NCBI RefSeq assembly: GCF_035083965.1
Contig: NC_089738.1
Coordinates: 9,698,734 to 9,762,733 of the forward strand
Source: Branchiostoma lanceolatum
Lineage: Eukaryota > Chordata > Leptocardii > Amphioxiformes > Branchiostomatidae
Length of the DNA: 64,000 nt
Reading direction: 5' to 3'
The translations under genes were made by a program, and so were the position numbers. The notes below the pieces were generated by a model. That model worked only from the letters and a program-made list of their open reading frames with translations. It was not told the DNA's origin and searched no databases. This document shows, piece by piece, positions 1 to 64,000 of this stretch. Each line of letters begins with the position of its first letter. Position 1 is the stretch's first letter.

Positions 1-1030
1 ATAAGTAGTTATCACAATCGTACGAGACAATTTTGCACTGTGAATTGTAATGGGTACTGTTAATGCAGAAATGTTCGCGTAGCAGTATGTGACTATAGCA
101 CAGCTGTAAACTTAAAACCACCACGAACGCTTCAATTTACTCTTACCGTGAAATAGAAACCACGCGAACCTCAATGCATTTACAGTATTTCCCTTGCGCT
201 GGGCGTGGCAAATTTGACTGGTAAGCCTGGGATACCAATTTTTGGGGACGTTGCCAAGATCGACTCACTTCTTGATGCCCACACAGTGACCTTTATACAT
301 ATATAGCTCCGTGCCAAATATACAGGGACTAGGAATGGTAATAAAGGCGGACAACGTTTTGTCTTGATAGGTGCATGTTGCTAATATTGCCGTTACCCTT
401 TTCGATTCGCCTAATCAAAAACTACGATAGAAAATCTCATTTGAGGGTTCTTTGAGATTCAGTCATGGCCCAAATATATGAAAATACTCCTTCCAAAATG
501 ACTCTGTATCCGCGGAAAAATCCCATGGAATAATGGATTATTTGGGGTCCATGGAGGACAAAGTGCTCCCTGGATTCCAATCACTCGGATATTTTCCGTA
601 TCACACTCGGATCCGTTTGTATCTGTTACAAGTGCAGAAATATCCCCGCTCGGATATTCCTGAATCCGAGACCTTTTCGCAGAAAGTCGTTCCACAACCA
701 ATGAATAAGAACACATACACAAGTCACAAGGACCAACGTTCATATACTTAGGCAAAATGTTTCGAATAACTGCGTTAGTCCACTAACTTCACCTCCACTT
801 CTCGTCTAACACAGTCAAAATATCCTTACCTAAAAAAAAAGGTGTATTTTGTAGCATGTCGTGCCCTTACCGTCTGTTTCTGTGAAGTTGTGACGACCTG
901 CCTGCTACTTGGTGCAGTCTCAAATGGGTCAGGGTAACTGGCAAAGCACCGTTACAGCTTAAAGGCAAAGTTCCAGCTGATACCTTAAAAGGACTGTCAT
1001 TTGCGAGCAAATGTCACATGATTTCCTCCG
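1..1030. repeat. Segmental duplication, copy 1 (promoter and 5'UTR region)
   Basis: This block is a diverged direct copy of 5610-6415. Shared segments in the same order include the TTATCACAATCG start, the GCTGGGCGTGGCAAATTTGA stretch (about 195 and 5680), CCACAACCAATGAATAAG (about 693 and 6083), TTAGTCCACTAACTTC or a close match, the splice-donor context TTACCGTCTGTTT, and CATTTGCGAGCAAATGTCAC (about 998 and 6363). Copy 1 carries about 230 bp not found in copy 2. Copy 2 lies in front of EF-hand gene A, so copy 1 probably serves a related minus-strand gene beyond the left edge. Confidence 0.85.
871..1000 (-). other. Candidate noncoding first exon of a gene left of the window
   Basis: On the minus strand, a sequence ending ACAGACG is followed by GTAAGGGC, a good splice donor at 869-870. 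The same exon end and donor recur in the duplicated block at 6261, upstream of gene A. No start codon or EF-hand exon follows between here and position 1, so any coding part lies outside the window. The upstream end (transcription start) is a guess. Confidence 0.45.
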
Positions 1031-1049
1031 TTAGTCATCGGCCCATAAT

Positions 1050-1177
1050 TGATTGAACATCTAACCATGAAAGTTACATTAGCATATGGGAAGAGGTAGT
1101 AATGTTATGATTCATGAACCATAACATTACTCCCACTTCCTATATGATAGTGTAACTTTCATGGTTAGATGTTAAAT
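1050..1177. repeat. Foldback (MITE-like) hairpin
   Basis: The left end TGATTGAACATCTAACC and the reverse complement of the right end (CTGATTTAACATCTAACC) match. The arms continue inward through CATGAAAGTTACA and a shared TAATGTTATG segment, so almost the whole 128 bp folds on itself. It has no coding capacity. It sits just upstream of the duplicated promoter block, and copy 2 of that block lacks it, so it probably inserted after the duplication. Confidence 0.75.
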
Positions 1178-2264
1178 CAGTTATGCTAATTCGTTGACGT
1201 CATTGGTCAAAACCCAAGATGTCAGACCTTACCATTAAGCAGTCTATTTCCTCTTTCAAATCGTCACTCTCTGTTGTGTCTCTTAACTTCTTCTCTGCCC
1301 AATTATACTCTGTCTAGTCTACTAGCAGAGGTTTCGATCGGGGGGGGGGAGCTAGGAGGAGTGTCCGGGATTTTTAACGCCCCCCGATTGAAACCTCTGC
1401 TTGGAGAATATATTCTTTCCACCTATTCGGTCAGAAATTAGATTCCAGCTGCTTGCATCTGTGACCAATATGTGGAATGTACCAGGTGTTCATTTTGAAC
1501 CCTAAACATGACATTGTATGCACTCATTTTTTTTTCTGCTCAGCAGAGCCACCTGTGGATTTAGCTTAGTACTGCACCCTTCAAATCATTCTTTTTGATC
1601 TGAAATTACATCCATAGCTTGGATGCCATGCTATCACTACCGGGGCCCCGGTAGTAGCAGGATGGCACCCAGGCCACTTCATCTAGGCACTATGCAAGAA
1701 CATATTTGTGGGGTTCCGTTCGGCGGTTTGTTGCTCTCGCTCCTTCCGACATTGTAGATCCCATGAACGAAGCCCTCGAGATACAGCTAGGAATATGTGG
1801 AACCATCTGGATACGGTGACCAAATACAAAGGACGTCTTCAAAGACGTTAGAAAGAATCAGGGATCATCTTAAAGGATCACTACAAAGTAATGAGCCGAA
1901 TAGATAGTACAATGTGAACACGGTTTGTATCTATTAGGCAAGATGCCTATTGGTGTTAAATGACTTGCTTTTTAGTAAATTATGGAAGTAGTCAGTATGC
2001 TGTTTTTATAAAGGAATTGTGTATATTTCAGGTTATATATAGGGATGGGTGGGGTTCTAAGTATTGCCTAAAACTGTGCACCTAAGGCTGTATAAGTTGA
2101 GTATCTATGTGCGTGTGTGTATGTCAGTGTGTATGTAAGGTATTTAATAAAGGTACCTACCTACCTACGAGTAGGTAGGTAGGTAGGCATATAATGTTTG
2201 AACAATTTCTCAATGAAAGTTTGAATCAAATCTAATAGAAGCACAGCAGTGTTTTTTAATCACC
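1178..2264. other. Intergenic, no gene seen
   Basis: Apart from the degenerate foldback copy at 1318-1410, there is a short inverted repeat of GTAGGTAGGTAC type at about 2152-2186 and a GGGGCCCC palindrome at about 1643. No splice-bounded coding segment was found on either strand. Confidence 0.5.
1318..1410. repeat. Foldback element, CTCTCCAAGCAGA family (degenerate copy)
   Basis: The right end reads CCTCTGCTTGGAGA, and the left end carries the matching but eroded AGCAGAGGTTTCGATCG. Arms of about 25 bp flank a G-rich centre. The terminal sequence is shared with 2437-2635, 2644-2775, 14394-14543 and 18209-18379. Confidence 0.7.
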
Positions 2265-2270
2265 TTTATT
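2265..2270 (-). terminator. Candidate polyadenylation signal of gene A
   Basis: TTTATT on the plus strand is AATAAA on the minus strand, about 565 bp past the stop codon of gene A. Two foldback elements would then lie within the 3'UTR. No closer AATAAA was seen. Confidence 0.4.
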
Positions 2271-2436
2271 TTCAGTATCTCATGGCCACCGTTTACAACA
2301 GAAGCATACAACAGTTGAATGATATAGACTAGGATAGCCTCAAAATTCTCTGGTAAAGGATAAAAGAAATATGTACGTATAGATTAACCAGTGACTAAAA
2401 TTGATCCATAAAGTTGCAAGAATGTTACGAATCAGT

Positions 2437-2635
2437 TACTCTCCAAGCAGAGATTGGCGGGGAAGATTGTGACATTTTTATCATATGCCCCGTTTTTTTG
2501 TCGGCTCTCCTCACTAGCTGTTAATAGTCTTTGAGCCTCCGACTTGGGGCAGAGGTTGGTGGAGAGAGCGGAAAGAAAACTGGGCATATGATAAAAAGGT
2601 CAACATCTTCCCCACCAACCTCTGCTTGGAGAGTA
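2437..2635. repeat. Foldback element with 9-bp target duplication
   Basis: The ends TACTCTCCAAGCAGAG and CTCTGCTTGGAGAGTA are perfect inverted repeats. The element is flanked on both sides by CGAATCAGT (2428-2436 and 2636-2644), a 9-bp target-site duplication. The arms also pair internally around GGCATATGATAAAAA. It is a nonautonomous DNA element with no open frame. A 9-bp duplication fits Mutator-like elements, although assigning a superfamily from one copy is inference. Confidence 0.88.
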
Positions 2636-2643
2636 CGAATCAG

Positions 2644-2775
2644 TATCTTCCAAGCAGAAGTTTGGTCGGAAGATGTTAACGTACTGACAGCTTGGTCTTA
2701 CTGACAACCACTTCCAGGGAAGCCTGGCTGCTAGAAAACGTTACAAACGTCCATCCCAACATCTGCTTGGAGAGT
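2644..2775. repeat. Foldback element, CTCTCCAAGCAGA family (adjacent copy)
   Basis: It begins at or next to the right target duplication of the 2437-2635 copy. Left end TATCTTCCAAGCAGA, right end TCTGCTTGGAGAGT. The arms are short and diverged, and the centre differs from the neighbour's, so this is a different subtype sharing only the termini. Confidence 0.75.
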
Positions 2776-2835
2776 GATATATCAGCTGCTTTTTAATGCT
2801 GCACTATTGGTTAAGGCGAAGGCCACGATACTGGC

Positions 2836-4181
2836 TCACTGAGGAAAGTAAGAGCAGAACTCTTCAAACGACACACGACCATCCTCCCCGCCGACGTCAT
2901 TGCAGATCTGCTCCAGTTGTGCGTCTGAAATTTGTTCCACGCCCGCCTTTTTCAGTAGGACCTTCAGCTCGTCTTTCCCCAGGTACCCACTTCCATCCTA
3001 TAATGAGAAAACCCAACAACATTAGGGTTTTTGTGTGTGTTTAAACCTAGCGATATGCAAATCTCGTCCTCTTTCTGACCAAGTGGAGTCCTATCTGAAA
3101 CGTCTAACCGTTTCCAAATTGTATCGAGTTGCTCGAGTATTTTTTTGTTTACTGCGTAATCTTACCTGGATCAAGGTAAAATAGGGGCAGTATGGATTGT
3201 TGACACTCACGTGACTATGTCGTAGGCATTGCCGTCCATACTGGATGTTTAAACTCTGAAGCTAAGTCGCTGAGTCAATGTGAATTTGCGCAATATTATT
3301 ACAACCAATTCATCATGGAATTTAACACCATATCATAGGCTTGTAACATCTTATAAGATCTTTTTGTGTGGCCCAACCCGTGGAATGGCCTAGACTTTAG
3401 AAATGGTACATACTGCTTAATGCTTTCTCTGCATTTTATGGAAGTTAAACAAAGACATCACTATCAGCGGACTAGCCCCCTGCTGTAGATATTTGAACAG
3501 AGTTGTGTGGCCCAGGGTCTGTGAATCGGAGATAGGCGCCGCCAAGTGGCGCGGAAGGTCTTAAGCTTTAACTTACCGTATCCATCTCCAGGAAAGCCGC
3601 CCTCAAGGCATCCGTGGGGGGTGGCAGCGACAAAATGAACTCCACAAACTCGTTGAAGTCGAGAGACCCCTTACCGTCCTTGTCAATGCCTTTGAAAAGA
3701 GCCTGCATAAAAAATCCAACATTTCACAACATGATGAGTGATGATATATACAACTATACAAATAAGTGATATGATTTATGAAGACGAAATCCACACGACC
3801 ATCTTCGGAGTAATATAGCCGATAATCAAATGAAGATACAAATAAATATGCATTGAGCTAACCAGCATAATGATATGCCACCCTAACAAACTAGAGTGCC
3901 ACGACCTCATACCTTCGCCAAATGATTTTAACCTTTATGACTGACGTATTAAGAGTGTTTCTCATCAATTATAAATCATACCAGTTGATTGTCTTCTCGA
4001 CTCAAATAACAGAGGTTGTCCAAAGTATGAGCTTACTACTTACGTCTATCATCTTCGGGTCCGGTGGGGTCTTCCCGGATTGAGAAATGGCTTTGCCCAG
4101 CTCGGCCTTGCTGATAGTGCCGTCACCGCTGGTGTCGAAGTTGTCGAAGACTGTCCTCAACTGTTCCTGCAAATCTCCCAT
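2836..4181 (-). CDS. Gene A: calmodulin/troponin C-like EF-hand protein, 141 aa
   Basis: Three coding exons: 4044-4181 (46 codons), 3577-3702 (42) and 2836-2997 (53 plus stop). All have GT/AG borders and phase-0 joins. The protein starts MGDLQEQL. EF1 loop DTSGDGTISKAE, EF2 DKDGKGSLDFNE and EF3 DTDGSGYLGKDE are canonical. EF4 (VGGEDGRVSFEE) has valine and glycine at loop positions 1 and 3 where acidic ligands are expected, so it probably does not bind calcium normally. There is no signal peptide or membrane segment, so a cytosolic calcium sensor or buffer is likely. The chosen ATG lies 15 nt after a strong acceptor (TTTGTCTTGCAG), showing a 5'UTR intron; the likely first exon is at 6261. Its closest relative in the window is gene C, which has the same EF4 lesion. 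The family is certain; the cellular target is unknown. Confidence 0.93.
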
Positions 4182-4686
4182 ATTGTCTGGATTCCCCTGC
4201 AAGACAAAGTATTCAATGTTTAGGTAAGCCCATACTGATTCAGTTTTATGAATGATATACCCGCGTGCATCAATTTTCGTCGGTTTCCAAGGAAAAAAAG
4301 TTTCATCCGTATTGTTAATCATACAAACTTTTTTTAATTCGCACGCTCACATCAGTCTTGGGGTTTCCAGGTAATGTCATCCGTATATAATCGAATCAAG
4401 ATTACCTAAATGCACTTCGTGTTTCTTTGTATCATATTTCTATGACACCCACGTGCGGATCGATTTTCATCTTTTTCTTGAATATAGAAAATGTTTCAAC
4501 CATACTGTTAATCATACAATTACAAAGTAGCTGCAAAATGAGGAAGTAAATGCCGTAAATTTTTCCAGAAAGATATCGGAAAACGGATGATTCTTTGTGT
4601 CATTTCTACTTGTTGCATGAATATCCGTTTGTAGCGTATTCCTGCCACACATTTTCAAACAGTCCCTAGCCCTGTTTATAGCTATT

Positions 4687-5035
4687 GTGGGGTCGTGTGG
4701 CGCAACGGCAGAGCGTTCGACTCAGAACCAAGAGGTCCCGAGTTCGAATCCTGTCATGTCACCGATCTTGTGCCCTTGGGAAAGGCACTTTACACGACTT
4801 TCTTCACTTCACCCAGGTGTAAATGGGTACCTGACTTCGGTTGGGGAAGGTCGTATTGAGGTCACCTTGTGGCGCCGAACGGCAGCCGCCCAGACCCTTG
4901 CGACAGTTCCACAAAACGCAAGTGTGGATAAGATATTGTGTATTGTGTGTAACCTGTAATACCCTGCATCAATTCAGCGCTAATAGGCTGCTATTGCGGG
5001 TAATTTCTGACCAATAAAAACCATTATTATTATTG
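4687..5035 (+). mobile_element. tRNA-derived SINE, copy 1
   Basis: The 5' part resembles a tRNA, with an A-box-like GTGGCGCAACGG and a B box GTTCGAATC spaced as in polymerase III promoters, but no proper acceptor stem. A tRNA-unrelated body follows (CCCTTGGGAAAGGCACTTTA, then CCAGGTGTAAATGGGTACCTG), and it ends in an ATT-rich tail. The body recurs at 30500, 37993, 42172 and 61487. It lies in the 5'UTR intron of gene A. The small open frame inside it is accidental. Confidence 0.85.
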
Positions 5036-5609
5036 ACCCTTCAATGCTGTCACTGTAAGATCGTAAATGATGAAACGTGTAATTTCATTGAGAGTATATT
5101 AGTAATAAGTAGTAAAATCTCAACAATACATACATATCATCAACAATTACTAGCATGTCCTAATATGGGAAGAATGTATTGGTTGTATGAGTCACAAATA
5201 TCATAGATCATATCTTATCAATTCTGATGTGCAAAAGACGCAGACAACTCGCCAGCGCAGCGCACGAGTGCAGTCACTGACCGCAGTATGCCTTAAAGCG
5301 TAAAGGCGGTAGACTTAGAGTAATTTAATGATGCACGCTTCTGCCGATTCTAATGGTTTCACCGCCTAAGGGCCGGGAGCACTGTACAACCTTACAGTAA
5401 AATCGCAAACAGTGTGGAATGACTGGCCAATTTAAGAATAATTCTGGCTGGGCAACATCAGAAGAATTACGATGTTCTGACACGAGGAGAGTGGGGGGGG
5501 GGGAGAGGTATTCCTAAAAATTCAACAATATGCTTATCATCCAAACTAACCGGCAGACAATCTGCAATTATACTGTTGCATTTTACGGTGCAAGCCGTAT
5601 TACAAGCGA

Positions 5610-6415
5610 TTAAAAGTTGTTATCACAATCGTGTTAGACAATTTTGTACTGTGAATGGAATTAAATGAACGCTCCCTTGTGCTGGGCGTGGCAAATTTGA
5701 CTGGTTAAACCGAGGTAGCCATCTTTTGGGACGTTGCCAAGATTGACTCACTTTTTAAGCTAAGATTTTTTAATGGCCACACAATGACCTATATTTCCCT
5801 GTTTCAAATTCACTTGGACTAGAAATGGTGGTTAAGCGAAGACAACTATCTTTTTTGAGACAGGTTTACAACCAAATAAGCTAGAAAGGTTTTAAAATAT
5901 ACCAATGGAAATTTGACCTCCACCTACTTATGACTTATCCACATGAAAACGGGAAGATCACCCTACACACTATTCGTAGCTCGCGCGCGGAAGAAAGACT
6001 GGCGTTTTGTCTTGTATGTTGCTAACACAGTTCTTATAGTTCTTATAAATCCGTTTCAATTCAACCTATCAGTCTAAAAAGTGGATCCACAACCAATGAA
6101 TAAGGACAAGCACACAATTCACAAGGTCCACCGCGCTGAGACAAAATGTCTCAAAGAACTTCGTCAGTCCACTAACTTCGCCGCCACTTCGATTCACTAG
6201 AGCATCCAACATGTCCTTATATGAAAAGCAAAGTGTTTTGGGAGCATTTAGTGCACTTACCGTCTGTTTTTGTGGAGCTAAGTTGTGACGACCTGTCTGC
6301 CACACGATGCAGTCTTAAGATAACTGGCAAAACCAGTTCCAGATGATACTTAAAGTGACCCTCATTTGCGAGCAAATGTCACATGATTCCTCTGTTAGTC
6401 ATCGGCACACTTAAA
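5610..6415. repeat. Segmental duplication, copy 2 (gene A upstream region)
   Basis: Partner of 1-1030 with the same order of conserved blocks. It covers the noncoding first exon and the presumed promoter of gene A. Conservation is patchy, with blocks of 15-25 identical bases separated by diverged sequence. That fits an old duplication with some constraint, although chance survival cannot be excluded. Confidence 0.85.
6261..6345 (-). promoter_or_regulatory. Candidate noncoding first exon and promoter of gene A
   Basis: On the minus strand, ACAGACG is followed by the donor GTAAGTG. The next acceptor on this strand that fits is the one at 4197-4200, 15 nt before the start of gene A, giving a 5'UTR intron of about 2.06 kb. 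The exon-donor context is conserved in the duplicated copy at 871. No clear TATA box was found. The upstream boundary is approximate. Confidence 0.5.
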
Positions 6416-6419
6416 ACCC

Positions 6420-7659
6420 AGAAAGTGGGCGTTTTTGTGGGTGTCGAACGGGAAGCATGCTATTTTGTTTAACTAACAAGAGATTATTTTTGCCGTAGAG
6501 TAAAAAACAAGACCACAATTTTGTACTAGAGTTTTGTTGGACTCTAAAGACTGTCAAAGTTCCCTTATGTCTTGCCATGAATTCCTGCGTTTTGATAACT
6601 TAGAAATAGTCTTCAGCATTATGTACGTTGACAAATACAGTTTGTGTCAAACTTCATAACAAAACTAGTACAGTCACAAATGAACAAATAATACTAACTA
6701 TAAACTCTAGGCTCAACTTTTTTCACCTGAAAAAATTAACTACTGATTGCACACTTAAAATCTTAATGGTACGATACATAGGAGAGGGCGTAACAAATCC
6801 GTATGTGTTCAACTACACGTTATCTTTTCATTGACTTGTACATTTTTCCCCTGCTGCAAAGCGTTCTGCCAAGACTAAGACAGGATGGGTGTGGTGTAGT
6901 AACCTTTAGCACATAGATTATCATCACCCCATGGAACGTTACGCGTGATGTCTGGTTTGACTTGTTGGCAGACAGTGTCGCCAAAAATCAAAAGTTATGA
7001 GTTTTACAGATATAGATAACCTCGATGTTGTTGGTAAATTGGTTTGTATATGGTACATAACACGCAAAAAACGATTATGTTAAAAAACTGAAAATTGCTA
7101 CATCGGCTTAGAATATTTTCTACACTTCCACATGTTTGTTGTTGTACAACTACAACTACAACTACAAGGTTTTAGACAAAGGGTTTAGTATCTTAAAAAA
7201 CGTGCCTGTCAAGATCTATACCGGCAGCACATAGTATTCATACATAAAGCAGTAGATTTATAAGGTAGTAAGCAACGTTAAATCTATGAAGACGCCATGT
7301 GAGCCTCTTTAACATTGGATAAGTCGTTTCTGGGTTTTTGGAAAATGTCCAGACTCTAGGGGTAAGTAGGTCCCCTCATTTACAAGGAATGTTTGGTGTC
7401 TGGCCAAAGATAACATACAGGGGAAGTCCATACATGGTCACGGGTATCCTTCAATGTTAACCCTCTGACAGACCGTAAAAAACATTCTGTTTGCAGAGCG
7501 CTGATGTCAGTCACGTGATAGCTAACAGGTCATCACGTGATCATCAGAACGCATCACGTGACACTTCACGTGATATAGACTTGACCTTCAAAACTTGTCC
7601 ATGTTGCATATGATATGAATAATAATCAGTACATTCTTCTCATCTTCTCCACAGGATAA
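6420..7659. other. No gene seen downstream of gene B
   Basis: This is where the EF3-EF4 exon of gene B would be expected by comparison with its neighbours. Reading the minus strand, I found no loop of DxDGxGxI type and no acceptor followed by GAT GGN. The stretch is AT-rich and contains an E-box cluster at 7511-7573. Confidence 0.55.
7511..7573. promoter_or_regulatory. Cluster of four TCACGTGA palindromes
   Basis: TCACGTGA occurs at 7511-7518, 7533-7540, 7554-7561 and 7566-7573, four times in 63 bp. The core CACGTG is the E-box bound by MYC/MITF/USF-type bHLH-zip factors, and the flanking T and A are the MITF/TFE-type preference. The site content is seen directly; a role as enhancer is inference. 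Confidence 0.5.
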
Positions 7660-7704
7660 CTAAGAAGTAAATAAAGAAAAAGATACACATTTTCCAAGAC
7701 GTAC

Positions 7705-8073
7705 CGTTTTGTTCCCATCTCCTCCTTGTTCACTTGGAAGATGCGTTTCACAAAACTCCATAAACTCGGAGAAATTTATGGTTCCAGTGTTGTCCTTGTC
7801 TAACACGTTCATGGCTTCCTATGAAAGAGAAAAAAAATCTCTTTTTTTACCCTCTGTTTCTACAACAACAAGGGTACAAGATTATGGAGCTATACAGCAA
7901 ATCAACACCAATGCTATATTCTTATATTTTGTCAAATGATAATTTCCTACCTCAATCTTATCGTCAGAAAGATTGTGCCCCATCTCCTTGAAAGTAGCCT
8001 TGAGTTCATCTTTGGTTATCTGCAGTTCTTCACTTCCGCCAAGTATGTTAGACAGCTGGTCACTAGCCGCCAT
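7705..8073 (-). CDS. Gene B: truncated EF-hand protein (EF1-EF2 only)
   Basis: Exon 1 at 7951-8073 (41 codons, start MAASDQLSNI) joins in phase 0 to exon 2 at 7705-7818 (38 codons). Exon 1 matches exon 1 of C (shared KDELKA, MGH, SDD/SDE and the exon end), but its loop GGSEELQITKDE has lost most EF1 ligands. EF2 (DKDNTGTINFSE) is canonical. Exon 2 ends ...GGDGNKT before GTACGT and lacks the EF3 entry helix seen in every other copy. No EF3-EF4 exon was found downstream. If GTACGT is not used, the frame runs on 14 codons to TAG at 7660-7662, giving about 93 residues. An acceptor (GGCTTAG) lies 9 nt before the ATG, as in the other genes. It could be a two-EF-hand protein, a decaying pseudogene, or a gene whose last exon I missed. 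Confidence 0.65.
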
Positions 8074-8084
8074 AGTATTCAGCT

Positions 8085-9247
8085 AAGCCTAAAGCTTGTA
8101 GGTAGAAATCTATTGATAGGTTATTTTCAATCACGTGGCTATGACGTAGTTATTGTCCGACATGTTGAACGGTTAAACCTGGGAGTGGCCAGATAAATAT
8201 CCATCTACATCCTAAATGACTTTAAACTTCAAGAAAATCAGCAGAAAAATATGTATCAGAAGTACCTGAGATAATCTTTTAAACATTATAACGTGGCGTT
8301 TGAAACTTTCAAGTATATGTTTTTATTTTCTTGCTTGATATCATTATGATGAATCGTTCCGCAGAAATAGAATAATTTACACTTTCCCGCGCGCTGATAC
8401 CATCAAACTGATTACGTCACATGTGCACAGGGGTCTACGTCATATCCGTCAAAATTTAAGTGTGTTTTGACTGTGTATGACTGACGTCACAAACCGAAGG
8501 TGTGCTATCTATACATGTTATGATTCATTGAGTATCAGAATAAACTATCTCTCATTTATGAGTTTATCAAGAGAATAAGCCATTTCCCTGTTAAGCACGT
8601 AGTTCCGTCGAATATGATTTCTATTTTGACAAAGTGAACATTAAAAGGTTAAGTGCACTCGACCATTTCCAATTCCTAAAAGTTAAGAATCTATTATTTG
8701 TCAACCGATAACTATGTTGAGGACGTACCTTGTAATATCACGTAAATATCATGTGAATTTGAAGAGACTTAAACAGAGTACAGATCCAATCAGGATATGT
8801 TGATAGACAACACAGACAACACAGTCCCAGCCAGTGTGTGAAAAGACCAGAGGTTAAAAGTAGTTAGACACGCCAAAGTCACTGACGTGTAAGATTTGGG
8901 TGCAGTGTCGGTGGGTTAGGTTAAACGATTGGCAAAAGAACGTCAAAGATTTTGTCCTACAGAAGCTTCACTAGATCATGTAACTCAACTATGGAGAAGA
9001 AATCAAATCTAGATCTAGATCTTTGTAAAAAAACATTAAGTTCTCCTGTCTCTGTGTATTTCTATATGGCCCACTGCCACTAGCTATGGTACTCTCCTAA
9101 CAATGAAATATTTGTGTCTAGTTTTATCTAACCCCCAAATCATTTTTGACCTAGGGACCTTTGAATAATTAAGGTTTTATCATTGTATTTAACAAACATC
9201 AAGCAATCAAACGTACAAACAAGGCAAATGAGATAACACATGACAGC
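8085..9247. other. Intergenic between C and B, presumed gene B promoter side
   Basis: No coding segment was recognised. It includes TCACGTGG at about 8132, several CRE-like TGACGTCA or ACGTCA sites (about 8412-8486), and a short run of AGATCT repeats at about 9008-9020. A gene B promoter should lie here, but I could not fix a first exon. Confidence 0.4.
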
Positions 9248-9253
9248 TTTATT
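9248..9253 (-). terminator. Candidate polyadenylation signal of gene C
   Basis: TTTATT (AATAAA on the minus strand) in a TTTATTGTTC context, about 1.1 kb past the stop of gene C. If it is used, the large palindrome at 9540-10371 lies within the 3'UTR and the transcript would carry a very long hairpin. Confidence 0.35.
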
Positions 9254-9539
9254 GTTCATACAGTACATGTATGTTACAAAATCGAGGTGTTACTGTGAGT
9301 TTTGTGTTTGTTCTCCATCTGAATCGTATTTAATACAGTCGATTAAAAGCATCATTTTACTGTATCATTTTACTGCAGTATCAGATCAGCAGACTTGATA
9401 TATTTCGTGTCAGAATGAAATCATTTTAATCACGTTCATCAGACATCAGTCTAGTCTTACCAAGAAGCCATTTCCTTCGTGTGCCGTGTATTTGCACAGC
9501 CTCTCTAATGTCTGATGATCAAGGCTATATATCGGGACA

Positions 9540-10371
9540 GGCTTTTTAGCGAATGCCCACAAACGCCCACTCTGGCGAAGTCCGCGCTGCACGAATCTAA
9601 TTTTTTTTGCTCGGAATATGTTCAGGTTGTGCTCCCATTAATTAATCCTGAGTTTCAAGTCAATCCATTGATCCGAAGTTAAATAAAGCGAACTTGAAGA
9701 TTCTTACCTGGCTTTTTAGCGAATGCCCAGCAAAAAAAGGCTTTTTAGCGAATGCCCACTATATCAGCCAAAATATCGGCCATCGTGACACGGGCGCTAA
9801 ATCTAACACCATAAACATGTTCAACAAGTTGTCCCCTGAATGTGTACTTAGTTTCCGTGCTGTACATGCCTGTAAAGTCACTTTATTTTACGAAATACAC
9901 GGCGCAGCCCGCGGCGCGTATACGGGGTGGAGGCCGCTGGTAACCTGTCCCAAATATGCAAATGAGCCGCCATATTGGATTTTTACGTCCGGGGTCGTGG
10001 ATTCCCACGCCATGTATTTCGTAAAATAAAGTGACTTTACAGGCGTGTAAAGCACGGAAACTGGGTACACATTCAGGGGACAACTTGTTGAACATGTTTA
10101 TGGTGTTAGATTTAGCGCCCGTGTCACGATGGCCGATATTTTGGCTGATATAGTGGGCATTCGCTAAAAAGCCTTCTTTGCTGGGCATTCGCTAAAAAGC
10201 CAGGTAAGAATCTTCACGTTCGCTTTATTCAACTTCGGATCGATGGATTGACTTGAAACTCAGGATTAATTAATGGGAGCACAACCTGAACATATTTCGA
10301 GCAAAAAAAATTAGATTCGTGCAGCGCGGACTTCGCCAGAGTGGGCGTTTGTGGGCATTCGCTAAAAAGCC
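9540..10371. mobile_element. Large foldback element: about 360-bp inverted arms, 115-bp loop
   Basis: 9540-9898 and 10014-10371 are near-perfect inverted repeats. Each arm carries the 20-mer GGCTTTTTAGCGAATGCCCA three times (9540, 9710 and 9739; on the other strand at 10154, 10182 and 10352), so the terminal motif is also repeated inside the arms. The loop (9899-10013) is GC-rich. GCTATATATC flanks both sides (about 9524 and 10377) and may be a target duplication, although it is partly self-complementary. Open frames in the arms mirror one another and are not genes. The right end is only about 22 bp from the stop codon of gene C. Confidence 0.9.
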
Positions 10372-10392
10372 GATGCGCTATATATCCTTGAC

Positions 10393-13008
10393 TCACTGAG
10401 GCGGCTGCATCATGGATACGAACTCCTCGAAGCTGATACGACCGTCCTCTCCTCCTAGCTTAGCTGCCACCTTCTGCAGCATGGGCTCCGAGATCTTGGT
10501 GCCGGTTCTCTTGAAAATCTCTCGTAGCTCGTCGACGCCGATGTAGCCACTCCCATCCTGCGTGGAAAGAAATGGGACCTTCAACTTAAAATCATCATTG
10601 AAACTTATCATTGAAAGGGCTTTACGACCATTTATCAACAGAGACGGAGGGCGCCATACACGTTCTGCAACTTATGAACCACTGATCACCGAGTCAAGTG
10701 TCCTATTTACATACAGTGACGTCACAGAAGTAGTGGATTGCTCATTCCTTTGAAAAAACTGGAATTGATCAGTCGAAAATTTGGGTAAGTTCACTTTTCT
10801 TGTATGAGTTAGAAAATTAGTTCAACTTTGATCCAGAAATCCCTTAAAGTTTTAGATGAGAACATTACAGTATTTGAAATATGTTATGAACTGTTTTCAA
10901 TAATATGCCACTTTCTTGAATGTGAATGTCTAAATGCATTCAATGACCAGAAATGTTACATTCTACCATACAACCATACGGTAAGTTGTTTCTGTACAAG
11001 GCGCAAGGCCATTTAACATCGGTCTGTATCTATGATTTGTGGTCAAATGATGCTTAAATTCTGGGTTCCCGTCTGTATACATTTATTTGTGAGTTGCGGT
11101 CTACTGATGCTTTTAAATGCCATTAACTGCTAAGTTTAACTTGAAATGTTTACTAGGTTGCTCTTTCAGCAAAAAAAAAAATCTCCTATACCGTGTCCAA
11201 CTCTTGGAACGCCTGGCGGAACCCAGCGCCGTTGTCTGGAGGGGGCTGCATCTGACAGAACTCCATGAACTCTGGGAAGTTAAGGAATCCCGACTGATCC
11301 TTGTCCAGTTCTTCGAACGCCATCTGGAGGGGCAACGATGACGAAAAATATAATAATGATATGATATCTATAGCAACAAATGTTATTGACTCTAGAATAA
11401 AGTTATGATATTTGGACTTTGATATTTAGATTATGATTTTTGTAATATATCATGTATGCCAATGATGTATATAGTGTGTGATGTGTGATGTATGATGTAT
11501 ACAATGTGTTTTGTACATTTGTATGCTAATTTCAGTTGTTGTAACAGTTGATGTCTCTAGTGTATGGGAGGGTAACTTGTAAAAGTGCTTAGGCATCTGT
11601 TTTGCCCTCCCTTTCACATTGTGATGAACTCCAATAAAGAAATAAAGAAATTAATTGGTATTATTGCAGTCGAATCCTTCTTGTAAGGCCACAGCAAGTA
11701 ATTTTTATGGATGACATCAGCGCGCTCATTAATTTTCGCCTGATTTCGAAATAAAAAACAAGAAATTTCATTGCCCTCCGACGGTGGTCAACATGTCAAA
11801 AATTGGCAAATATGTCGTAAACGTTGACAGTCTAAGGTGTTTCATTGCATATGAGTACCCAGTGTAGTTCCTGCCCATGATGGTATGACAAGCTGTTTTC
11901 TGCGTTTGTTCTAGTTAATTGAGCTGTATACACATCTTCAAGAACAGTTTAATGTTGACAGTCTAAGGTGTTTCATTGCATATGAATACCCAGTGTAGTT
12001 CCTGCCCATGATGGTATAATAACAAGCTGTTTTCTGCATTTGTTCTAGCAAGGACATTATATAGATAATGGGGGGGGGGGTCTAGTTAATTGAGCTGTAT
12101 ACACAAGGTGTTTCATCGCATATGAATTCCCAGTGTACTTGCTTCAGATGATGGTACAACAAGCTCTTTTCTGCATTTGTTGTAGTTAGTCTATTGAGAT
12201 GTATACATGTACATATCTACAAGGACATGTTTACATTAAATCAAGGCGGTTTTATATCATATATGAAACCTCATTGGTTGAATACAGGAATAAAAGACCT
12301 GTTGGTCATGATATCATATTTCGTCGCCTCAATTCTTGTTTAACAAGACTTATGATCTCAAAATTTGAAAATATAGGAATCTTGTTTTTTTTGGCCTGCC
12401 TTGTTTTTATTTCGCCCTATCTCATTAATTTTGGAGTCTGCGGAGGATGTCATCCATAAAATTTACTTGCTGTGGCCTAAACAACAACAACCAATAGTAA
12501 GATAATGTGTTTAACTCAGGAGTTTATTTTCCAAACTGGACGTTTTGCATCTCAATGAATCATACGATTTAGATTACTTTATCTGTGTCCAGAAATACCT
12601 AAGGAGGGGGAGTTATGATGTACGTTCTAAGAAAGCTAAATAAGACCCTCAATTGATGTTTCAATCTTGCTGGCGGCGCTGATATAAGTTGACTCAAGTT
12701 GAGTGAGTCGTCATCAATATATATTTGTTCATTTCTGTTTGCTTAAAGTAAACTTTAAACAACATCAGCGATAAGTTCAGTTTAATATTCAGAAGGATAA
12801 AGAACAGCTATTGTGGAAGAAGGTTTTTTTATTGTGGAATATGACAATATGCATATTCATAAGTGGGTTTACTTACGTCTATGACCTCGTCGCTAGGATG
12901 ATGCCCCATTTGTGCCATGGCTGCTTTTAGCTCGTCCTTACCGATCTTCTTGTCTCCACTCGTGTCAAACTGGTCAAACACAGCCTTATATTTCTGTAGT
13001 TCCTCCAT
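10393..13008 (-). CDS. Gene C: calmodulin/troponin C-like EF-hand protein, 142 aa
   Basis: Three coding exons: 12877-13008 (44 codons, start MEELQKYKAV), 11192-11323 (44) and 10393-10557 (54 plus stop), with phase-0 joins and GTAAGT and GTATAG donors. EF1 loop DTSGDKKIGKDE has lysine at position 6 in place of the near-invariant glycine. EF2 DKDQSGFLNFPE and EF3 DTDGSGYIGVDE are canonical. EF4 LGGEDGRISFEE has lost ligands 1 and 3, as in gene A. Only the two central hands are therefore fully standard. The C-terminus is VSMMQPPQ. An acceptor (CTTTACGCAG) 18 nt before the ATG marks a 5'UTR intron; the likely first exon is at 13757. Intron 1 holds the element at 11686-12478. Probably a cytosolic calcium-binding protein; its partner is unknown. 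Confidence 0.93.
11686..12478. mobile_element. Nonautonomous terminal-inverted-repeat element, 793 bp
   Basis: The left end AAGGCCACAGCAAGTAA and the right end TTACTTGCTGTGGCCTTA-like sequence are inverted. The match extends inward through TTTTATGGATGACATC and past TTAATTTTCGCC, giving arms of roughly 80 bp with small gaps. No transposase frame. The centre consists largely of the minisatellite at 11821-12205. It lies wholly inside intron 1 of gene C. Confidence 0.82.
11821..12205. repeat. Three-copy minisatellite, about 130-150 bp unit
   Basis: The unit contains AAGGTGTTTCATTGCATATG, then CCCAGTGTAGTTCCTGCC, ATGATGGTA, CAAGCTGTTTTCTGC and TTAATTGAGCTGTATACAC. Copies run from about 11821, 11951 and 12105. 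The second is longer by a segment containing a run of ten G. Internal repeats like this are common in nonautonomous DNA elements. Confidence 0.85.
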
Positions 13009-13756
13009 TGTCCGCTAGGGTTTTCACTGCGTAAAGAAGTCCACTGTTTTAAAATGCATTTTCATGACGTTGTTTAGCTTGTAAGGTGCATGTTAGCCAT
13101 GACGACCGGCGGCATTCTGGTGCACTGCATGTCTACGTGAATATTCCAAAGCTGGTAAATCTATCACCATTTGGGATTCCCGAAGAAACCACTGGATTTG
13201 CTCAACATCATAGTTAGGTACACCATTCTTAACGAGAACACAACAAAGTAAATAGTTTCTTTGACACATGGCATGACATAACACATGGCATGACCGTCCA
13301 CCAATGCACTCAAAGGATATATAACGAATCTCCCCTCACAGTCAGTTTCTTGGCAAGAAAACACATTCTGCCTAGGGCTAGACAATACTGAAGTTTGTTG
13401 AAGGGGAGGGGTGTACAATATCACTGTCAAGATGATAAAAATATGTGTTTTTGCTCCTAGATAGGGAAAGCTATCTAGGACACCGTGACAGTGCTTGTCA
13501 AAGCAAAATGAGAATTTGAGACCAAGCCTGTCTAAAATGACAAACGATACGTGACAAGATTTTTAACGCATCAGCGCAGACAACCAATCCAATTTTTGCA
13601 AGTAGAGACAACATTTCCTGTATTTGTCCCGTGTATTTTTCTACACCTTTAACAAGACTGGCTTTGATTCGACCCCCAAAGGTCTCGTTCTGTTCTGATA
13701 TCAAGAACTAGAACTAGAATAACAAAAAAATACAAAATTATGTACAGTCTACTCAC

Positions 13757-13900
13757 GAGTTCTCTCAGTGAACTGTCGACCGAACCAGCTGGGCGTAAGG
13801 AATGGGGTAAACGCCCCTGTTTTGAGTGTTTATGTCTTGTGAACAGAGTGGTCTGACCACTCGTCTGATGCGCACGTGACGTCATTAGAGTTCCATCCAA
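13757..13900 (-). promoter_or_regulatory. Candidate noncoding first exon and promoter of gene C
   Basis: On the minus strand, GAGAACTC is followed by the donor GTGAGTAG (reading from 13756 downward), about 730 bp upstream of the acceptor before gene C's ATG. A CACGTGACGTCA composite (E-box plus CRE) lies just upstream at about 13873. No TATA box was found. Boundaries are approximate. Confidence 0.4.
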
Positions 13901-14393
13901 TGACAATGGTCCCAAGGTCTAAAGTTACGCAACAGCTAAGACTAGTAGTCTGAAAATGCCCCTCACGTACTACTAGTATTCAGACAGAGGGACGTTTTTT
14001 TTGTGGGCGGGCTTATTTCCTAGTCGTTAGAGAACTTTGGTTTTAACGACTTATGATTATAAAAGTCGAGTACTGTTATCAGCTACATATAACACCGTAT
14101 TTTTGACGATGCTTCCCTTTTGAGTTGCCAATGCGCCCTACCCTCTCCCTTTAGGGTTGCACAGTGATAATTGCACAATATGTAAATGACCTTCGAATTC
14201 AGGTAAAGTTATGGGTCAAACAGATGGCGGTATGTTTGTGTGTTGAAGATCCTTCCAAATTTGTTTTACGGTAATTCTGCCTAGAATATGAATGTCCTTC
14301 ATGCAAGAGCAATATTTCTTCCCAATGATTTCTTCTTTTTAATTTTTAAAGCATATTTCACATGTTTATTAAGTCACGAAGTCACCTAGAAAA

Positions 14394-14543
14394 ACTCTCC
14401 AAGCAGATGTAGGGTATGAAATGTTACTAAGTTTTCTGACCGGCCGTTTTTTTCTGACAGACATCTTACAGTAGTAGTCTGTCAAACAAATTGTAGCTCA
14501 GAAAACTTTACGATTTTTCACCCCGACATCTGCTTGGAGGACG
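14394..14543. repeat. Foldback element, CTCTCCAAGCAGA family
   Basis: Left end ACTCTCCAAGCAGATG and right end CATCTGCTTGGAGGACGT. The arms also share TTTCTGA and CAGAAAAC blocks and a central CTGACAGACA/TGTCTGTCAA pair. It lies about 30 bp upstream of the presumed promoter of gene D. Confidence 0.78.
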
Positions 14544-14570
14544 TTATTGAGAATGTATGTGCCCGAGGGG

Positions 14571-14685
14571 TATTATAAGCTGTCTTGTGCTACGTCAACC
14601 GTGCTGACCCCGAACCCTTTTGTAAGAGCATCTTTTGTAAGAACAGAGCAGAACTTGTCATTCTCACGGTCAGACGTTTTCACAG
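14571..14685 (+). promoter_or_regulatory. Candidate TATA promoter and noncoding first exon of gene D
   Basis: TATTATAAG at 14571-14579 is followed about 110 bp later by CACAG/GTTAGTTT, a plausible donor at 14686. The next acceptor on the plus strand is TTCTCTACAG at 15846, 38 nt before gene D's ATG, which would leave a first exon of about 80 nt and a 1.16-kb intron. This is inferred from the layout shared with gene F. Confidence 0.45.
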
Positions 14686-14689
14686 GTTA

Positions 14690-15840
14690 GTTTCTCTGTC
14701 TCTCTTCGTATTTTTTGTAGCCACAGCCCATAAAATGACATAAGCGAGCATGTTGGAATTCCAAAACAGGCTCAAGCGTATAGTACACCAAAAAAGCAAT
14801 TACTCAAAGCGTATAGTATCAATTATTTACCCGGTGGTTCGTTTTAGGTAGGTACCTGCTGCCAAATTCTTGATCAAAGCATTGTGGATCGTTTGACACT
14901 TGCAAGGAAATTCAACTCCTATATAATACGCTTTAAGACGAAGTTTTGAGTTTGTGATCTTAGTATGTCATCTTTTGGAAAATTACACGACCGTGCAGTC
15001 TATATGTATACCAAACAGCTACAACAATTTGAACAATTACAGTACCGGGGAGGGTCCAATGACGTCGGTGGGGAGGTTTGTGTTAAAAGACAAAGGTAGC
15101 GCCTATTTCAGCATCACACAGCCACAGACATGAATAGTTATGTGATTCCCATGGTTTTTCTCCTGAGAAGTATGTTTAATCCTTACATGAAAGTCAAGGG
15201 GAACATTGCAAAAGAATTCCTCGCCGCTTGCTACCGTAGCCGTAGTAACATGAATGCATTGTCTCCTTTGGACAACAAAGCATGATGTCAAACTTTGTAA
15301 AGCGAGAACTGTATACTATACGTTAAGTCGAAAACTAACGATAGAACAACTATTCGTAATAAAGGTGATTAAGTACACTGTAACGACCACTGGTCCAGGT
15401 TTGTCAACGGTCAGTGTATTTGCAATTTCAGGGTTCGTGTTTTGAATACATGTTTGCTGAAGTGTGCATTTAACGTAACCCTGAATAATTGTGTCAAATC
15501 ATTCATTAAGGTCAAGAGAAAAGGATACAAGCAGATATTTTAATTGACATATATTTTTCTGCAAAACTTTATGCAAAATCAAAGCATTATGATAGAATTA
15601 AACTTTGAAAGGACTTTACTTGCCGTAAGAATAATTTCGTGAGTAGCATTCAAAGAAGAATGCATTGGCCATTGCAAGAAAAAATTAGGTCACAGCCACA
15701 CATGCTAATACAAATTGACGTATCTTTAGACACATAATTCTATGTAATTACGAATTCTGGACACATACAAGCCACGCCTACCGTCTACCGGAAACACACA
15801 ACATCCTTTTAGTTTGTATTATCATTCAAATTTGTCTTCT
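14690..15840 (+). other. Probable 5'UTR intron of gene D
   Basis: AT-rich sequence without a recognisable coding exon or repeat family. Its 3' end is a good acceptor (TTTGTCTTCTCTACAG, ending 15846). Confidence 0.5.
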
Positions 15841-15884
15841 CTACAGATCTGGTCTTCTCCAGTTGAAAACAGCGTCGCTACAAC

Positions 15885-18800
15885 ATGGCCGAACACCAAT
15901 TTTCTGACGAGGATCTCTCGAAGATCAGAGTGGTGTTTGACGGTTTCGATGTTGACGGAAAAGGAACCATCAACGAGATGGAACTACAGGCCGCCCTCAC
16001 CGCCTTGGACCCCAACACTACACCGGAGTTTGCAGAAGTAGGTTGACCGACATTTTTTGTGACTTCTCATGTGGACAGTTTTGACCGAACATTTCCTAAT
16101 GTATATATCTCTTACCAGGCCCCGGGGATGGCTGTGAAAACAGTAGAAATTGGCCTAATAGAGTGAATAGTATGCCAAGGGAGTTGGCTACGGAGAGAGG
16201 CGGGTCCAATATGCCATCCACGGTAGACTGTACCTATACACTGTAGACTGTACCTATAGCAGACTAACTCCTCTTTCATGTTTTTCTGTCTATTTGGCCA
16301 GTTTCTACTCTTTCCAGCCATCTCTGGAGCCTGGTAGAGGCAATACATCTCTCTGATCTTTTGACAAACAGCATGTAACAGTGGGGTTCAAGGACTTCAA
16401 ACGCCTCCAACTGACCAGTCTGACCGGTCTAGACCTTTTAGCCTCGTGGTTAAGTGGCCTGTGGACTGGCGGGCCCGGGTTCGAGCCCGGGGAGCCAGGA
16501 GTCTGTTTCTACTCGCCTCTTTGGTTTCAATCATCTACAAAATGGGCAAATTAAAATCTAAGTACATACATTTCTTATGGGAGAGAGAAAGATATCAGGA
16601 GAATTTCATATGCTGCTCTCAGAGTGCTGATCTTAAAGAATGCCTACAAAAGCTTCTCGTGTTACACAAAGAGGTTTTTGTTTCTTTACGCTGAATTAAG
16701 AAAACAAACAGAGGCGCGGAGATAAGAAAATGCTCGTATTTATTCAAAGATCTATGGCCTCTTCGTAAGCTTAATCTTATTAGCTTTAATGATTTGTAGG
16801 AACAGAATGAAAATATACATGTATATATACACAACATTTGTTAGCACTGTATATTAGATGACAACATATATCAGTTCTCCAATATACAATGACATATTCC
16901 AGGGACGCCACTACTGATATATATCATATGTAAGAAATTGAAGTGTATATATATGTACAATTTCAATCCTCCTAAAAGCTAGCCACAATTCAAAGATAAA
17001 AGATAGATAGTTATTCTAACTAACTTCTGACTGACCGCAGGCCGTGATGAAGAATCTGGACGATGACCATGACGGCGAGCTGTCGTTCGAAGAGTTTCTG
17101 GACATGGTCAAGGCGGTCAAGACCAAGCCGAAGGAGGACTCTCTCCTGAACGTCTTTAAGAAACACGACGCGGTAAGTCATACCCTGAGCATGTCATGAA
17201 GAAATAGATATCTATATATGACATAGTTTGAGGACTTGTGGTTGAGTTTTAGAGTTCAGTGTTGACTAATACTAATGTTGATGTCTAGCCTAATAAATAG
17301 ATACAGTTCACGACTTATTATCTTCGCCGAGTACTTGTACTCGGAGAAGATTATGTTTTCGGTTGAAAAATCTGTTGGGTGGGTCTGAATGTATGTCAGG
17401 AGCATAACTCAAGAAAGCTTCAATGAATCTTTATGATTTTCGGTAGGTGTGTAGTGGTTGTGCAAAGGAAGGTCAAGTTCAAAAATGGTTCACCTTGCGT
17501 TTTTCAAAAGTACTGCAGCGGACTTTGCATTTTTTTGTGTTTGTATGTAGGCAAAAAAAGTGACGGAAACGTTGATGGATCTTCATGATTGTTTGCAGGT
17601 GTGTAGATGTTGTGAAAACGGAGGTCAAGTTCAAAAATGGTTCCCCTTGTATTTTCCGTCGGTACTGCAGCGGGCTTTGTGTGGATGTGTATTTGTATGT
17701 CGCCAGCATAACTCAAGAAGCTGTTGATGGATCTGTATGATATCTAGTGGATGGGTAGGGTTTACAGAAAGGAAGGTCAAGTTCGATAATGGGCCTTCTA
17801 GCGGGCACCAAAGGTACTGCAACAGAGCTTCAAAATTTGGAGGCATATTTTCTGAAAGTGCTATGGTCATGATTTTTGTGTGGTAGATAGTTCATGCCAC
17901 AGAAAGTAAGTTCTGTAAATTTGGGCCCCCCTAGCGGCTTGTCAAGAACTGCAGTGGGTGTTTTTGTTTTGACATTCGGACATGAATAACTTGAGAAGGG
18001 GTCGACAGATCGTCGTGATATTTGGTATTTACAGAGCTCAGATGGTGCTTTACATAATCAATGACTAATTATGCAAATCAGGAGCTAATTTGCATAATTA
18101 GAAAGGAAAGTTTGTTAACCCACTGCATTTCATAATCGGACATGGGACTGTCAGGTCATGTAACCAGATGGCCTTGCATAAACGTACATGTAGGTCAAAT
18201 AAATAAACTATCCTCCAAGCAGAGGTGTGGGTCCGGCTGGTTTTTAACGCGTTCAGTTTAGGCATTTTTGTTCACCACGATTGGCGACATAATGAAAAGG
18301 GGACAAAATAGAAAGCCTGACAAAAACACCTAAAAACACGTCAAAAACCAGCCAGACCCACTCCTCTGCTTGGAGAGTACACTGTACCCACTGCCAGGTG
18401 CGGAAAAGTCACATGTACATGTACTATGTCTTTCAAAATGTGTATGGAATAAAGATTTATTTTATTCATATATATTGACTGTACCATTTCATCATCACTT
18501 TCAACTTACAACACTGCAATATCGAACCTTTGTGGCCCATATAATATCAACATACTCATATTTTTTTCATGACCAGTTATAACATATACATTTGTATCAG
18601 CACACTCTACACATATACTAGTCCCGTACCACCAAATGATTTTTAACCCCATCTAGACTGGACTCATTCGCCCCATCATAACTTCCAAATGGTATGGTGC
18701 ATGATCAAATTTGCAGGGGGTGATAAGCACGTAAATATCAATCACTCTCCATAATAAGCCTTGATTATTTGGCGAAGATAATGTGTTCGTGGAACTCTAG

Positions 18801-20083
18801 TTTACTATATTTCGTGTTTCATTTTATGTAAAATGAGGCAAAACTACAAATCGTCATTACTCATGATTACTAAGACAGAATTGTATACAATTAGCAGGGT
18901 TGTAAATTAAGAATGAGTTGCAAATCTATAATCTCCAATGGTAACAGGTTAAAGATTATAAACCTCGAACTCCTAGCTCTGAGGCATCATCGTAATCTTT
19001 CAATTTAAAAAAAAAATTATTTAGTAAATAGAGTGTTTTTTTAGCAGATTATACAATTCTAAATGGGTCCATAAAGATAGCACACATTTTTGGCACAGTT
19101 TTAGAACCACCTACTTCCATACTTGAATATGTAATTATATGGATACGATATTGGGTTACCTTTACTGGCTTGTTTGGTTTACCGAAAAACGGAAGTCTAA
19201 CATTTATCAAAATTCACATTCATCTACGTTCTGTTCTCTATGTTGTACCGTAGAGGGGGCGCCGTATACTTATTATCTCCATGAGAAATTGAAATATTGT
19301 TTTTGGTGTGTCTGTGCGTGTGTCTGAATATTTATGTTTCCGAATTTTTGCAGTCAGCATAGCTCAAGAACCTCTTGACGGATTATGATGATATTTGGTA
19401 TGTGAGTAGGTGTTGGTAGGACAAAGGTCATGGTCGATTTTGGGTCCTCTGATATGTGCCCTTGGTACTGCAGCAGAATGTCCGTTTTTGAACTTTTGAC
19501 CTGGACGTGCTATGGTCTTTATTCTTTGGTGGCAGGTAGCTTGTGATGTAAGGAAAAAGTGGAGTAGTTTTGGGCCCCATAGCAGCTTGCAGGGGCGTTT
19601 TTGTTAAAAATTTCCCAGGAGAAAAACTGAACAAGGGGACGACGGATTTCTTTAATATGCAGGTAGCTTAGACAGAGACGGATATTTCACAGAGATATGA
19701 GGTCTCCGAACTCTTATCTTTGTTCTGTTCTGTCTTCAATTGGCATACCTGATAGTAGAAGTTCTTGGCTTTTATACAATAATATATCGTAGCTTTGTTT
19801 TGTCTTGTTTAGTCTACCGTTGAGTTGAATCGGTCATATTCACCTTTGTTCTGTTTGGTTAGGTGTACCGTCAAGTAGGAACGGTATATTCATCTTGCTT
19901 GAAATGCTTTGTTTTGTATAGAGTGGGAACGGCACACTGAACGCCTCAGAGATCAAGGGGGCGATGAGGGAGACGGGCGTGAAGCTGTCAGACCGGGCCA
20001 TAGATTACCTGGTCAACAAGGCGGACACTTCGGGCGACGGAGAGGTCAACTATGAAGAGTTCTGCAAGTTGTTGGGCCGCTAG
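15885..20083 (+). CDS. Gene D: calmodulin-like EF-hand protein, 148 aa
   Basis: Three coding exons: 15885-16037 (51 codons, start MAEHQFSDEDLSKI), 17041-17172 (44) and 19922-20083 (53 plus stop), all phase 0. The four loops DVDGKGTINEME, DDDHDGELSFEE, DASGNGTLNASE and DTSGDGEVNYEE are all complete, so four calcium sites are expected. The linker after EF2 (VKAVKTKPKEDSLL) matches E and F (VKQVKTVPR.D.LL), placing D in their subgroup; D has the most divergent EF3. The C-terminus is FCKLLGR. Exon 3 follows a TTTTGTATAG acceptor. The 2.75-kb intron 2 is filled with repeats (17317-18783 and 19330-19640), and intron 1 holds a foldback element and a tRNA-like fragment. Probably a cytosolic calcium sensor; its target is unknown. 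Confidence 0.92.
16112..16337. repeat. Foldback element with GGCTGGAAA..TAGAAATTGGCC arms
   Basis: The left end TTACCAGGCCCCGGGGATGG and the right end (inverted CTACCAGGCTCCAGAGATGG) match. Inside, AGTAGAAATTGGCC pairs with GGCCAGTTTCTACT. It has a relative at 20123-20296 and half a copy at 28540-28585. It lies in intron 1 of gene D. Confidence 0.78.
16441..16503 (+). repeat. tRNA-like fragment, probably SINE-derived
   Basis: It contains an A-box-like GCCTCGTGGTTAAGTGGCCT and a strong B box within GGGCCCGGGTTCGAGCCCGG, with only about 10 bases between the arms where a D-stem remainder and anticodon arm should be. The T arm (CCCGGGTTCGAGCCCGGG) is a perfect stem. There is no acceptor stem, so it is not a functional tRNA. 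It lies in intron 1 of gene D. Confidence 0.55.
17317..18783. mobile_element. Interspersed repeat with CTTCGCC ends, about 1.47 kb
   Basis: It starts ATTATCTTCGCCGAG (with a near-perfect small hairpin GAGTACTTGTACTC) and ends TTGGCGAAGATAATG, inverted relative to the start. The body is built of 120-150-bp modules of the type 'GGTCAAGTTCAAAAATGG ... GTACTGCAGCGG ... GATGGATCT', with two close copies at about 17470-17700 and further diverged ones. Module relatives appear at 19330-19640 and 33540-33910. A CTCTCCAAGCAGA foldback element has inserted at 18209. No transposase frame was seen. It lies in intron 2 of gene D. Confidence 0.65.
18209..18379. repeat. Foldback element, CTCTCCAAGCAGA family
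   Basis: Left end TATCCTCCAAGCAGAGG, right end CCTCTGCTTGGAGAGTA. The arms continue through GTGGGTCYGGCTGGTTTTT and its complement. It is nested in the larger repeat of gene D intron 2. Confidence 0.82.
19330..19640. repeat. Diverged modules of the 17317-18783 repeat family
   Basis: Shares 'CAGCATAGCTCAAGAA', 'GATATTTGGTATGTGAGTAG', 'GGTACTGCAGCAG' and 'TTTTGGGCCCCATAGC' phrases with the copy upstream in the same intron and with 33540-33910. It lacks the CTTCGCC ends. Confidence 0.6.
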
Positions 20084-20122
20084 AAACCCCAACTTGTCAG
20101 CATTTACGGAAAGCCTCCACTA

Positions 20123-20296
20123 GGCTGGAAAAATAATAGAAATTGGTAAAATACATTGAATTATAAGTTAAGGGAGTCGGATACGGAATTAGGGACTATA
20201 TGATATTCGTGGGTCGCCTATAGTCCCTATCTCCGTAGCCTACTCTCTTTGCATACTATTCAATGTATTTGGCCAATTTCTACTATTTTTCCAGCG
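20123..20296. repeat. Foldback element in gene D 3'UTR
   Basis: The left arm GGCTGGAAAAATAATAGAAA pairs with TTTCTACTATTTTTCCAGC at the right end; the inner arms share ATACATTGAAT, GGAGTCGGATACGGA and AGGGACTATA. The same family as 16112-16337. It starts 40 bp after the stop codon of gene D and precedes its polyadenylation signal, so it should be transcribed. Confidence 0.8.
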
Positions 20297-20602
20297 ATAC
20301 ACGTAGCTAACGGAAAGAGGCCCCGCCATAAGGCTTTATACAATGGGGGAAGCTTAGTAATTGAGCTTTATAACAGGCATTTAAATGATGTCCCCTTAGG
20401 CTAGAATATTCTATTAGGGATATAGAATTACCGGTGTTAAAACACCTGCAGATGCCAACATGTTTTTACAGGTGAGGTAACATTAAACATAAGTCCTTGC
20501 CGAGTATGACGGAACGAAGTTTAGAAATTTGTCGCAATTTTCTACATATTGAATTGAACTAGTCACTTTATGTATACGATTGTCCAAAAAATGTTCTGAC
20601 TG

Positions 20603-20608
20603 AATAAA
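20603..20608 (+). terminator. Candidate polyadenylation signal of gene D
   Basis: AATAAA in CTGAATAAACATT, 520 bp past the stop codon of gene D. It is the first AATAAA downstream. Confidence 0.55.
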
Positions 20609-20699
20609 CATTTTGACACTGGTGAATACACGTACGCCATGGATGTTCATTTCACGTCAATGTAGACGTTACCTTTGGTTGGTCATTGGGGGGGGGGGG

Positions 20700-23600
20700 G
20701 GTCTTTGAGGTAGTTATAGCACGTGACAACGCTAGATTTGTCCTTAAGTTTGGTGAGCTAAAGTGAACTAGTTTTAGATGATATCGTGAAATCGTTTTTG
20801 ATGCCATAGAATGGTATGAAAACCGTATTTTGCCTACCAGTCTTTTTTTTTTCAACTTTTCGTTCATTCAAGCAAGAGAACTTGATTTGTAACATTTTTA
20901 GACAAGGAAAATAGACAACGAATGCAAAATTTAGTGCTCAACGGCAGAACATTCTATGCCATCACCACACGCTCATTAACGGAATGTCCCGGGTTCTTCC
21001 GTTATGTAAATATCAGCATGGCTGAGATCCACACTAAACGAGGCGAGACATTGTTCCACATACTGACTGCCTACAATAGCGTTTCCTCCGCGATTCAAAT
21101 CTACCCAGTGTGGGTGGTTGTGGTGTTTCCTGCATTCTTACCTTCTTATAAAAGCAAACGCTGACTACATAATGACAGATTATATATTTGTATTGGCGAG
21201 GCCAAAATAAAGGCCAGCACGGTAGCACAGTGGACTATTTTAGCCTCAAATAATTGCTTGCTAAAAGAACACTGTATTTACATATCAGTCACTACCAGAC
21301 CTTCTAGTTTTGTCCCAAAATACCCTTGCCGATCATCTAGATTTCTATAGCTTGACTATGCAAAATGAAATGGTCCTTCAGTTACATCCATTTTCCAAGA
21401 AATATGTGAATACGACAGAACACGTTAAAGTACTCTTCGTGGACAGAATTTACCAGACAAAGAAGAAGATCGAACATTAAGATAAGATCAGACCGGTCTG
21501 TAAAGACTGACGTCATGGGAGTAGGCGTACCCTACTTTACAAGCGAACAGAATGACACATGGTAGAAGAATGTCATGAATACGTGATGACCCTACTTTGT
21601 ATTTGTGTTAGTCGGTTCAGAAGACACAGTGGGCGTGTGAGTACAGTACATGTAACACTGCACTAAGATATTTTAACATTCTATGGGCCAGGCTAAAATA
21701 CTATATTGTTTTACGTCAGCAAAGAACCTTTTAATGGAAAATGAGACTACAGGTCATCACCCTTACGCATTTGTAAACTTTAAGAAATGTATTGAATTAG
21801 TGGGTATTAGATAACTCTTTGTGTTTGTGTAACTTTCATAGTGTGGGATTTGTTAATCGTACATGTTTATAAACAGGAGTTTTTCTCACTTAGGTAACCT
21901 TGTGCAGCTAGGTTTTACACAGTTAATAAACACCATGTATACGAAATAATGATGCAAATATGCTAAAAAAAAATTGTAGTATAGGCCATTCACTTGAAGG
22001 TTTTGTTCTCAATGATATGTTAAAAAATGGGGAACAAATCTCACACAATGCATTTCTGATATTTATAATTATAGCTGCATTGTCCATATACATCCATTAA
22101 AATACCTGTCACGTACCCAGCGAATGACCGGACGCCATTTTGACTATTATGAATAATGGTGTGTTAGTTGGACCGTGATAAAACCCTACTTGTACCGTGT
22201 CTAACAAGTCCCGTCAGCGAAATGGAATTTAAATGTGCTGAAAGATGTTCAAGGTAGATTTCAACACCGTGTTAACATGCTAGGTGTCACAATGAAGGAT
22301 ACACAAAAGAAGACAATTTGGTAGATGATATGTTTTTGCGGTGCACTGAAGAGCATATATATCTAAGGCTGCCCCACCCACTTTTTATGGGTATTATTTT
22401 CGAGTTTAGTGTTAGTGTGCCTTCTTCGATACGCATGCATTCAGGAAATCGTTGTAACATGCTACACACGTACACATTCCATGAAAAGTTTATTGGTACA
22501 AAAGGTTTGGGGTTGAATCATTCTAGATATTCCAAGGGTAACGGGGGCCGCCCGAACCTCGCACGCGCCCGAACATCGCACGGATTTTTTACTGATGTTA
22601 TTTTGCATAAGTACGCCGTGTTTGTGTCCAATGACTATGCTGATAAGGAAGGTAAATAACCCAAGTTCATGCACATAATTGTCATTTACATTCAAAACAT
22701 ATGTGTACATATTCATTTCTTGTTTTGTCGAAAAGTAGTATTTTGACAATAATGATGGCAACGCTGAGTAGAGGGTCACTGCGTAGCTAGACGGCCCGGC
22801 ACCTAAATATACGACCTGTGCCAAGCAGATATATAGGTCACACAGCTATCATACACATAAGAAAAATAATTTCATAAAACACTAAGAAATTGGGTCTTTA
22901 GGTGTTTGTTGAGAAGAAAACCGACCAAAGAAAAACAACGTAAACATTGCTGTCGTCTGACGACGTTGTTTTCCCGCCATTTTTTTGGACCGCGATGGTG
23001 GCGGGATGATTCAACGCACAGTTTTGTTACGCTCTAACATGTGATTGGTACCGTCTATGAAAAGGAAACTGAATACAGAGATGGCGAAGATGTTTCCCAA
23101 TAAGTAGACGGAGTATTGTTGATGTAAGCGGTGTCGTTTTTTCGTAATGATTTCGTAAGTCGGGCCGCATTCAATACGTACGTCGGGCCGCGTAGTAGCC
23201 TATTTCCCGTGGGAACATGAGCTGGGATGCGCTAGATATAGCCCTTCTCACATGACGTTAGAAGTGCACACAGTCAAAATTTTCCGGTCAAAAGAAAGCT
23301 AGAATATAGCAGACTTCAAGCCTTATTTACATTTCCCTAACTTCATCACCAACTTCCGAAGAGAGCAAAATTACCAAAGCGTACTAAGTTAGGCACACTA
23401 TCTGGCGTAGCACTAAATCAGAAGGTACATTCGTGAAAATGTCTCACAGCGTCTTCCGCATGTAACGCGGAGCATGAAGGGCCCATGAACAGTATGAATA
23501 CATTTCTTGTCCAAGTATGGTCTTTAGATGAATGTGTTCAAAATTCATTCATTAAAACCTGACCACTCTCTGGCAACCAGCAATGGAGCGCCGTGAGTTC

Positions 23601-23880
23601 CAGCGCGTAAAAAAACGTCCGATGGTTGGGCACCCCCCGTTATAGACAAGACCAACCATTGTGTAAAGATCATTCAAAATTTACTTAACTATTTGTTCCC
23701 TTCCCTTTCCTTTAATTTCAACATTCTACGTAATCGGATCACACACATTCACACACACACACAGAAAACATATGTTCACTGGCTGAAATTTGTTTGTTTG
23801 TTAATATGATGCTCCACCAAATCCTCAACAAATGGAAAGACCCTTATTCATAATTTAAATCCTACGGCATTTTTCGTACT
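20700..23880. other. Intergenic between D and E, presumed promoter side of E
   Basis: No coding exon was recognised. It contains a run of twelve or more G at about 20689, a CpG-rich stretch around 22560-22600, and 23150-23215 with two CGGGCCGC sites. An acceptor (TTTTCGTACTAAG, ending 23883) 28 nt before the ATG of E suggests that a noncoding first exon of E lies here. I could not choose among several GTAAG donors. Confidence 0.4.
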
Positions 23881-23911
23881 AAGCCAGTCTGTCGCACGAA
23901 AAGCACACAAG

Positions 23912-25184
23912 ATGGCAGAGAAGTTTAGCGAGTCGGACCGAGCGGCCATCCAAACTGTGTTCGACAAGTTTGACAAGGACGGAGGGGGCACGATAGACCG
24001 CGAAGAGCTGGGGGACATGCTGGCGGAGCTCGGAGAGAGTCCCACCGAGGATGTCGTTACGGTAAGCCGCTGTGTTTTTGGTGAGACTGCCTGGTTCATG
24101 TGTGACTCCTTGAAACTATGAGTGTGGTAGGCCAAGGTACAAAATGAAGGGTCACGTTCTATAACGGTTAGTCTAGTTAGACATGTGTCAGGATTTGGCA
24201 AAAGTGACTGATATATAACGTGCCCAAACTCTTTGATGAGAAAGCATCGCCAAACTAGGCTCCTTTAACCTTCATTTAGTATTTTCTTAACGTTAATTCT
24301 CAGTTTGGGAAAATTTGCAAAAAGAATGCGAATTACCCTTCGAACTTTGCAATTGAGATAATAGGTTGTTATGGTTACCCTGCTTTCTTCAGCTTAACTT
24401 AATTTGATATCGCTAGAAATTTTAAACGAGATTCAATTTAGCGAATCACATTGTTACGGGTGTGTCAGGAATTTTTATCATTGACGTCATCAGGAATTTT
24501 GTCGCGTGTCAGTTAGATGCACAAAGAAAGAATTATACATATTTTGGTCATTTCTTTTAATGTATGCAAATTTCGTGTCAGTTGCAGGAATAATATATAA
24601 CACAATGGCAAGCCTCTAGCCACAGCTTTTTTTAATTGGTTATTAGAAAACAGATCAATTCAGTCTTATGTATTTTCGCCACCACTGTTTCTATATCATT
24701 TCTGCAGGCTATGATGATGTCGTTGGATAAAGACAAAAGTGGAACAATTGACTTTGACGAGTTCCTGTCCATGGTGAAACAAGTCAAGACCGTCCCTCGT
24801 CAGGACACTCTGTTGGCAGTCTTTCAGGAGTATGATAAGGTAAAACCATGTTCCACATCTAAAGATGTGACTTGAAACATTTTCGGTAATGTAATGAGTC
24901 AGTGTGTCGCCAGAGGGCGCGAATGAGTGGTGCATTTTCCTCGGACGATACGAATGTCGTGCTCGTTATCAGTCCATCCACACACCTTATAGCTGATTTG
25001 TGATTTGTCCAAATAGGACGGCAGCGGAAAGCTGGACGCTGCTGAGATCAAAGAGGCGATGAAGAAAGGCGGATGCAAGATGTCTGACAAGGCCGTCAGC
25101 TATCTCATCAAACGTGCTGACATAGACGGGGATGGGCTGATCAACTATCAAGAGTTCGCCAGCATCATGAAACCCGGGATGTGA
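23912..25184 (+). CDS. Gene E: calmodulin-like EF-hand protein, 149 aa
   Basis: Three coding exons: 23912-24061 (50 codons, start MAEKFSESDRAAI), 24708-24839 (44) and 25017-25184 (55 plus stop), phase-0 joins. The loops DKDGGGTIDREE, DKDKSGTIDFDE, DKDGSGKLDAAE and DIDGDGLINYQE are all canonical, so four functional calcium sites are expected. The linker VKQVKTVPRQDTLLAVFQ is nearly the same as in F, so E and F are sister copies facing each other. The third join splits the EF3 loop as DK|DGSG, like D and F. The C-terminus is SIMKPGM. The ATG follows AAGCACACAAG and an acceptor 28 nt upstream. Cytosolic calcium sensor or buffer by family; it is the least altered gene of its subgroup. Confidence 0.94.
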
Positions 25185-25410
25185 TGGTAGTCTTTTCGTG
25201 CTACAGACGTTAGCTCTTGTTACATTATTTAGAAAACCATAAGGTTTGTGCTTTAGGATATAGTTATGCATCCCTAACTATATAGAAATTAAGTTTTTGG
25301 TGGGTTTCGTGCTTGCAATCAATCAATACTGCATTGTGGATGGATGGCACGTACAGAGAATCACATTTTTAGAATATAGCGGTGGCATCTTACAGATGTA
25401 CTTTTATCAA

Positions 25411-25416
25411 AATAAA
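25411..25416 (+). terminator. Candidate polyadenylation signal of gene E
   Basis: AATAAA in ATCAAAATAAACGTG, 227 bp past the stop codon of gene E. Confidence 0.6.
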
Positions 25417-25768
25417 CGTGTTTAACTTCATAAATATGGTACCTTCAGCTTTTCATTTTTATCGACGGGTTATCTTGTTTAAGTCATTTAAGAAGACGCT
25501 GTAACAAGAACTTAGCCCAGCAGGAAGCTCCCCCATGCGCCCAAGTTTATACTACATGCATTACATTGCCGTTTTTAAAGGAAAAGTGGATCTATTGACA
25601 GAAACAGACATCAAATCCTCGCTCCGTTTGCTGGACGAGGATACGTGTAACATCCGTAGTAGCGCCACGTATATATCTATGTATACGTCATTTCTTGCAC
25701 GTAATGAATGCGTATGAATAAATGACGACATGTACACACTGTCAGTTTTACGTTATATCAGTGCATAG

Positions 25769-25774
25769 TTTATT
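25769..25774 (-). terminator. Candidate polyadenylation signal of gene F
   Basis: TTTATT (AATAAA on the minus strand), about 1.0 kb past the stop of F and facing the end of gene E. No nearer AATAAA was found on that strand. The convergent ends of E and F would then be about 350 bp apart. Confidence 0.4.
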
Positions 25775-26787
25775 CATTGTGAAAAAAAAAAAATAAAGTT
25801 CTGAAACGAAACACTGTGAGGTATTCGAACAACTACTCGGTGAAGTTGGCACTTAGGCGCAGCATTTAGTTTCTAAATAAACATTATTCAAAGAATAGGC
25901 TCTAAATGTTTAAATTTATCAAAACATTGTTTGAAAATGCTTCCCTGTAACTATCATGTGTTATAATATCATAAAGTCATAAGCGTGAAAATTGAACACA
26001 AACTACGATTAGATTTAAGAACGACGTTAGATTAAAGTGACTGTTAAAAAGTGGAAAGTTGGCAGTGAATCCCACTGAAGCAACGATATGCATATTATAA
26101 GACATTGCCTTCTTAGAATATGAATGATTGTCATCGCAAGACGTCTGTGAGAGAGCATCTTCTAAAAAAGCCATCAAAAAATGTATTCGTTACATTCTGA
26201 ATTCCAAATGGCGTTGGCACTATCAAATATTAGAATCATGTATATTATTATCTTTCTCTCTTAAGGGTTTCAATTGCTTTGCTTGCATTGTGGCACATAG
26301 TGGGTACAAGTGGGTGAATATGACTCTCTGATATATAGTGTGTTTTAAGAGCAAGCAACCGTATATATGTATTTTGTTAGAAGGGGCTAAGTTATAGTAC
26401 TCTTTATCACTATATAGTAGGCTCCAAATGGTGTTTTAGAAACGGCCCACTATTTGTAAAATGACCTTAAAGGTGGGTCTATACTTTTCTTAGTAATGAT
26501 AATTTGAATACCATGTCGTGCAGAAATAACGGAAGTATTTTCCCCCTTCTCCTAATAACACAATCATAGGAAGTATTTGACAAAATTGAGGCCCTATTTT
26601 TGTGCTGTTCAAACAGAAAAACTCAATGATAAGTCATCTAGACCCTTTAGTTCAACACAATCCTTAGACCTCGAGCCATTAACGTCTAACTGTGCCGTGA
26701 CTTGTAACGACGTTTCTTGGAACAGCCACATGACCTTCGACATTGGTGACGTCACCTGCCTCGGGCGTCAGCACGCGTCATTGGTGT

Positions 26788-28669
26788 TTATGACCTTGGG
26801 CGGATCAGCTTGACGAACTCCTCGTAAGTCAGTTTTCCGTCCGCATCCTTGTCGACCTAACTCGGCAGACATCAAAAGGGACATCAATGTATTGAACGTT
26901 ATATACAAATAACCCCCCCCCCACAACTGAAACCTATGCAGCCGATGCATTAGAATAAGGACGTTCACACTTCCGAGTACGCATGAGCGGGGACAGGAAC
27001 TGTGTGTAATATGTCAAAGGTGAAGGCCCCTAACTTGTGAACAGTTCTCGTTTCGACCATTGTCTCAATTTGCATAATAATTTGCATAATAATGTCCATA
27101 CGTGTTTTGTTTATATCTCAGGGGCCTTCACCTTTGACATATTACCCACAATTACTGTTACTGCACATGCCTACTCGGAAGTGTGAACGACCTTATAAAC
27201 TGCAAAACTATCATGATATCATGTATCTATAACATATAGTGTACATCTTGTTAAATATAGGCCTCAAAGACGTGCAGATTATTTGTGACGTACTTTTGTA
27301 TGCAAATTTGATGTTCCCGGATCTGTACCCTTTGAACCCAAGCGCTGACATGTGTGGAAATTTCCGCCGACAATTCTATATATTCCCTGTCAAGCTTAGA
27401 TTACCACTGTGTCTTCTAATTGTCAAAGAAGCTGACTTTCAACAACTTTTTACCCATTGCTGATATCACTCCTGCGACAAGTAACGTGTAAAAAGCGATT
27501 TGGTCAAAGAGCTGAAGAAGACGGAGTGATTCAGTTAGAAAATAGGGTGAGTCCAATTTGTTTGCTTAGGAGAACAGTTTAACCTTTCCATAATGTGATT
27601 TGCGAATTTTCACGCTATTCTGAATATGTTGTTGTTGTTGTTGATTACCTTCTTGATGAGATAGTCGATGGTTCTGTCTGACAGTTCGCACCCTCTGGCC
27701 TTCATGGCTTCCTTCAACTCCTCAGGTCCGAGCTGTCCACTTCCGTCCTGTAATGGACAGAACAATGCAACTATTTGTTGAATGTGTGATTTAAAAGTCG
27801 CATATGCCATTATCCGCATGCAAGTTTATTGGTCTGATGTCTGACTCTTCTCCCATGTTTACCTAGCTAACATAATATGACGTCATGTGTAAACATTTAT
27901 TAATTAGCTTTCACACTTCCGAGTACGCATGCGCGGCGATAGGTACTGTGGGTAATATGTCAAAGGTGAAGGCTCCTTGGCTTGTAAAAAGATCTCGTCT
28001 CGATCATTGTCTTAATTTGCATAACACTGTCAAGACGGGTTTTGTTTACGTCTCAGGGACCTTCACCTTTGTCATATTACCCATAATTTCTGTCGCCGCG
28101 CATGCGTATGAAAGCGCTTATACAAATATTTGTTTTAATGTGTGATTTGTAAGTCGCGTAAATATGCCATTATCCGCATGCAGGTTTATAGGTCTAACGT
28201 TTCCATGTTTAACCAACTTACATGGCGGCTATGACGTCATGAGTAAACATTTAGCTAAAGAGAAATAGAAGGTACCACTTGCAACACTGCTATCTTACCT
28301 TGTCGTATGACTTGAACATTGTGAGAAGAGCATCCTCCCTTGGAACGGTCTTCACCTGCTTTACCATTCCCAGAAACTCCTCAAAGGAAAGGGTGCCATC
28401 ACGGTTTTTGTCCATAGACAACATCAGTGCCTAAATGATTAATATTAACAATCTATAAATTGCATATAAATGACACTTTTCTTTAAAAATAAATACAGCA
28501 CGCACAAGCACTGCTGTGCTTTCGTGGACTAACTTCTCTGGCATTTTATCTGTCTATTTGGCAAATTTGTACTCTTTTCAGCCGCCTCATACAGACACAC
28601 AGACACACATACACACAGACACACACGCACACACACACATACACATACAGACACACACAAACACACACA

Positions 28670-28735
<66 letters not shown>

Positions 28736-28755
28736 TACACACACACACACACGCA

Positions 28756-28788
<33 letters not shown>

Positions 28789-28997
28789 TCTCTCTCTCCC
28801 TCTCTCTCTGTGTCTCTCTCTCGCTCTCATACTATCATCGGGCTCACCGTGACGGTGTCTTCGGAAGGATTCTCTCCCAGCTCCGCCAGGGAAGTCTCCA
28901 GCTCCGTGATGTTGATGGCGCCGCTCCCGTCCGAGTCAAACTTGTTGAACACGCCCTTGATCTTGGCCAGCTCATCGATACTAAACTTGTCCGCCAT
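26788..28997 (-). CDS. Gene F: calmodulin-like EF-hand protein, 149 aa, four exons
   Basis: Exons 28848-28997 (50 codons, start MADKFSIDELAKI), 28299-28430 (44), 27649-27747 (33) and 26788-26856 (22 plus stop), all phase 0. The loops DSDGSGAINITE, DKNRDGTLSFEE, DKDGSGQLGPEE and DKDADGKLTYEE are all complete. The start aligns with MAEKFSESDR of gene E; an in-frame ATG nine codons further up lies before a good acceptor (TTTTCATCAG) and is rejected. F alone has an intron between EF3 and EF4 (26857-27648, donor AAG/GTAATC); its relatives read through this point. That intron holds a foldback element, intron 2 holds another inside a duplicated block, and intron 1 holds a long CA repeat. The C-terminus is KLIRPRS. 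A TATA promoter is proposed at 33340. Confidence 0.92.
26955..27196. repeat. Foldback element, TTCACACTTCCGAGTACGCA family, copy 1
   Basis: The ends ATAAGGACGTTCACACTTCC and inverted ATAAGGTCGTTCACACTTCC match at 19 of 20 positions. Inner arms share AATATGTCAAAGGTGAAGGC. The centre carries TTTGCATAATAATTTGCATA. It lies in the F-specific intron 3. Confidence 0.88.
27766..28262. repeat. Direct duplication of about 140 bp flanking a foldback element
   Basis: 27766-27906 and 28122-28262 are direct repeats. Both contain TTTGTT..AATGTGTGATTT, GCCATTATCCGCATGCA, GGTTTAT/AGTTTAT, CCATGTTTA and ATGACGTCATG(T/A)GTAAACATTTA. The foldback element at 27907-28119 sits exactly between them. All of this is inside intron 2 of F. 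Confidence 0.82.
27907..28119. repeat. Foldback element, TTCACACTTCCGAGTACGCA family, copy 2
   Basis: Left end GCTTTCACACTTCCGAGTAC; the right arm has lost about 8 bp near the tip (GCGCATGCGTATGAAAGC). Inner arms share AATATGTCAAAGGTGAAGG and CATATTACCCA. Closely related to 26955-27196. Confidence 0.85.
28540..28585. repeat. Half copy of the TAGAAATTGGCC foldback family
   Basis: TCTGTCTATTTGGCAAATTTGTACTCTTTTCAGCC matches the right arm of 16112-16337. The left arm is missing and a CA microsatellite begins where the element breaks off. Confidence 0.6.
28589..28829. repeat. CA microsatellite followed by TC tract
   Basis: About 200 bp of mostly (CA)n with interrupting G and T, then about 40 bp of (TC)n. 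It lies in intron 1 of gene F, within 20 bp of the exon 1 donor. Long open frames across it (Cys-Val or His-Thr repeats) are artefacts of the repeat. Confidence 0.97.
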
Positions 28998-29010
28998 ATC
29001 GCTTTGTCTG

Positions 29011-32000
29011 ATGAAAACAGTCAAGTAAAAGTCACTATAAGCATTTATACATTTTGAATTACAAAATTAAATTGTCTATTAACTTTGCCCTAACGTATCT
29101 CGTATCAATGATATCGATCACCTAAACATATTATCTCCAAGAAGAATATATCTATCGTAATTTTACGAGTGTAAAAGAGCTATGCGTAGAAAGTGATTTT
29201 TTTCTGAAACTGCGCAAGGAAAAACCTCAGTCACTAAATGTAAAAACGTAGATATCTTTGACAATATATCTAAATCGCCATACATCCAGTACATTTGACC
29301 CTGAGTCACTTTCAATTTGCAAAATCCACTTTCTTTGACCATTTGAATAGGATGATACTTTATCAGGAAAACATGTCATGGCGTCATGTTGATGGACTGG
29401 CCAACAACGCCCCCTATCGACTTTTCCTCACACAGCAGGTCAGTGCATGTACGTGTGGCCCGCTTGACAGCAGGCCGTTGATTTTATTGTATCGTAGATC
29501 ATAGGTGTCCAATTTCAGCAAATGTCGATACGAACAGATGGTCCCCTGTCGCGCCTGTATTCAATAGCCACGCCTTAAACCCTTAACCCAAGAATAGGCT
29601 GCGATCGACATGTTAATCATCTAAGGGGCCCAATCCGATGTTGGTAGGGTATTTCAGCCCTTTCTGTGTGTGAGGGAATAAAACGTTACGTCGATGCCCC
29701 CTGCAATGAAACATAGTCTTATCCTTTTCTAATGTAGACTATACTCAAAAGTAGATTCATTTCAAGCTGTGTATTTACTTCAAATCTAAAATCAGTTGCA
29801 GCCGTTCTCGAAAAGGCTTTCATTCCACACACAATGAACTTTTCTTACTGTGATCATGAGTTCACGTATGCGCAAATCCGATTTCGAAAACGTGACTTGA
29901 ATACATCTGACGTTATTTTCCGATGATTAAATTAAGTGAAGGCTTGGTGAATGTATTATCGTCATGGTGACATGCACAATGTGAAATGAATCTTGCAAAT
30001 ATAATTCCGTTTCATTTGCTGGATTAACCTCAGAATTCTCACGGGAAAATTGACTTGCCTCTAGCGTTCTTACTGGGGGCAAGTCACGAAATATGTGAGA
30101 GTATGCATACAGTACGCTATGCGATCAAATTCCTGTAGGCTCTGCCGGCGTTCTTATCATATAATCGTATTAGCTAGAACTCTTTAAGTTTAAATATTCC
30201 TCCCACAACATTCTCAAAGTACGAATGTGGGTGCGGCGGGATAAAGAAGTAACGCTTGGCGAGAATTGTATCAAAAAAGCATGACCACGACTGTATGCGT
30301 TTGTAGTTGCAGGAATTATTCATCGATGCGGCAAAAAAAAAACAAAAAAACAACAACAACCAGGAACCATTTAATGGTCTGGTCAAAAGCAACCTATTTG
30401 CCCAGTTAAGGGTGATACAGTTATCACTCTGGCCTTGATAAAGAGTCTTACAGACCATGCTGCCTGGTGATTATGCTCAATATAAAAAGTAAAGTCTACA
30501 GGGAAAGGTGGTCCCACAGCCGTTTCGAGGCACTTTGTCTAGGGCACGGTATTGGAAGGCGGAGTCCATACCTCTCCTTCCACCGACTCTTACCTCTCCA
30601 ACCTAAGCCTGTTACCCAATTTTACACCTAGGTGAAGTAAGGAAAGTCGTACAAAGTGCCTCTTCAAGGACACAACGTCTAGCTCTCGATCTCGTGTCCG
30701 CTAGTCTAGTCATTCGGCGCCACCAATATAAAAGAGTTTTTATATCAAGATGCCAAGCAATTTCATGAGTAATGGAGCACTAACATTTGATCTCTAACAC
30801 ACATTTATTATTCCCTTTTATCGTTGTTATGATGGTCTCTGTGTCATTCACGGCAGCATGGTAAATACGAGACCCTATGCTACTGAGTACGGACCGAACA
30901 AGATACGCTTGAAGTTCAAGTAAACATGGCGTGTTTGAAATGTACGTGACATTTTTGAATATACCACTGTGTACTGTATACAGACCATTACACTTGTTCC
31001 GCTTCATTTACAGCGAGTCTTGAAAGATTCAAATGTTTGAAGAGAGTCTTTGTGCAGTCTGTATGAGACTGCATTGTTATGTCTACGCGTGCCTTTCCTT
31101 TATTGACTCTTTAAACATGCCATTTAAACAGCGTTCACCTTTGTCGTTATACTCGTACAATTACGGCTTTGTTAAAAAGATACGTGCATTACGCCATATG
31201 CAGCTGATTCGATCATATGGACCACATTCTTTGAGAATTCCAAAACTAATGCGAGCGTCCGAAAAAAAAGTTTGGCAAAAAAGTTGCATTCATGATGAAA
31301 TTTCAAGTGGTCAGGAACGTTGAACAAATGACTTAGAACACAGAATATGGTACACCGAATAAATGATTCTCCATTTAGGTTCTTTCTCATCTTTGACTTT
31401 GGAATTGACTTCTGGCATTCTACGAGATAAATGTCCGTTTTTCCATATCTTTTGCAATGTACGGCATGTATATTTGCTCATTTTGCAGCTGTTTTGTACG
31501 ATTTACAGTATGGTCGCAAGCTTCTTTTTCTTTGGAAATGGAGGGAAATTTATGCCCACGCGGATGGCATCCATATAATCGAATCAGCATGGCCTTAGCA
31601 ACAGGAGGAATGACCATGTTTCGTTGGCTGATCAAATGAACCAGCACCCTTACATCCTGCTGCATCACGCCCACTCCTCACACGCCCACCCCCAGACATC
31701 ACAATGTCGACAGGATTCCGACATGACTCACTTCAGTAGTGTGTGACAAGTGTGTTACGCGCGTACGTGATTCTGAAAAAAAATGTCTTACAGAATTCCT
31801 TTCAACTCACAGTCATGAAAATCTTTGCTGTTAGAATGGAATCATGCATCTGTGTCATTGTAATTTTTGTCCAATGATTAATATAACAATGTCTTGGTGT
31901 CAATTCTGTCAACACAGCTGTTTGTTTTTAAAACGTACGCGTATGAGTCGGAAACTGTGCATGACTTTAATTTAGAGTTTTGTTGTTTCAAGAACTAGTA

Positions 32001-33222
32001 TCACATTCTATATGTCTACTTAAATTGTAGGTACTTGCCAGTAGTTGCAGGTCATCAAAGTCCAATGACCTTTGACACGAATAGGACCAAAATGTCTATC
32101 GGGTAATTGGGAAATGGATTAGAGTCTTCTATACATTCACTGGATGCCATGGCCAATTAAAGCCCGATCTCTTTAATATGTATCGTGTGTGTTTCTCAGG
32201 GTCAAACTCAGGGGGGCCTGTTGTAGAATTTCCTCGGGGGCATGTTGGCCCTAGAGCCGAGGAGTTGGCCTTATGTAGGCCCTGGAAACAGTCTGGCATC
32301 CCGGCTCCACTGGGTCATCCTATGGGTCAGCTTATACATCTGAAATTTTGAGTTATCTCGACTTTTACAGATGATTTAGGGCTGTTCGCTCCACATGTAT
32401 GATTTGTTATACAGGCTGGGTAGACTAGATAAGAGAACCCAAGGTCTTTTATGGAAAACATCAGATAACGGGTTGACTGAATGGGCACACATGTACATGT
32501 CGTGTTAAGTGGGACAGGCGACCCGGTCATGTTTATGTAACTTATAACATTCGAAGGTCATTCACTTGGTTTACATTTCTCTTGTCAGTCTCGGTAAGTG
32601 GGAGGGGGGCACCGCTGTGTTTGAACTTCATTTCTATGGCCCAACGAACATGATTGAACGTCGATGCTAACAGCGTTCCCAACATTGTTTGGCGCAGTCT
32701 TCAGTATCTGTCAACTAAATGGTGGAATGTTTGGGGAGGGGGGCGAGCAATGGTTTGGCTATGAGACGAAGCCTGTAAGTTCTGTGGTATGTCACGGTAT
32801 AACTGTGATGGGAAAATAACTATGTCACATTTGCTTTACAGTAAATGTTACATATTTCTTCCAGACATTATCAACTTAACATACAACCGTAACATACAAC
32901 CATGAATGCGTATCGACAACTGTCAGTAACAGCTCAGTGAGGGCATAGATAATAATCAATAAACGTACACGTATTATGCAATACGTTATGATTATTATAA
33001 TACAATAATTTCTGATGGTAAGTGTCTGACGGTAGCTGATAGTTGAATATTGTTACGATGTCAAAGTAGTCAACGAAAACTTGTCTAACCCTTTATCAAC
33101 TAAATCAACGTGCTGCCTGTTAATTATTATTAACCCAAAAGATCAAACAAATACCTGCCAGAACTAAACGTTCCTAACTATACAGTGTGAAGACAGTATG
33201 TATTGTGAAATGCTGTACGTAC
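29011..33222 (-). other. Probable 5'UTR intron of gene F
   Basis: A stretch of 4.2 kb with no coding exon recognised on either strand. It holds the SINE at 30500-30725, an A-rich tract at about 30330 and a GACAAGTGTG-rich stretch at about 31740. It is bounded by the acceptor at 29008-29010 and the donor at 33221-33222. Confidence 0.45.
30500..30725 (-). mobile_element. SINE body, copy 2 (tRNA part eroded)
   Basis: Minus-strand copy of the body seen at 4687: the shared phrases GAGGCACTTTGT, TTACACCTAGGTGAAGTAAG and AAGTCGTACAAAGTGCCTCTT appear in inverted order. The B box is no longer recognisable. It lies in the presumed 5'UTR intron of F. Confidence 0.75.
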
Positions 33223-33347
33223 CTGTTCGAGTTAACGTGAACTACAAGTTGAGTTTCACACGTTCGGGGTGTGGTCGTCTGCTCGGAGTTGTGTACTTTG
33301 AATAATTGGTACCAGACTGGGTCTAGCGGCGGCCTGCTTATATAGGG
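33223..33347 (-). promoter_or_regulatory. Candidate TATA promoter and noncoding first exon of gene F
   Basis: On the minus strand CCCTATATAAGC (about 33337-33348) is followed about 30 bp later by a likely start near 33308. The exon then ends TCGAACAG at 33223, before the donor GTACGTAC. This gives an 80-90 nt first exon and a 4.2-kb intron ending at the acceptor 10 nt before the ATG of F. The pairing with gene F is inference; no other minus-strand gene lies between. Confidence 0.55.
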
Positions 33348-33539
33348 TCAGTTGCCAATACGGGCAGTCACAGCTTAGTAATCTGTTTTTGGGTACTACA
33401 AATTCCGACACACCCCACAAGTTCAGTTTGAAAGCACAGTATTTGTATCTTGTTGCTCGGCATACATAAGATAGGGCAATTCTAGAGTAACTAATTGTTG
33501 CAATGTTTCAATTATCCACCGCAGCAGGTTATGTTTTCG

Positions 33540-33910
33540 GTAGCGTTGACGTGTTTTGTGTCTGTCTGTCAGTGTCTGTCAACACAATATCTAAAGAAGC
33601 CATGGATGGATTGTTTGGATATTTGATAGGTCACCCGCCAGGGTAAGTTTCTATGAGGCCTCAAAATGATTTTGGGCCCTCTGGCGGCTTGCCATTTATA
33701 GTGTATCGGAACGTCCGGATTTGTATTTTTTGATCTGAAGATGGTGCGGTCATCAAATTGAAGTTGTAGATAGCTCTTCTTACAGGTAGAAGCTGCATAG
33801 GTTTAAGCCCCCTAGCCACATGTTCTGGAACTGCAGCATCGTTTGTTGAAATCCGTGAAAGAAGGAGTTGACGGATCGTCGTTATTTTTGGGGGTATTTT
33901 TTATTTTCAT
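33540..33910. repeat. Diverged copy of the 17317-18783 repeat family
   Basis: Shares the module order 'AAGAAGCCATGGATGGAT', 'TTTTGGGCCCTCTGGCGGCTTG', 'GGAACTGCAGC' and 'GTTGACGGATCGTCGT' with the copies inside gene D intron 2. The ends are not preserved. Confidence 0.6.
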
Positions 33911-34995
33911 TTTGTCCTAAGACCCAGATATATTTAGACCAGGCCAGACAGTTCCGCATGCTTACACGGAACTAGTTGTGGTAACAGCGACTTGCATGAC
34001 TGTTTTGATGTATATTTTAGCGTAGCAGCTGTGTCAGTAGGCGGGGAGGAACTACATTCCTACCGCCTGTCGTCACAACACAGCTGCATTGTAGGATGGT
34101 GGGGGAGGGGTGCCGTATAACCGAATCGACATGCACATCGTCATGGGACATGGCTCCTTGATAGCGAAGGCATGCGGTCCTTGTGGAGCGGAATTAGAAA
34201 CAAAACATGGCAAAGTGTATTTCCTGTTTCACATCAGCAACAACAGACGTTTGCAACGACTTGTCGTCGATCAATTTACCAGTCGAGAATTCACGAATTA
34301 AGCGTAACTAAACTGTAGCCAGTCCGACTGAATTTACCGCGATGCGTATCTCGGGGCCTTCCTGAATTTAGCGTGTGCGACGTAGTCAGGATACACATAA
34401 CAATGACAACGATCTTTATTGCATATTCATGTAAAACGTGCGTTAAATACATTGAGGTAGATAACTTAAGAAAAGGTGTACAGAAGTTATGCTATGTTCC
34501 ATCTATATGTACAGAATCTCTTCCCTTTTCTTAAAACATTGTTGTCTACATCTTGTAGACAAATTAAGTTTTTTTTTAGCTTCTCCATTACACTGTATTC
34601 TTATAACGTACGAATTGATATGTTTCTCATGCCACAGGAGGAAAGACCATCATTGTGACAGACGGTAAACCGTTCCAATGTCCATCTGGACTTACGCCAA
34701 GTGGTATATAGATTATTGGGGTCCGGTCTTTACTGAGATTGGATGGATTGCACAGTCAGTAAATGCGACCGACGAGAGCTTCCTTTTAATTGAAAGGACG
34801 GGATGTTTTATGGATTTTCAGCTGATGTATGCAATACTGTCCTCTAACAGAAACAAGGTCGCATACATGGGGGCCCACAATTGACCTTGACCTACGTCTT
34901 CCCAAGATCTACCAAGACACAAAATATCACCGTAATCCATCTAAAGGTCAATGCTTGAGTTATGCTGACTACAACATCCGGAAAAACACACGTAC

Positions 34996-34997
<2 letters not shown>

Positions 34998-35026
<29 letters not shown>

Positions 35027-35030
35027 CACA
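34998..35030. repeat. CAGA tetranucleotide microsatellite
   Basis: About seven CAGA units followed by CACACA. Confidence 0.95.
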
Positions 35031-36792
35031 CACCAAAAGCTATACCTATATCTTTTTTTTCGGTGACAACTGGACCGTCGGGTGACAGACTAGGGCTCAT
35101 TGCAGTGCAAAGAACGTCCGGACGTCCTTGAATGCTTGACTGTGGCGCTTGTTGGTTTTGATAACTGCATAGACGTAACAAACCGCAAGGGGACCAAAAG
35201 TGGTATAGTGCTTCTTCCTGGTGGGACAAAAAGTTTCTCTGCTAACTAATCGTATGGCGTGAAATATGTCTATGTGAAGACATGAATCCCCGGAAAATGT
35301 TTTCTTTCGATCCACATCGGCGTGGCTGCGACATTTACCTGTAATAGAATCACAGTGTTCGATCAATGAATGAAGACCTTTATTGTACATGTTTGCCCCA
35401 CTGGGATATCAATGGACTGTCCCGTTTTTAATCGGGGTATAACAAATTAAAAAAGAAGTAAAACTAGACAAGACAGACAAAAAGTTTATAATCGCTTATT
35501 TTCATTTTCTATGTGTAACTTTTCAAAGCTACCAAGACTTATACAAAGGAAGAAAGACAGAAAAATGATGTGTCAAGCTACCCTCGACAGGTCACTTGTC
35601 AGCGTGCTCCCAACTGATCACTCCTAACCAACTTGACGCATCAATATGGAATAAGAACTTAATATAAAAGACAGTTTATAACAATTGACTGACACGACAA
35701 GAGAGAAGGGATTAAAACCGCTAGCGCAGCCTCCAATACAGGCCACCTAGTAACCCCCTGACCCCAAAAGCGGGAAGAAAACAGTGGCGTTAATAGATTC
35801 AGTGTTCTAGTAACGACTTGTGGCGCAGCGCACACCATCTTCTTCAGATTAAGATGGATTTAATCGATTTTCGGTAAGATGAAACGAAGTAGGTCACAAC
35901 GATTATTGTTAATCATTATTGTTAATGCTGTGCTGAATACGCATATAGTATTAATCCTTGTTTGAATTGATAAGACACAAATGTCCTTCAAAGCTCGCTT
36001 TACCGTTGTGATACTAGTATTAATATACTAGTACTTACTTTCAATTGTGTTTGTACACAACCATTAATAAGTGAGGGCCTTAAATTGGATTTTTCTGGAG
36101 AAATGCACAGAATGTCAAGAGAACCTTTACGGCGGGCAATGAAGAACAAAACGCACAAATATGACACTGCAATGATATTTTCATGTCCAAGACATAATCT
36201 TAATATCCATCGTACCACATGCTCGATACGGCTTATCTGTGCGGTATATTGCCTGAACAGCATATTTCAGATTAGCTGCACAGTCTTCAAATTTGCATTA
36301 TTCATACAGCGCGCCTTTAGATCGATCAGAATTTGGTTTGAATTTCTACCAGAGGTTCGACCTTGGATTCTCTCCTTCCTTTTTGATGGTGCCCTCGTAG
36401 TATTATGTCACTATTTGCAGAAGAAACATTATGTCGTTGTGAGCATTTTTTCTAAAATTTAGTAGGAGCATTAAGCCTTAAACTGATATATTGGTATTTA
36501 AGTAAAGCCCCCATCTAACTATACGGCGATCGCGCTGCTTTCTCGCTAAGACCTAAATTGGATTTGTGTAATACTTGATTTCCTAATTTGAATATCATAA
36601 AAAAATTAAAATATAAAAACAAAATAAACAAAGCGTAAAAATAGACGATTCTTTTAGCAGTCTCTCGAATTTTAGCTCCCAGCGAGGTCGCTGACTCAGT
36701 GGATTGGGGGCCCGTAAGTTATATAAATGGATGAATGAATGAATGAAAACCTTTATTGTACATAGTGGTTGTACGTTATAAGCAAAACGATG

Positions 36793-36794
36793 AG

Positions 36795-36842
<48 letters not shown>
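36793..36842. repeat. TG microsatellite
   Basis: (TG)n of about 50 bp with one interruption. Confidence 0.97.
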
Positions 36843-36843
<1 letters not shown>

Positions 36844-37992
36844 TTGAAGATCGCTGTAAATTCAAAGGAACTGCCATAACAAATGATTTCCTCTATCCTC
36901 TATAAAACTAGAATAACAGTCCAATCTACATTCCTCCCGATAGTATCGATTTGTTAAGACTCCGGCCCATTCGTATCTATTGACTTCCTGACCTTGTGAC
37001 AGATTTAAATCAATCTAACCTCCGCTTTATAGCGCGTGGAGGTCTGTAATAAATCAACACAACTCCCACTGCCGAAGGGTTCTCTTAAAAGGCTTTCTTG
37101 GTTGTAGCACGGTGTTTGCTGTATAAAGCCTTTAAACAGTTTTAAATGCGTTAACTGATGAGTGCCTCTTTCCCGACCCTTATATGTATGGATCAAATGA
37201 TAATGTGCATAGGATACCAATTTGACATCAGTAATGTGCAGTTCACAGAACTTCCGCAAGGTGACAGTATTCATAGTGTGTAATTACACCTCTTCACGGC
37301 AATGGTAGAGCAACCGATTCCGGGATCATGGTGAAAAAATACGAAAAATGTTTTCATGAATTTTGTTGCCTTGCTAAGTTCCTAGTGCAATTTATATAAA
37401 CGTTGCCTAAACATGACCTATTCTATTCAATATTTTCTACGACGTAGCGAACCCATATTTCGCAAATGAGCCAATTAAAGGAACAAAAATTGTCGATTTT
37501 TTTCCTCCCCAATCGTGTGTTTTTGTGGATACTTGGCCGTGCTCTTCTCGTGTTTGAATTTATGAAATAATACTCTTTTGTACAACTATACAAATCTATT
37601 TTTTATATCTTCCTCAATTTACACGTTGATTGTTCAAAGAGTATTAAATCTGCTATCTCATAGATACCTCCCACCTTAAACCACTGACGAATAATTCATA
37701 TACATATTCTGTATACTGCAATGGTACTCAAGTTGATGATGATAGATTGTAATGGCAGCGTGTTGATCATTATCAAGCGTGTGTGATAATCAGAATCATA
37801 ATGATAAAGAAATGATGATAAATGCACACAGTGGGAATGTTGATTTTTACTTGACGCTAAACGCCCCGTGTCGTAAGCAACCATTAAGCGGTTTGTCGGC
37901 GGGTCCGACAATTACCGGTGAACGGTGGTTTATGTGGTTGTGCATATAAGTAAAGTATCATATTACTGTCCTAGGTAAATGTTAACGTTAAA

Positions 37993-38402
37993 GGTAGTCC
38001 TGTAGCCTTATGAGGCCGTCGGGACTGTGGGTTGTTATGCACTGTATCTAGGGCATCCTCTGTGAAAAAAGAAGCCGTCTAAAATGTTTGGACGCCGTCT
38101 AAGAACGTTTTAGTGCGTCGGAGCCCGTCCCAGGCCGTCTGTCCTGTCAGAAACGGCGGCGGATACGTCGCGCGCGTTCAGGCCGTCCTGCCCGTCTGTT
38201 AGTTGGCTTAGCCCTCTCCCTCCACGGCCTTTTAACTCCCCAACAGAAGCCAGGTACCCATTTTTACACCTGGGTGGAGTGAGGAAAGTCGTATAAAGGG
38301 CTTTTCCCAAGGGCACAACATCGGTGGCATATCAGCGGATTCTAACCTACGACCTCTGGGTTCTTGGCCAAACAAACCGTTACTCCAACACGATGCCACA
38401 CA
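37993..38402 (-). mobile_element. tRNA-derived SINE, copy 3, with internal GCCGTC-rich insert
   Basis: The right end carries a tRNA-like part (degenerate B box), then the body (CCCATTTTTACACCTGGGTG and the inverse of CCCTTGGGAAAAGCCC). The far 3' end (TGAGGCCGTCGGGACTGTGGG) lies at 37993-38060. Between body and 3' end there are about 150 bp made of GCCGTCT/GCCGTCC phrases not seen in the other copies. Confidence 0.78.
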
Positions 38403-41067
38403 TATCATTGTCGCTGCATGTTTCATGTCAGTGTTATTTGCATAATCGACTCCAAGCTGAGCATGTGCATTTTGCATTCATTGGATGACAGTAATCGATT
38501 ATCGAGCCTTACCGTAATTTTAGTAGGGCGTAAGTAAGAGCACAACGAATACAGAACCTTCCACTACTAATACTCAGTGAAATATCGCAGATAGAAACAT
38601 TTTCTTAAAAAATGGCATGTGTCAGTTTGATTTATACTTGCGGGGCAGGTGGGGTATTGGAAAACCGCGCTTATTTAGAAGTCTCTGACAAAAACCGTCA
38701 AAATAAGATTGGTCCATATTTGTCCCATGCAGGTTTGATCGCTTGTTATAAAACCTGTATACACATATACAGATGAGCAGACAAACAGCCACATATACAC
38801 ACGAACACACACACAAACACACGCACGTGCACTGGCACACACATGCACGCAATTGCAAGTTGTCTGTGTATTGTCGTTTACCCATATGTTTAGCAACTGT
38901 GCCTTTTACATTGCATTGAAACGCATTGAGAAAGCTCAATTCGATTCTACCGACAAAGGCTTTTTCAAGCAGTGACCTAAATAAGTTGAAATCGTTAGTG
39001 GCATTCTGCAATAAGCGGTGATATATGAAAGGTAGAAAATAGGTCAATTGCTGGAAAAAATTGGATTACCTCTCATGAAAAATTGGTGCCCACTCGGCTT
39101 AATAGACTTGTTTATAAATCGGGTACTTTTAAGTTGCACCGACATCGCTCAGACGTCGGAATTACATTTAAGAAAGGGTTTCCTAATGCTTTTCTTTAGC
39201 ATTTAGGAAGTCGACATTTCTTTCAAAGAATGGCATACCATTATCCAAAGCTGCTGGGCTAAATAGTCGAATAGTTCGAAAACACAGTATAGACGTATGG
39301 TTTACTTGCAAAAATTCACTTGGTCCAGCATCATTTTTGGGGGTCAAAATTTTATTTTCATTTTTTTTTCAACTGCGGCATAACATTGTTTTAGCTTTGT
39401 TGATGTTTGAGTTTTTGTCTTGTTTTTCATTTCTTGTCTTTTGTAGACCCCCATCATCTCAAGGTTTCAGATAAACCAACGATAAACCATTGCACTAAGC
39501 AGTCAATATTCCAAGTAGGGCGTGGTCAGATAGGGCTGGTTCGGACTGAGGAAATACCTTATAATCGACTAACCATTCAAAATTCCCTCCTTAGAATGCA
39601 AAATCTACATCTTTTCGACTAAACAAACCATTTAACAACTGTTGACAGAAACCGTGAAGACGAAATCACCACGTTTTGATGTCGATACTCCCCCGCGCCT
39701 TTGTGTTCATCGCAATTTGCCCGGCTAATTTTCCGCTGTCTGTAGGAGTATGAAGACAAATTTTTACACCGCTGGAACAAATGGCATTGGGCACCGTCGC
39801 CGTGCCTTTGGCGCGATTAAATTAACGGAGATGAATTAACCAGAACCAGAAAAGTCGATCTACAGATTCGTCTTTGTGGACGTTTATTGATTTTTGAGCT
39901 CTTACCTGGGTTCAATCTAACGGTACCATGATTTGAACGTGCGTTTTCTGAAAGGCTTCAACGGAATGTCATGGGCCATGAAACATAGTCGTTACTAACG
40001 GATGTGAAACTTGGTGATTTGTGGTGAGTCATAATGTGTTCTTTCTCACGTCCCTCTCACAAAATCGATATAGTGGTCCGACACTTTGGTGGCAAATTTG
40101 CACCCAGTCAGAAACTACCTTCAAGGCATTATGGACTTTTGGATCTACATAAGACAAGCAACCATAAAATCAGAATTTGACAGCGGAAATAGAGACATCA
40201 TTATTTTAGATGTCTAAATGGCCAACGTTTCATTAGTATCAAAATATACCAAGAGGCGTTCAATACCTTCCAAGGGGCCAAATGAGGAGGTGTCCTTAAG
40301 ACCCTACGTGAACATTAAGACAAGAAAGAGGACGTAGTAAAATGAGTAAAGACCTAAGGGTTCATAGATCAAAACCATCGTTTATTCTCAGATCGATCCA
40401 CAGAGGCCTCAAACAAGGGAACGCTTTGCCGAGGGCAACTCAGTAACGATGATCCTTACAATAACTCACGTGTCTTTATTCATGGACTTCAGCTTCTACA
40501 ACTACACTACTTTGACCTTACGTCGTTTCCTACTTAAACTGGTCGCTAACTTATATATCTAGCCATCACGTCATAAATGCCAGAGATTGGATATTGCTAT
40601 GTTTCCGTATAAAATTCTTGTAAATATTGTAAACATATGTTAAAGATTAGGCTAAGGTGGACCCATGGCCATAGCGACAAGATTCCCAGAGTTCCTTGCG
40701 CGCGGAGTTATTGCTGCAAAGCGCGGCTTAGTATTATATGTACTCATTTTGCTAAAGCAGACGAGATTTCAATATAGCTACCCGTTGAAGGGCCAATCAT
40801 TCTAAAGCTAGTCACGAACACTAGGACATAGTACCGACAGACATTATTGCTTGAACACTTACAACATCGGCTAACTACAACTCACTCAATATTTCAATGA
40901 AACAACTACATGAACATATGAGCAGGACGACCATCAATGTGATAGAGTTACTAAAAAGGAAGGGTTATGCATTTTTCTATGCTTTGATGTTAGCAGCAAA
41001 GTTTATACATGACTAAATGATGTGTTAGAAGAGTAACCATAGATGAATAGGGCTCCCACTGTCCTCC

Positions 41068-41073
41068 TTTATT
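41068..41073 (-). terminator. Candidate polyadenylation signal of gene G
   Basis: TTTATT (AATAAA on the minus strand), about 890 bp past the stop of gene G. Confidence 0.4.
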
Positions 41074-41962
41074 ATATAGCTGAGCTCCATGCAGAAGTTC
41101 CTATCCTGAGCAAATGTGAAACATAAAGTAAACTGCAACTCGGGAGTGACCATTATTTCTACAACATGCTTTATAAATGTTATCTGACAGACAATTTAAA
41201 TCTGAAACGCAAATCGGTTTAGCACAACACGACATACCTAACGTTAGCATATTTATATTTTTCAAAATGCATATTACGACTGTGCAATTTTACATGCAAG
41301 ATATGCGCTACCTTTTCTTCCTGACTCCCAAGTATATATTACAAAGATATCCTTTCCTGGCCCCATATAATGAACCATTCGCAGTTAAACAGGTACGTGT
41401 TAGTCTTCTACCCAAGCACCGTTATTTTGCCGATCTTTCAGACATGGATTACCATTCCGTCGTCAAGGAAGAAAGAATAAGAAGAAAGATTGTCACCGGA
41501 TAGAGTTTGTCGAATTTTTTTGTGGCGGCCATCTTAGTTTCCGTCTCATTGCAAAGTTGTCATCTGTCCTCACATCCATTATCTGCAACCATCTTTTCAT
41601 ATGAGCACATTCTAGGATTAAACTTCTAGTGAATTATATAGAGAGCACCACTATCATTCCTTATGTAAGGATATGATGTATTTAGCTATCTATTTGGTAG
41701 GATGTTTCTGTTCTACTTCGGTGTTCTTCATGAGAAAATCATGTACCGTCTACTTTGTGCTTGTACATTATGATAACCTGGATTGTCTTAGGTCCCATTC
41801 TTGCTCTTCTCCACTATATGATATTTTCCAATCGTTTCTCATCTCTGTATGGCTAGCCCCTACGGGAAACCAAGATGGCCGACATCTCATTCGCGTACGC
41901 GCAAGGAACCCTGGGGTAGCTGGTTCAAAGGTCATGGTATATCCCTATGCTACGTCGCTTTC

Positions 41963-44900
41963 TTAAGCCTTGGGACGGAGGATGTTGATGAATTCCTCGT
42001 AGTTGACCCGGCCATCGCCGTCTTTGTCGGCAGCCTGGATCATCTCATCGATTTCAGCATCAGTCATCCGCTGTCCCATGCTGGCCATGGCTGCCTTCAG
42101 TTCCTGGGGATCAATGTAGCCATTGCCATCCTGTGGGAAAAGGCAAACCAAACTCATGGTCAGTAGGTAGTCTCACAAGGTAGCTAGTCCCATTTCGAGG
42201 CCGTAGGGGCAGTGGGTTGTTATCCACTGTATCTTAAGGGCAAGTCCGGCTTGCCCTAACCCTCTTCTTCTTACACCGCCTTTTTCGCTTCTCTAACCAA
42301 AGTCAAATACCAATTTTTGCACCTTGGTGGAGTGAGGAACTTCGTAAAGTGCATTTCCAAAGAGCACAAGATCAGTGACACGACAGGATTCGAACCCAGG
42401 ACCTCCAGGTTCTGGACCAAAAACCCTGCCGTTACGTCACACGACCCCACTTACTGGCAACACGACCTCACAATCGTTTTTCGAACCTGGGCTTTACATG
42501 TAAGAACATCATGTAGGAGGACAGTTACGAAATACTTTGTCTCGCTGAGTTTAGAGTTCATCGTAGCATAACTCACTATACCGCATAAAAGGCTGGTTGG
42601 CACAGAGTTATGCTGCAATTTTCTGAAGTGCTTTCAACTGAAGTCAAAGGGCTAGACGGATTTCGACCACGCACATGGTATTTTCAAATTCAATATGATA
42701 AGGTCTCATACGGTTGAGTGATCGTAATACGTGGATAAAAAGGTTTTGGAACGAGTGCATACGTGTGTACATTATATTCATTACCCATGGCAATCTTTTA
42801 TGACCATACATTGACTGTACCAGATCACAAACCTGAGAATTTCCCTTCATGAAGTCAAATGAATAACCGTTCTTTTTAAACAGCTGATAATTTTCATATT
42901 TCAAGGAGATCTTGTAGCCAAAGTTGTGCAATGCAATTGACAACGGTCGAATCTTCGCTATCCCTAGCTGAGTAGCCCTAACGCACTTGCCAGTATTTAG
43001 TATGCACACTGTTATCAGTGTAAGGATCGTTCAAAGGCGATCGTTATGGAAAAGAAGTCAAGAGTAGTTCCCCTCGCTACATAGCTCTATCCACCCTTTC
43101 AAAGGTTCTGAAGCCTTTACGTAGCCCTATCACGTTTGTCAGTATTTAGTATGTACAGTGTTATAGCCTAGTAAGGATCTTTCAGAGGCGATCGATAGAT
43201 CAAACAGAAATCAAGAGTTCCCTCGCTAGCTCTACCCTCGCCTCACTATGAGGGTCTAGATGGGGATGGGGTGGGCAGCGCTTTACGAATGTGAATTCGA
43301 AAGAACCACCTACGTATTTCGCTTAAACCAAGCAAGGCAATCTACGCAAAATTTGGTCGTCTCGCTACGAATAGACCGCTTGCCACTTACGGCGGCCATT
43401 TTGTATTTCCCAGGGTCAGCTCGGGGTCATGGACCAAAGTGAGACTTAGGTTGTGTGAGCCTAGAATAAGCCTCTATTGCAATATAGGTATGCCATCTTT
43501 GGTGGTATATTTTGGTGCTATTGGCAAGAGGTCTATTACGTGAATTAGACGGCTTTCCCTACCAATGGCGTGAAATATGCTGCCTACACCATACGGAAAA
43601 GAGGCATGCAGGCCCTCACCCTATGAAAGGTTCTGAAGGCTTCACGAATTGTCTCCTCGTATAGGTAGTGGCCCTATCATGCTTGTCAGTATTTAGTATG
43701 CACATTGATATAGTAAGGATCGTTCAAAAGCAATCGATATGAAACAGAAGTCAAGAGATCTACTCACCCTATCAAAGGTTCTGAAGGCTTCACGAAGCGT
43801 CTCCTCGGCCGGCTGGTTGGACATGACCTGGTACACCATCCCCAGGAACTCGTCGAAGTTCAGAGTGCCACTGTCATCCTTATCAGCCGCCTTGATCATG
43901 GCCTGGCGGAATGGAGAGGAGACGGATTAGCATTTAAATTAAACCGCGGGAAGACATAGGTCAGCTAACCTGTGAAGGGCACCGGTGTCGCGCAAAATTT
44001 CTGCTCCACTAGGTTTTTGCTCCGAGGGGTAGTGGGTGGGGTTTGGGTTAGGGCCATAGGGTCAGGGTGAGGTTACGGTTAGCAGATCAACAACTTAATT
44101 CCAAATCCGCTTCGACTTTTGGTTGAAAATTGCCACCCCTCAGGTGTGACACAATTCTCAGGTATACGGGAGTCTGGAAACTTCCAAGTAATGTTGGGGC
44201 AAATATTTGGCAGGGGCAAAAATTTGCATCGACACCGGATCTCCTGCAATTGCGTTAGCTTGTAAATCGGACGAAAATATATGTGGTAAGAGGACGAGCA
44301 GACATGGTAATCCAATGGTCAGACATCACCAAGAAAAGTAAATAAAATGTATTTAGTTACTACAAATTCTGAACGGAAGTTTTATCTAACTTTCTTCTAA
44401 AGACTTCATCTTTTTAAACATAAGATAACTGTTATTGATTTAACATACCAAGGAACAAAGACTAACTTTCTCCGGATAACATTGGTATTAACGTCATATT
44501 TCAACTTCAGTCACATTTTAGACTATATTTGAAGTTTCAAACCACCATTGCTACCAACCAGAAAGATTCAGTTGTCGCATTGAATTTCTCGTATATAAAT
44601 CTATATCAGCTTAGAAGAAAAAATGAAGGGTTTAGATAAAACGACGAAGAATCTCGACCTTACCTATTAATCAATGATAACTGTCGTTACTTTGTATCCT
44701 TTTATCTATAGTTACTTAAGTTGCCACAGCAGATCGATCATATTAAAGCACTGATATTTTATATAATAAAAATTCATCATCTTTACGGCTCCTTGATCGT
44801 TAAGAAGTCTTGAACTCCACCCCGAGGGTAACCGAGCGGTAGAGGATCAATGCTGATGGTATGTCTCTTCTGCTAGTAATTATTTGAATGTCGATGTTGC

Positions 44901-45433
44901 ATATCGAGTTTCGTGTAGGCGTACAGTTCATGGCATGACAAGAGGTTCCAAGGATATAAAGTATAAAAGATAGTAGACAGTACTGTCTTGAATACTAAGG
45001 TTGAAGTAAAAGCTACCGGATTCGTTAAAGAAATTGAAATTTTTTGACATCGGAATTGTTTTATGCTTTTATGCGTGTATGAAAATGGCCAGGTTAATTT
45101 GAATTTACATAATGTAGTTACAGTCATGCGCTTATTACATTACACATATTCAAATTTATAGATGTGACTCTTCCAGTTGAATCAACAAACATGGCGGCTG
45201 TGACGTCACGTGCGCACGCGCAAACACACGTGTGATGTCACATCCGCCATGTGGCGTCAGGTCCGCACACCGAATATACGTACCCGAACCATTTCCTTTG
45301 TGGGAGCCTGTCCGAGCTGCTTAAGTGCCGTTTCCAATTCCTCTGCGTTGATCACGCTGTCCTTGTTCTTATCGAAAGCCTCAAAAACCGCCTTGTACTG
45401 CTTGAGCTGATCCTTGTTGAATCGTCCAGCCAT
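41963..45433 (-). CDS. Gene G: calmodulin-like EF-hand protein, 150 aa
   Basis: Three coding exons: 45284-45433 (50 codons, start MAGRFNKDQLKQYK), 43768-43902 (45) and 41963-42130 (55 plus stop), phase-0 joins, donors GTACGT and GTGAGT. EF1 loop DKNKDSVINAEE has serine where the loop glycine is expected. EF2 DKDDSGTLNFDE, EF3 DRDGNGYIDPQE and EF4 DKDGDGRVNYEE are canonical. The C-terminal half (EIDEMIQAADKDGDGRVNYE) is the most calmodulin-like sequence in the window. Calmodulin itself would have ADQLTEEQ-type residues near the start and would lack this EF1 change, so G is a calmodulin-like paralogue or a troponin C relative. An acceptor (TTATTCTCTAG) lies 12 nt before the ATG; the proposed first exon is at 46575. 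Intron 2 holds a SINE and partial copies of the gene's own exon 2 end. Confidence 0.93.
42172..42450 (-). mobile_element. tRNA-derived SINE, copy 4
   Basis: Complete minus-strand copy: a tRNA-like head with B box (GGGTTCGAATCCTG on the minus strand, about 42388-42401), the shared body (TTGCACCTTGGTGGAGTGAGG) and a 3' end GAGGCCGTAGGGGCAGTGGG. It lies in intron 2 of gene G. Confidence 0.85.
42957..43812 (-). repeat. Tandem partial duplications of gene G exon 2 end and adjoining intron
   Basis: The functional exon tail (43768-43812) and its adjoining intron (43669-43767) recur as an exon-tail remnant at 43617-43660, again at 43094-43125, and as intron copies at 43126-43222 and 42965-43053. Shared intron phrases are TTGTCAGTATTTAGTATG, TAAGGATCGTTCA and AGAAGTCAAGAG. 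The 43617 remnant still encodes EETIREAFRTFHR before GTGAG, with an aspartate-to-histidine change at the start of the EF3 loop. The remnants lack acceptors and are unlikely to be spliced in. Confidence 0.85.
45187..45254. promoter_or_regulatory. CRE-containing imperfect palindrome in gene G intron 1
   Basis: ACATGGCGGCTGTGACGTCA at 45189-45208 pairs with TGATGTCACATCCGCCATGT at the right end. It contains an exact CRE (TGACGTCA, 45201-45208), two ACGTG motifs, and CGCGCACG-type centre sequence. It lies 30 bp from the exon 1 donor of gene G. Similar ACATGGCGGCTATGACGTCA occurs at 28219 in gene F, so it may be a dispersed element rather than a dedicated control site. Confidence 0.55.
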
Positions 45434-46391
45434 CTTGATTTATGTCTAGAGAATAAGTAGAGAAAATGTTTTGATATTTTGACAAAATTGTTAAAGCGAT
45501 GGACAGGTGACGCTTGAATAACGCTTAGCAAAGAGTTGCACATGTATCTTTCTGAATACAATGAACGTTGAACCATACATAGATGCAAATAGCTAGGATA
45601 CAACCTTGAATCTTAAATGTTCAGTGCTACAAAATAATTAATATACGTGGCCATGGTACGAAGTACACTCAGATTGAAACTGAAGACTGGCTTTATCGTA
45701 TCTTCATTACTACTTACCTTTCCGATTGATAGCTTTGTTAGTTTTAAAGGCTCATTTGTATTCATTAATCTGCAACATTTTAGTACCAAAGCTGGTCACG
45801 TAAGGGGCGGTTGATCCGTACAGTTGCATATCAGTATGTGCGGGAGTATTATACCTCAACGTAAGTTAGTATTAACGTATATGGGATGGTTTTATATAAC
45901 GCAGTGCGTAGTATTTAGTAGTAAAATTAGTTTCTTTATCCTAGGTGTTATAACGTTCTGTAATAGATACCCTGGAAGTCAAATGCCACGAGGGAATGAA
46001 AAGATAACATCATTACATGGAGTAACTTCACAATAAGAGGAATGATTTGAAATGAAACTCAATAAAGCTGTTCTTGAACAAAATTTGAGCTTGACGAGAA
46101 AAAGAATGAATCCCATAAAATAGACGGTGGTTAGTATCTTCTTGCCTTTGCACCTGAAAAGTTAAGATGATGGTTTATTTTAATTCTGAGATCATGATAA
46201 ACACAACGTTTTATTAAAGGCAGCCCAGAAAATTAAAAAGCAACTTTCATGAATATGATAACATACACCGCAAAACATTTAACGTGATATCTTTGTTAAA
46301 GCATGATCATTAGACTGAAAGAAGATGACGTGCCTGACAAGGGAAAATGCTTTTATGATACAAACATGAATATTTATACCAATTATTCATG

Positions 46392-46453
46392 AATTTCTAA
46401 AAATACGTTTTGTATTACTACATCACGTATTGGTAAACGTATTTTTAGAAATT
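46392..46453. repeat. Perfect 19-bp inverted repeat with 24-bp loop
   Basis: AATTTCTAAAAATACGTTT at 46392-46410 and its exact reverse complement at 46435-46453. It lies between gene G and its proposed first exon. It is AT-rich and may be a small foldback element. Confidence 0.85.
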
Positions 46454-46574
46454 AAACATTCTATATTTATAGAAATGTATGGACCTGGAAGAAAAGAACG
46501 CAAAACAGAAAGAGAAACATGACTCAGTGAGAGGAAGAAAAAGAAGGAACGACAGCCAGTTACGTCACACTTAC

Positions 46575-46700
46575 GTCAGCTTGGCTTCTCTTCCCTGAAG
46601 CTCGGATGCTTCGGACGACTATAGAGAAGAAGACAGAAGAGGACAGCATAGACAGAGAGAGACAGACAGACAGAAACACGCACAAACAGACAGAGAGAAG
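46575..46700 (-). promoter_or_regulatory. Candidate noncoding first exon and promoter of gene G
   Basis: On the minus strand AAGCCAAGCTGAC is followed by the donor GTAAGTGTGACGTAAC (46573-46574). Splicing to the acceptor before the ATG of G would remove 1.13 kb. No TATA box was found; a GACAGACAGA tract follows immediately upstream. Boundaries are approximate. Confidence 0.4.
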
Positions 46701-47891
46701 CGACAGATGTAGACAGGTGGAAATGCAGAGAAAAAAGTGCGAAAGTGAAGGTTCTTGATAACGAAATAACGACAAAAAGTACTCTAAAAAGCTACGGCAG
46801 AGAGGTTCGTTATATTATTGATTTGGCATCTATGACTTTGGATTTGTTTTTAAGTTAAATAAGCAATGTTTGATCAATATCTTGTCTCCAAAGGCAGTGG
46901 AAACTTGAGTGTTGAGTTGCCATCGAAGTCATGTTAACGTTGTACTAATGAAATTAGAGTTTCTATTATCACGACTGCTACCGGAACCAGAATATTGGAT
47001 GAATACTGGGACATTACATTGAAAAACCTTCACACAAATTCTATTATATTATATTTATGAACACTAAATAACAAATATATATATATGTGTGTGTGTGTGT
47101 ATCAGATTGTTCTCTTCTACATTTAGAATGTCCAATTCTAAAATCCCTTACTCAAGAGCTTGCACCAGGGAGTCGTAATGTTTCTGAAATTTTAAGATTG
47201 CACCATAATGAAATATAGAAAGGTAGCTAGCTAGATCCTGCAGGAGTATTAATAAATCTAAGTTATCACACCACGTCACAAACATTACTCTTTTAAATCC
47301 CTTGTTGAAGGCCCCATCACCCCCAGATTTAAGACTGGAAACCAAGAACCTAAAAACCTCTTATTTCATGGCGGAAAGCATCAAATCCACTCTAACACCA
47401 TAGCTTGACTGTGGAAGCATTCATTTGTATTTAAGGACCTCGCTAAGATTCAATAAACGGCTACCTTAAGAAAAGGACAGAGAAGATAAGATTTGCCCTG
47501 CTAAAATTGAATTTCATGAATAAGATTTCGTGGATCATATGGCCTTCACAAAGAGGGGCTCAGGAGAATGACCCCTTTGGTAACTTCCAGTCGTAAATAT
47601 GTACGCTCCTCAAATTGAAAATCGATTTTGAAGCACACGAAATTCCCTGCGCAGCCCTGTAATCACATACTTTTCTTAAGTCAACTTCAACGACTGGATA
47701 CGTCCCAACAGCACTTTCATTTTATTCTTAATGATACGGCATCCTTATAGTCGATGTAGAGAACCTAGAGGCGATGACAGTGGTATCAACTAAAAGCCCC
47801 CTTAAGACGAGACAAAGCCTCTGTCAAATAGAGGTCTTCATCTAGACACAGGTGTGGGCATCGACTTTTGAATCAAGTCGTGCAAGATATC

Positions 47892-48617
47892 GTCAAAGGA
47901 AACTAATCGTCGAAGAAAATTCCCTCTCTGCAATGAAACCTTTCCAGTAGGATTTGTTGAAGCAAGCTTAGCATTGGAAAATATTCAAAGATTCGTTGCG
48001 CTAAGGGAACAAGACGAGTTAATGAGGTAGCCTAATCCTTCAACGCTTGTAGATACTACAGAGTAAGAATGTCAAGACAGCACCGACAAAAACTTTCTGG
48101 ACACCTGGCTGCAGAAAAATCACCTTATCGTAACCTCTCCTACACATTTCCAGGGGGCTTTGGATAACGCTACAGGTTTCTGATCACTATCGACGTCTGC
48201 AGCTGAACAGAATCAGCTCGGAAGACCAGAGAACTGGTCAAACGAACCTGATCGTTATATGATATAATGAAAGAAACCTAATTGTTGAAGAAAACTCCCT
48301 TTCTTCAACGAAACCTTTCCGGTACGATTTGTTAAAGGTTAGCATTGGAACATTTCAAAAGATTCATTGCGCTAAGGTACCAAGACGAGCTAATGCGTTG
48401 TCTAATCATGCAATGCTTGTGGATACTTCAGAGCAAGAATGTCAAGCCAGCACTGACAAAAGGTTTTCTAGACACCTGAAAAATCACCTTATCGTAACCT
48501 CTCTTACAAATATCCAGTGGGCTTTGGATAACGCTACAGGTCCCTGATCACTATCGACGTCTGCAGCTGAACAGAATCAGCTCGGAAGACCAGAGAACTG
48601 GTCAAACGAACCTGACC
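47892..48617. repeat. Tandem duplication, two units of about 350-360 bp
   Basis: 47892-48251 and 48266-48617 are direct repeats. The last 85 bases, from GGGCTTTGGATAACGCTACA to GGTCAAACGAACCTGA, are almost identical, while the first half has many substitutions and short gaps. No common reading frame is kept, so it is not a coding duplication. Confidence 0.9.
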
Positions 48618-51600
48618 TTTACAGCGTCCACGTAGACAGATTTAAGCGAACCCGCCGTGGAATCCTTCTGGCTGTACCTCATTTCATGGTAAGCCATGAA
48701 GGGATTTCTCTTGTCGGTACGTTTTGGGAGAGCCTGCTTTGTAAGTAACGCTTCCTAAAAGTTGCAAAATGTATGCTTGCCTGATAAGGTTAGGACCCTA
48801 GCATACCCATCTCTTCACATCAGTGTATACGTGACCCGGGGCTTTTAGTCACTGGTATTCTTGCGAAGTTTACTAAAAGGATCTTAGGCAATGCTATTAC
48901 CATCCACGCAAGCATAGAGATTATCAGATGCATGCATGAATATATGAATTCTTATTGCTAAACATGATTACCCTCTGGTGAATTGCAATTACGGGAAGGC
49001 TTTTTCGAAATATCTTCAACAAATCTTTACTCCAGACGGCAGAGGGAGTATCCTTTCAACTTCTGAACTTGGGTAACAAACTTTTCACAAAGCAAGCCCA
49101 TGCATAGAGGTATTAGCCCAACTCAATTTTACCCGGTAACGCTATTTTTCTTAGGTAGGTATAGCTTATGGTGAAGATCATAGTATAATATGATTGTGAA
49201 CCATCAGATAGAGTAAGCATAATGATTGTCTCCGATTACTTCATGGGAATAAACTTCCAAAACCGTTACATATGGAGAACATTTTGATCACACATGCAGC
49301 GTCACGAATCATTGATTTTGTGAGCTTCAAGCAATCTGAATTGATACGTTTCCTTAGATGGAAAATTGCTCGCTGAAGTGCAGGTAACGAATATTGCACG
49401 CGTCTAAGATCCAAAGTCCCATCCATGCCGGATGATGTACATGAATAGTGCATGGGTAGACTAATTTGCACACCTCAACCGTATCTGCTTTCTCGTAAGC
49501 CTAGAGTGGGTGAATATAAATTTACATGAGCTGTACACTTAACTTTCAAGGCACAGAACACTTTTGCGGCAAGTTCGGTATAAACTGGTTGATCCTGACA
49601 GGCAGGTACGTCATTGCCATTGTAGGAAGGCCGGAAGTGCTTAACCTAGTAATCTTTTCAAACTTTTCTTTGCTGAAAGGACCGCTTGCGTAGGTAGGGG
49701 TCAGACGTACCCAATCGCTCATTGGATGACGTGATGAAAGAAACATTTTTCAAGCATCCTTGTGAACCAATACCGCATCTGCGGAGCGCCGTGGTCAATT
49801 CATCAACATGGACGTTCGCTCAGTGAAACCGATAGTCTTGTGACTAAAAGTGGTTTGTCAGAACCAATGGCAGGTCATGATGTTGAGCCCTTGAGAACGG
49901 CACTATGCACCGATTCCCTCATTCGATTCTCAGTACTAGCTTTAGTCCGTTGTCTTTTCGTATGAAGCGTAAAGCTGGACATGCCATGGTTGAGGGGAAT
50001 CACACCTCTAGTACCTTCAGATCACATCAAATTTACGCCAAAATTCATTATCTTTTTTATTTGCATTTTCGAACGTGTTGCAGCATGTTCTATTGGGTCG
50101 TCAACTTTCAATAAATTGTATGTAAATGTAGATTGAAGGAAAATAATGCAAGCTGGTGGGGATTTTGAAATACTTTATTTTCTCTATCATTTTTAATTGG
50201 AATTTTCCATCATGTCTACTACATACTACTAGGCTAGGTTTTTTGCGCTGATGTAATATTGTTACCACTACATGAATTATTCAGTGAAGCTCTCCTGTGT
50301 GACACAATATTATGGGTTTAGCTCTAGTAGAGCTAAAATCTGACCTCTTAACCCAATTGAGTTGTTCATAGAGCACATGACATGTGTATATTGCCCTTCC
50401 CGTACCCCCACCCTCCGAGCTAGGATCCTATCACTAGTTTTACATTTGACCATTATCAGCCAATACAAGTCAAAGAGCATTGCCCCATCCAGTCCAAAGT
50501 AAATTGAGGTGCTCTTAAAATAGATCCCTGAAAAGGTTCTCTCGCACGGCTAAGATAAGCAAAAAAAAAATCAATAATTGGCCCTTTCTGGAGCTTAACG
50601 GAGTTCATGCCACCACACCAATGAGATTATTCCAGCGGAAGCTGAGAATGTTACTATACCACTTTTGTAAAACCATCTAAACATACACGTTCTGGTAATA
50701 AACTTTAGATATCTGTCAGTGCGGCGAAACGAAATTTTCCGCTACTCCAAGTTTATTTGCCATTTGCTGTAGGAAATTGATATTGATTTTCTATAATCCA
50801 GCGTTGCGGACAGCTGTGGGTATGAGGCCTGCATTTCGTTCACGTATCGACCGTTTGTGACTCCGGTCACATTGGTCACGGTGTTAGGTTTAACCAAATT
50901 TCATCTTAGCTTACACTTGCGTTGTTTCAGTTTCCTTGTCTAGGGTCTTTATCATAAATCTAAGCAGAACTAGAAAGCCACAACCACGACATACAGTGCT
51001 CGTTTTTGTTTCATGATTTTTGCAGAAAGCTTTTGGAAGAAACGGAACTCTGATTTTATCGATTTTTGGCTTGGTCGTCCATCGATCTGTTACGTTATTA
51101 AACGCTTTTGCGCAGGTTGGAATTTCCCGTAATCTAACCTTTTACATTAATCAGCAGCTGATGATTATTTGATGATTCTAGATATACCATGTGTGAAGAT
51201 ATTTGTCTCCGATATCAGATTGCTCTCAAAGTAAGCACAAAGACAGATTGACTCTTACACGTAGCACTCGAACCCAATTCTACATGTGTACAGAATTTTA
51301 TAATAATTGTTCTGCATGGCATCTTATGTTGATATATTTTCCCAATTCCTGCGTTTTACTGAACATTACTTGACCATGTTTTGGTCTTTAATTCCGGCTG
51401 ACTGGACTGGTTGTAGCTAGTTAGGGCCGTCATGCCACGCCCTAATATCCTCCGGGCGCACTGAATAACTAACGAATGTGCGCTGATGTGCCCAGGGCGT
51501 GAAATTAGATTGTTTCTGCTGTTGAATCTTTTAGTTGGGCTCAGGATAAATCGTTGTATCGGCATCCCATTCGAACAGGAGGGGTAACGTAGAATTATCC

Positions 51601-53979
51601 CTATGGGCAATAGAATTTAGAGATTAATATAAACCATGAAGATAAAGATTTACAATGTTTGGCGTAGGGTTAAGGAAGAACAGTCAACTGAGCCGGACTT
51701 CTTTGCAAGAGGGATCAAGGAAGCCATTTACACCAGGGACTAACAACCATCCCTCAATAGAGACAGGGTGCGCCACAGACTTTCTGCAGCTTATAATCCA
51801 ATGCTCGCCGAGTCACGTGTCTTATCTGCATAACGTGACGTCATATCAGCGGTGGATGGCTCTTTTCTTGACAAAGGCTGGTGTTGTACAGTCGAAAGTT
51901 TGTGTAAGTCCAATTTTTGTGTTGGAAATTACAGTTTAAACTTGTTTCAAAATGATTTCTAGCAACACATATTACGTTTCAATCTAAGAACAATGAATGT
52001 TACTTGGAATTGTTCAGTTAACTTGTTATGTATGTCGATGGCACACAGTTTAATGTATGTATTTACGTTATGTATAATGCAGTAGAAATACTCAAACGTG
52101 AATTTCTAGTCAAGTATTTACAACTTATTTAATAACATGTGAACATGTGGTCGGTAGTACGTAACTATTAATGTGGAGGCATATTAAAAACACCCGTCTT
52201 GGGTAATCATCAGATACACATGGACGCACTAGACAGCATCCCTACCGTCATATGACATATTCATTCCACACTTGAAAGTGTCTCAAGTCCCTAACTTCAT
52301 TCATCATTCATGTTCAATAAAGCTACGCGCTCTTGACGGCATAACTTTGATATGACTTTGTGTATCGTAAAACGCTGCTCAACGTGGTGGCGCATGTCCT
52401 TGCTGTACCCTTGCCTGAGCATCAGCGTCCCCCGCAATGCGCAGCAAGCTGCCAGGATAATTCCTGTCAAACATCGTGTGATCTTTGGGCCAGTCTGTGG
52501 TGTTGAAACATAAACATGCCAAGTGAGAAGCTGTATTAACGTGGAGGTCACAGCTAAGGTGCTCCCCAACAATGCCTTCCAGCATTGATAAACAGTAGGG
52601 CACCTCGGATTTGGCACAGGGCACGCGAGCCATTAAAGATGACAAGGCGGAAATTGCAACCTGAAAATACCTCCAGGAGGACGTACGTTTGTACAGAACT
52701 GACGGATGTCAAATATGTCTTCAGATTGTAGATTGGTCTTGAAACTCTCAGCAAAGGTGGGAACTACATATATCGTAAGGAATCTGTTGGCACAAATATA
52801 TTAGACTAGAGCCATAGGCGAATTGCTCATGTGATGTTGATTTATCTATTCCAACCATTAAACTTTAAATAAAGGACAGCGAGATAAAAAGAATAAACGC
52901 ATCATGCCTTTTATGTCTTTCAGTGCTGTTATACCATCAGTGAATGTCATTCAGAATGGGAAAACAGCGAGGTCCATTAATCATTTATACCATTCTCCTT
53001 TAAGAGTGATGATTACCTTCAGGTTATTGCTTCCCTATAATACGATTTTGATAATGTGCTACAAATCATCGGTAGGGAATTTTCAACACAGATCGAATGT
53101 ACCAAGAGGATTCGCTTAGAGCATCAACAGACAACATTACTGTTTTACGTATATTCGTCATTACCCAAGTGTTCCCGTAAGCAATTAGAATCATTTCAAG
53201 TTTGACATGTATTATCGTGCTTTCCATACCTAGAGCAAATCAGATATAATCCCTGTTATTGACAGTTTGAATGGTATTTAGATAAGGGATTTGCTCCATC
53301 AAAAGCCTCGGGACAAAAAAGTAGTTTCAGCTGAATACCCGTCAATGTAGGCATCCTTGCATTTGCTTGGTGTTTATTTTGTTCAAGATAAGCAGTCAGT
53401 CATAACTCTTCAGCTTTAATTTGTGGTTTTATGTCCAAAAGTTTGATTCATGGGTTACTATCGGTCATCATCTAACTCCCGGTGCTTTTAGTTTGTTTGT
53501 AATGCATTGGTTAGTTTCTGAAGCCTAATATGCCAAAAGCTATTTTCCTGTCTAGTCAACCATACCCTAAAAGCATGACCTTGTTACGCTCTGCGAAACA
53601 CTAATAAGTGCTTTACCAAGGTAGATCCTGAAAACGTCTGCAATGAAAATTTAACCTTCTGAATGGAGGTGATGATTTTCAAATTATCATGGGGACAATA
53701 GATCAATCAATCAATCAATCATTTAATCAACCAATGGAAACGAAGACAGATGTATATCTAATGACCATTTGAGTGAAAGAAATGACGAAAAAATAGTTAA
53801 TCACATACATATACCCTTTCTCGAAAATCAAGGTCAGGACCACGAATCCAGGAGGCTTCAATAATAAATGTCAATTGTGAAGTATCATATTACATAATGG
53901 CATCCAAAATGTCAGAGTGACTAATTAAATGAATAGTTAAATGAGATCGATCGACTAACGTCAACGCTTAGTTACTACG

Positions 53980-56900
53980 CTAGTTGACTCTTATTCTTGT
54001 AATATCACCATCAACGAAATACTGCTTTACAGTATACTATTCTTCATGCCCCGTCTGCATCGGGTAAACATTCAAGTGGTATTCGTACGTGATCTAAAAT
54101 TACTGACATTCCCTGAAATAATCTTAGATCTTAAAATTAGTCCTACGGAGCTTTCACAAAAATTTTGTCTCTCCGATGTCACCGTTGTCATGTTTTTAAC
54201 CTGTTTCGTCATTGATTCTATTGTGAATGGCTTCGCAGGTAACCGGCACGAAATTGAAGGGACTAATTTCAGACCACACCCATTGTGTGGCACACACCTG
54301 CTCCCTTTTATCCAGTCCCGAGAGAACGATTGATTTTTATGGGTAATTCCCCCTGCCGAGACCTCATTTGCCGATCAACAGTGGGCCACCATCGCGGCAA
54401 TTTCTCCAGATTGCTCACGCAAAAACCAAAAATTCACAAAGGCAACAACAAATTTACACTATTAGGTTTTTTTCTGACAGGAAAACGTCCCAGAACATCA
54501 AAATATATCATGAAGCCATTATGAAAGAGAATCATGTATTCCAATTTCATATTGGGCATTTTTACTGCACAGAGGCTGTCAAACCACCTCATTTTCTAGA
54601 AAGATGCCGCGCCCCGAATGGCTGCATGATACGATAACCTAAGCCACGCTATGAGCAGTCACATGCCTTCAAAAGCTCTGGCCATGTTATCGCTTCCATT
54701 CAGGATGGTGCACTATCCATCATTGTCGACTCTTTGGCAGGTAATGTTTAGATGATGTTGAAGATAAGAATGCCTTTGGTTGCGGAGCTATGAACTGCAC
54801 TCCTAGATCCTCACAATGCGCAAGAAATAGACCACTCACAGGAGGACATTTGAGCCGTATATACACTTACTTGCCCTGTAGGTGAAGTGTTTCTGAGTGC
54901 ATCTTTTGAAGCAGCAACATAAAACTGCCGGTTCATAAGAAATCGCGGCGATTTACATAGAAGGTGCATCAATAAACATAACCTACTTCAACGACCTTTC
55001 TTGACACTCCGGCAGTTCATGATAACTTGATCAAGGCGTCACTTTAAATGGTCTTTTGTTATCATGCATGTCCAGGAATTTGTGTCATCCTCTCTTTATT
55101 CATATACATTTTTTTTCAGGTTTCCCGTTCAAAGCATCCGTTTATGAATGCAACCTCCTTGATGAATGACTTAAGTTTCGAAAACATGACTCTACCTCAG
55201 CTTTTGGAATGCACAGCCTGAAGCTTATCATGTTCGCATCAGATGGCAAAGTAGATATCCCAGGAGGACATGCATTATTTAGGAGCAGTGTGGCATCAAA
55301 CATCTGCCATCAAAATACAGATGTGGTCTGTTCACCTTAACTTCAACTATTATCCGATTATCGAATATAGAAATAAGCTACATTTATTTATATGTTATAG
55401 AACCCTTGTTATGTTGATTGTTATAAAACGGGAGTTATGTAGAATTTCAGAGTAAGGCCAAAGAGTAGCGCCAAGTATCCAAAAGTCTTTTGAGCCGATG
55501 CCAGCTGTTAATTAGCTGTGTTCTCTCCATAAATCAGGCCTGACAGTAAATGGCCAATTGCGTGCCAGGCTGAACATGAAGCTGCCTCCACATAATGTCG
55601 CGGTATTGTCTCGTGATAACGACCATCATTTGCCACTTGAGTGCCACTAAAAGCTCAAAACCACATCCCAAATTGTGCCTTTTCATACGGTACAGGAGAG
55701 TAAAGGGATTGGCCATGATAGACAATGTGCCGCCGTGAGGTTACCTAGGATATTACGCATCCAGTCTCTTGCGGTTGCATGGATCTGGATAGGATATACA
55801 TAACCTGCTTTGTAGTCACAGGTGCAGTCTGTGAAAATCCGAGGAACATTTTGGCCTATTTTTCTGTGGGAGTGGGGCGTATGCCTCGTCAAATTTGACA
55901 AGCCAGCGTTCATACCTCACAAATCTAATAACGGCTAATGGAATGAGGCCTGCCTGTGTTCCTAATAATTGCTTGGCGTGCTTTTAAGGTGCCTATTGGT
56001 TAACTCACCTCCCGATATGTCACCCTGATTGCTTTCAAAAGTTCTGAGCTGGCGTTCGATAGATTAAATTCATCTCGGGCGGCGGCGGCACCATAGATTT
56101 CGATTAGTTAATTGGATCCAGCTTTCTTCTGCTGAAACCTAATGTTGCTTGTGAACGGTTTGGATGATAGGTGAGCCGGCTGGGAATAGGAGACCCATTT
56201 CTGCCGGGAAGAATTGAAACCATCATGCTCAACGTGAACGCAGCTGTAATCTTATTCCTCCCGGCACAGAGGTTTTGCACGGGGGACGGGGCATTTGTGA
56301 CGCGCCGCTTGATACATGCAATCGGCTTGGCGACAAATCAATTTGCCCAAAAGAGGGTGCCGCATCCTTTTAAGAGCAATTCATATTGCACGACCTGTAT
56401 TTGAATAAGAATAGCAACTGGGCGTTGGTCATTTCATTGACATCAAACATCATGGGGAATTGGCTCGAACGGGAACCTTTTTGAGATCACAAAAAAATAC
56501 CAGGGTAACTCTTTGATATACAAAATTCAGAAAGGGATATCCCGACATCAAAAGAACTCTTAACAAAGACCTGAAAGTCAAGCTATAGCCTCTTCCATCC
56601 CATGCATAAAGAGCAGTTCGAAAAGGTAATTAACGTATGCAGTCCCTAAGGGGGCGTAACATTTCCAATTCCAGCTCCTAAAGTGTACATACCGTTACGC
56701 AGTTATTTGTCACTGGATGCTAAAAACCTACTGCCACCACAGCCAAATAGTTTCATTAGCAAGAACTATAACTCGGATGGCGCTTGGCCGGGATTGTGTT
56801 TCATCTCTTTGAAATTTACTCACAAAGGGAAGTCAGGTAAAAGAAATGTAGCCGGATGAAGCAAAAAGTCACTATGCTCTCTTCTTTTACTAATCGAGAG

Positions 56901-57440
56901 AATTACCCCACTATCGCAAGCCTCCAGACGACCGCACGCAGAAGAAGAATAACCCCAAATGTCCCACTAACGGCTTTTCTGAATTGTGTTCAGTTCTTTG
57001 GGGGATAAGTCAGCTTCTTCTTCCATTATATCGTAATGCCAACGCTACCACTCTGAGTACACCGCACTTATTCTAAACAAAGCGACTTAAACATGTAAAT
57101 ATCAGACAGAAAACAACTAACATATAGACATGATATTCTGCTAAACCTCAAAAATGATTAGGTTTTTTGAGACGTAAGCAAAGAAAAGCGGAGCTCACCT
57201 AGGATATTTTGCAGCCGTGGTAGAAAAGCCTGAGGTACAGTCAGCTAGGGTGCACCGGCGAAAGTGTCCTGTTACAAAAGGGATAGCTGGGCTCGCATCC
57301 CAGGAGCTTTATATTGCTGAATAATGAATCAGCCATTATGGATGGCACCACGTGACAACACCATATTAGGCTGTGTGGGGAACGAGATGGTCCAATATGA
57401 GGTGTGTCACGTGATGTAAGGTCCCGAAGGAGTGATTAGC
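53980..57440. promoter_or_regulatory. Possible noncoding regulatory region
   Basis: This stretch lacks the simple repeats, foldbacks and SINEs common elsewhere, has balanced composition, and contains homeodomain-type TTAATT/ATTAGTTAATTG sites (56105), CCAAT-like ATTGG boxes and a CArG/E-box palindrome at 57346-57417. No coding exon was found. The reading as conserved regulatory DNA rests on appearance only and needs a cross-species alignment. Confidence 0.25.
57346..57417. promoter_or_regulatory. Imperfect palindrome with CArG box and two E-boxes
   Basis: CACCACGTGACAACACCATA at the left pairs with the inverse of ATATGAGGTGTGTCACGTGATG at the right. It contains CACGTG at 57349-57354 and 57408-57413, and CCATATTAGG at 57361-57370, an exact CC(A/T)6GG box of the kind bound by serum response factor. 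Whether it is a control element or a relic of a foldback repeat is open. Confidence 0.5.
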
Positions 57441-60400
57441 TGATCAAATTAGTGGCAAATTTGCGTCCGAATAGCAAATGAAAAACACTTTCTGCTCGCC
57501 CCAGATATACTTTGTGTTTTGCGATAAATAACCCAGGTAACGTCTATCTAAAACACTGCAAATTTCCATATACATCGTTTCTTAACTCATATTTACTATA
57601 TTTGCCACTAGTTGAGGAATATATCAAGGGTAATAAATGCCACTTGTACAAATAAAGGAAGGCCTAAAGACACACTGGGGGCCAAATGAATGCCTTAGGT
57701 AAGAAAAAAACACATCATGGTGATGATGAATTATAGCTGTTTAAAAGGCTGTAACCACTAAGGTTCACCCTTAAAGTTATCTTAGCAACATTGTGTGTAG
57801 CTAGAAACAAGTCACTAGAAAAATAGGTCAGAAATGTTTCACAATTCAACGTAAACACAACTGAATCCATCCACTTACTGCAATCTTGTTCTTTGCTAAA
57901 TGTCTGTAACTGTTGTTTATATCTATATCTATATCTATAGAATACACAGGCTAATTGTGTGTAGGTCTGTTTATTCGTTTATATGGCGAAATATTTTCCA
58001 ATTGAATATAAAAAGTAGTTCACATCACTTCAATATCACAATTAATCAAAACATTGGATGGGTGTAGTCCGTATTCGTGTTTTCTTTCATTATATAAATT
58101 AGGTGCTGCTGACATGACCAGTCCAAATGACCCCACAGTGGTGATTTCATTAATATACCATCGATCTTATATGATATAACTAATTAAAGCAGGTGATGAA
58201 CCGAACAAGGCATCCAGCATACGCTCAAAATATCTTACACCTGGTCCACTATACTTATTAGGAATTTTTTTTTTTTCTTGATCACAGATATTCACTACTT
58301 CCGGATCCCAAAGGGACTTCAGTGGCATGACTCACGCTTTCCCGTAGCTCTCCCCTCATGTACTCTTTGCACGAAAGACGTTTACAGACCATGGAAATGG
58401 CATAAAATATGAACATCATGGCAAACGCTTTCATATGTAAGGCTGTGTATACATCAAACGAAATATAGCGGTTTAACTGACACATTATTTGATAAGAGAA
58501 AATCAGGACGAGTCGTACTAACTTAAAGGTTATCATTCTGGCTCTGGTTTGTCTTGAACATGAAGATGCAATGCAGTCTTTTAAGAATATCATACGGTGA
58601 CGGTGAGTCAGACAGTCTGACATACCACTGTGCCTAGCCTGGGTGCCACCCAATTTTACCACCGGGGCTCCTACACTCGCTGTCTTGAAATAAGCCTTTG
58701 TGCCTACAAATAGACATAAAAGTTGTTCTTGAAACTTGGCATATTTTTTAGTCTTGAACAGCGGAAGCGCAAGGCGCCTTCTTGTCTCCTTTGTGTCGCA
58801 CGGCCCACTTGCTAATGCATGATTAAAGTAGGCTGAAAGGCTTACTTACTCTTGCTATCTCAGAGAACACGATTGTTACAGGACAATTTCCTACTGCAGG
58901 ACTCTTATTTTAGCTCGCGTACGTCAGCGATGGAACAGAGCTACTTTGGGTTGTGTATCTATTAATGAAAGCACTCAAGTGAAAGTATTTTCCTGTAAAG
59001 TTTGTACTCCCTTTGAGTACATTCAATTCTAATTAAATCAAATATCTTTTTTTCTTCAGTGCATTACTACAAAATAGAGTGAGGGCCAAGGGGACATTGT
59101 GTGTTTTATTTCCTAATTGCATTATCATATACATACATCAGAAACAAGATTCTCGATAACTTCATACCAACACTTTATACACCGGTATGGTTGCAACGAA
59201 TTCGATCATCAGTTTAGTTAAAGCATGATAATTGAACGTAAAGTCTCCCACATTCTACCTGACATTTACCAGTCATGACAACAAGCCTGAAATAATGGAT
59301 CTGTAAGAAGACAGGATGTTCCTGTCAGGTGGATTCACGATGCAATTTAAAAGGATATTCCATAAAAGCTAGAGACACACTTGCTATTCATGGACGCTCT
59401 CGCTTCGGAGATTTCAGACAGCCGACGAGATTCTGTGAGATTGCCATTCCTGAGGAACGGTAGATACTACCTAGGGCGAGTGAAAGGATGTACCTTTAAG
59501 TCACTTTGCGTCTTCTTTAGGTCTACTTTGCATTCTACCAACGTACGCATGGGATGATGTGTTGGCCACAGACAATGTCATTGGATAAGTAAGGAATGCA
59601 TAGTTGTGTGTAGAAAAGTATGTTACCTTTCGTATTCGTATTTAAAATATATATTCCCTCTGTACGTTGATGTAGACATTTCTGATGGCAATTGATACTT
59701 TATTAATAGAGAAACATGATATCATCGTGGCTATACATTAAAATGAAGAAGTTCCTGGAAATCTAAAAATACCTTTGCATTCACTATTCTTAAAGCACTA
59801 AGGTCTCTTTCTAAAATTGCTCGCGATAAATATCTTGCAGGACCGGAAATAGCACTGCATTTGGGAAACTCAATCTAAGGTCAGTCCACTGGGTTATATG
59901 TTGATCAATCACTCTGTCAGGTTCCTTATTACCCTGGCTATAATCGATGTCATGGAAACACCACGAAGGTCATTTGGATGCGATGAATGCACACAAAAAG
60001 TGTTCCAAAGGCATGTCGGGGGGATTTCGGTTTCGTGTATTGTGTGCTTTAGTTGCCATTATTCAAAGGTCAACTACTATCAACAGCTACTGTACTCGGG
60101 GATTGTGCTCTGAATACCATGATTCTCTGGCCTCCGAGTCTGCAGAAATATATCTAACCCTTACATTAACATACCGGGTTTGAAAAAAATCATTATTTAA
60201 AAACAGCTTGTAGGTTTATTTCGACATTTATAGAAGTTGAGTTACTCACATTAGCATAATCCTAACGGCAATGACCACCATGAGCAATAATTCAAGTTAA
60301 TGATCATAAATCTAAATTTTAAAAAAGATGTTTGATAATGAAAACGTGTCCAAATATCATCCCGTATGATCTACCAAGAAATGAAAACCCTGAATGATGT

Positions 60401-61486
60401 ATCTTCATGATTTATCTTTATTTGTAGCAGTTGCAAATCAAGAATGATGTCATTGCAATGATAAAACTAATACCAAGTGTAATATATAAACTGGTAGTTC
60501 TAGAAGGTTGAGAGTGATCGTATTGCCTGTGCTGTTCAGTGAAACCCTACCCGCTACACAGTATGTCTGAGGCTGAACGAATTGCAACTCTAATACCTAT
60601 GAACACCTCTGATACCATGATATAACGTGTTACGAAAATCATATTGGTGGTAGAGCTTGCAGGGTCAAGGTCGCTTTTCCCTCTTGAATTATTCACGGCA
60701 ATGGGCTGCCATTTATACTTCTGTTACCCTGATGTCTCTAATGTCCAACTGGAGCATCAACCTTCCTGGCAGCAACGCCGTGTGGTCATCTGCAGCTTCC
60801 GCACGGGTCTTCTGTCTGCTATGTTCTATTATGTAGGCAATACCTCATGTGGTTTGACAACCATAACATACATGGTTATACACTTTATGACAAGACAAAT
60901 TTGTGTGAAGTTACTTTTGCGATGTGTGTACTGAATTATAAATAGTGTGTGTTGGGAGCCTAAAGGTAGAGCGGGTTTTCCTTTGAAATGAATGTTTCAC
61001 TACTTTTATATGGTTAATGCCCTGGGGGCGCTGCAGCTGATGCAAGATTGGGACACCATTTCTGGGGTCTTTACCAGGAAAAATCACGGGTGGTGCACAT
61101 CGACCTCCCTCGGGCAGGGTCAAGGTTTGGTCCGCCTAGAAATGTGATCACGCGCGGCATCTCGTTAACCTGACAAATAGGAAAGCCACCCCGGGGAGCT
61201 CGCTGGCAGCAAGCGCCTTTCCTTCGATCGACGCGCTTTGCTCGGTTTATCATGAATTAATAAAACGACAGCGCCACTAGTACTGGTGACCCCGCCAACC
61301 TACTTTTACCATCCCTACAACTATGGATTTTTTTACCAGAAATGTCACCGGTAAATTTCGTATGTTGCTCTATATTGGAGTGGCGATAAAATGCAGATAT
61401 TTACAGCAATTGAAAATACGTTTCTCTCTGGCGAGTTTACAGACAAAAGTACAAAATTATCTTATTCCTGCATTAACCACTTTGGC

Positions 61487-61770
61487 GTCGTGTTGGAGTG
61501 ACGGTTATGGTGTCAGGCCCAGAACCCAGAGGTGCTGGGTTCGAATCCCCTTACATGCCACTGTTGGTGCGCCCTTGGAAAAGGGACTTAACATGACCTT
61601 TCTCACTCCATTCAGGTGTAAAAAAGGACAACTAACTTCAGCTGGGGAGATAAAAGTCATTGTAAGGAAATGGCTGTTCCAATTTCCACAACTGCGCCCT
61701 AGACACAGTAAATAAGCACCAACTGCCCCTACGGCCTCAAAAAGGCCATGTAACTACATTTTACCTTTAC
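61487..61770 (+). mobile_element. tRNA-derived SINE, copy 5
   Basis: Plus-strand copy with B box GGGTTCGAATCCCC (about 61538-61551), the shared body (CCCTTGGAAAAGGGAC, then TTCAGGTGTAAAAAAGG) and a 3' end with GCCCCTACGGCCTCAAAAAG, followed by a short TTTACC tandem tail. Confidence 0.85.
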
Positions 61771-64000
61771 CTTTTACTCTCACGATTTATGTCAAAAATG
61801 ACATATTTATCAGCATTAACGTATTTCCACTGGAACATTCTAGTGCTTGCTCTTCAAAGCCAGGGAAAAGGCAAATTACATGCTGCCAGATGCTGATAAC
61901 GCTACGTTGAACTTGAACACCATTGATATGAAAACATGTATGAATTTCGATTATGCGAGACGTGTTCTATTAATTTTGATGCCATATTCAAATCAGCAAT
62001 TTACGAGTTGAAACTTTATTGCTGGTCTTTACTAATGTACCCTTTCATTCTCTTATGTCTAAATAACACTGTATTTAAGAGTCACTATAGGGGGTCGAGA
62101 TTCCAGGTAAGTAATAACATAACTATAGACTACGATGTAAAAACATTAATCACATTCATAGAGCTTATAAAGACAGAGACATGCCTTACTTGTAAAATAT
62201 CTATAAAACTCTCCATTAAGAAAATAGTTGTTTTATCCTCCCATGCTTTTTAAGAGGAATATTGGGCACCATCAAATATTTATCAGTTGACATGAAACGG
62301 GTGGAGGGTGTGTTGCCATGGGGACAAACATTATGAGTGACCAACATATGCTCTACGTCACCGTTTGGGGAAAATGATAAAAAGCCTAGTCGCGGGATGG
62401 ACTCGACAAGCATTGGTTTATGCATATGAGGCTCATATGTGTGGTGAATTTAGATTGCACCAACCACCAACACCACACATAGATGAATCTATAAACAGTT
62501 TAATAGCCTTGTCATTTAAATTGAATTTGATTCTTCAAAAAATAAGTCATTTTAATAGTAGTAATTGTCGTAGTATTTTTGAAGTAATGTTTTAACGGAA
62601 CAATGGTAATATTGTTTCGGGACATCCAACAATATTGAAGAGAACCGAATCCATTGCATGATTACAGTTTGCCTTGGCGGGGGCAAGTTGTTCCTGCATC
62701 AGACATCGGACATCTTAAGCCATATTCTTACGTTTAAGGCTAAAGCATACAATACTGAAAATCTTATCTCCTAATGGTCAGCAAGTGGATCCGGGAGTGG
62801 CTTCAATTCTACCATAATATCAGCAGGTTGAAACTTTGAAATGTCTAAGACATTGACTTGATACTTGCTTCAGTCTACTTTTGTTCACGAGACGTGCACA
62901 GGTTTTTTAACGTGCCAAATTAGAGGATCTTGCTGAGCATTTGCTTAGCGTCTGTGAAACGCCCTTAAGAGGGTGGTGAGATGATTAAAGCCGCCCGTCA
63001 CGTCTCATCACTTAACACCCGTGAGGCAAACACAAAGTTATATTATCTTGTCATTTCGTTCTTTCACGAGGTACCTCAGTCTAAAAGCCTATGCATTAAC
63101 GTTTGGATTCTTAGTATTTCCAAGGAGCCTTTCAGAGTCATGCATGCATTGCCAATGTATCTGTCATTGGTAGCACAAAAATTTGCACAAGTTACTTGTC
63201 ACAAAATAGGGAACTTATTATTTGCCTGAAAAGATAAATTATTCCGGTGACTATACTAATGAATTCTGTCAAGATACTGCGTTGTCTTTTTTTTTCAATA
63301 TAAGATACGTATCGTATACTGTGAAGTCATGTTAAACGATATGGTTTAAATACTGTCGGCTAAAGTATTTCTAAGAGAGTTTGTAACAATGCTATGGCTT
63401 TGAGATTATTACCATATTAATATGATACTCGATCATCTTCAGCAATCATCAACATCATCACTATCATTATCATGACATTGATTCTCATAACCTCCACTAA
63501 GGGACATAAAAGCAATCCAACCCCATTGTTACTCTTACTAAAGGTTTTTTATTGTCGATGATCTTGGCCAGATATTTCCATCAAATGAGGACTACAGAGA
63601 CATAACCGTTCTCTAACGGATCAAGTCCGGAATATCGTACTCATCATCCATGATTAGAAGGATCCGTTGGTACGTGGGAGGGTTTGCATGTATGTGGGCA
63701 GCATTCCTCGAGAAGCTTGTGTATACATATTTATACTAAGATACAAATTCGAAAAAAAAATTTATTGGACTCCTGGTGGGTTCTTTTCGTGTTGCAGAAG
63801 ATTGGAAGTGCTTGTATTAGAGACTTTGTAATAGTCTTAAAAAAGAGATAATACGATTTTCGCAATTTTCTGGCTTCTAGATACCTTAAGTTCAGATCAA
63901 GTTGGTACTAACCTATTAATGACTTATATAATAAGACAATGATATAATAATGATCTGCCATAGAATATAGCCAATACTGTGTGGATCACACGGTTTTCTC

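What the first reader, a model, noticed from the sequence alone, without database searches (positions are those of the whole stretch)
2836..45433. Seven-gene tandem cluster of diverging four-EF-hand proteins
Seven EF-hand genes with one shared exon plan lie in 43 kb, in both orientations, with no other genes between them. Ligand loss is graded: D, E and F keep four sites, G has an altered EF1, A an altered EF4, C altered EF1 and EF4, B keeps one. This looks like a lineage-specific expansion in which copies are moving from four-site sensors to proteins with fewer sites. Seen: exons, loops, orientation. Known: the EF-hand ligand rules and the calmodulin/troponin C plan. Inferred: expansion history and functional split.
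Basis: partly seen in the sequence, partly recalled or inferred. Interest (0 to 1): 0.72.

Follow-up and report, generated by a model that had tools for sequence, protein, structure and literature searches.

The report
Ancient calmodulin-like gene cluster
Six neighbouring animal genes and a seventh, incomplete one encode calmodulin-like calcium-binding proteins that arose by old local duplications, so this looks like a fairly ordinary old tandem gene family rather than a series of genes caught losing calcium sites one by one.

Summary
The cluster is real. Six complete gene models (A, C-G; 141-150 aa) and a two-exon remnant or short gene (B) lie at 2836-45433, with GT-AG phase-0 introns. The exon plan is shared by A, C, D, E and G; F has one extra intron and B has no third exon. 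No other gene was found between them, by limited scans.

Of six comparison proteins, calmodulin is the best match for all seven, at 27-46% identity. Against calmodulin, troponin C, CALML5, centrin and myosin ELC the six complete proteins form one side of a branch, 100/99.

By the PROSITE loop rule the counts are E 4, F 4, C 3, D 3, G 3, A 2, B 1. A and C share one EF4 deletion, so loss follows the tree. Synonymous sites are saturated and introns do not align: the duplications are old, not in progress.

Calmodulin's acidic rim is mostly gone (0-4 of 11), as also in calcineurin B (1 of 11). Best reading: calmodulin-type sensors with other targets. A Branchiostoma calmodulin family is already in print (cited in PMC4987107). 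Lancelet origin was not tested.

The parts
2836..4181 (-). Gene A, 3 exons (4181-4044, 3702-3577, 2997-2836), 141 aa. EF1 and EF3 pass the PROSITE rule; EF2 has Lys at position 5; EF4 has an 11-residue loop lacking its first ligands.
7705..8073 (-). Gene B, exon 1 (8073-7951) and exon 2 (7818-7705) only, 79 codons. EF1 degenerate, EF2 intact, no third exon found and no AATAAA/ATTAAA within 1.5 kb of exon 2. Either a decayed gene or a short two-EF protein.
10393..13008 (-). Gene C, 3 exons (13008-12877, 11323-11192, 10557-10393), 142 aa. EF1-EF3 pass; EF4 has the same 11-residue loop as A.
15885..20083 (+). Gene D, 3 exons (15885-16037, 17041-17172, 19922-20083), 148 aa. EF2-EF4 pass; EF1 has Lys at position 5.
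23912..25184 (+). Gene E, 3 exons (23912-24061, 24708-24839, 25017-25184), 149 aa. Four passing EF loops.
26788..28997 (-). Gene F, 4 exons (28997-28848, 28430-28299, 27747-27649, 26856-26788), 149 aa. Four passing EF loops and an extra phase-0 intron just before the EF4 loop.
41963..45433 (-). Gene G, 3 exons (45433-45284, 43902-43768, 42130-41963), 150 aa. EF2-EF4 pass; EF1 is changed only at Gly6 (Ser). Closest of the seven to calmodulin (46%).

Best explanation
An old tandem cluster of calmodulin-like genes. A calmodulin-type four-EF-hand gene, with one intron between EF1 and EF2 and one inside the EF3 loop, was duplicated locally in both orientations. It split into an A/B/C subfamily, a D/E/F subfamily and G, and the copies were then kept under purifying selection. 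Shown: gene models, loop sequences, two supported subfamilies, saturated synonymous divergence, loss of most of the acidic rim. Inferred: A and C-G are intracellular Ca2+ sensors that open a hydrophobic cleft on calcium binding like calmodulin but recognise other targets. E and F would have four usable sites; C, D and G three; A two. A and C would have a C-lobe with EF3 alone. B is a decayed gene or a one-site short protein.
For: Gene models with GT-AG phase-0 introns and start contexts. Pfam EF-hand pair in all seven. Calmodulin is the best of six comparison proteins for all seven, and the 60 best-listed PDB matches of G, E and C are calmodulins, calmodulin fusions or a calmodulin-related protein (only these three were searched). 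Subfamilies A/B/C 98/99 and D/E/F 96/96; the six complete proteins against 6 comparison proteins 100/99. Old and constrained: 4-fold-site difference 0.47-0.94 over 15 pairs; NG86 dS 1.6-5.6 in 8 pairs and beyond estimation in 7; dN 0.35-0.82; third-position change exceeds second-position change in 15 of 15. Rim: 0-4 of 11 acidic in the six, against 9-10 in two TnC, centrin-2 and CaVP, and 5 in CALML5.
Against: No expression, binding or target data. Source organism not verified. Calcineurin B breaks up the window group in one tree, and calcineurin B, a true sensor subunit, has also lost the rim (1 of 11), so rim loss does not by itself define function. Hydrophobic pocket positions (24-26 of 26) do not discriminate: all controls score 23-26. 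G's position relative to the two subfamilies is unresolved (70/57 to 73/68). Pocket and rim residue lists and the PROSITE pattern are recalled.
Confidence: 0.7

Rival explanations
1. Buffers rather than sensors: the proteins bind Ca2+ without a target, like parvalbumin or sarcoplasmic Ca-binding proteins.
For: Loss of the acidic rim, loss of single sites, net charge -8.5 to -15.2 against -24.3 for calmodulin.
Against: Two-lobed 141-150 aa plan with the calmodulin exon order of EF hands and hydrophobic cleft positions filled, although the cleft positions do not discriminate.
Confidence: 0.15
2. One reading: a recent expansion whose copies are caught at successive stages of site loss.
For: Counts do range from 4 to 1; B looks decayed.
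Against: Synonymous sites saturated and introns unalignable in the six complete genes; the EF4 deletion is shared by A and C; D, G and A changes are single and in different hands.
Confidence: 0.08
3. Members of a known specialised family (troponin C, calcium vector protein, essential light chain or a CALML5-type protein) rather than a separate group.
For: Shared EF-hand architecture; D and F have CALML5 as second-best match.
Against: Clades of D/E/F with TnC (p 0.003), A/C with MYL6 (p 0.003) and D/E/F with CALML5 (p 0.044) rejected; CaVP sits outside the window group in the one tree that held it, on a long branch.
Confidence: 0.07

Closest known systems
Calmodulin (vertebrate CaM, PDB sequence as in 4il1 and 10nk)
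   Same: Four EF-hands in two lobes, 149 aa against 141-150 aa, no extra domains; best match of all seven among six comparison proteins; an intron within the EF3 loop after its second residue, phase 0, which by my recall of the human CALM exon sizes is also a CALM intron position.
   Different: Only 27-46% identity; acidic rim 0-4 of 11; one or more loops altered in A, B, C, D and G; start codon lies in the same exon as EF1, whereas in the abalone CaM genes the first exon holds only the start codon (PMC6171432, passages); G is excluded from the CaM clade.
Branchiostoma calmodulin multigene family (Karabinos and Bhattacharya 2000, J Mol Evol 51:141)
   Same: A calmodulin and calmodulin-like gene family said to have evolved apart from that of vertebrates, as cited in PMC4987107 (passages).
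   Different: Paper not held and no sequences compared; whether these seven include those genes is unknown.
Troponin C
   Same: Four EF-hand plan, second- to fifth-best match.
   Different: No troponin C N-terminal helix or linker length (sequence); D/E/F with TnC rejected, p 0.003.
Amphioxus calcium vector protein (CaVP; PDB 1j7q, 1c7v)
   Same: Four EF-hands, some non-functional; from amphioxus (recalled).
   Different: CaVP lost its N-lobe sites (recalled), the window proteins lose others; CaVP falls outside the window group.

Membership tests
Calmodulin-like EF-hand family (broad sense) | Two EF-hand pairs in about 150 aa, no other domain | tested here: met
   Six of seven models: 141-150 aa, EF-hand pair matched in two stretches. 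Not met by B (79 codons, one stretch).
Calmodulin-like EF-hand family (broad sense) | Calmodulin is nearer than other EF-hand families | tested here: met
   Best of 6 comparison proteins for 7 of 7; PDB search for 3 of 7.
Canonical calmodulin | Near-identity to calmodulin and a place inside the CaM clade | tested here: not met
   27-46% identity; G with CaM rejected, p 0.00014.
Canonical calmodulin | Four canonical Ca2+ loops | tested here: not met
   Met only by E and F (2 of 7).
Canonical calmodulin | Acidic rim around the target-binding cleft | tested here: not met
   0-4 of 11 positions; residue list recalled.
Canonical calmodulin | Ca2+-dependent binding of CaM-target peptides | not testable with these tools
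   Needs protein.
Troponin C | Groups with troponin C in a tree | tested here: not met
   D/E/F with TnC rejected, p 0.003; A, C and G fall outside TnC but were not tested singly.
Essential myosin light chain | A/C group with an ELC (shared loss of EF4) | tested here: not met
   A/C with MYL6 rejected, p 0.003.
Calcium vector protein | Groups with CaVP in a tree | tested here: inconclusive
   CaVP outside the window group, but on a long branch (1.87) and not tested singly.
Branchiostoma calmodulin-like genes of Karabinos and Bhattacharya | Sequence identity to the published genes | not testable with these tools
   Paper not held; no lancelet collection on hand.
Lineage-specific (lancelet) expansion | Copies nearer to each other than to any protein of other lineages | tested here: inconclusive
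   Holds against 6 comparison proteins, mostly vertebrate; broken by calcineurin B; no tunicate, hemichordate or other lancelet sequence available.

The most novel reading that the evidence does not exclude
The cluster is a separate, long-maintained branch of calmodulin-like sensors that lost calmodulin's acidic target rim and took on its own set of targets, with lobes specialised differently in the A/B/C and D/E/F subfamilies: a local, independent counterpart of the sensor diversification seen in vertebrates.
Probability: 0.35. Interest if true: 0.5.

Novelty: new member of a known kind. Interest (0 to 1): 0.3.

Why it matters
If the cluster is lancelet and its targets differ from calmodulin's, it gives a compact set of old paralogues, with natural changes in single Ca2+ loops, to test how sensor and target specificity diverge after tandem duplication. 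It also warns against reading ligand counts among paralogues as stages of an ongoing process without a tree. A calmodulin family in Branchiostoma is already in print, so the main fact is not a surprise.

Tried and rejected
B third exon: profile search and codon scan both flagged 6150-6218 on the minus strand (E 6.3 over the window; codon score 7.1). Smith-Waterman with A exon 3 gave 35 against a null 95th percentile of 34 and maximum of 39; with C exon 3 the same stretch gave 26, below the null median of 29. It lies in a repeat shared with A's 3' flank (683-920 and 6078-6315, 76%) whose other copy is frame-shifted. Rejected as an exon, though not excluded.

Gene-unit duplication of A and B from that repeat: rejected, because the repeat (76-89% identical) is far younger than the A-B protein split (29%).

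Hydrophobic pocket conservation as evidence for a sensor: dropped, because every control scores the same.

Essential-light-chain origin of A/C, TnC or CALML5 origin of D/E/F: tested and rejected (the last only at p 0.044).

Intron and flank comparison: rows set aside were three B-C rows, one of 681 bases that is the same DNA (the two stretches overlap by coordinates) and two of 22 and 25 bases; what remained were A-D 40 bases and F-G 55 bases.

Whole-genome context: none held. tRNA and Rfam scans: none found. Ten literature searches found no paper that I recognised as describing this cluster; most subscription papers are not held. Viral contigs: one calmodulin relative at 37% (L001), not pursued.

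Full report
Observation. Spliced models with GT-AG phase-0 introns give A 141, C 142, D 148, E 149, F 149 and G 150 aa; B gives 79 codons from two exons. Intron 1 lies between EF1 and EF2, and intron 2 inside the EF3 loop after its second residue. F has one more intron, just before EF4. The profiles were built from these exons, so their scores are partly circular; but 19 of 21 exons score 56-102 bits, F exon 4 scores 36 and B exon 1, left out of its profile, scores 16, against null maxima of 8.9, 11.1 and 6.9 bits in 10 Markov windows. Pfam finds EF-hand pairs in all seven.

Other genes. A codon-usage scan trained on the same exons found 20 of 21 exons in its top 20 segments; the next two (38116-38196 and 61181-61246, 11.6 and 11.4) are no better than the shuffle maximum of 11.7 in five shuffles. 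Some true exons are also weak when their own gene is left out of training (B exon 2, 7.3; F exon 2, 10.3; B exon 1, 11.7; E exon 2, 11.8), so a short or unusual exon could be missed. Ten of the 49 ORFs of 90 aa or more, one trimmed, had no Pfam match at the curated cut-off. No tRNA and no Rfam match was found. The left end of the cluster is only 2.8 kb from the window edge, so it may continue beyond it.

Gene B. Exon 1 has a degenerate EF1; exon 2 has an intact EF2, then lacks the helix before EF3, and ends at a donor in the usual place. A third exon was not found. The one weak candidate lies in a repeat. If the donor is not used, the frame stops at 7663. B is decayed or short; RNA would decide.

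Calcium loops. With the PROSITE pattern (recalled), the passing loops are A EF1 and EF3; B EF2; C EF1-EF3; D EF2-EF4; E all; F all; G EF2-EF4. A and C share an 11-residue EF4 loop, which is best read as one inherited loss.

Relationships. Identity is highest within E-F (56%), A-C (50%) and D-F (50%); identity to calmodulin is 27-46%. In three trees, A with C (and B) and D with E and F are supported. The six against CaM, CALML5, TnC, centrin and, MYL6 stand apart at 100/99. Adding calcineurin B and CaVP, both on long branches, puts calcineurin B among the window proteins, at 92/96 for the joint group; holding the six together costs 0.54 log units, p 0.33. G's place relative to the two subfamilies is unresolved.

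Age and constraint. In 15 of 15 pairs third codon positions differ more than second. NG86 dS is 1.6-5.6 in eight pairs and beyond estimation in seven. The four-fold-site difference is 0.47-0.94, on 14-33 sites per pair. Introns and 1.5-kb flanks share only two short matches between different genes, of 40 and 55 bases, apart from overlapping or 22-25-base B-C rows. The duplications of the complete genes are thus old on the neutral scale. For B against C, second positions differ least (0.24 against 0.65 at third), which suggests past or present constraint.

How it may work. The calmodulin plan is retained. The hydrophobic cleft positions are filled, but so they are in every control (23-26 of 26), so they say nothing on function. 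The acidic rim that calmodulin uses against basic targets is reduced to 0-4 of 11, while two troponin Cs, centrin-2 and CaVP keep 9-10, CALML5 5 and calcineurin B 1. Net charge is -8.5 to -15.2 against -24.3 for calmodulin. I infer Ca2+ sensors with targets other than calmodulin's. This is inference; no partner or expression is known.

What is known. [quoted passage not shown] that paper is not held. PMC6171432 (passages) counts two CaM genes in amphioxus and says that the first exon of abalone CaM genes holds only the start codon, unlike here. PMC5888912 (passages) treats lancelet troponin C and muscle genes. PMC4793263 (passages) reports a very abundant amphioxus EF-hand transcript with about 30% identity to counterparts elsewhere; whether it belongs to this cluster is unknown. 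PMC6010424 (passages) shows that old tandem duplicates are ordinary in lancelets.

Verdict. A real, old, locally duplicated calmodulin-like family; new as a described locus as far as the searches reach, but of a known kind. Interest is moderate to low.

Noticed in passing
9516-10395: Near-perfect palindrome (about 390-base arms, 95% alike) with a repeated GGCTTTTTAGCGAATGCCC motif, foldback or MITE-like, reaching the stop codon end of gene C.
   Followed up: partly
190-1042 and 5673-6406: Same-strand pair of partly matching blocks, 76-89% identical, beyond the 3' ends of A and B; younger than the A-B split.
   Followed up: partly
26857-27648: Intron found only in F, phase 0, just before EF4; it holds an inverted repeat (26955-27196) with a related copy in F intron 2 (27910-28093).
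   Followed up: no
28591-28788: Long AC-rich dinucleotide repeat inside F intron 1.
   Followed up: no
4687-4849, 30571-30676, 38213-38398, 42288-42450, 61483-61656: Interspersed repeat family, 78-84% alike, in both orientations.
   Followed up: no
17390-17845: Three tandem copies of a 152-base unit in D intron 2, 66-73% identical to the first.
   Followed up: no
47886-48615: Direct repeat of about 368 bases, 85% alike, right of the cluster.
   Followed up: no
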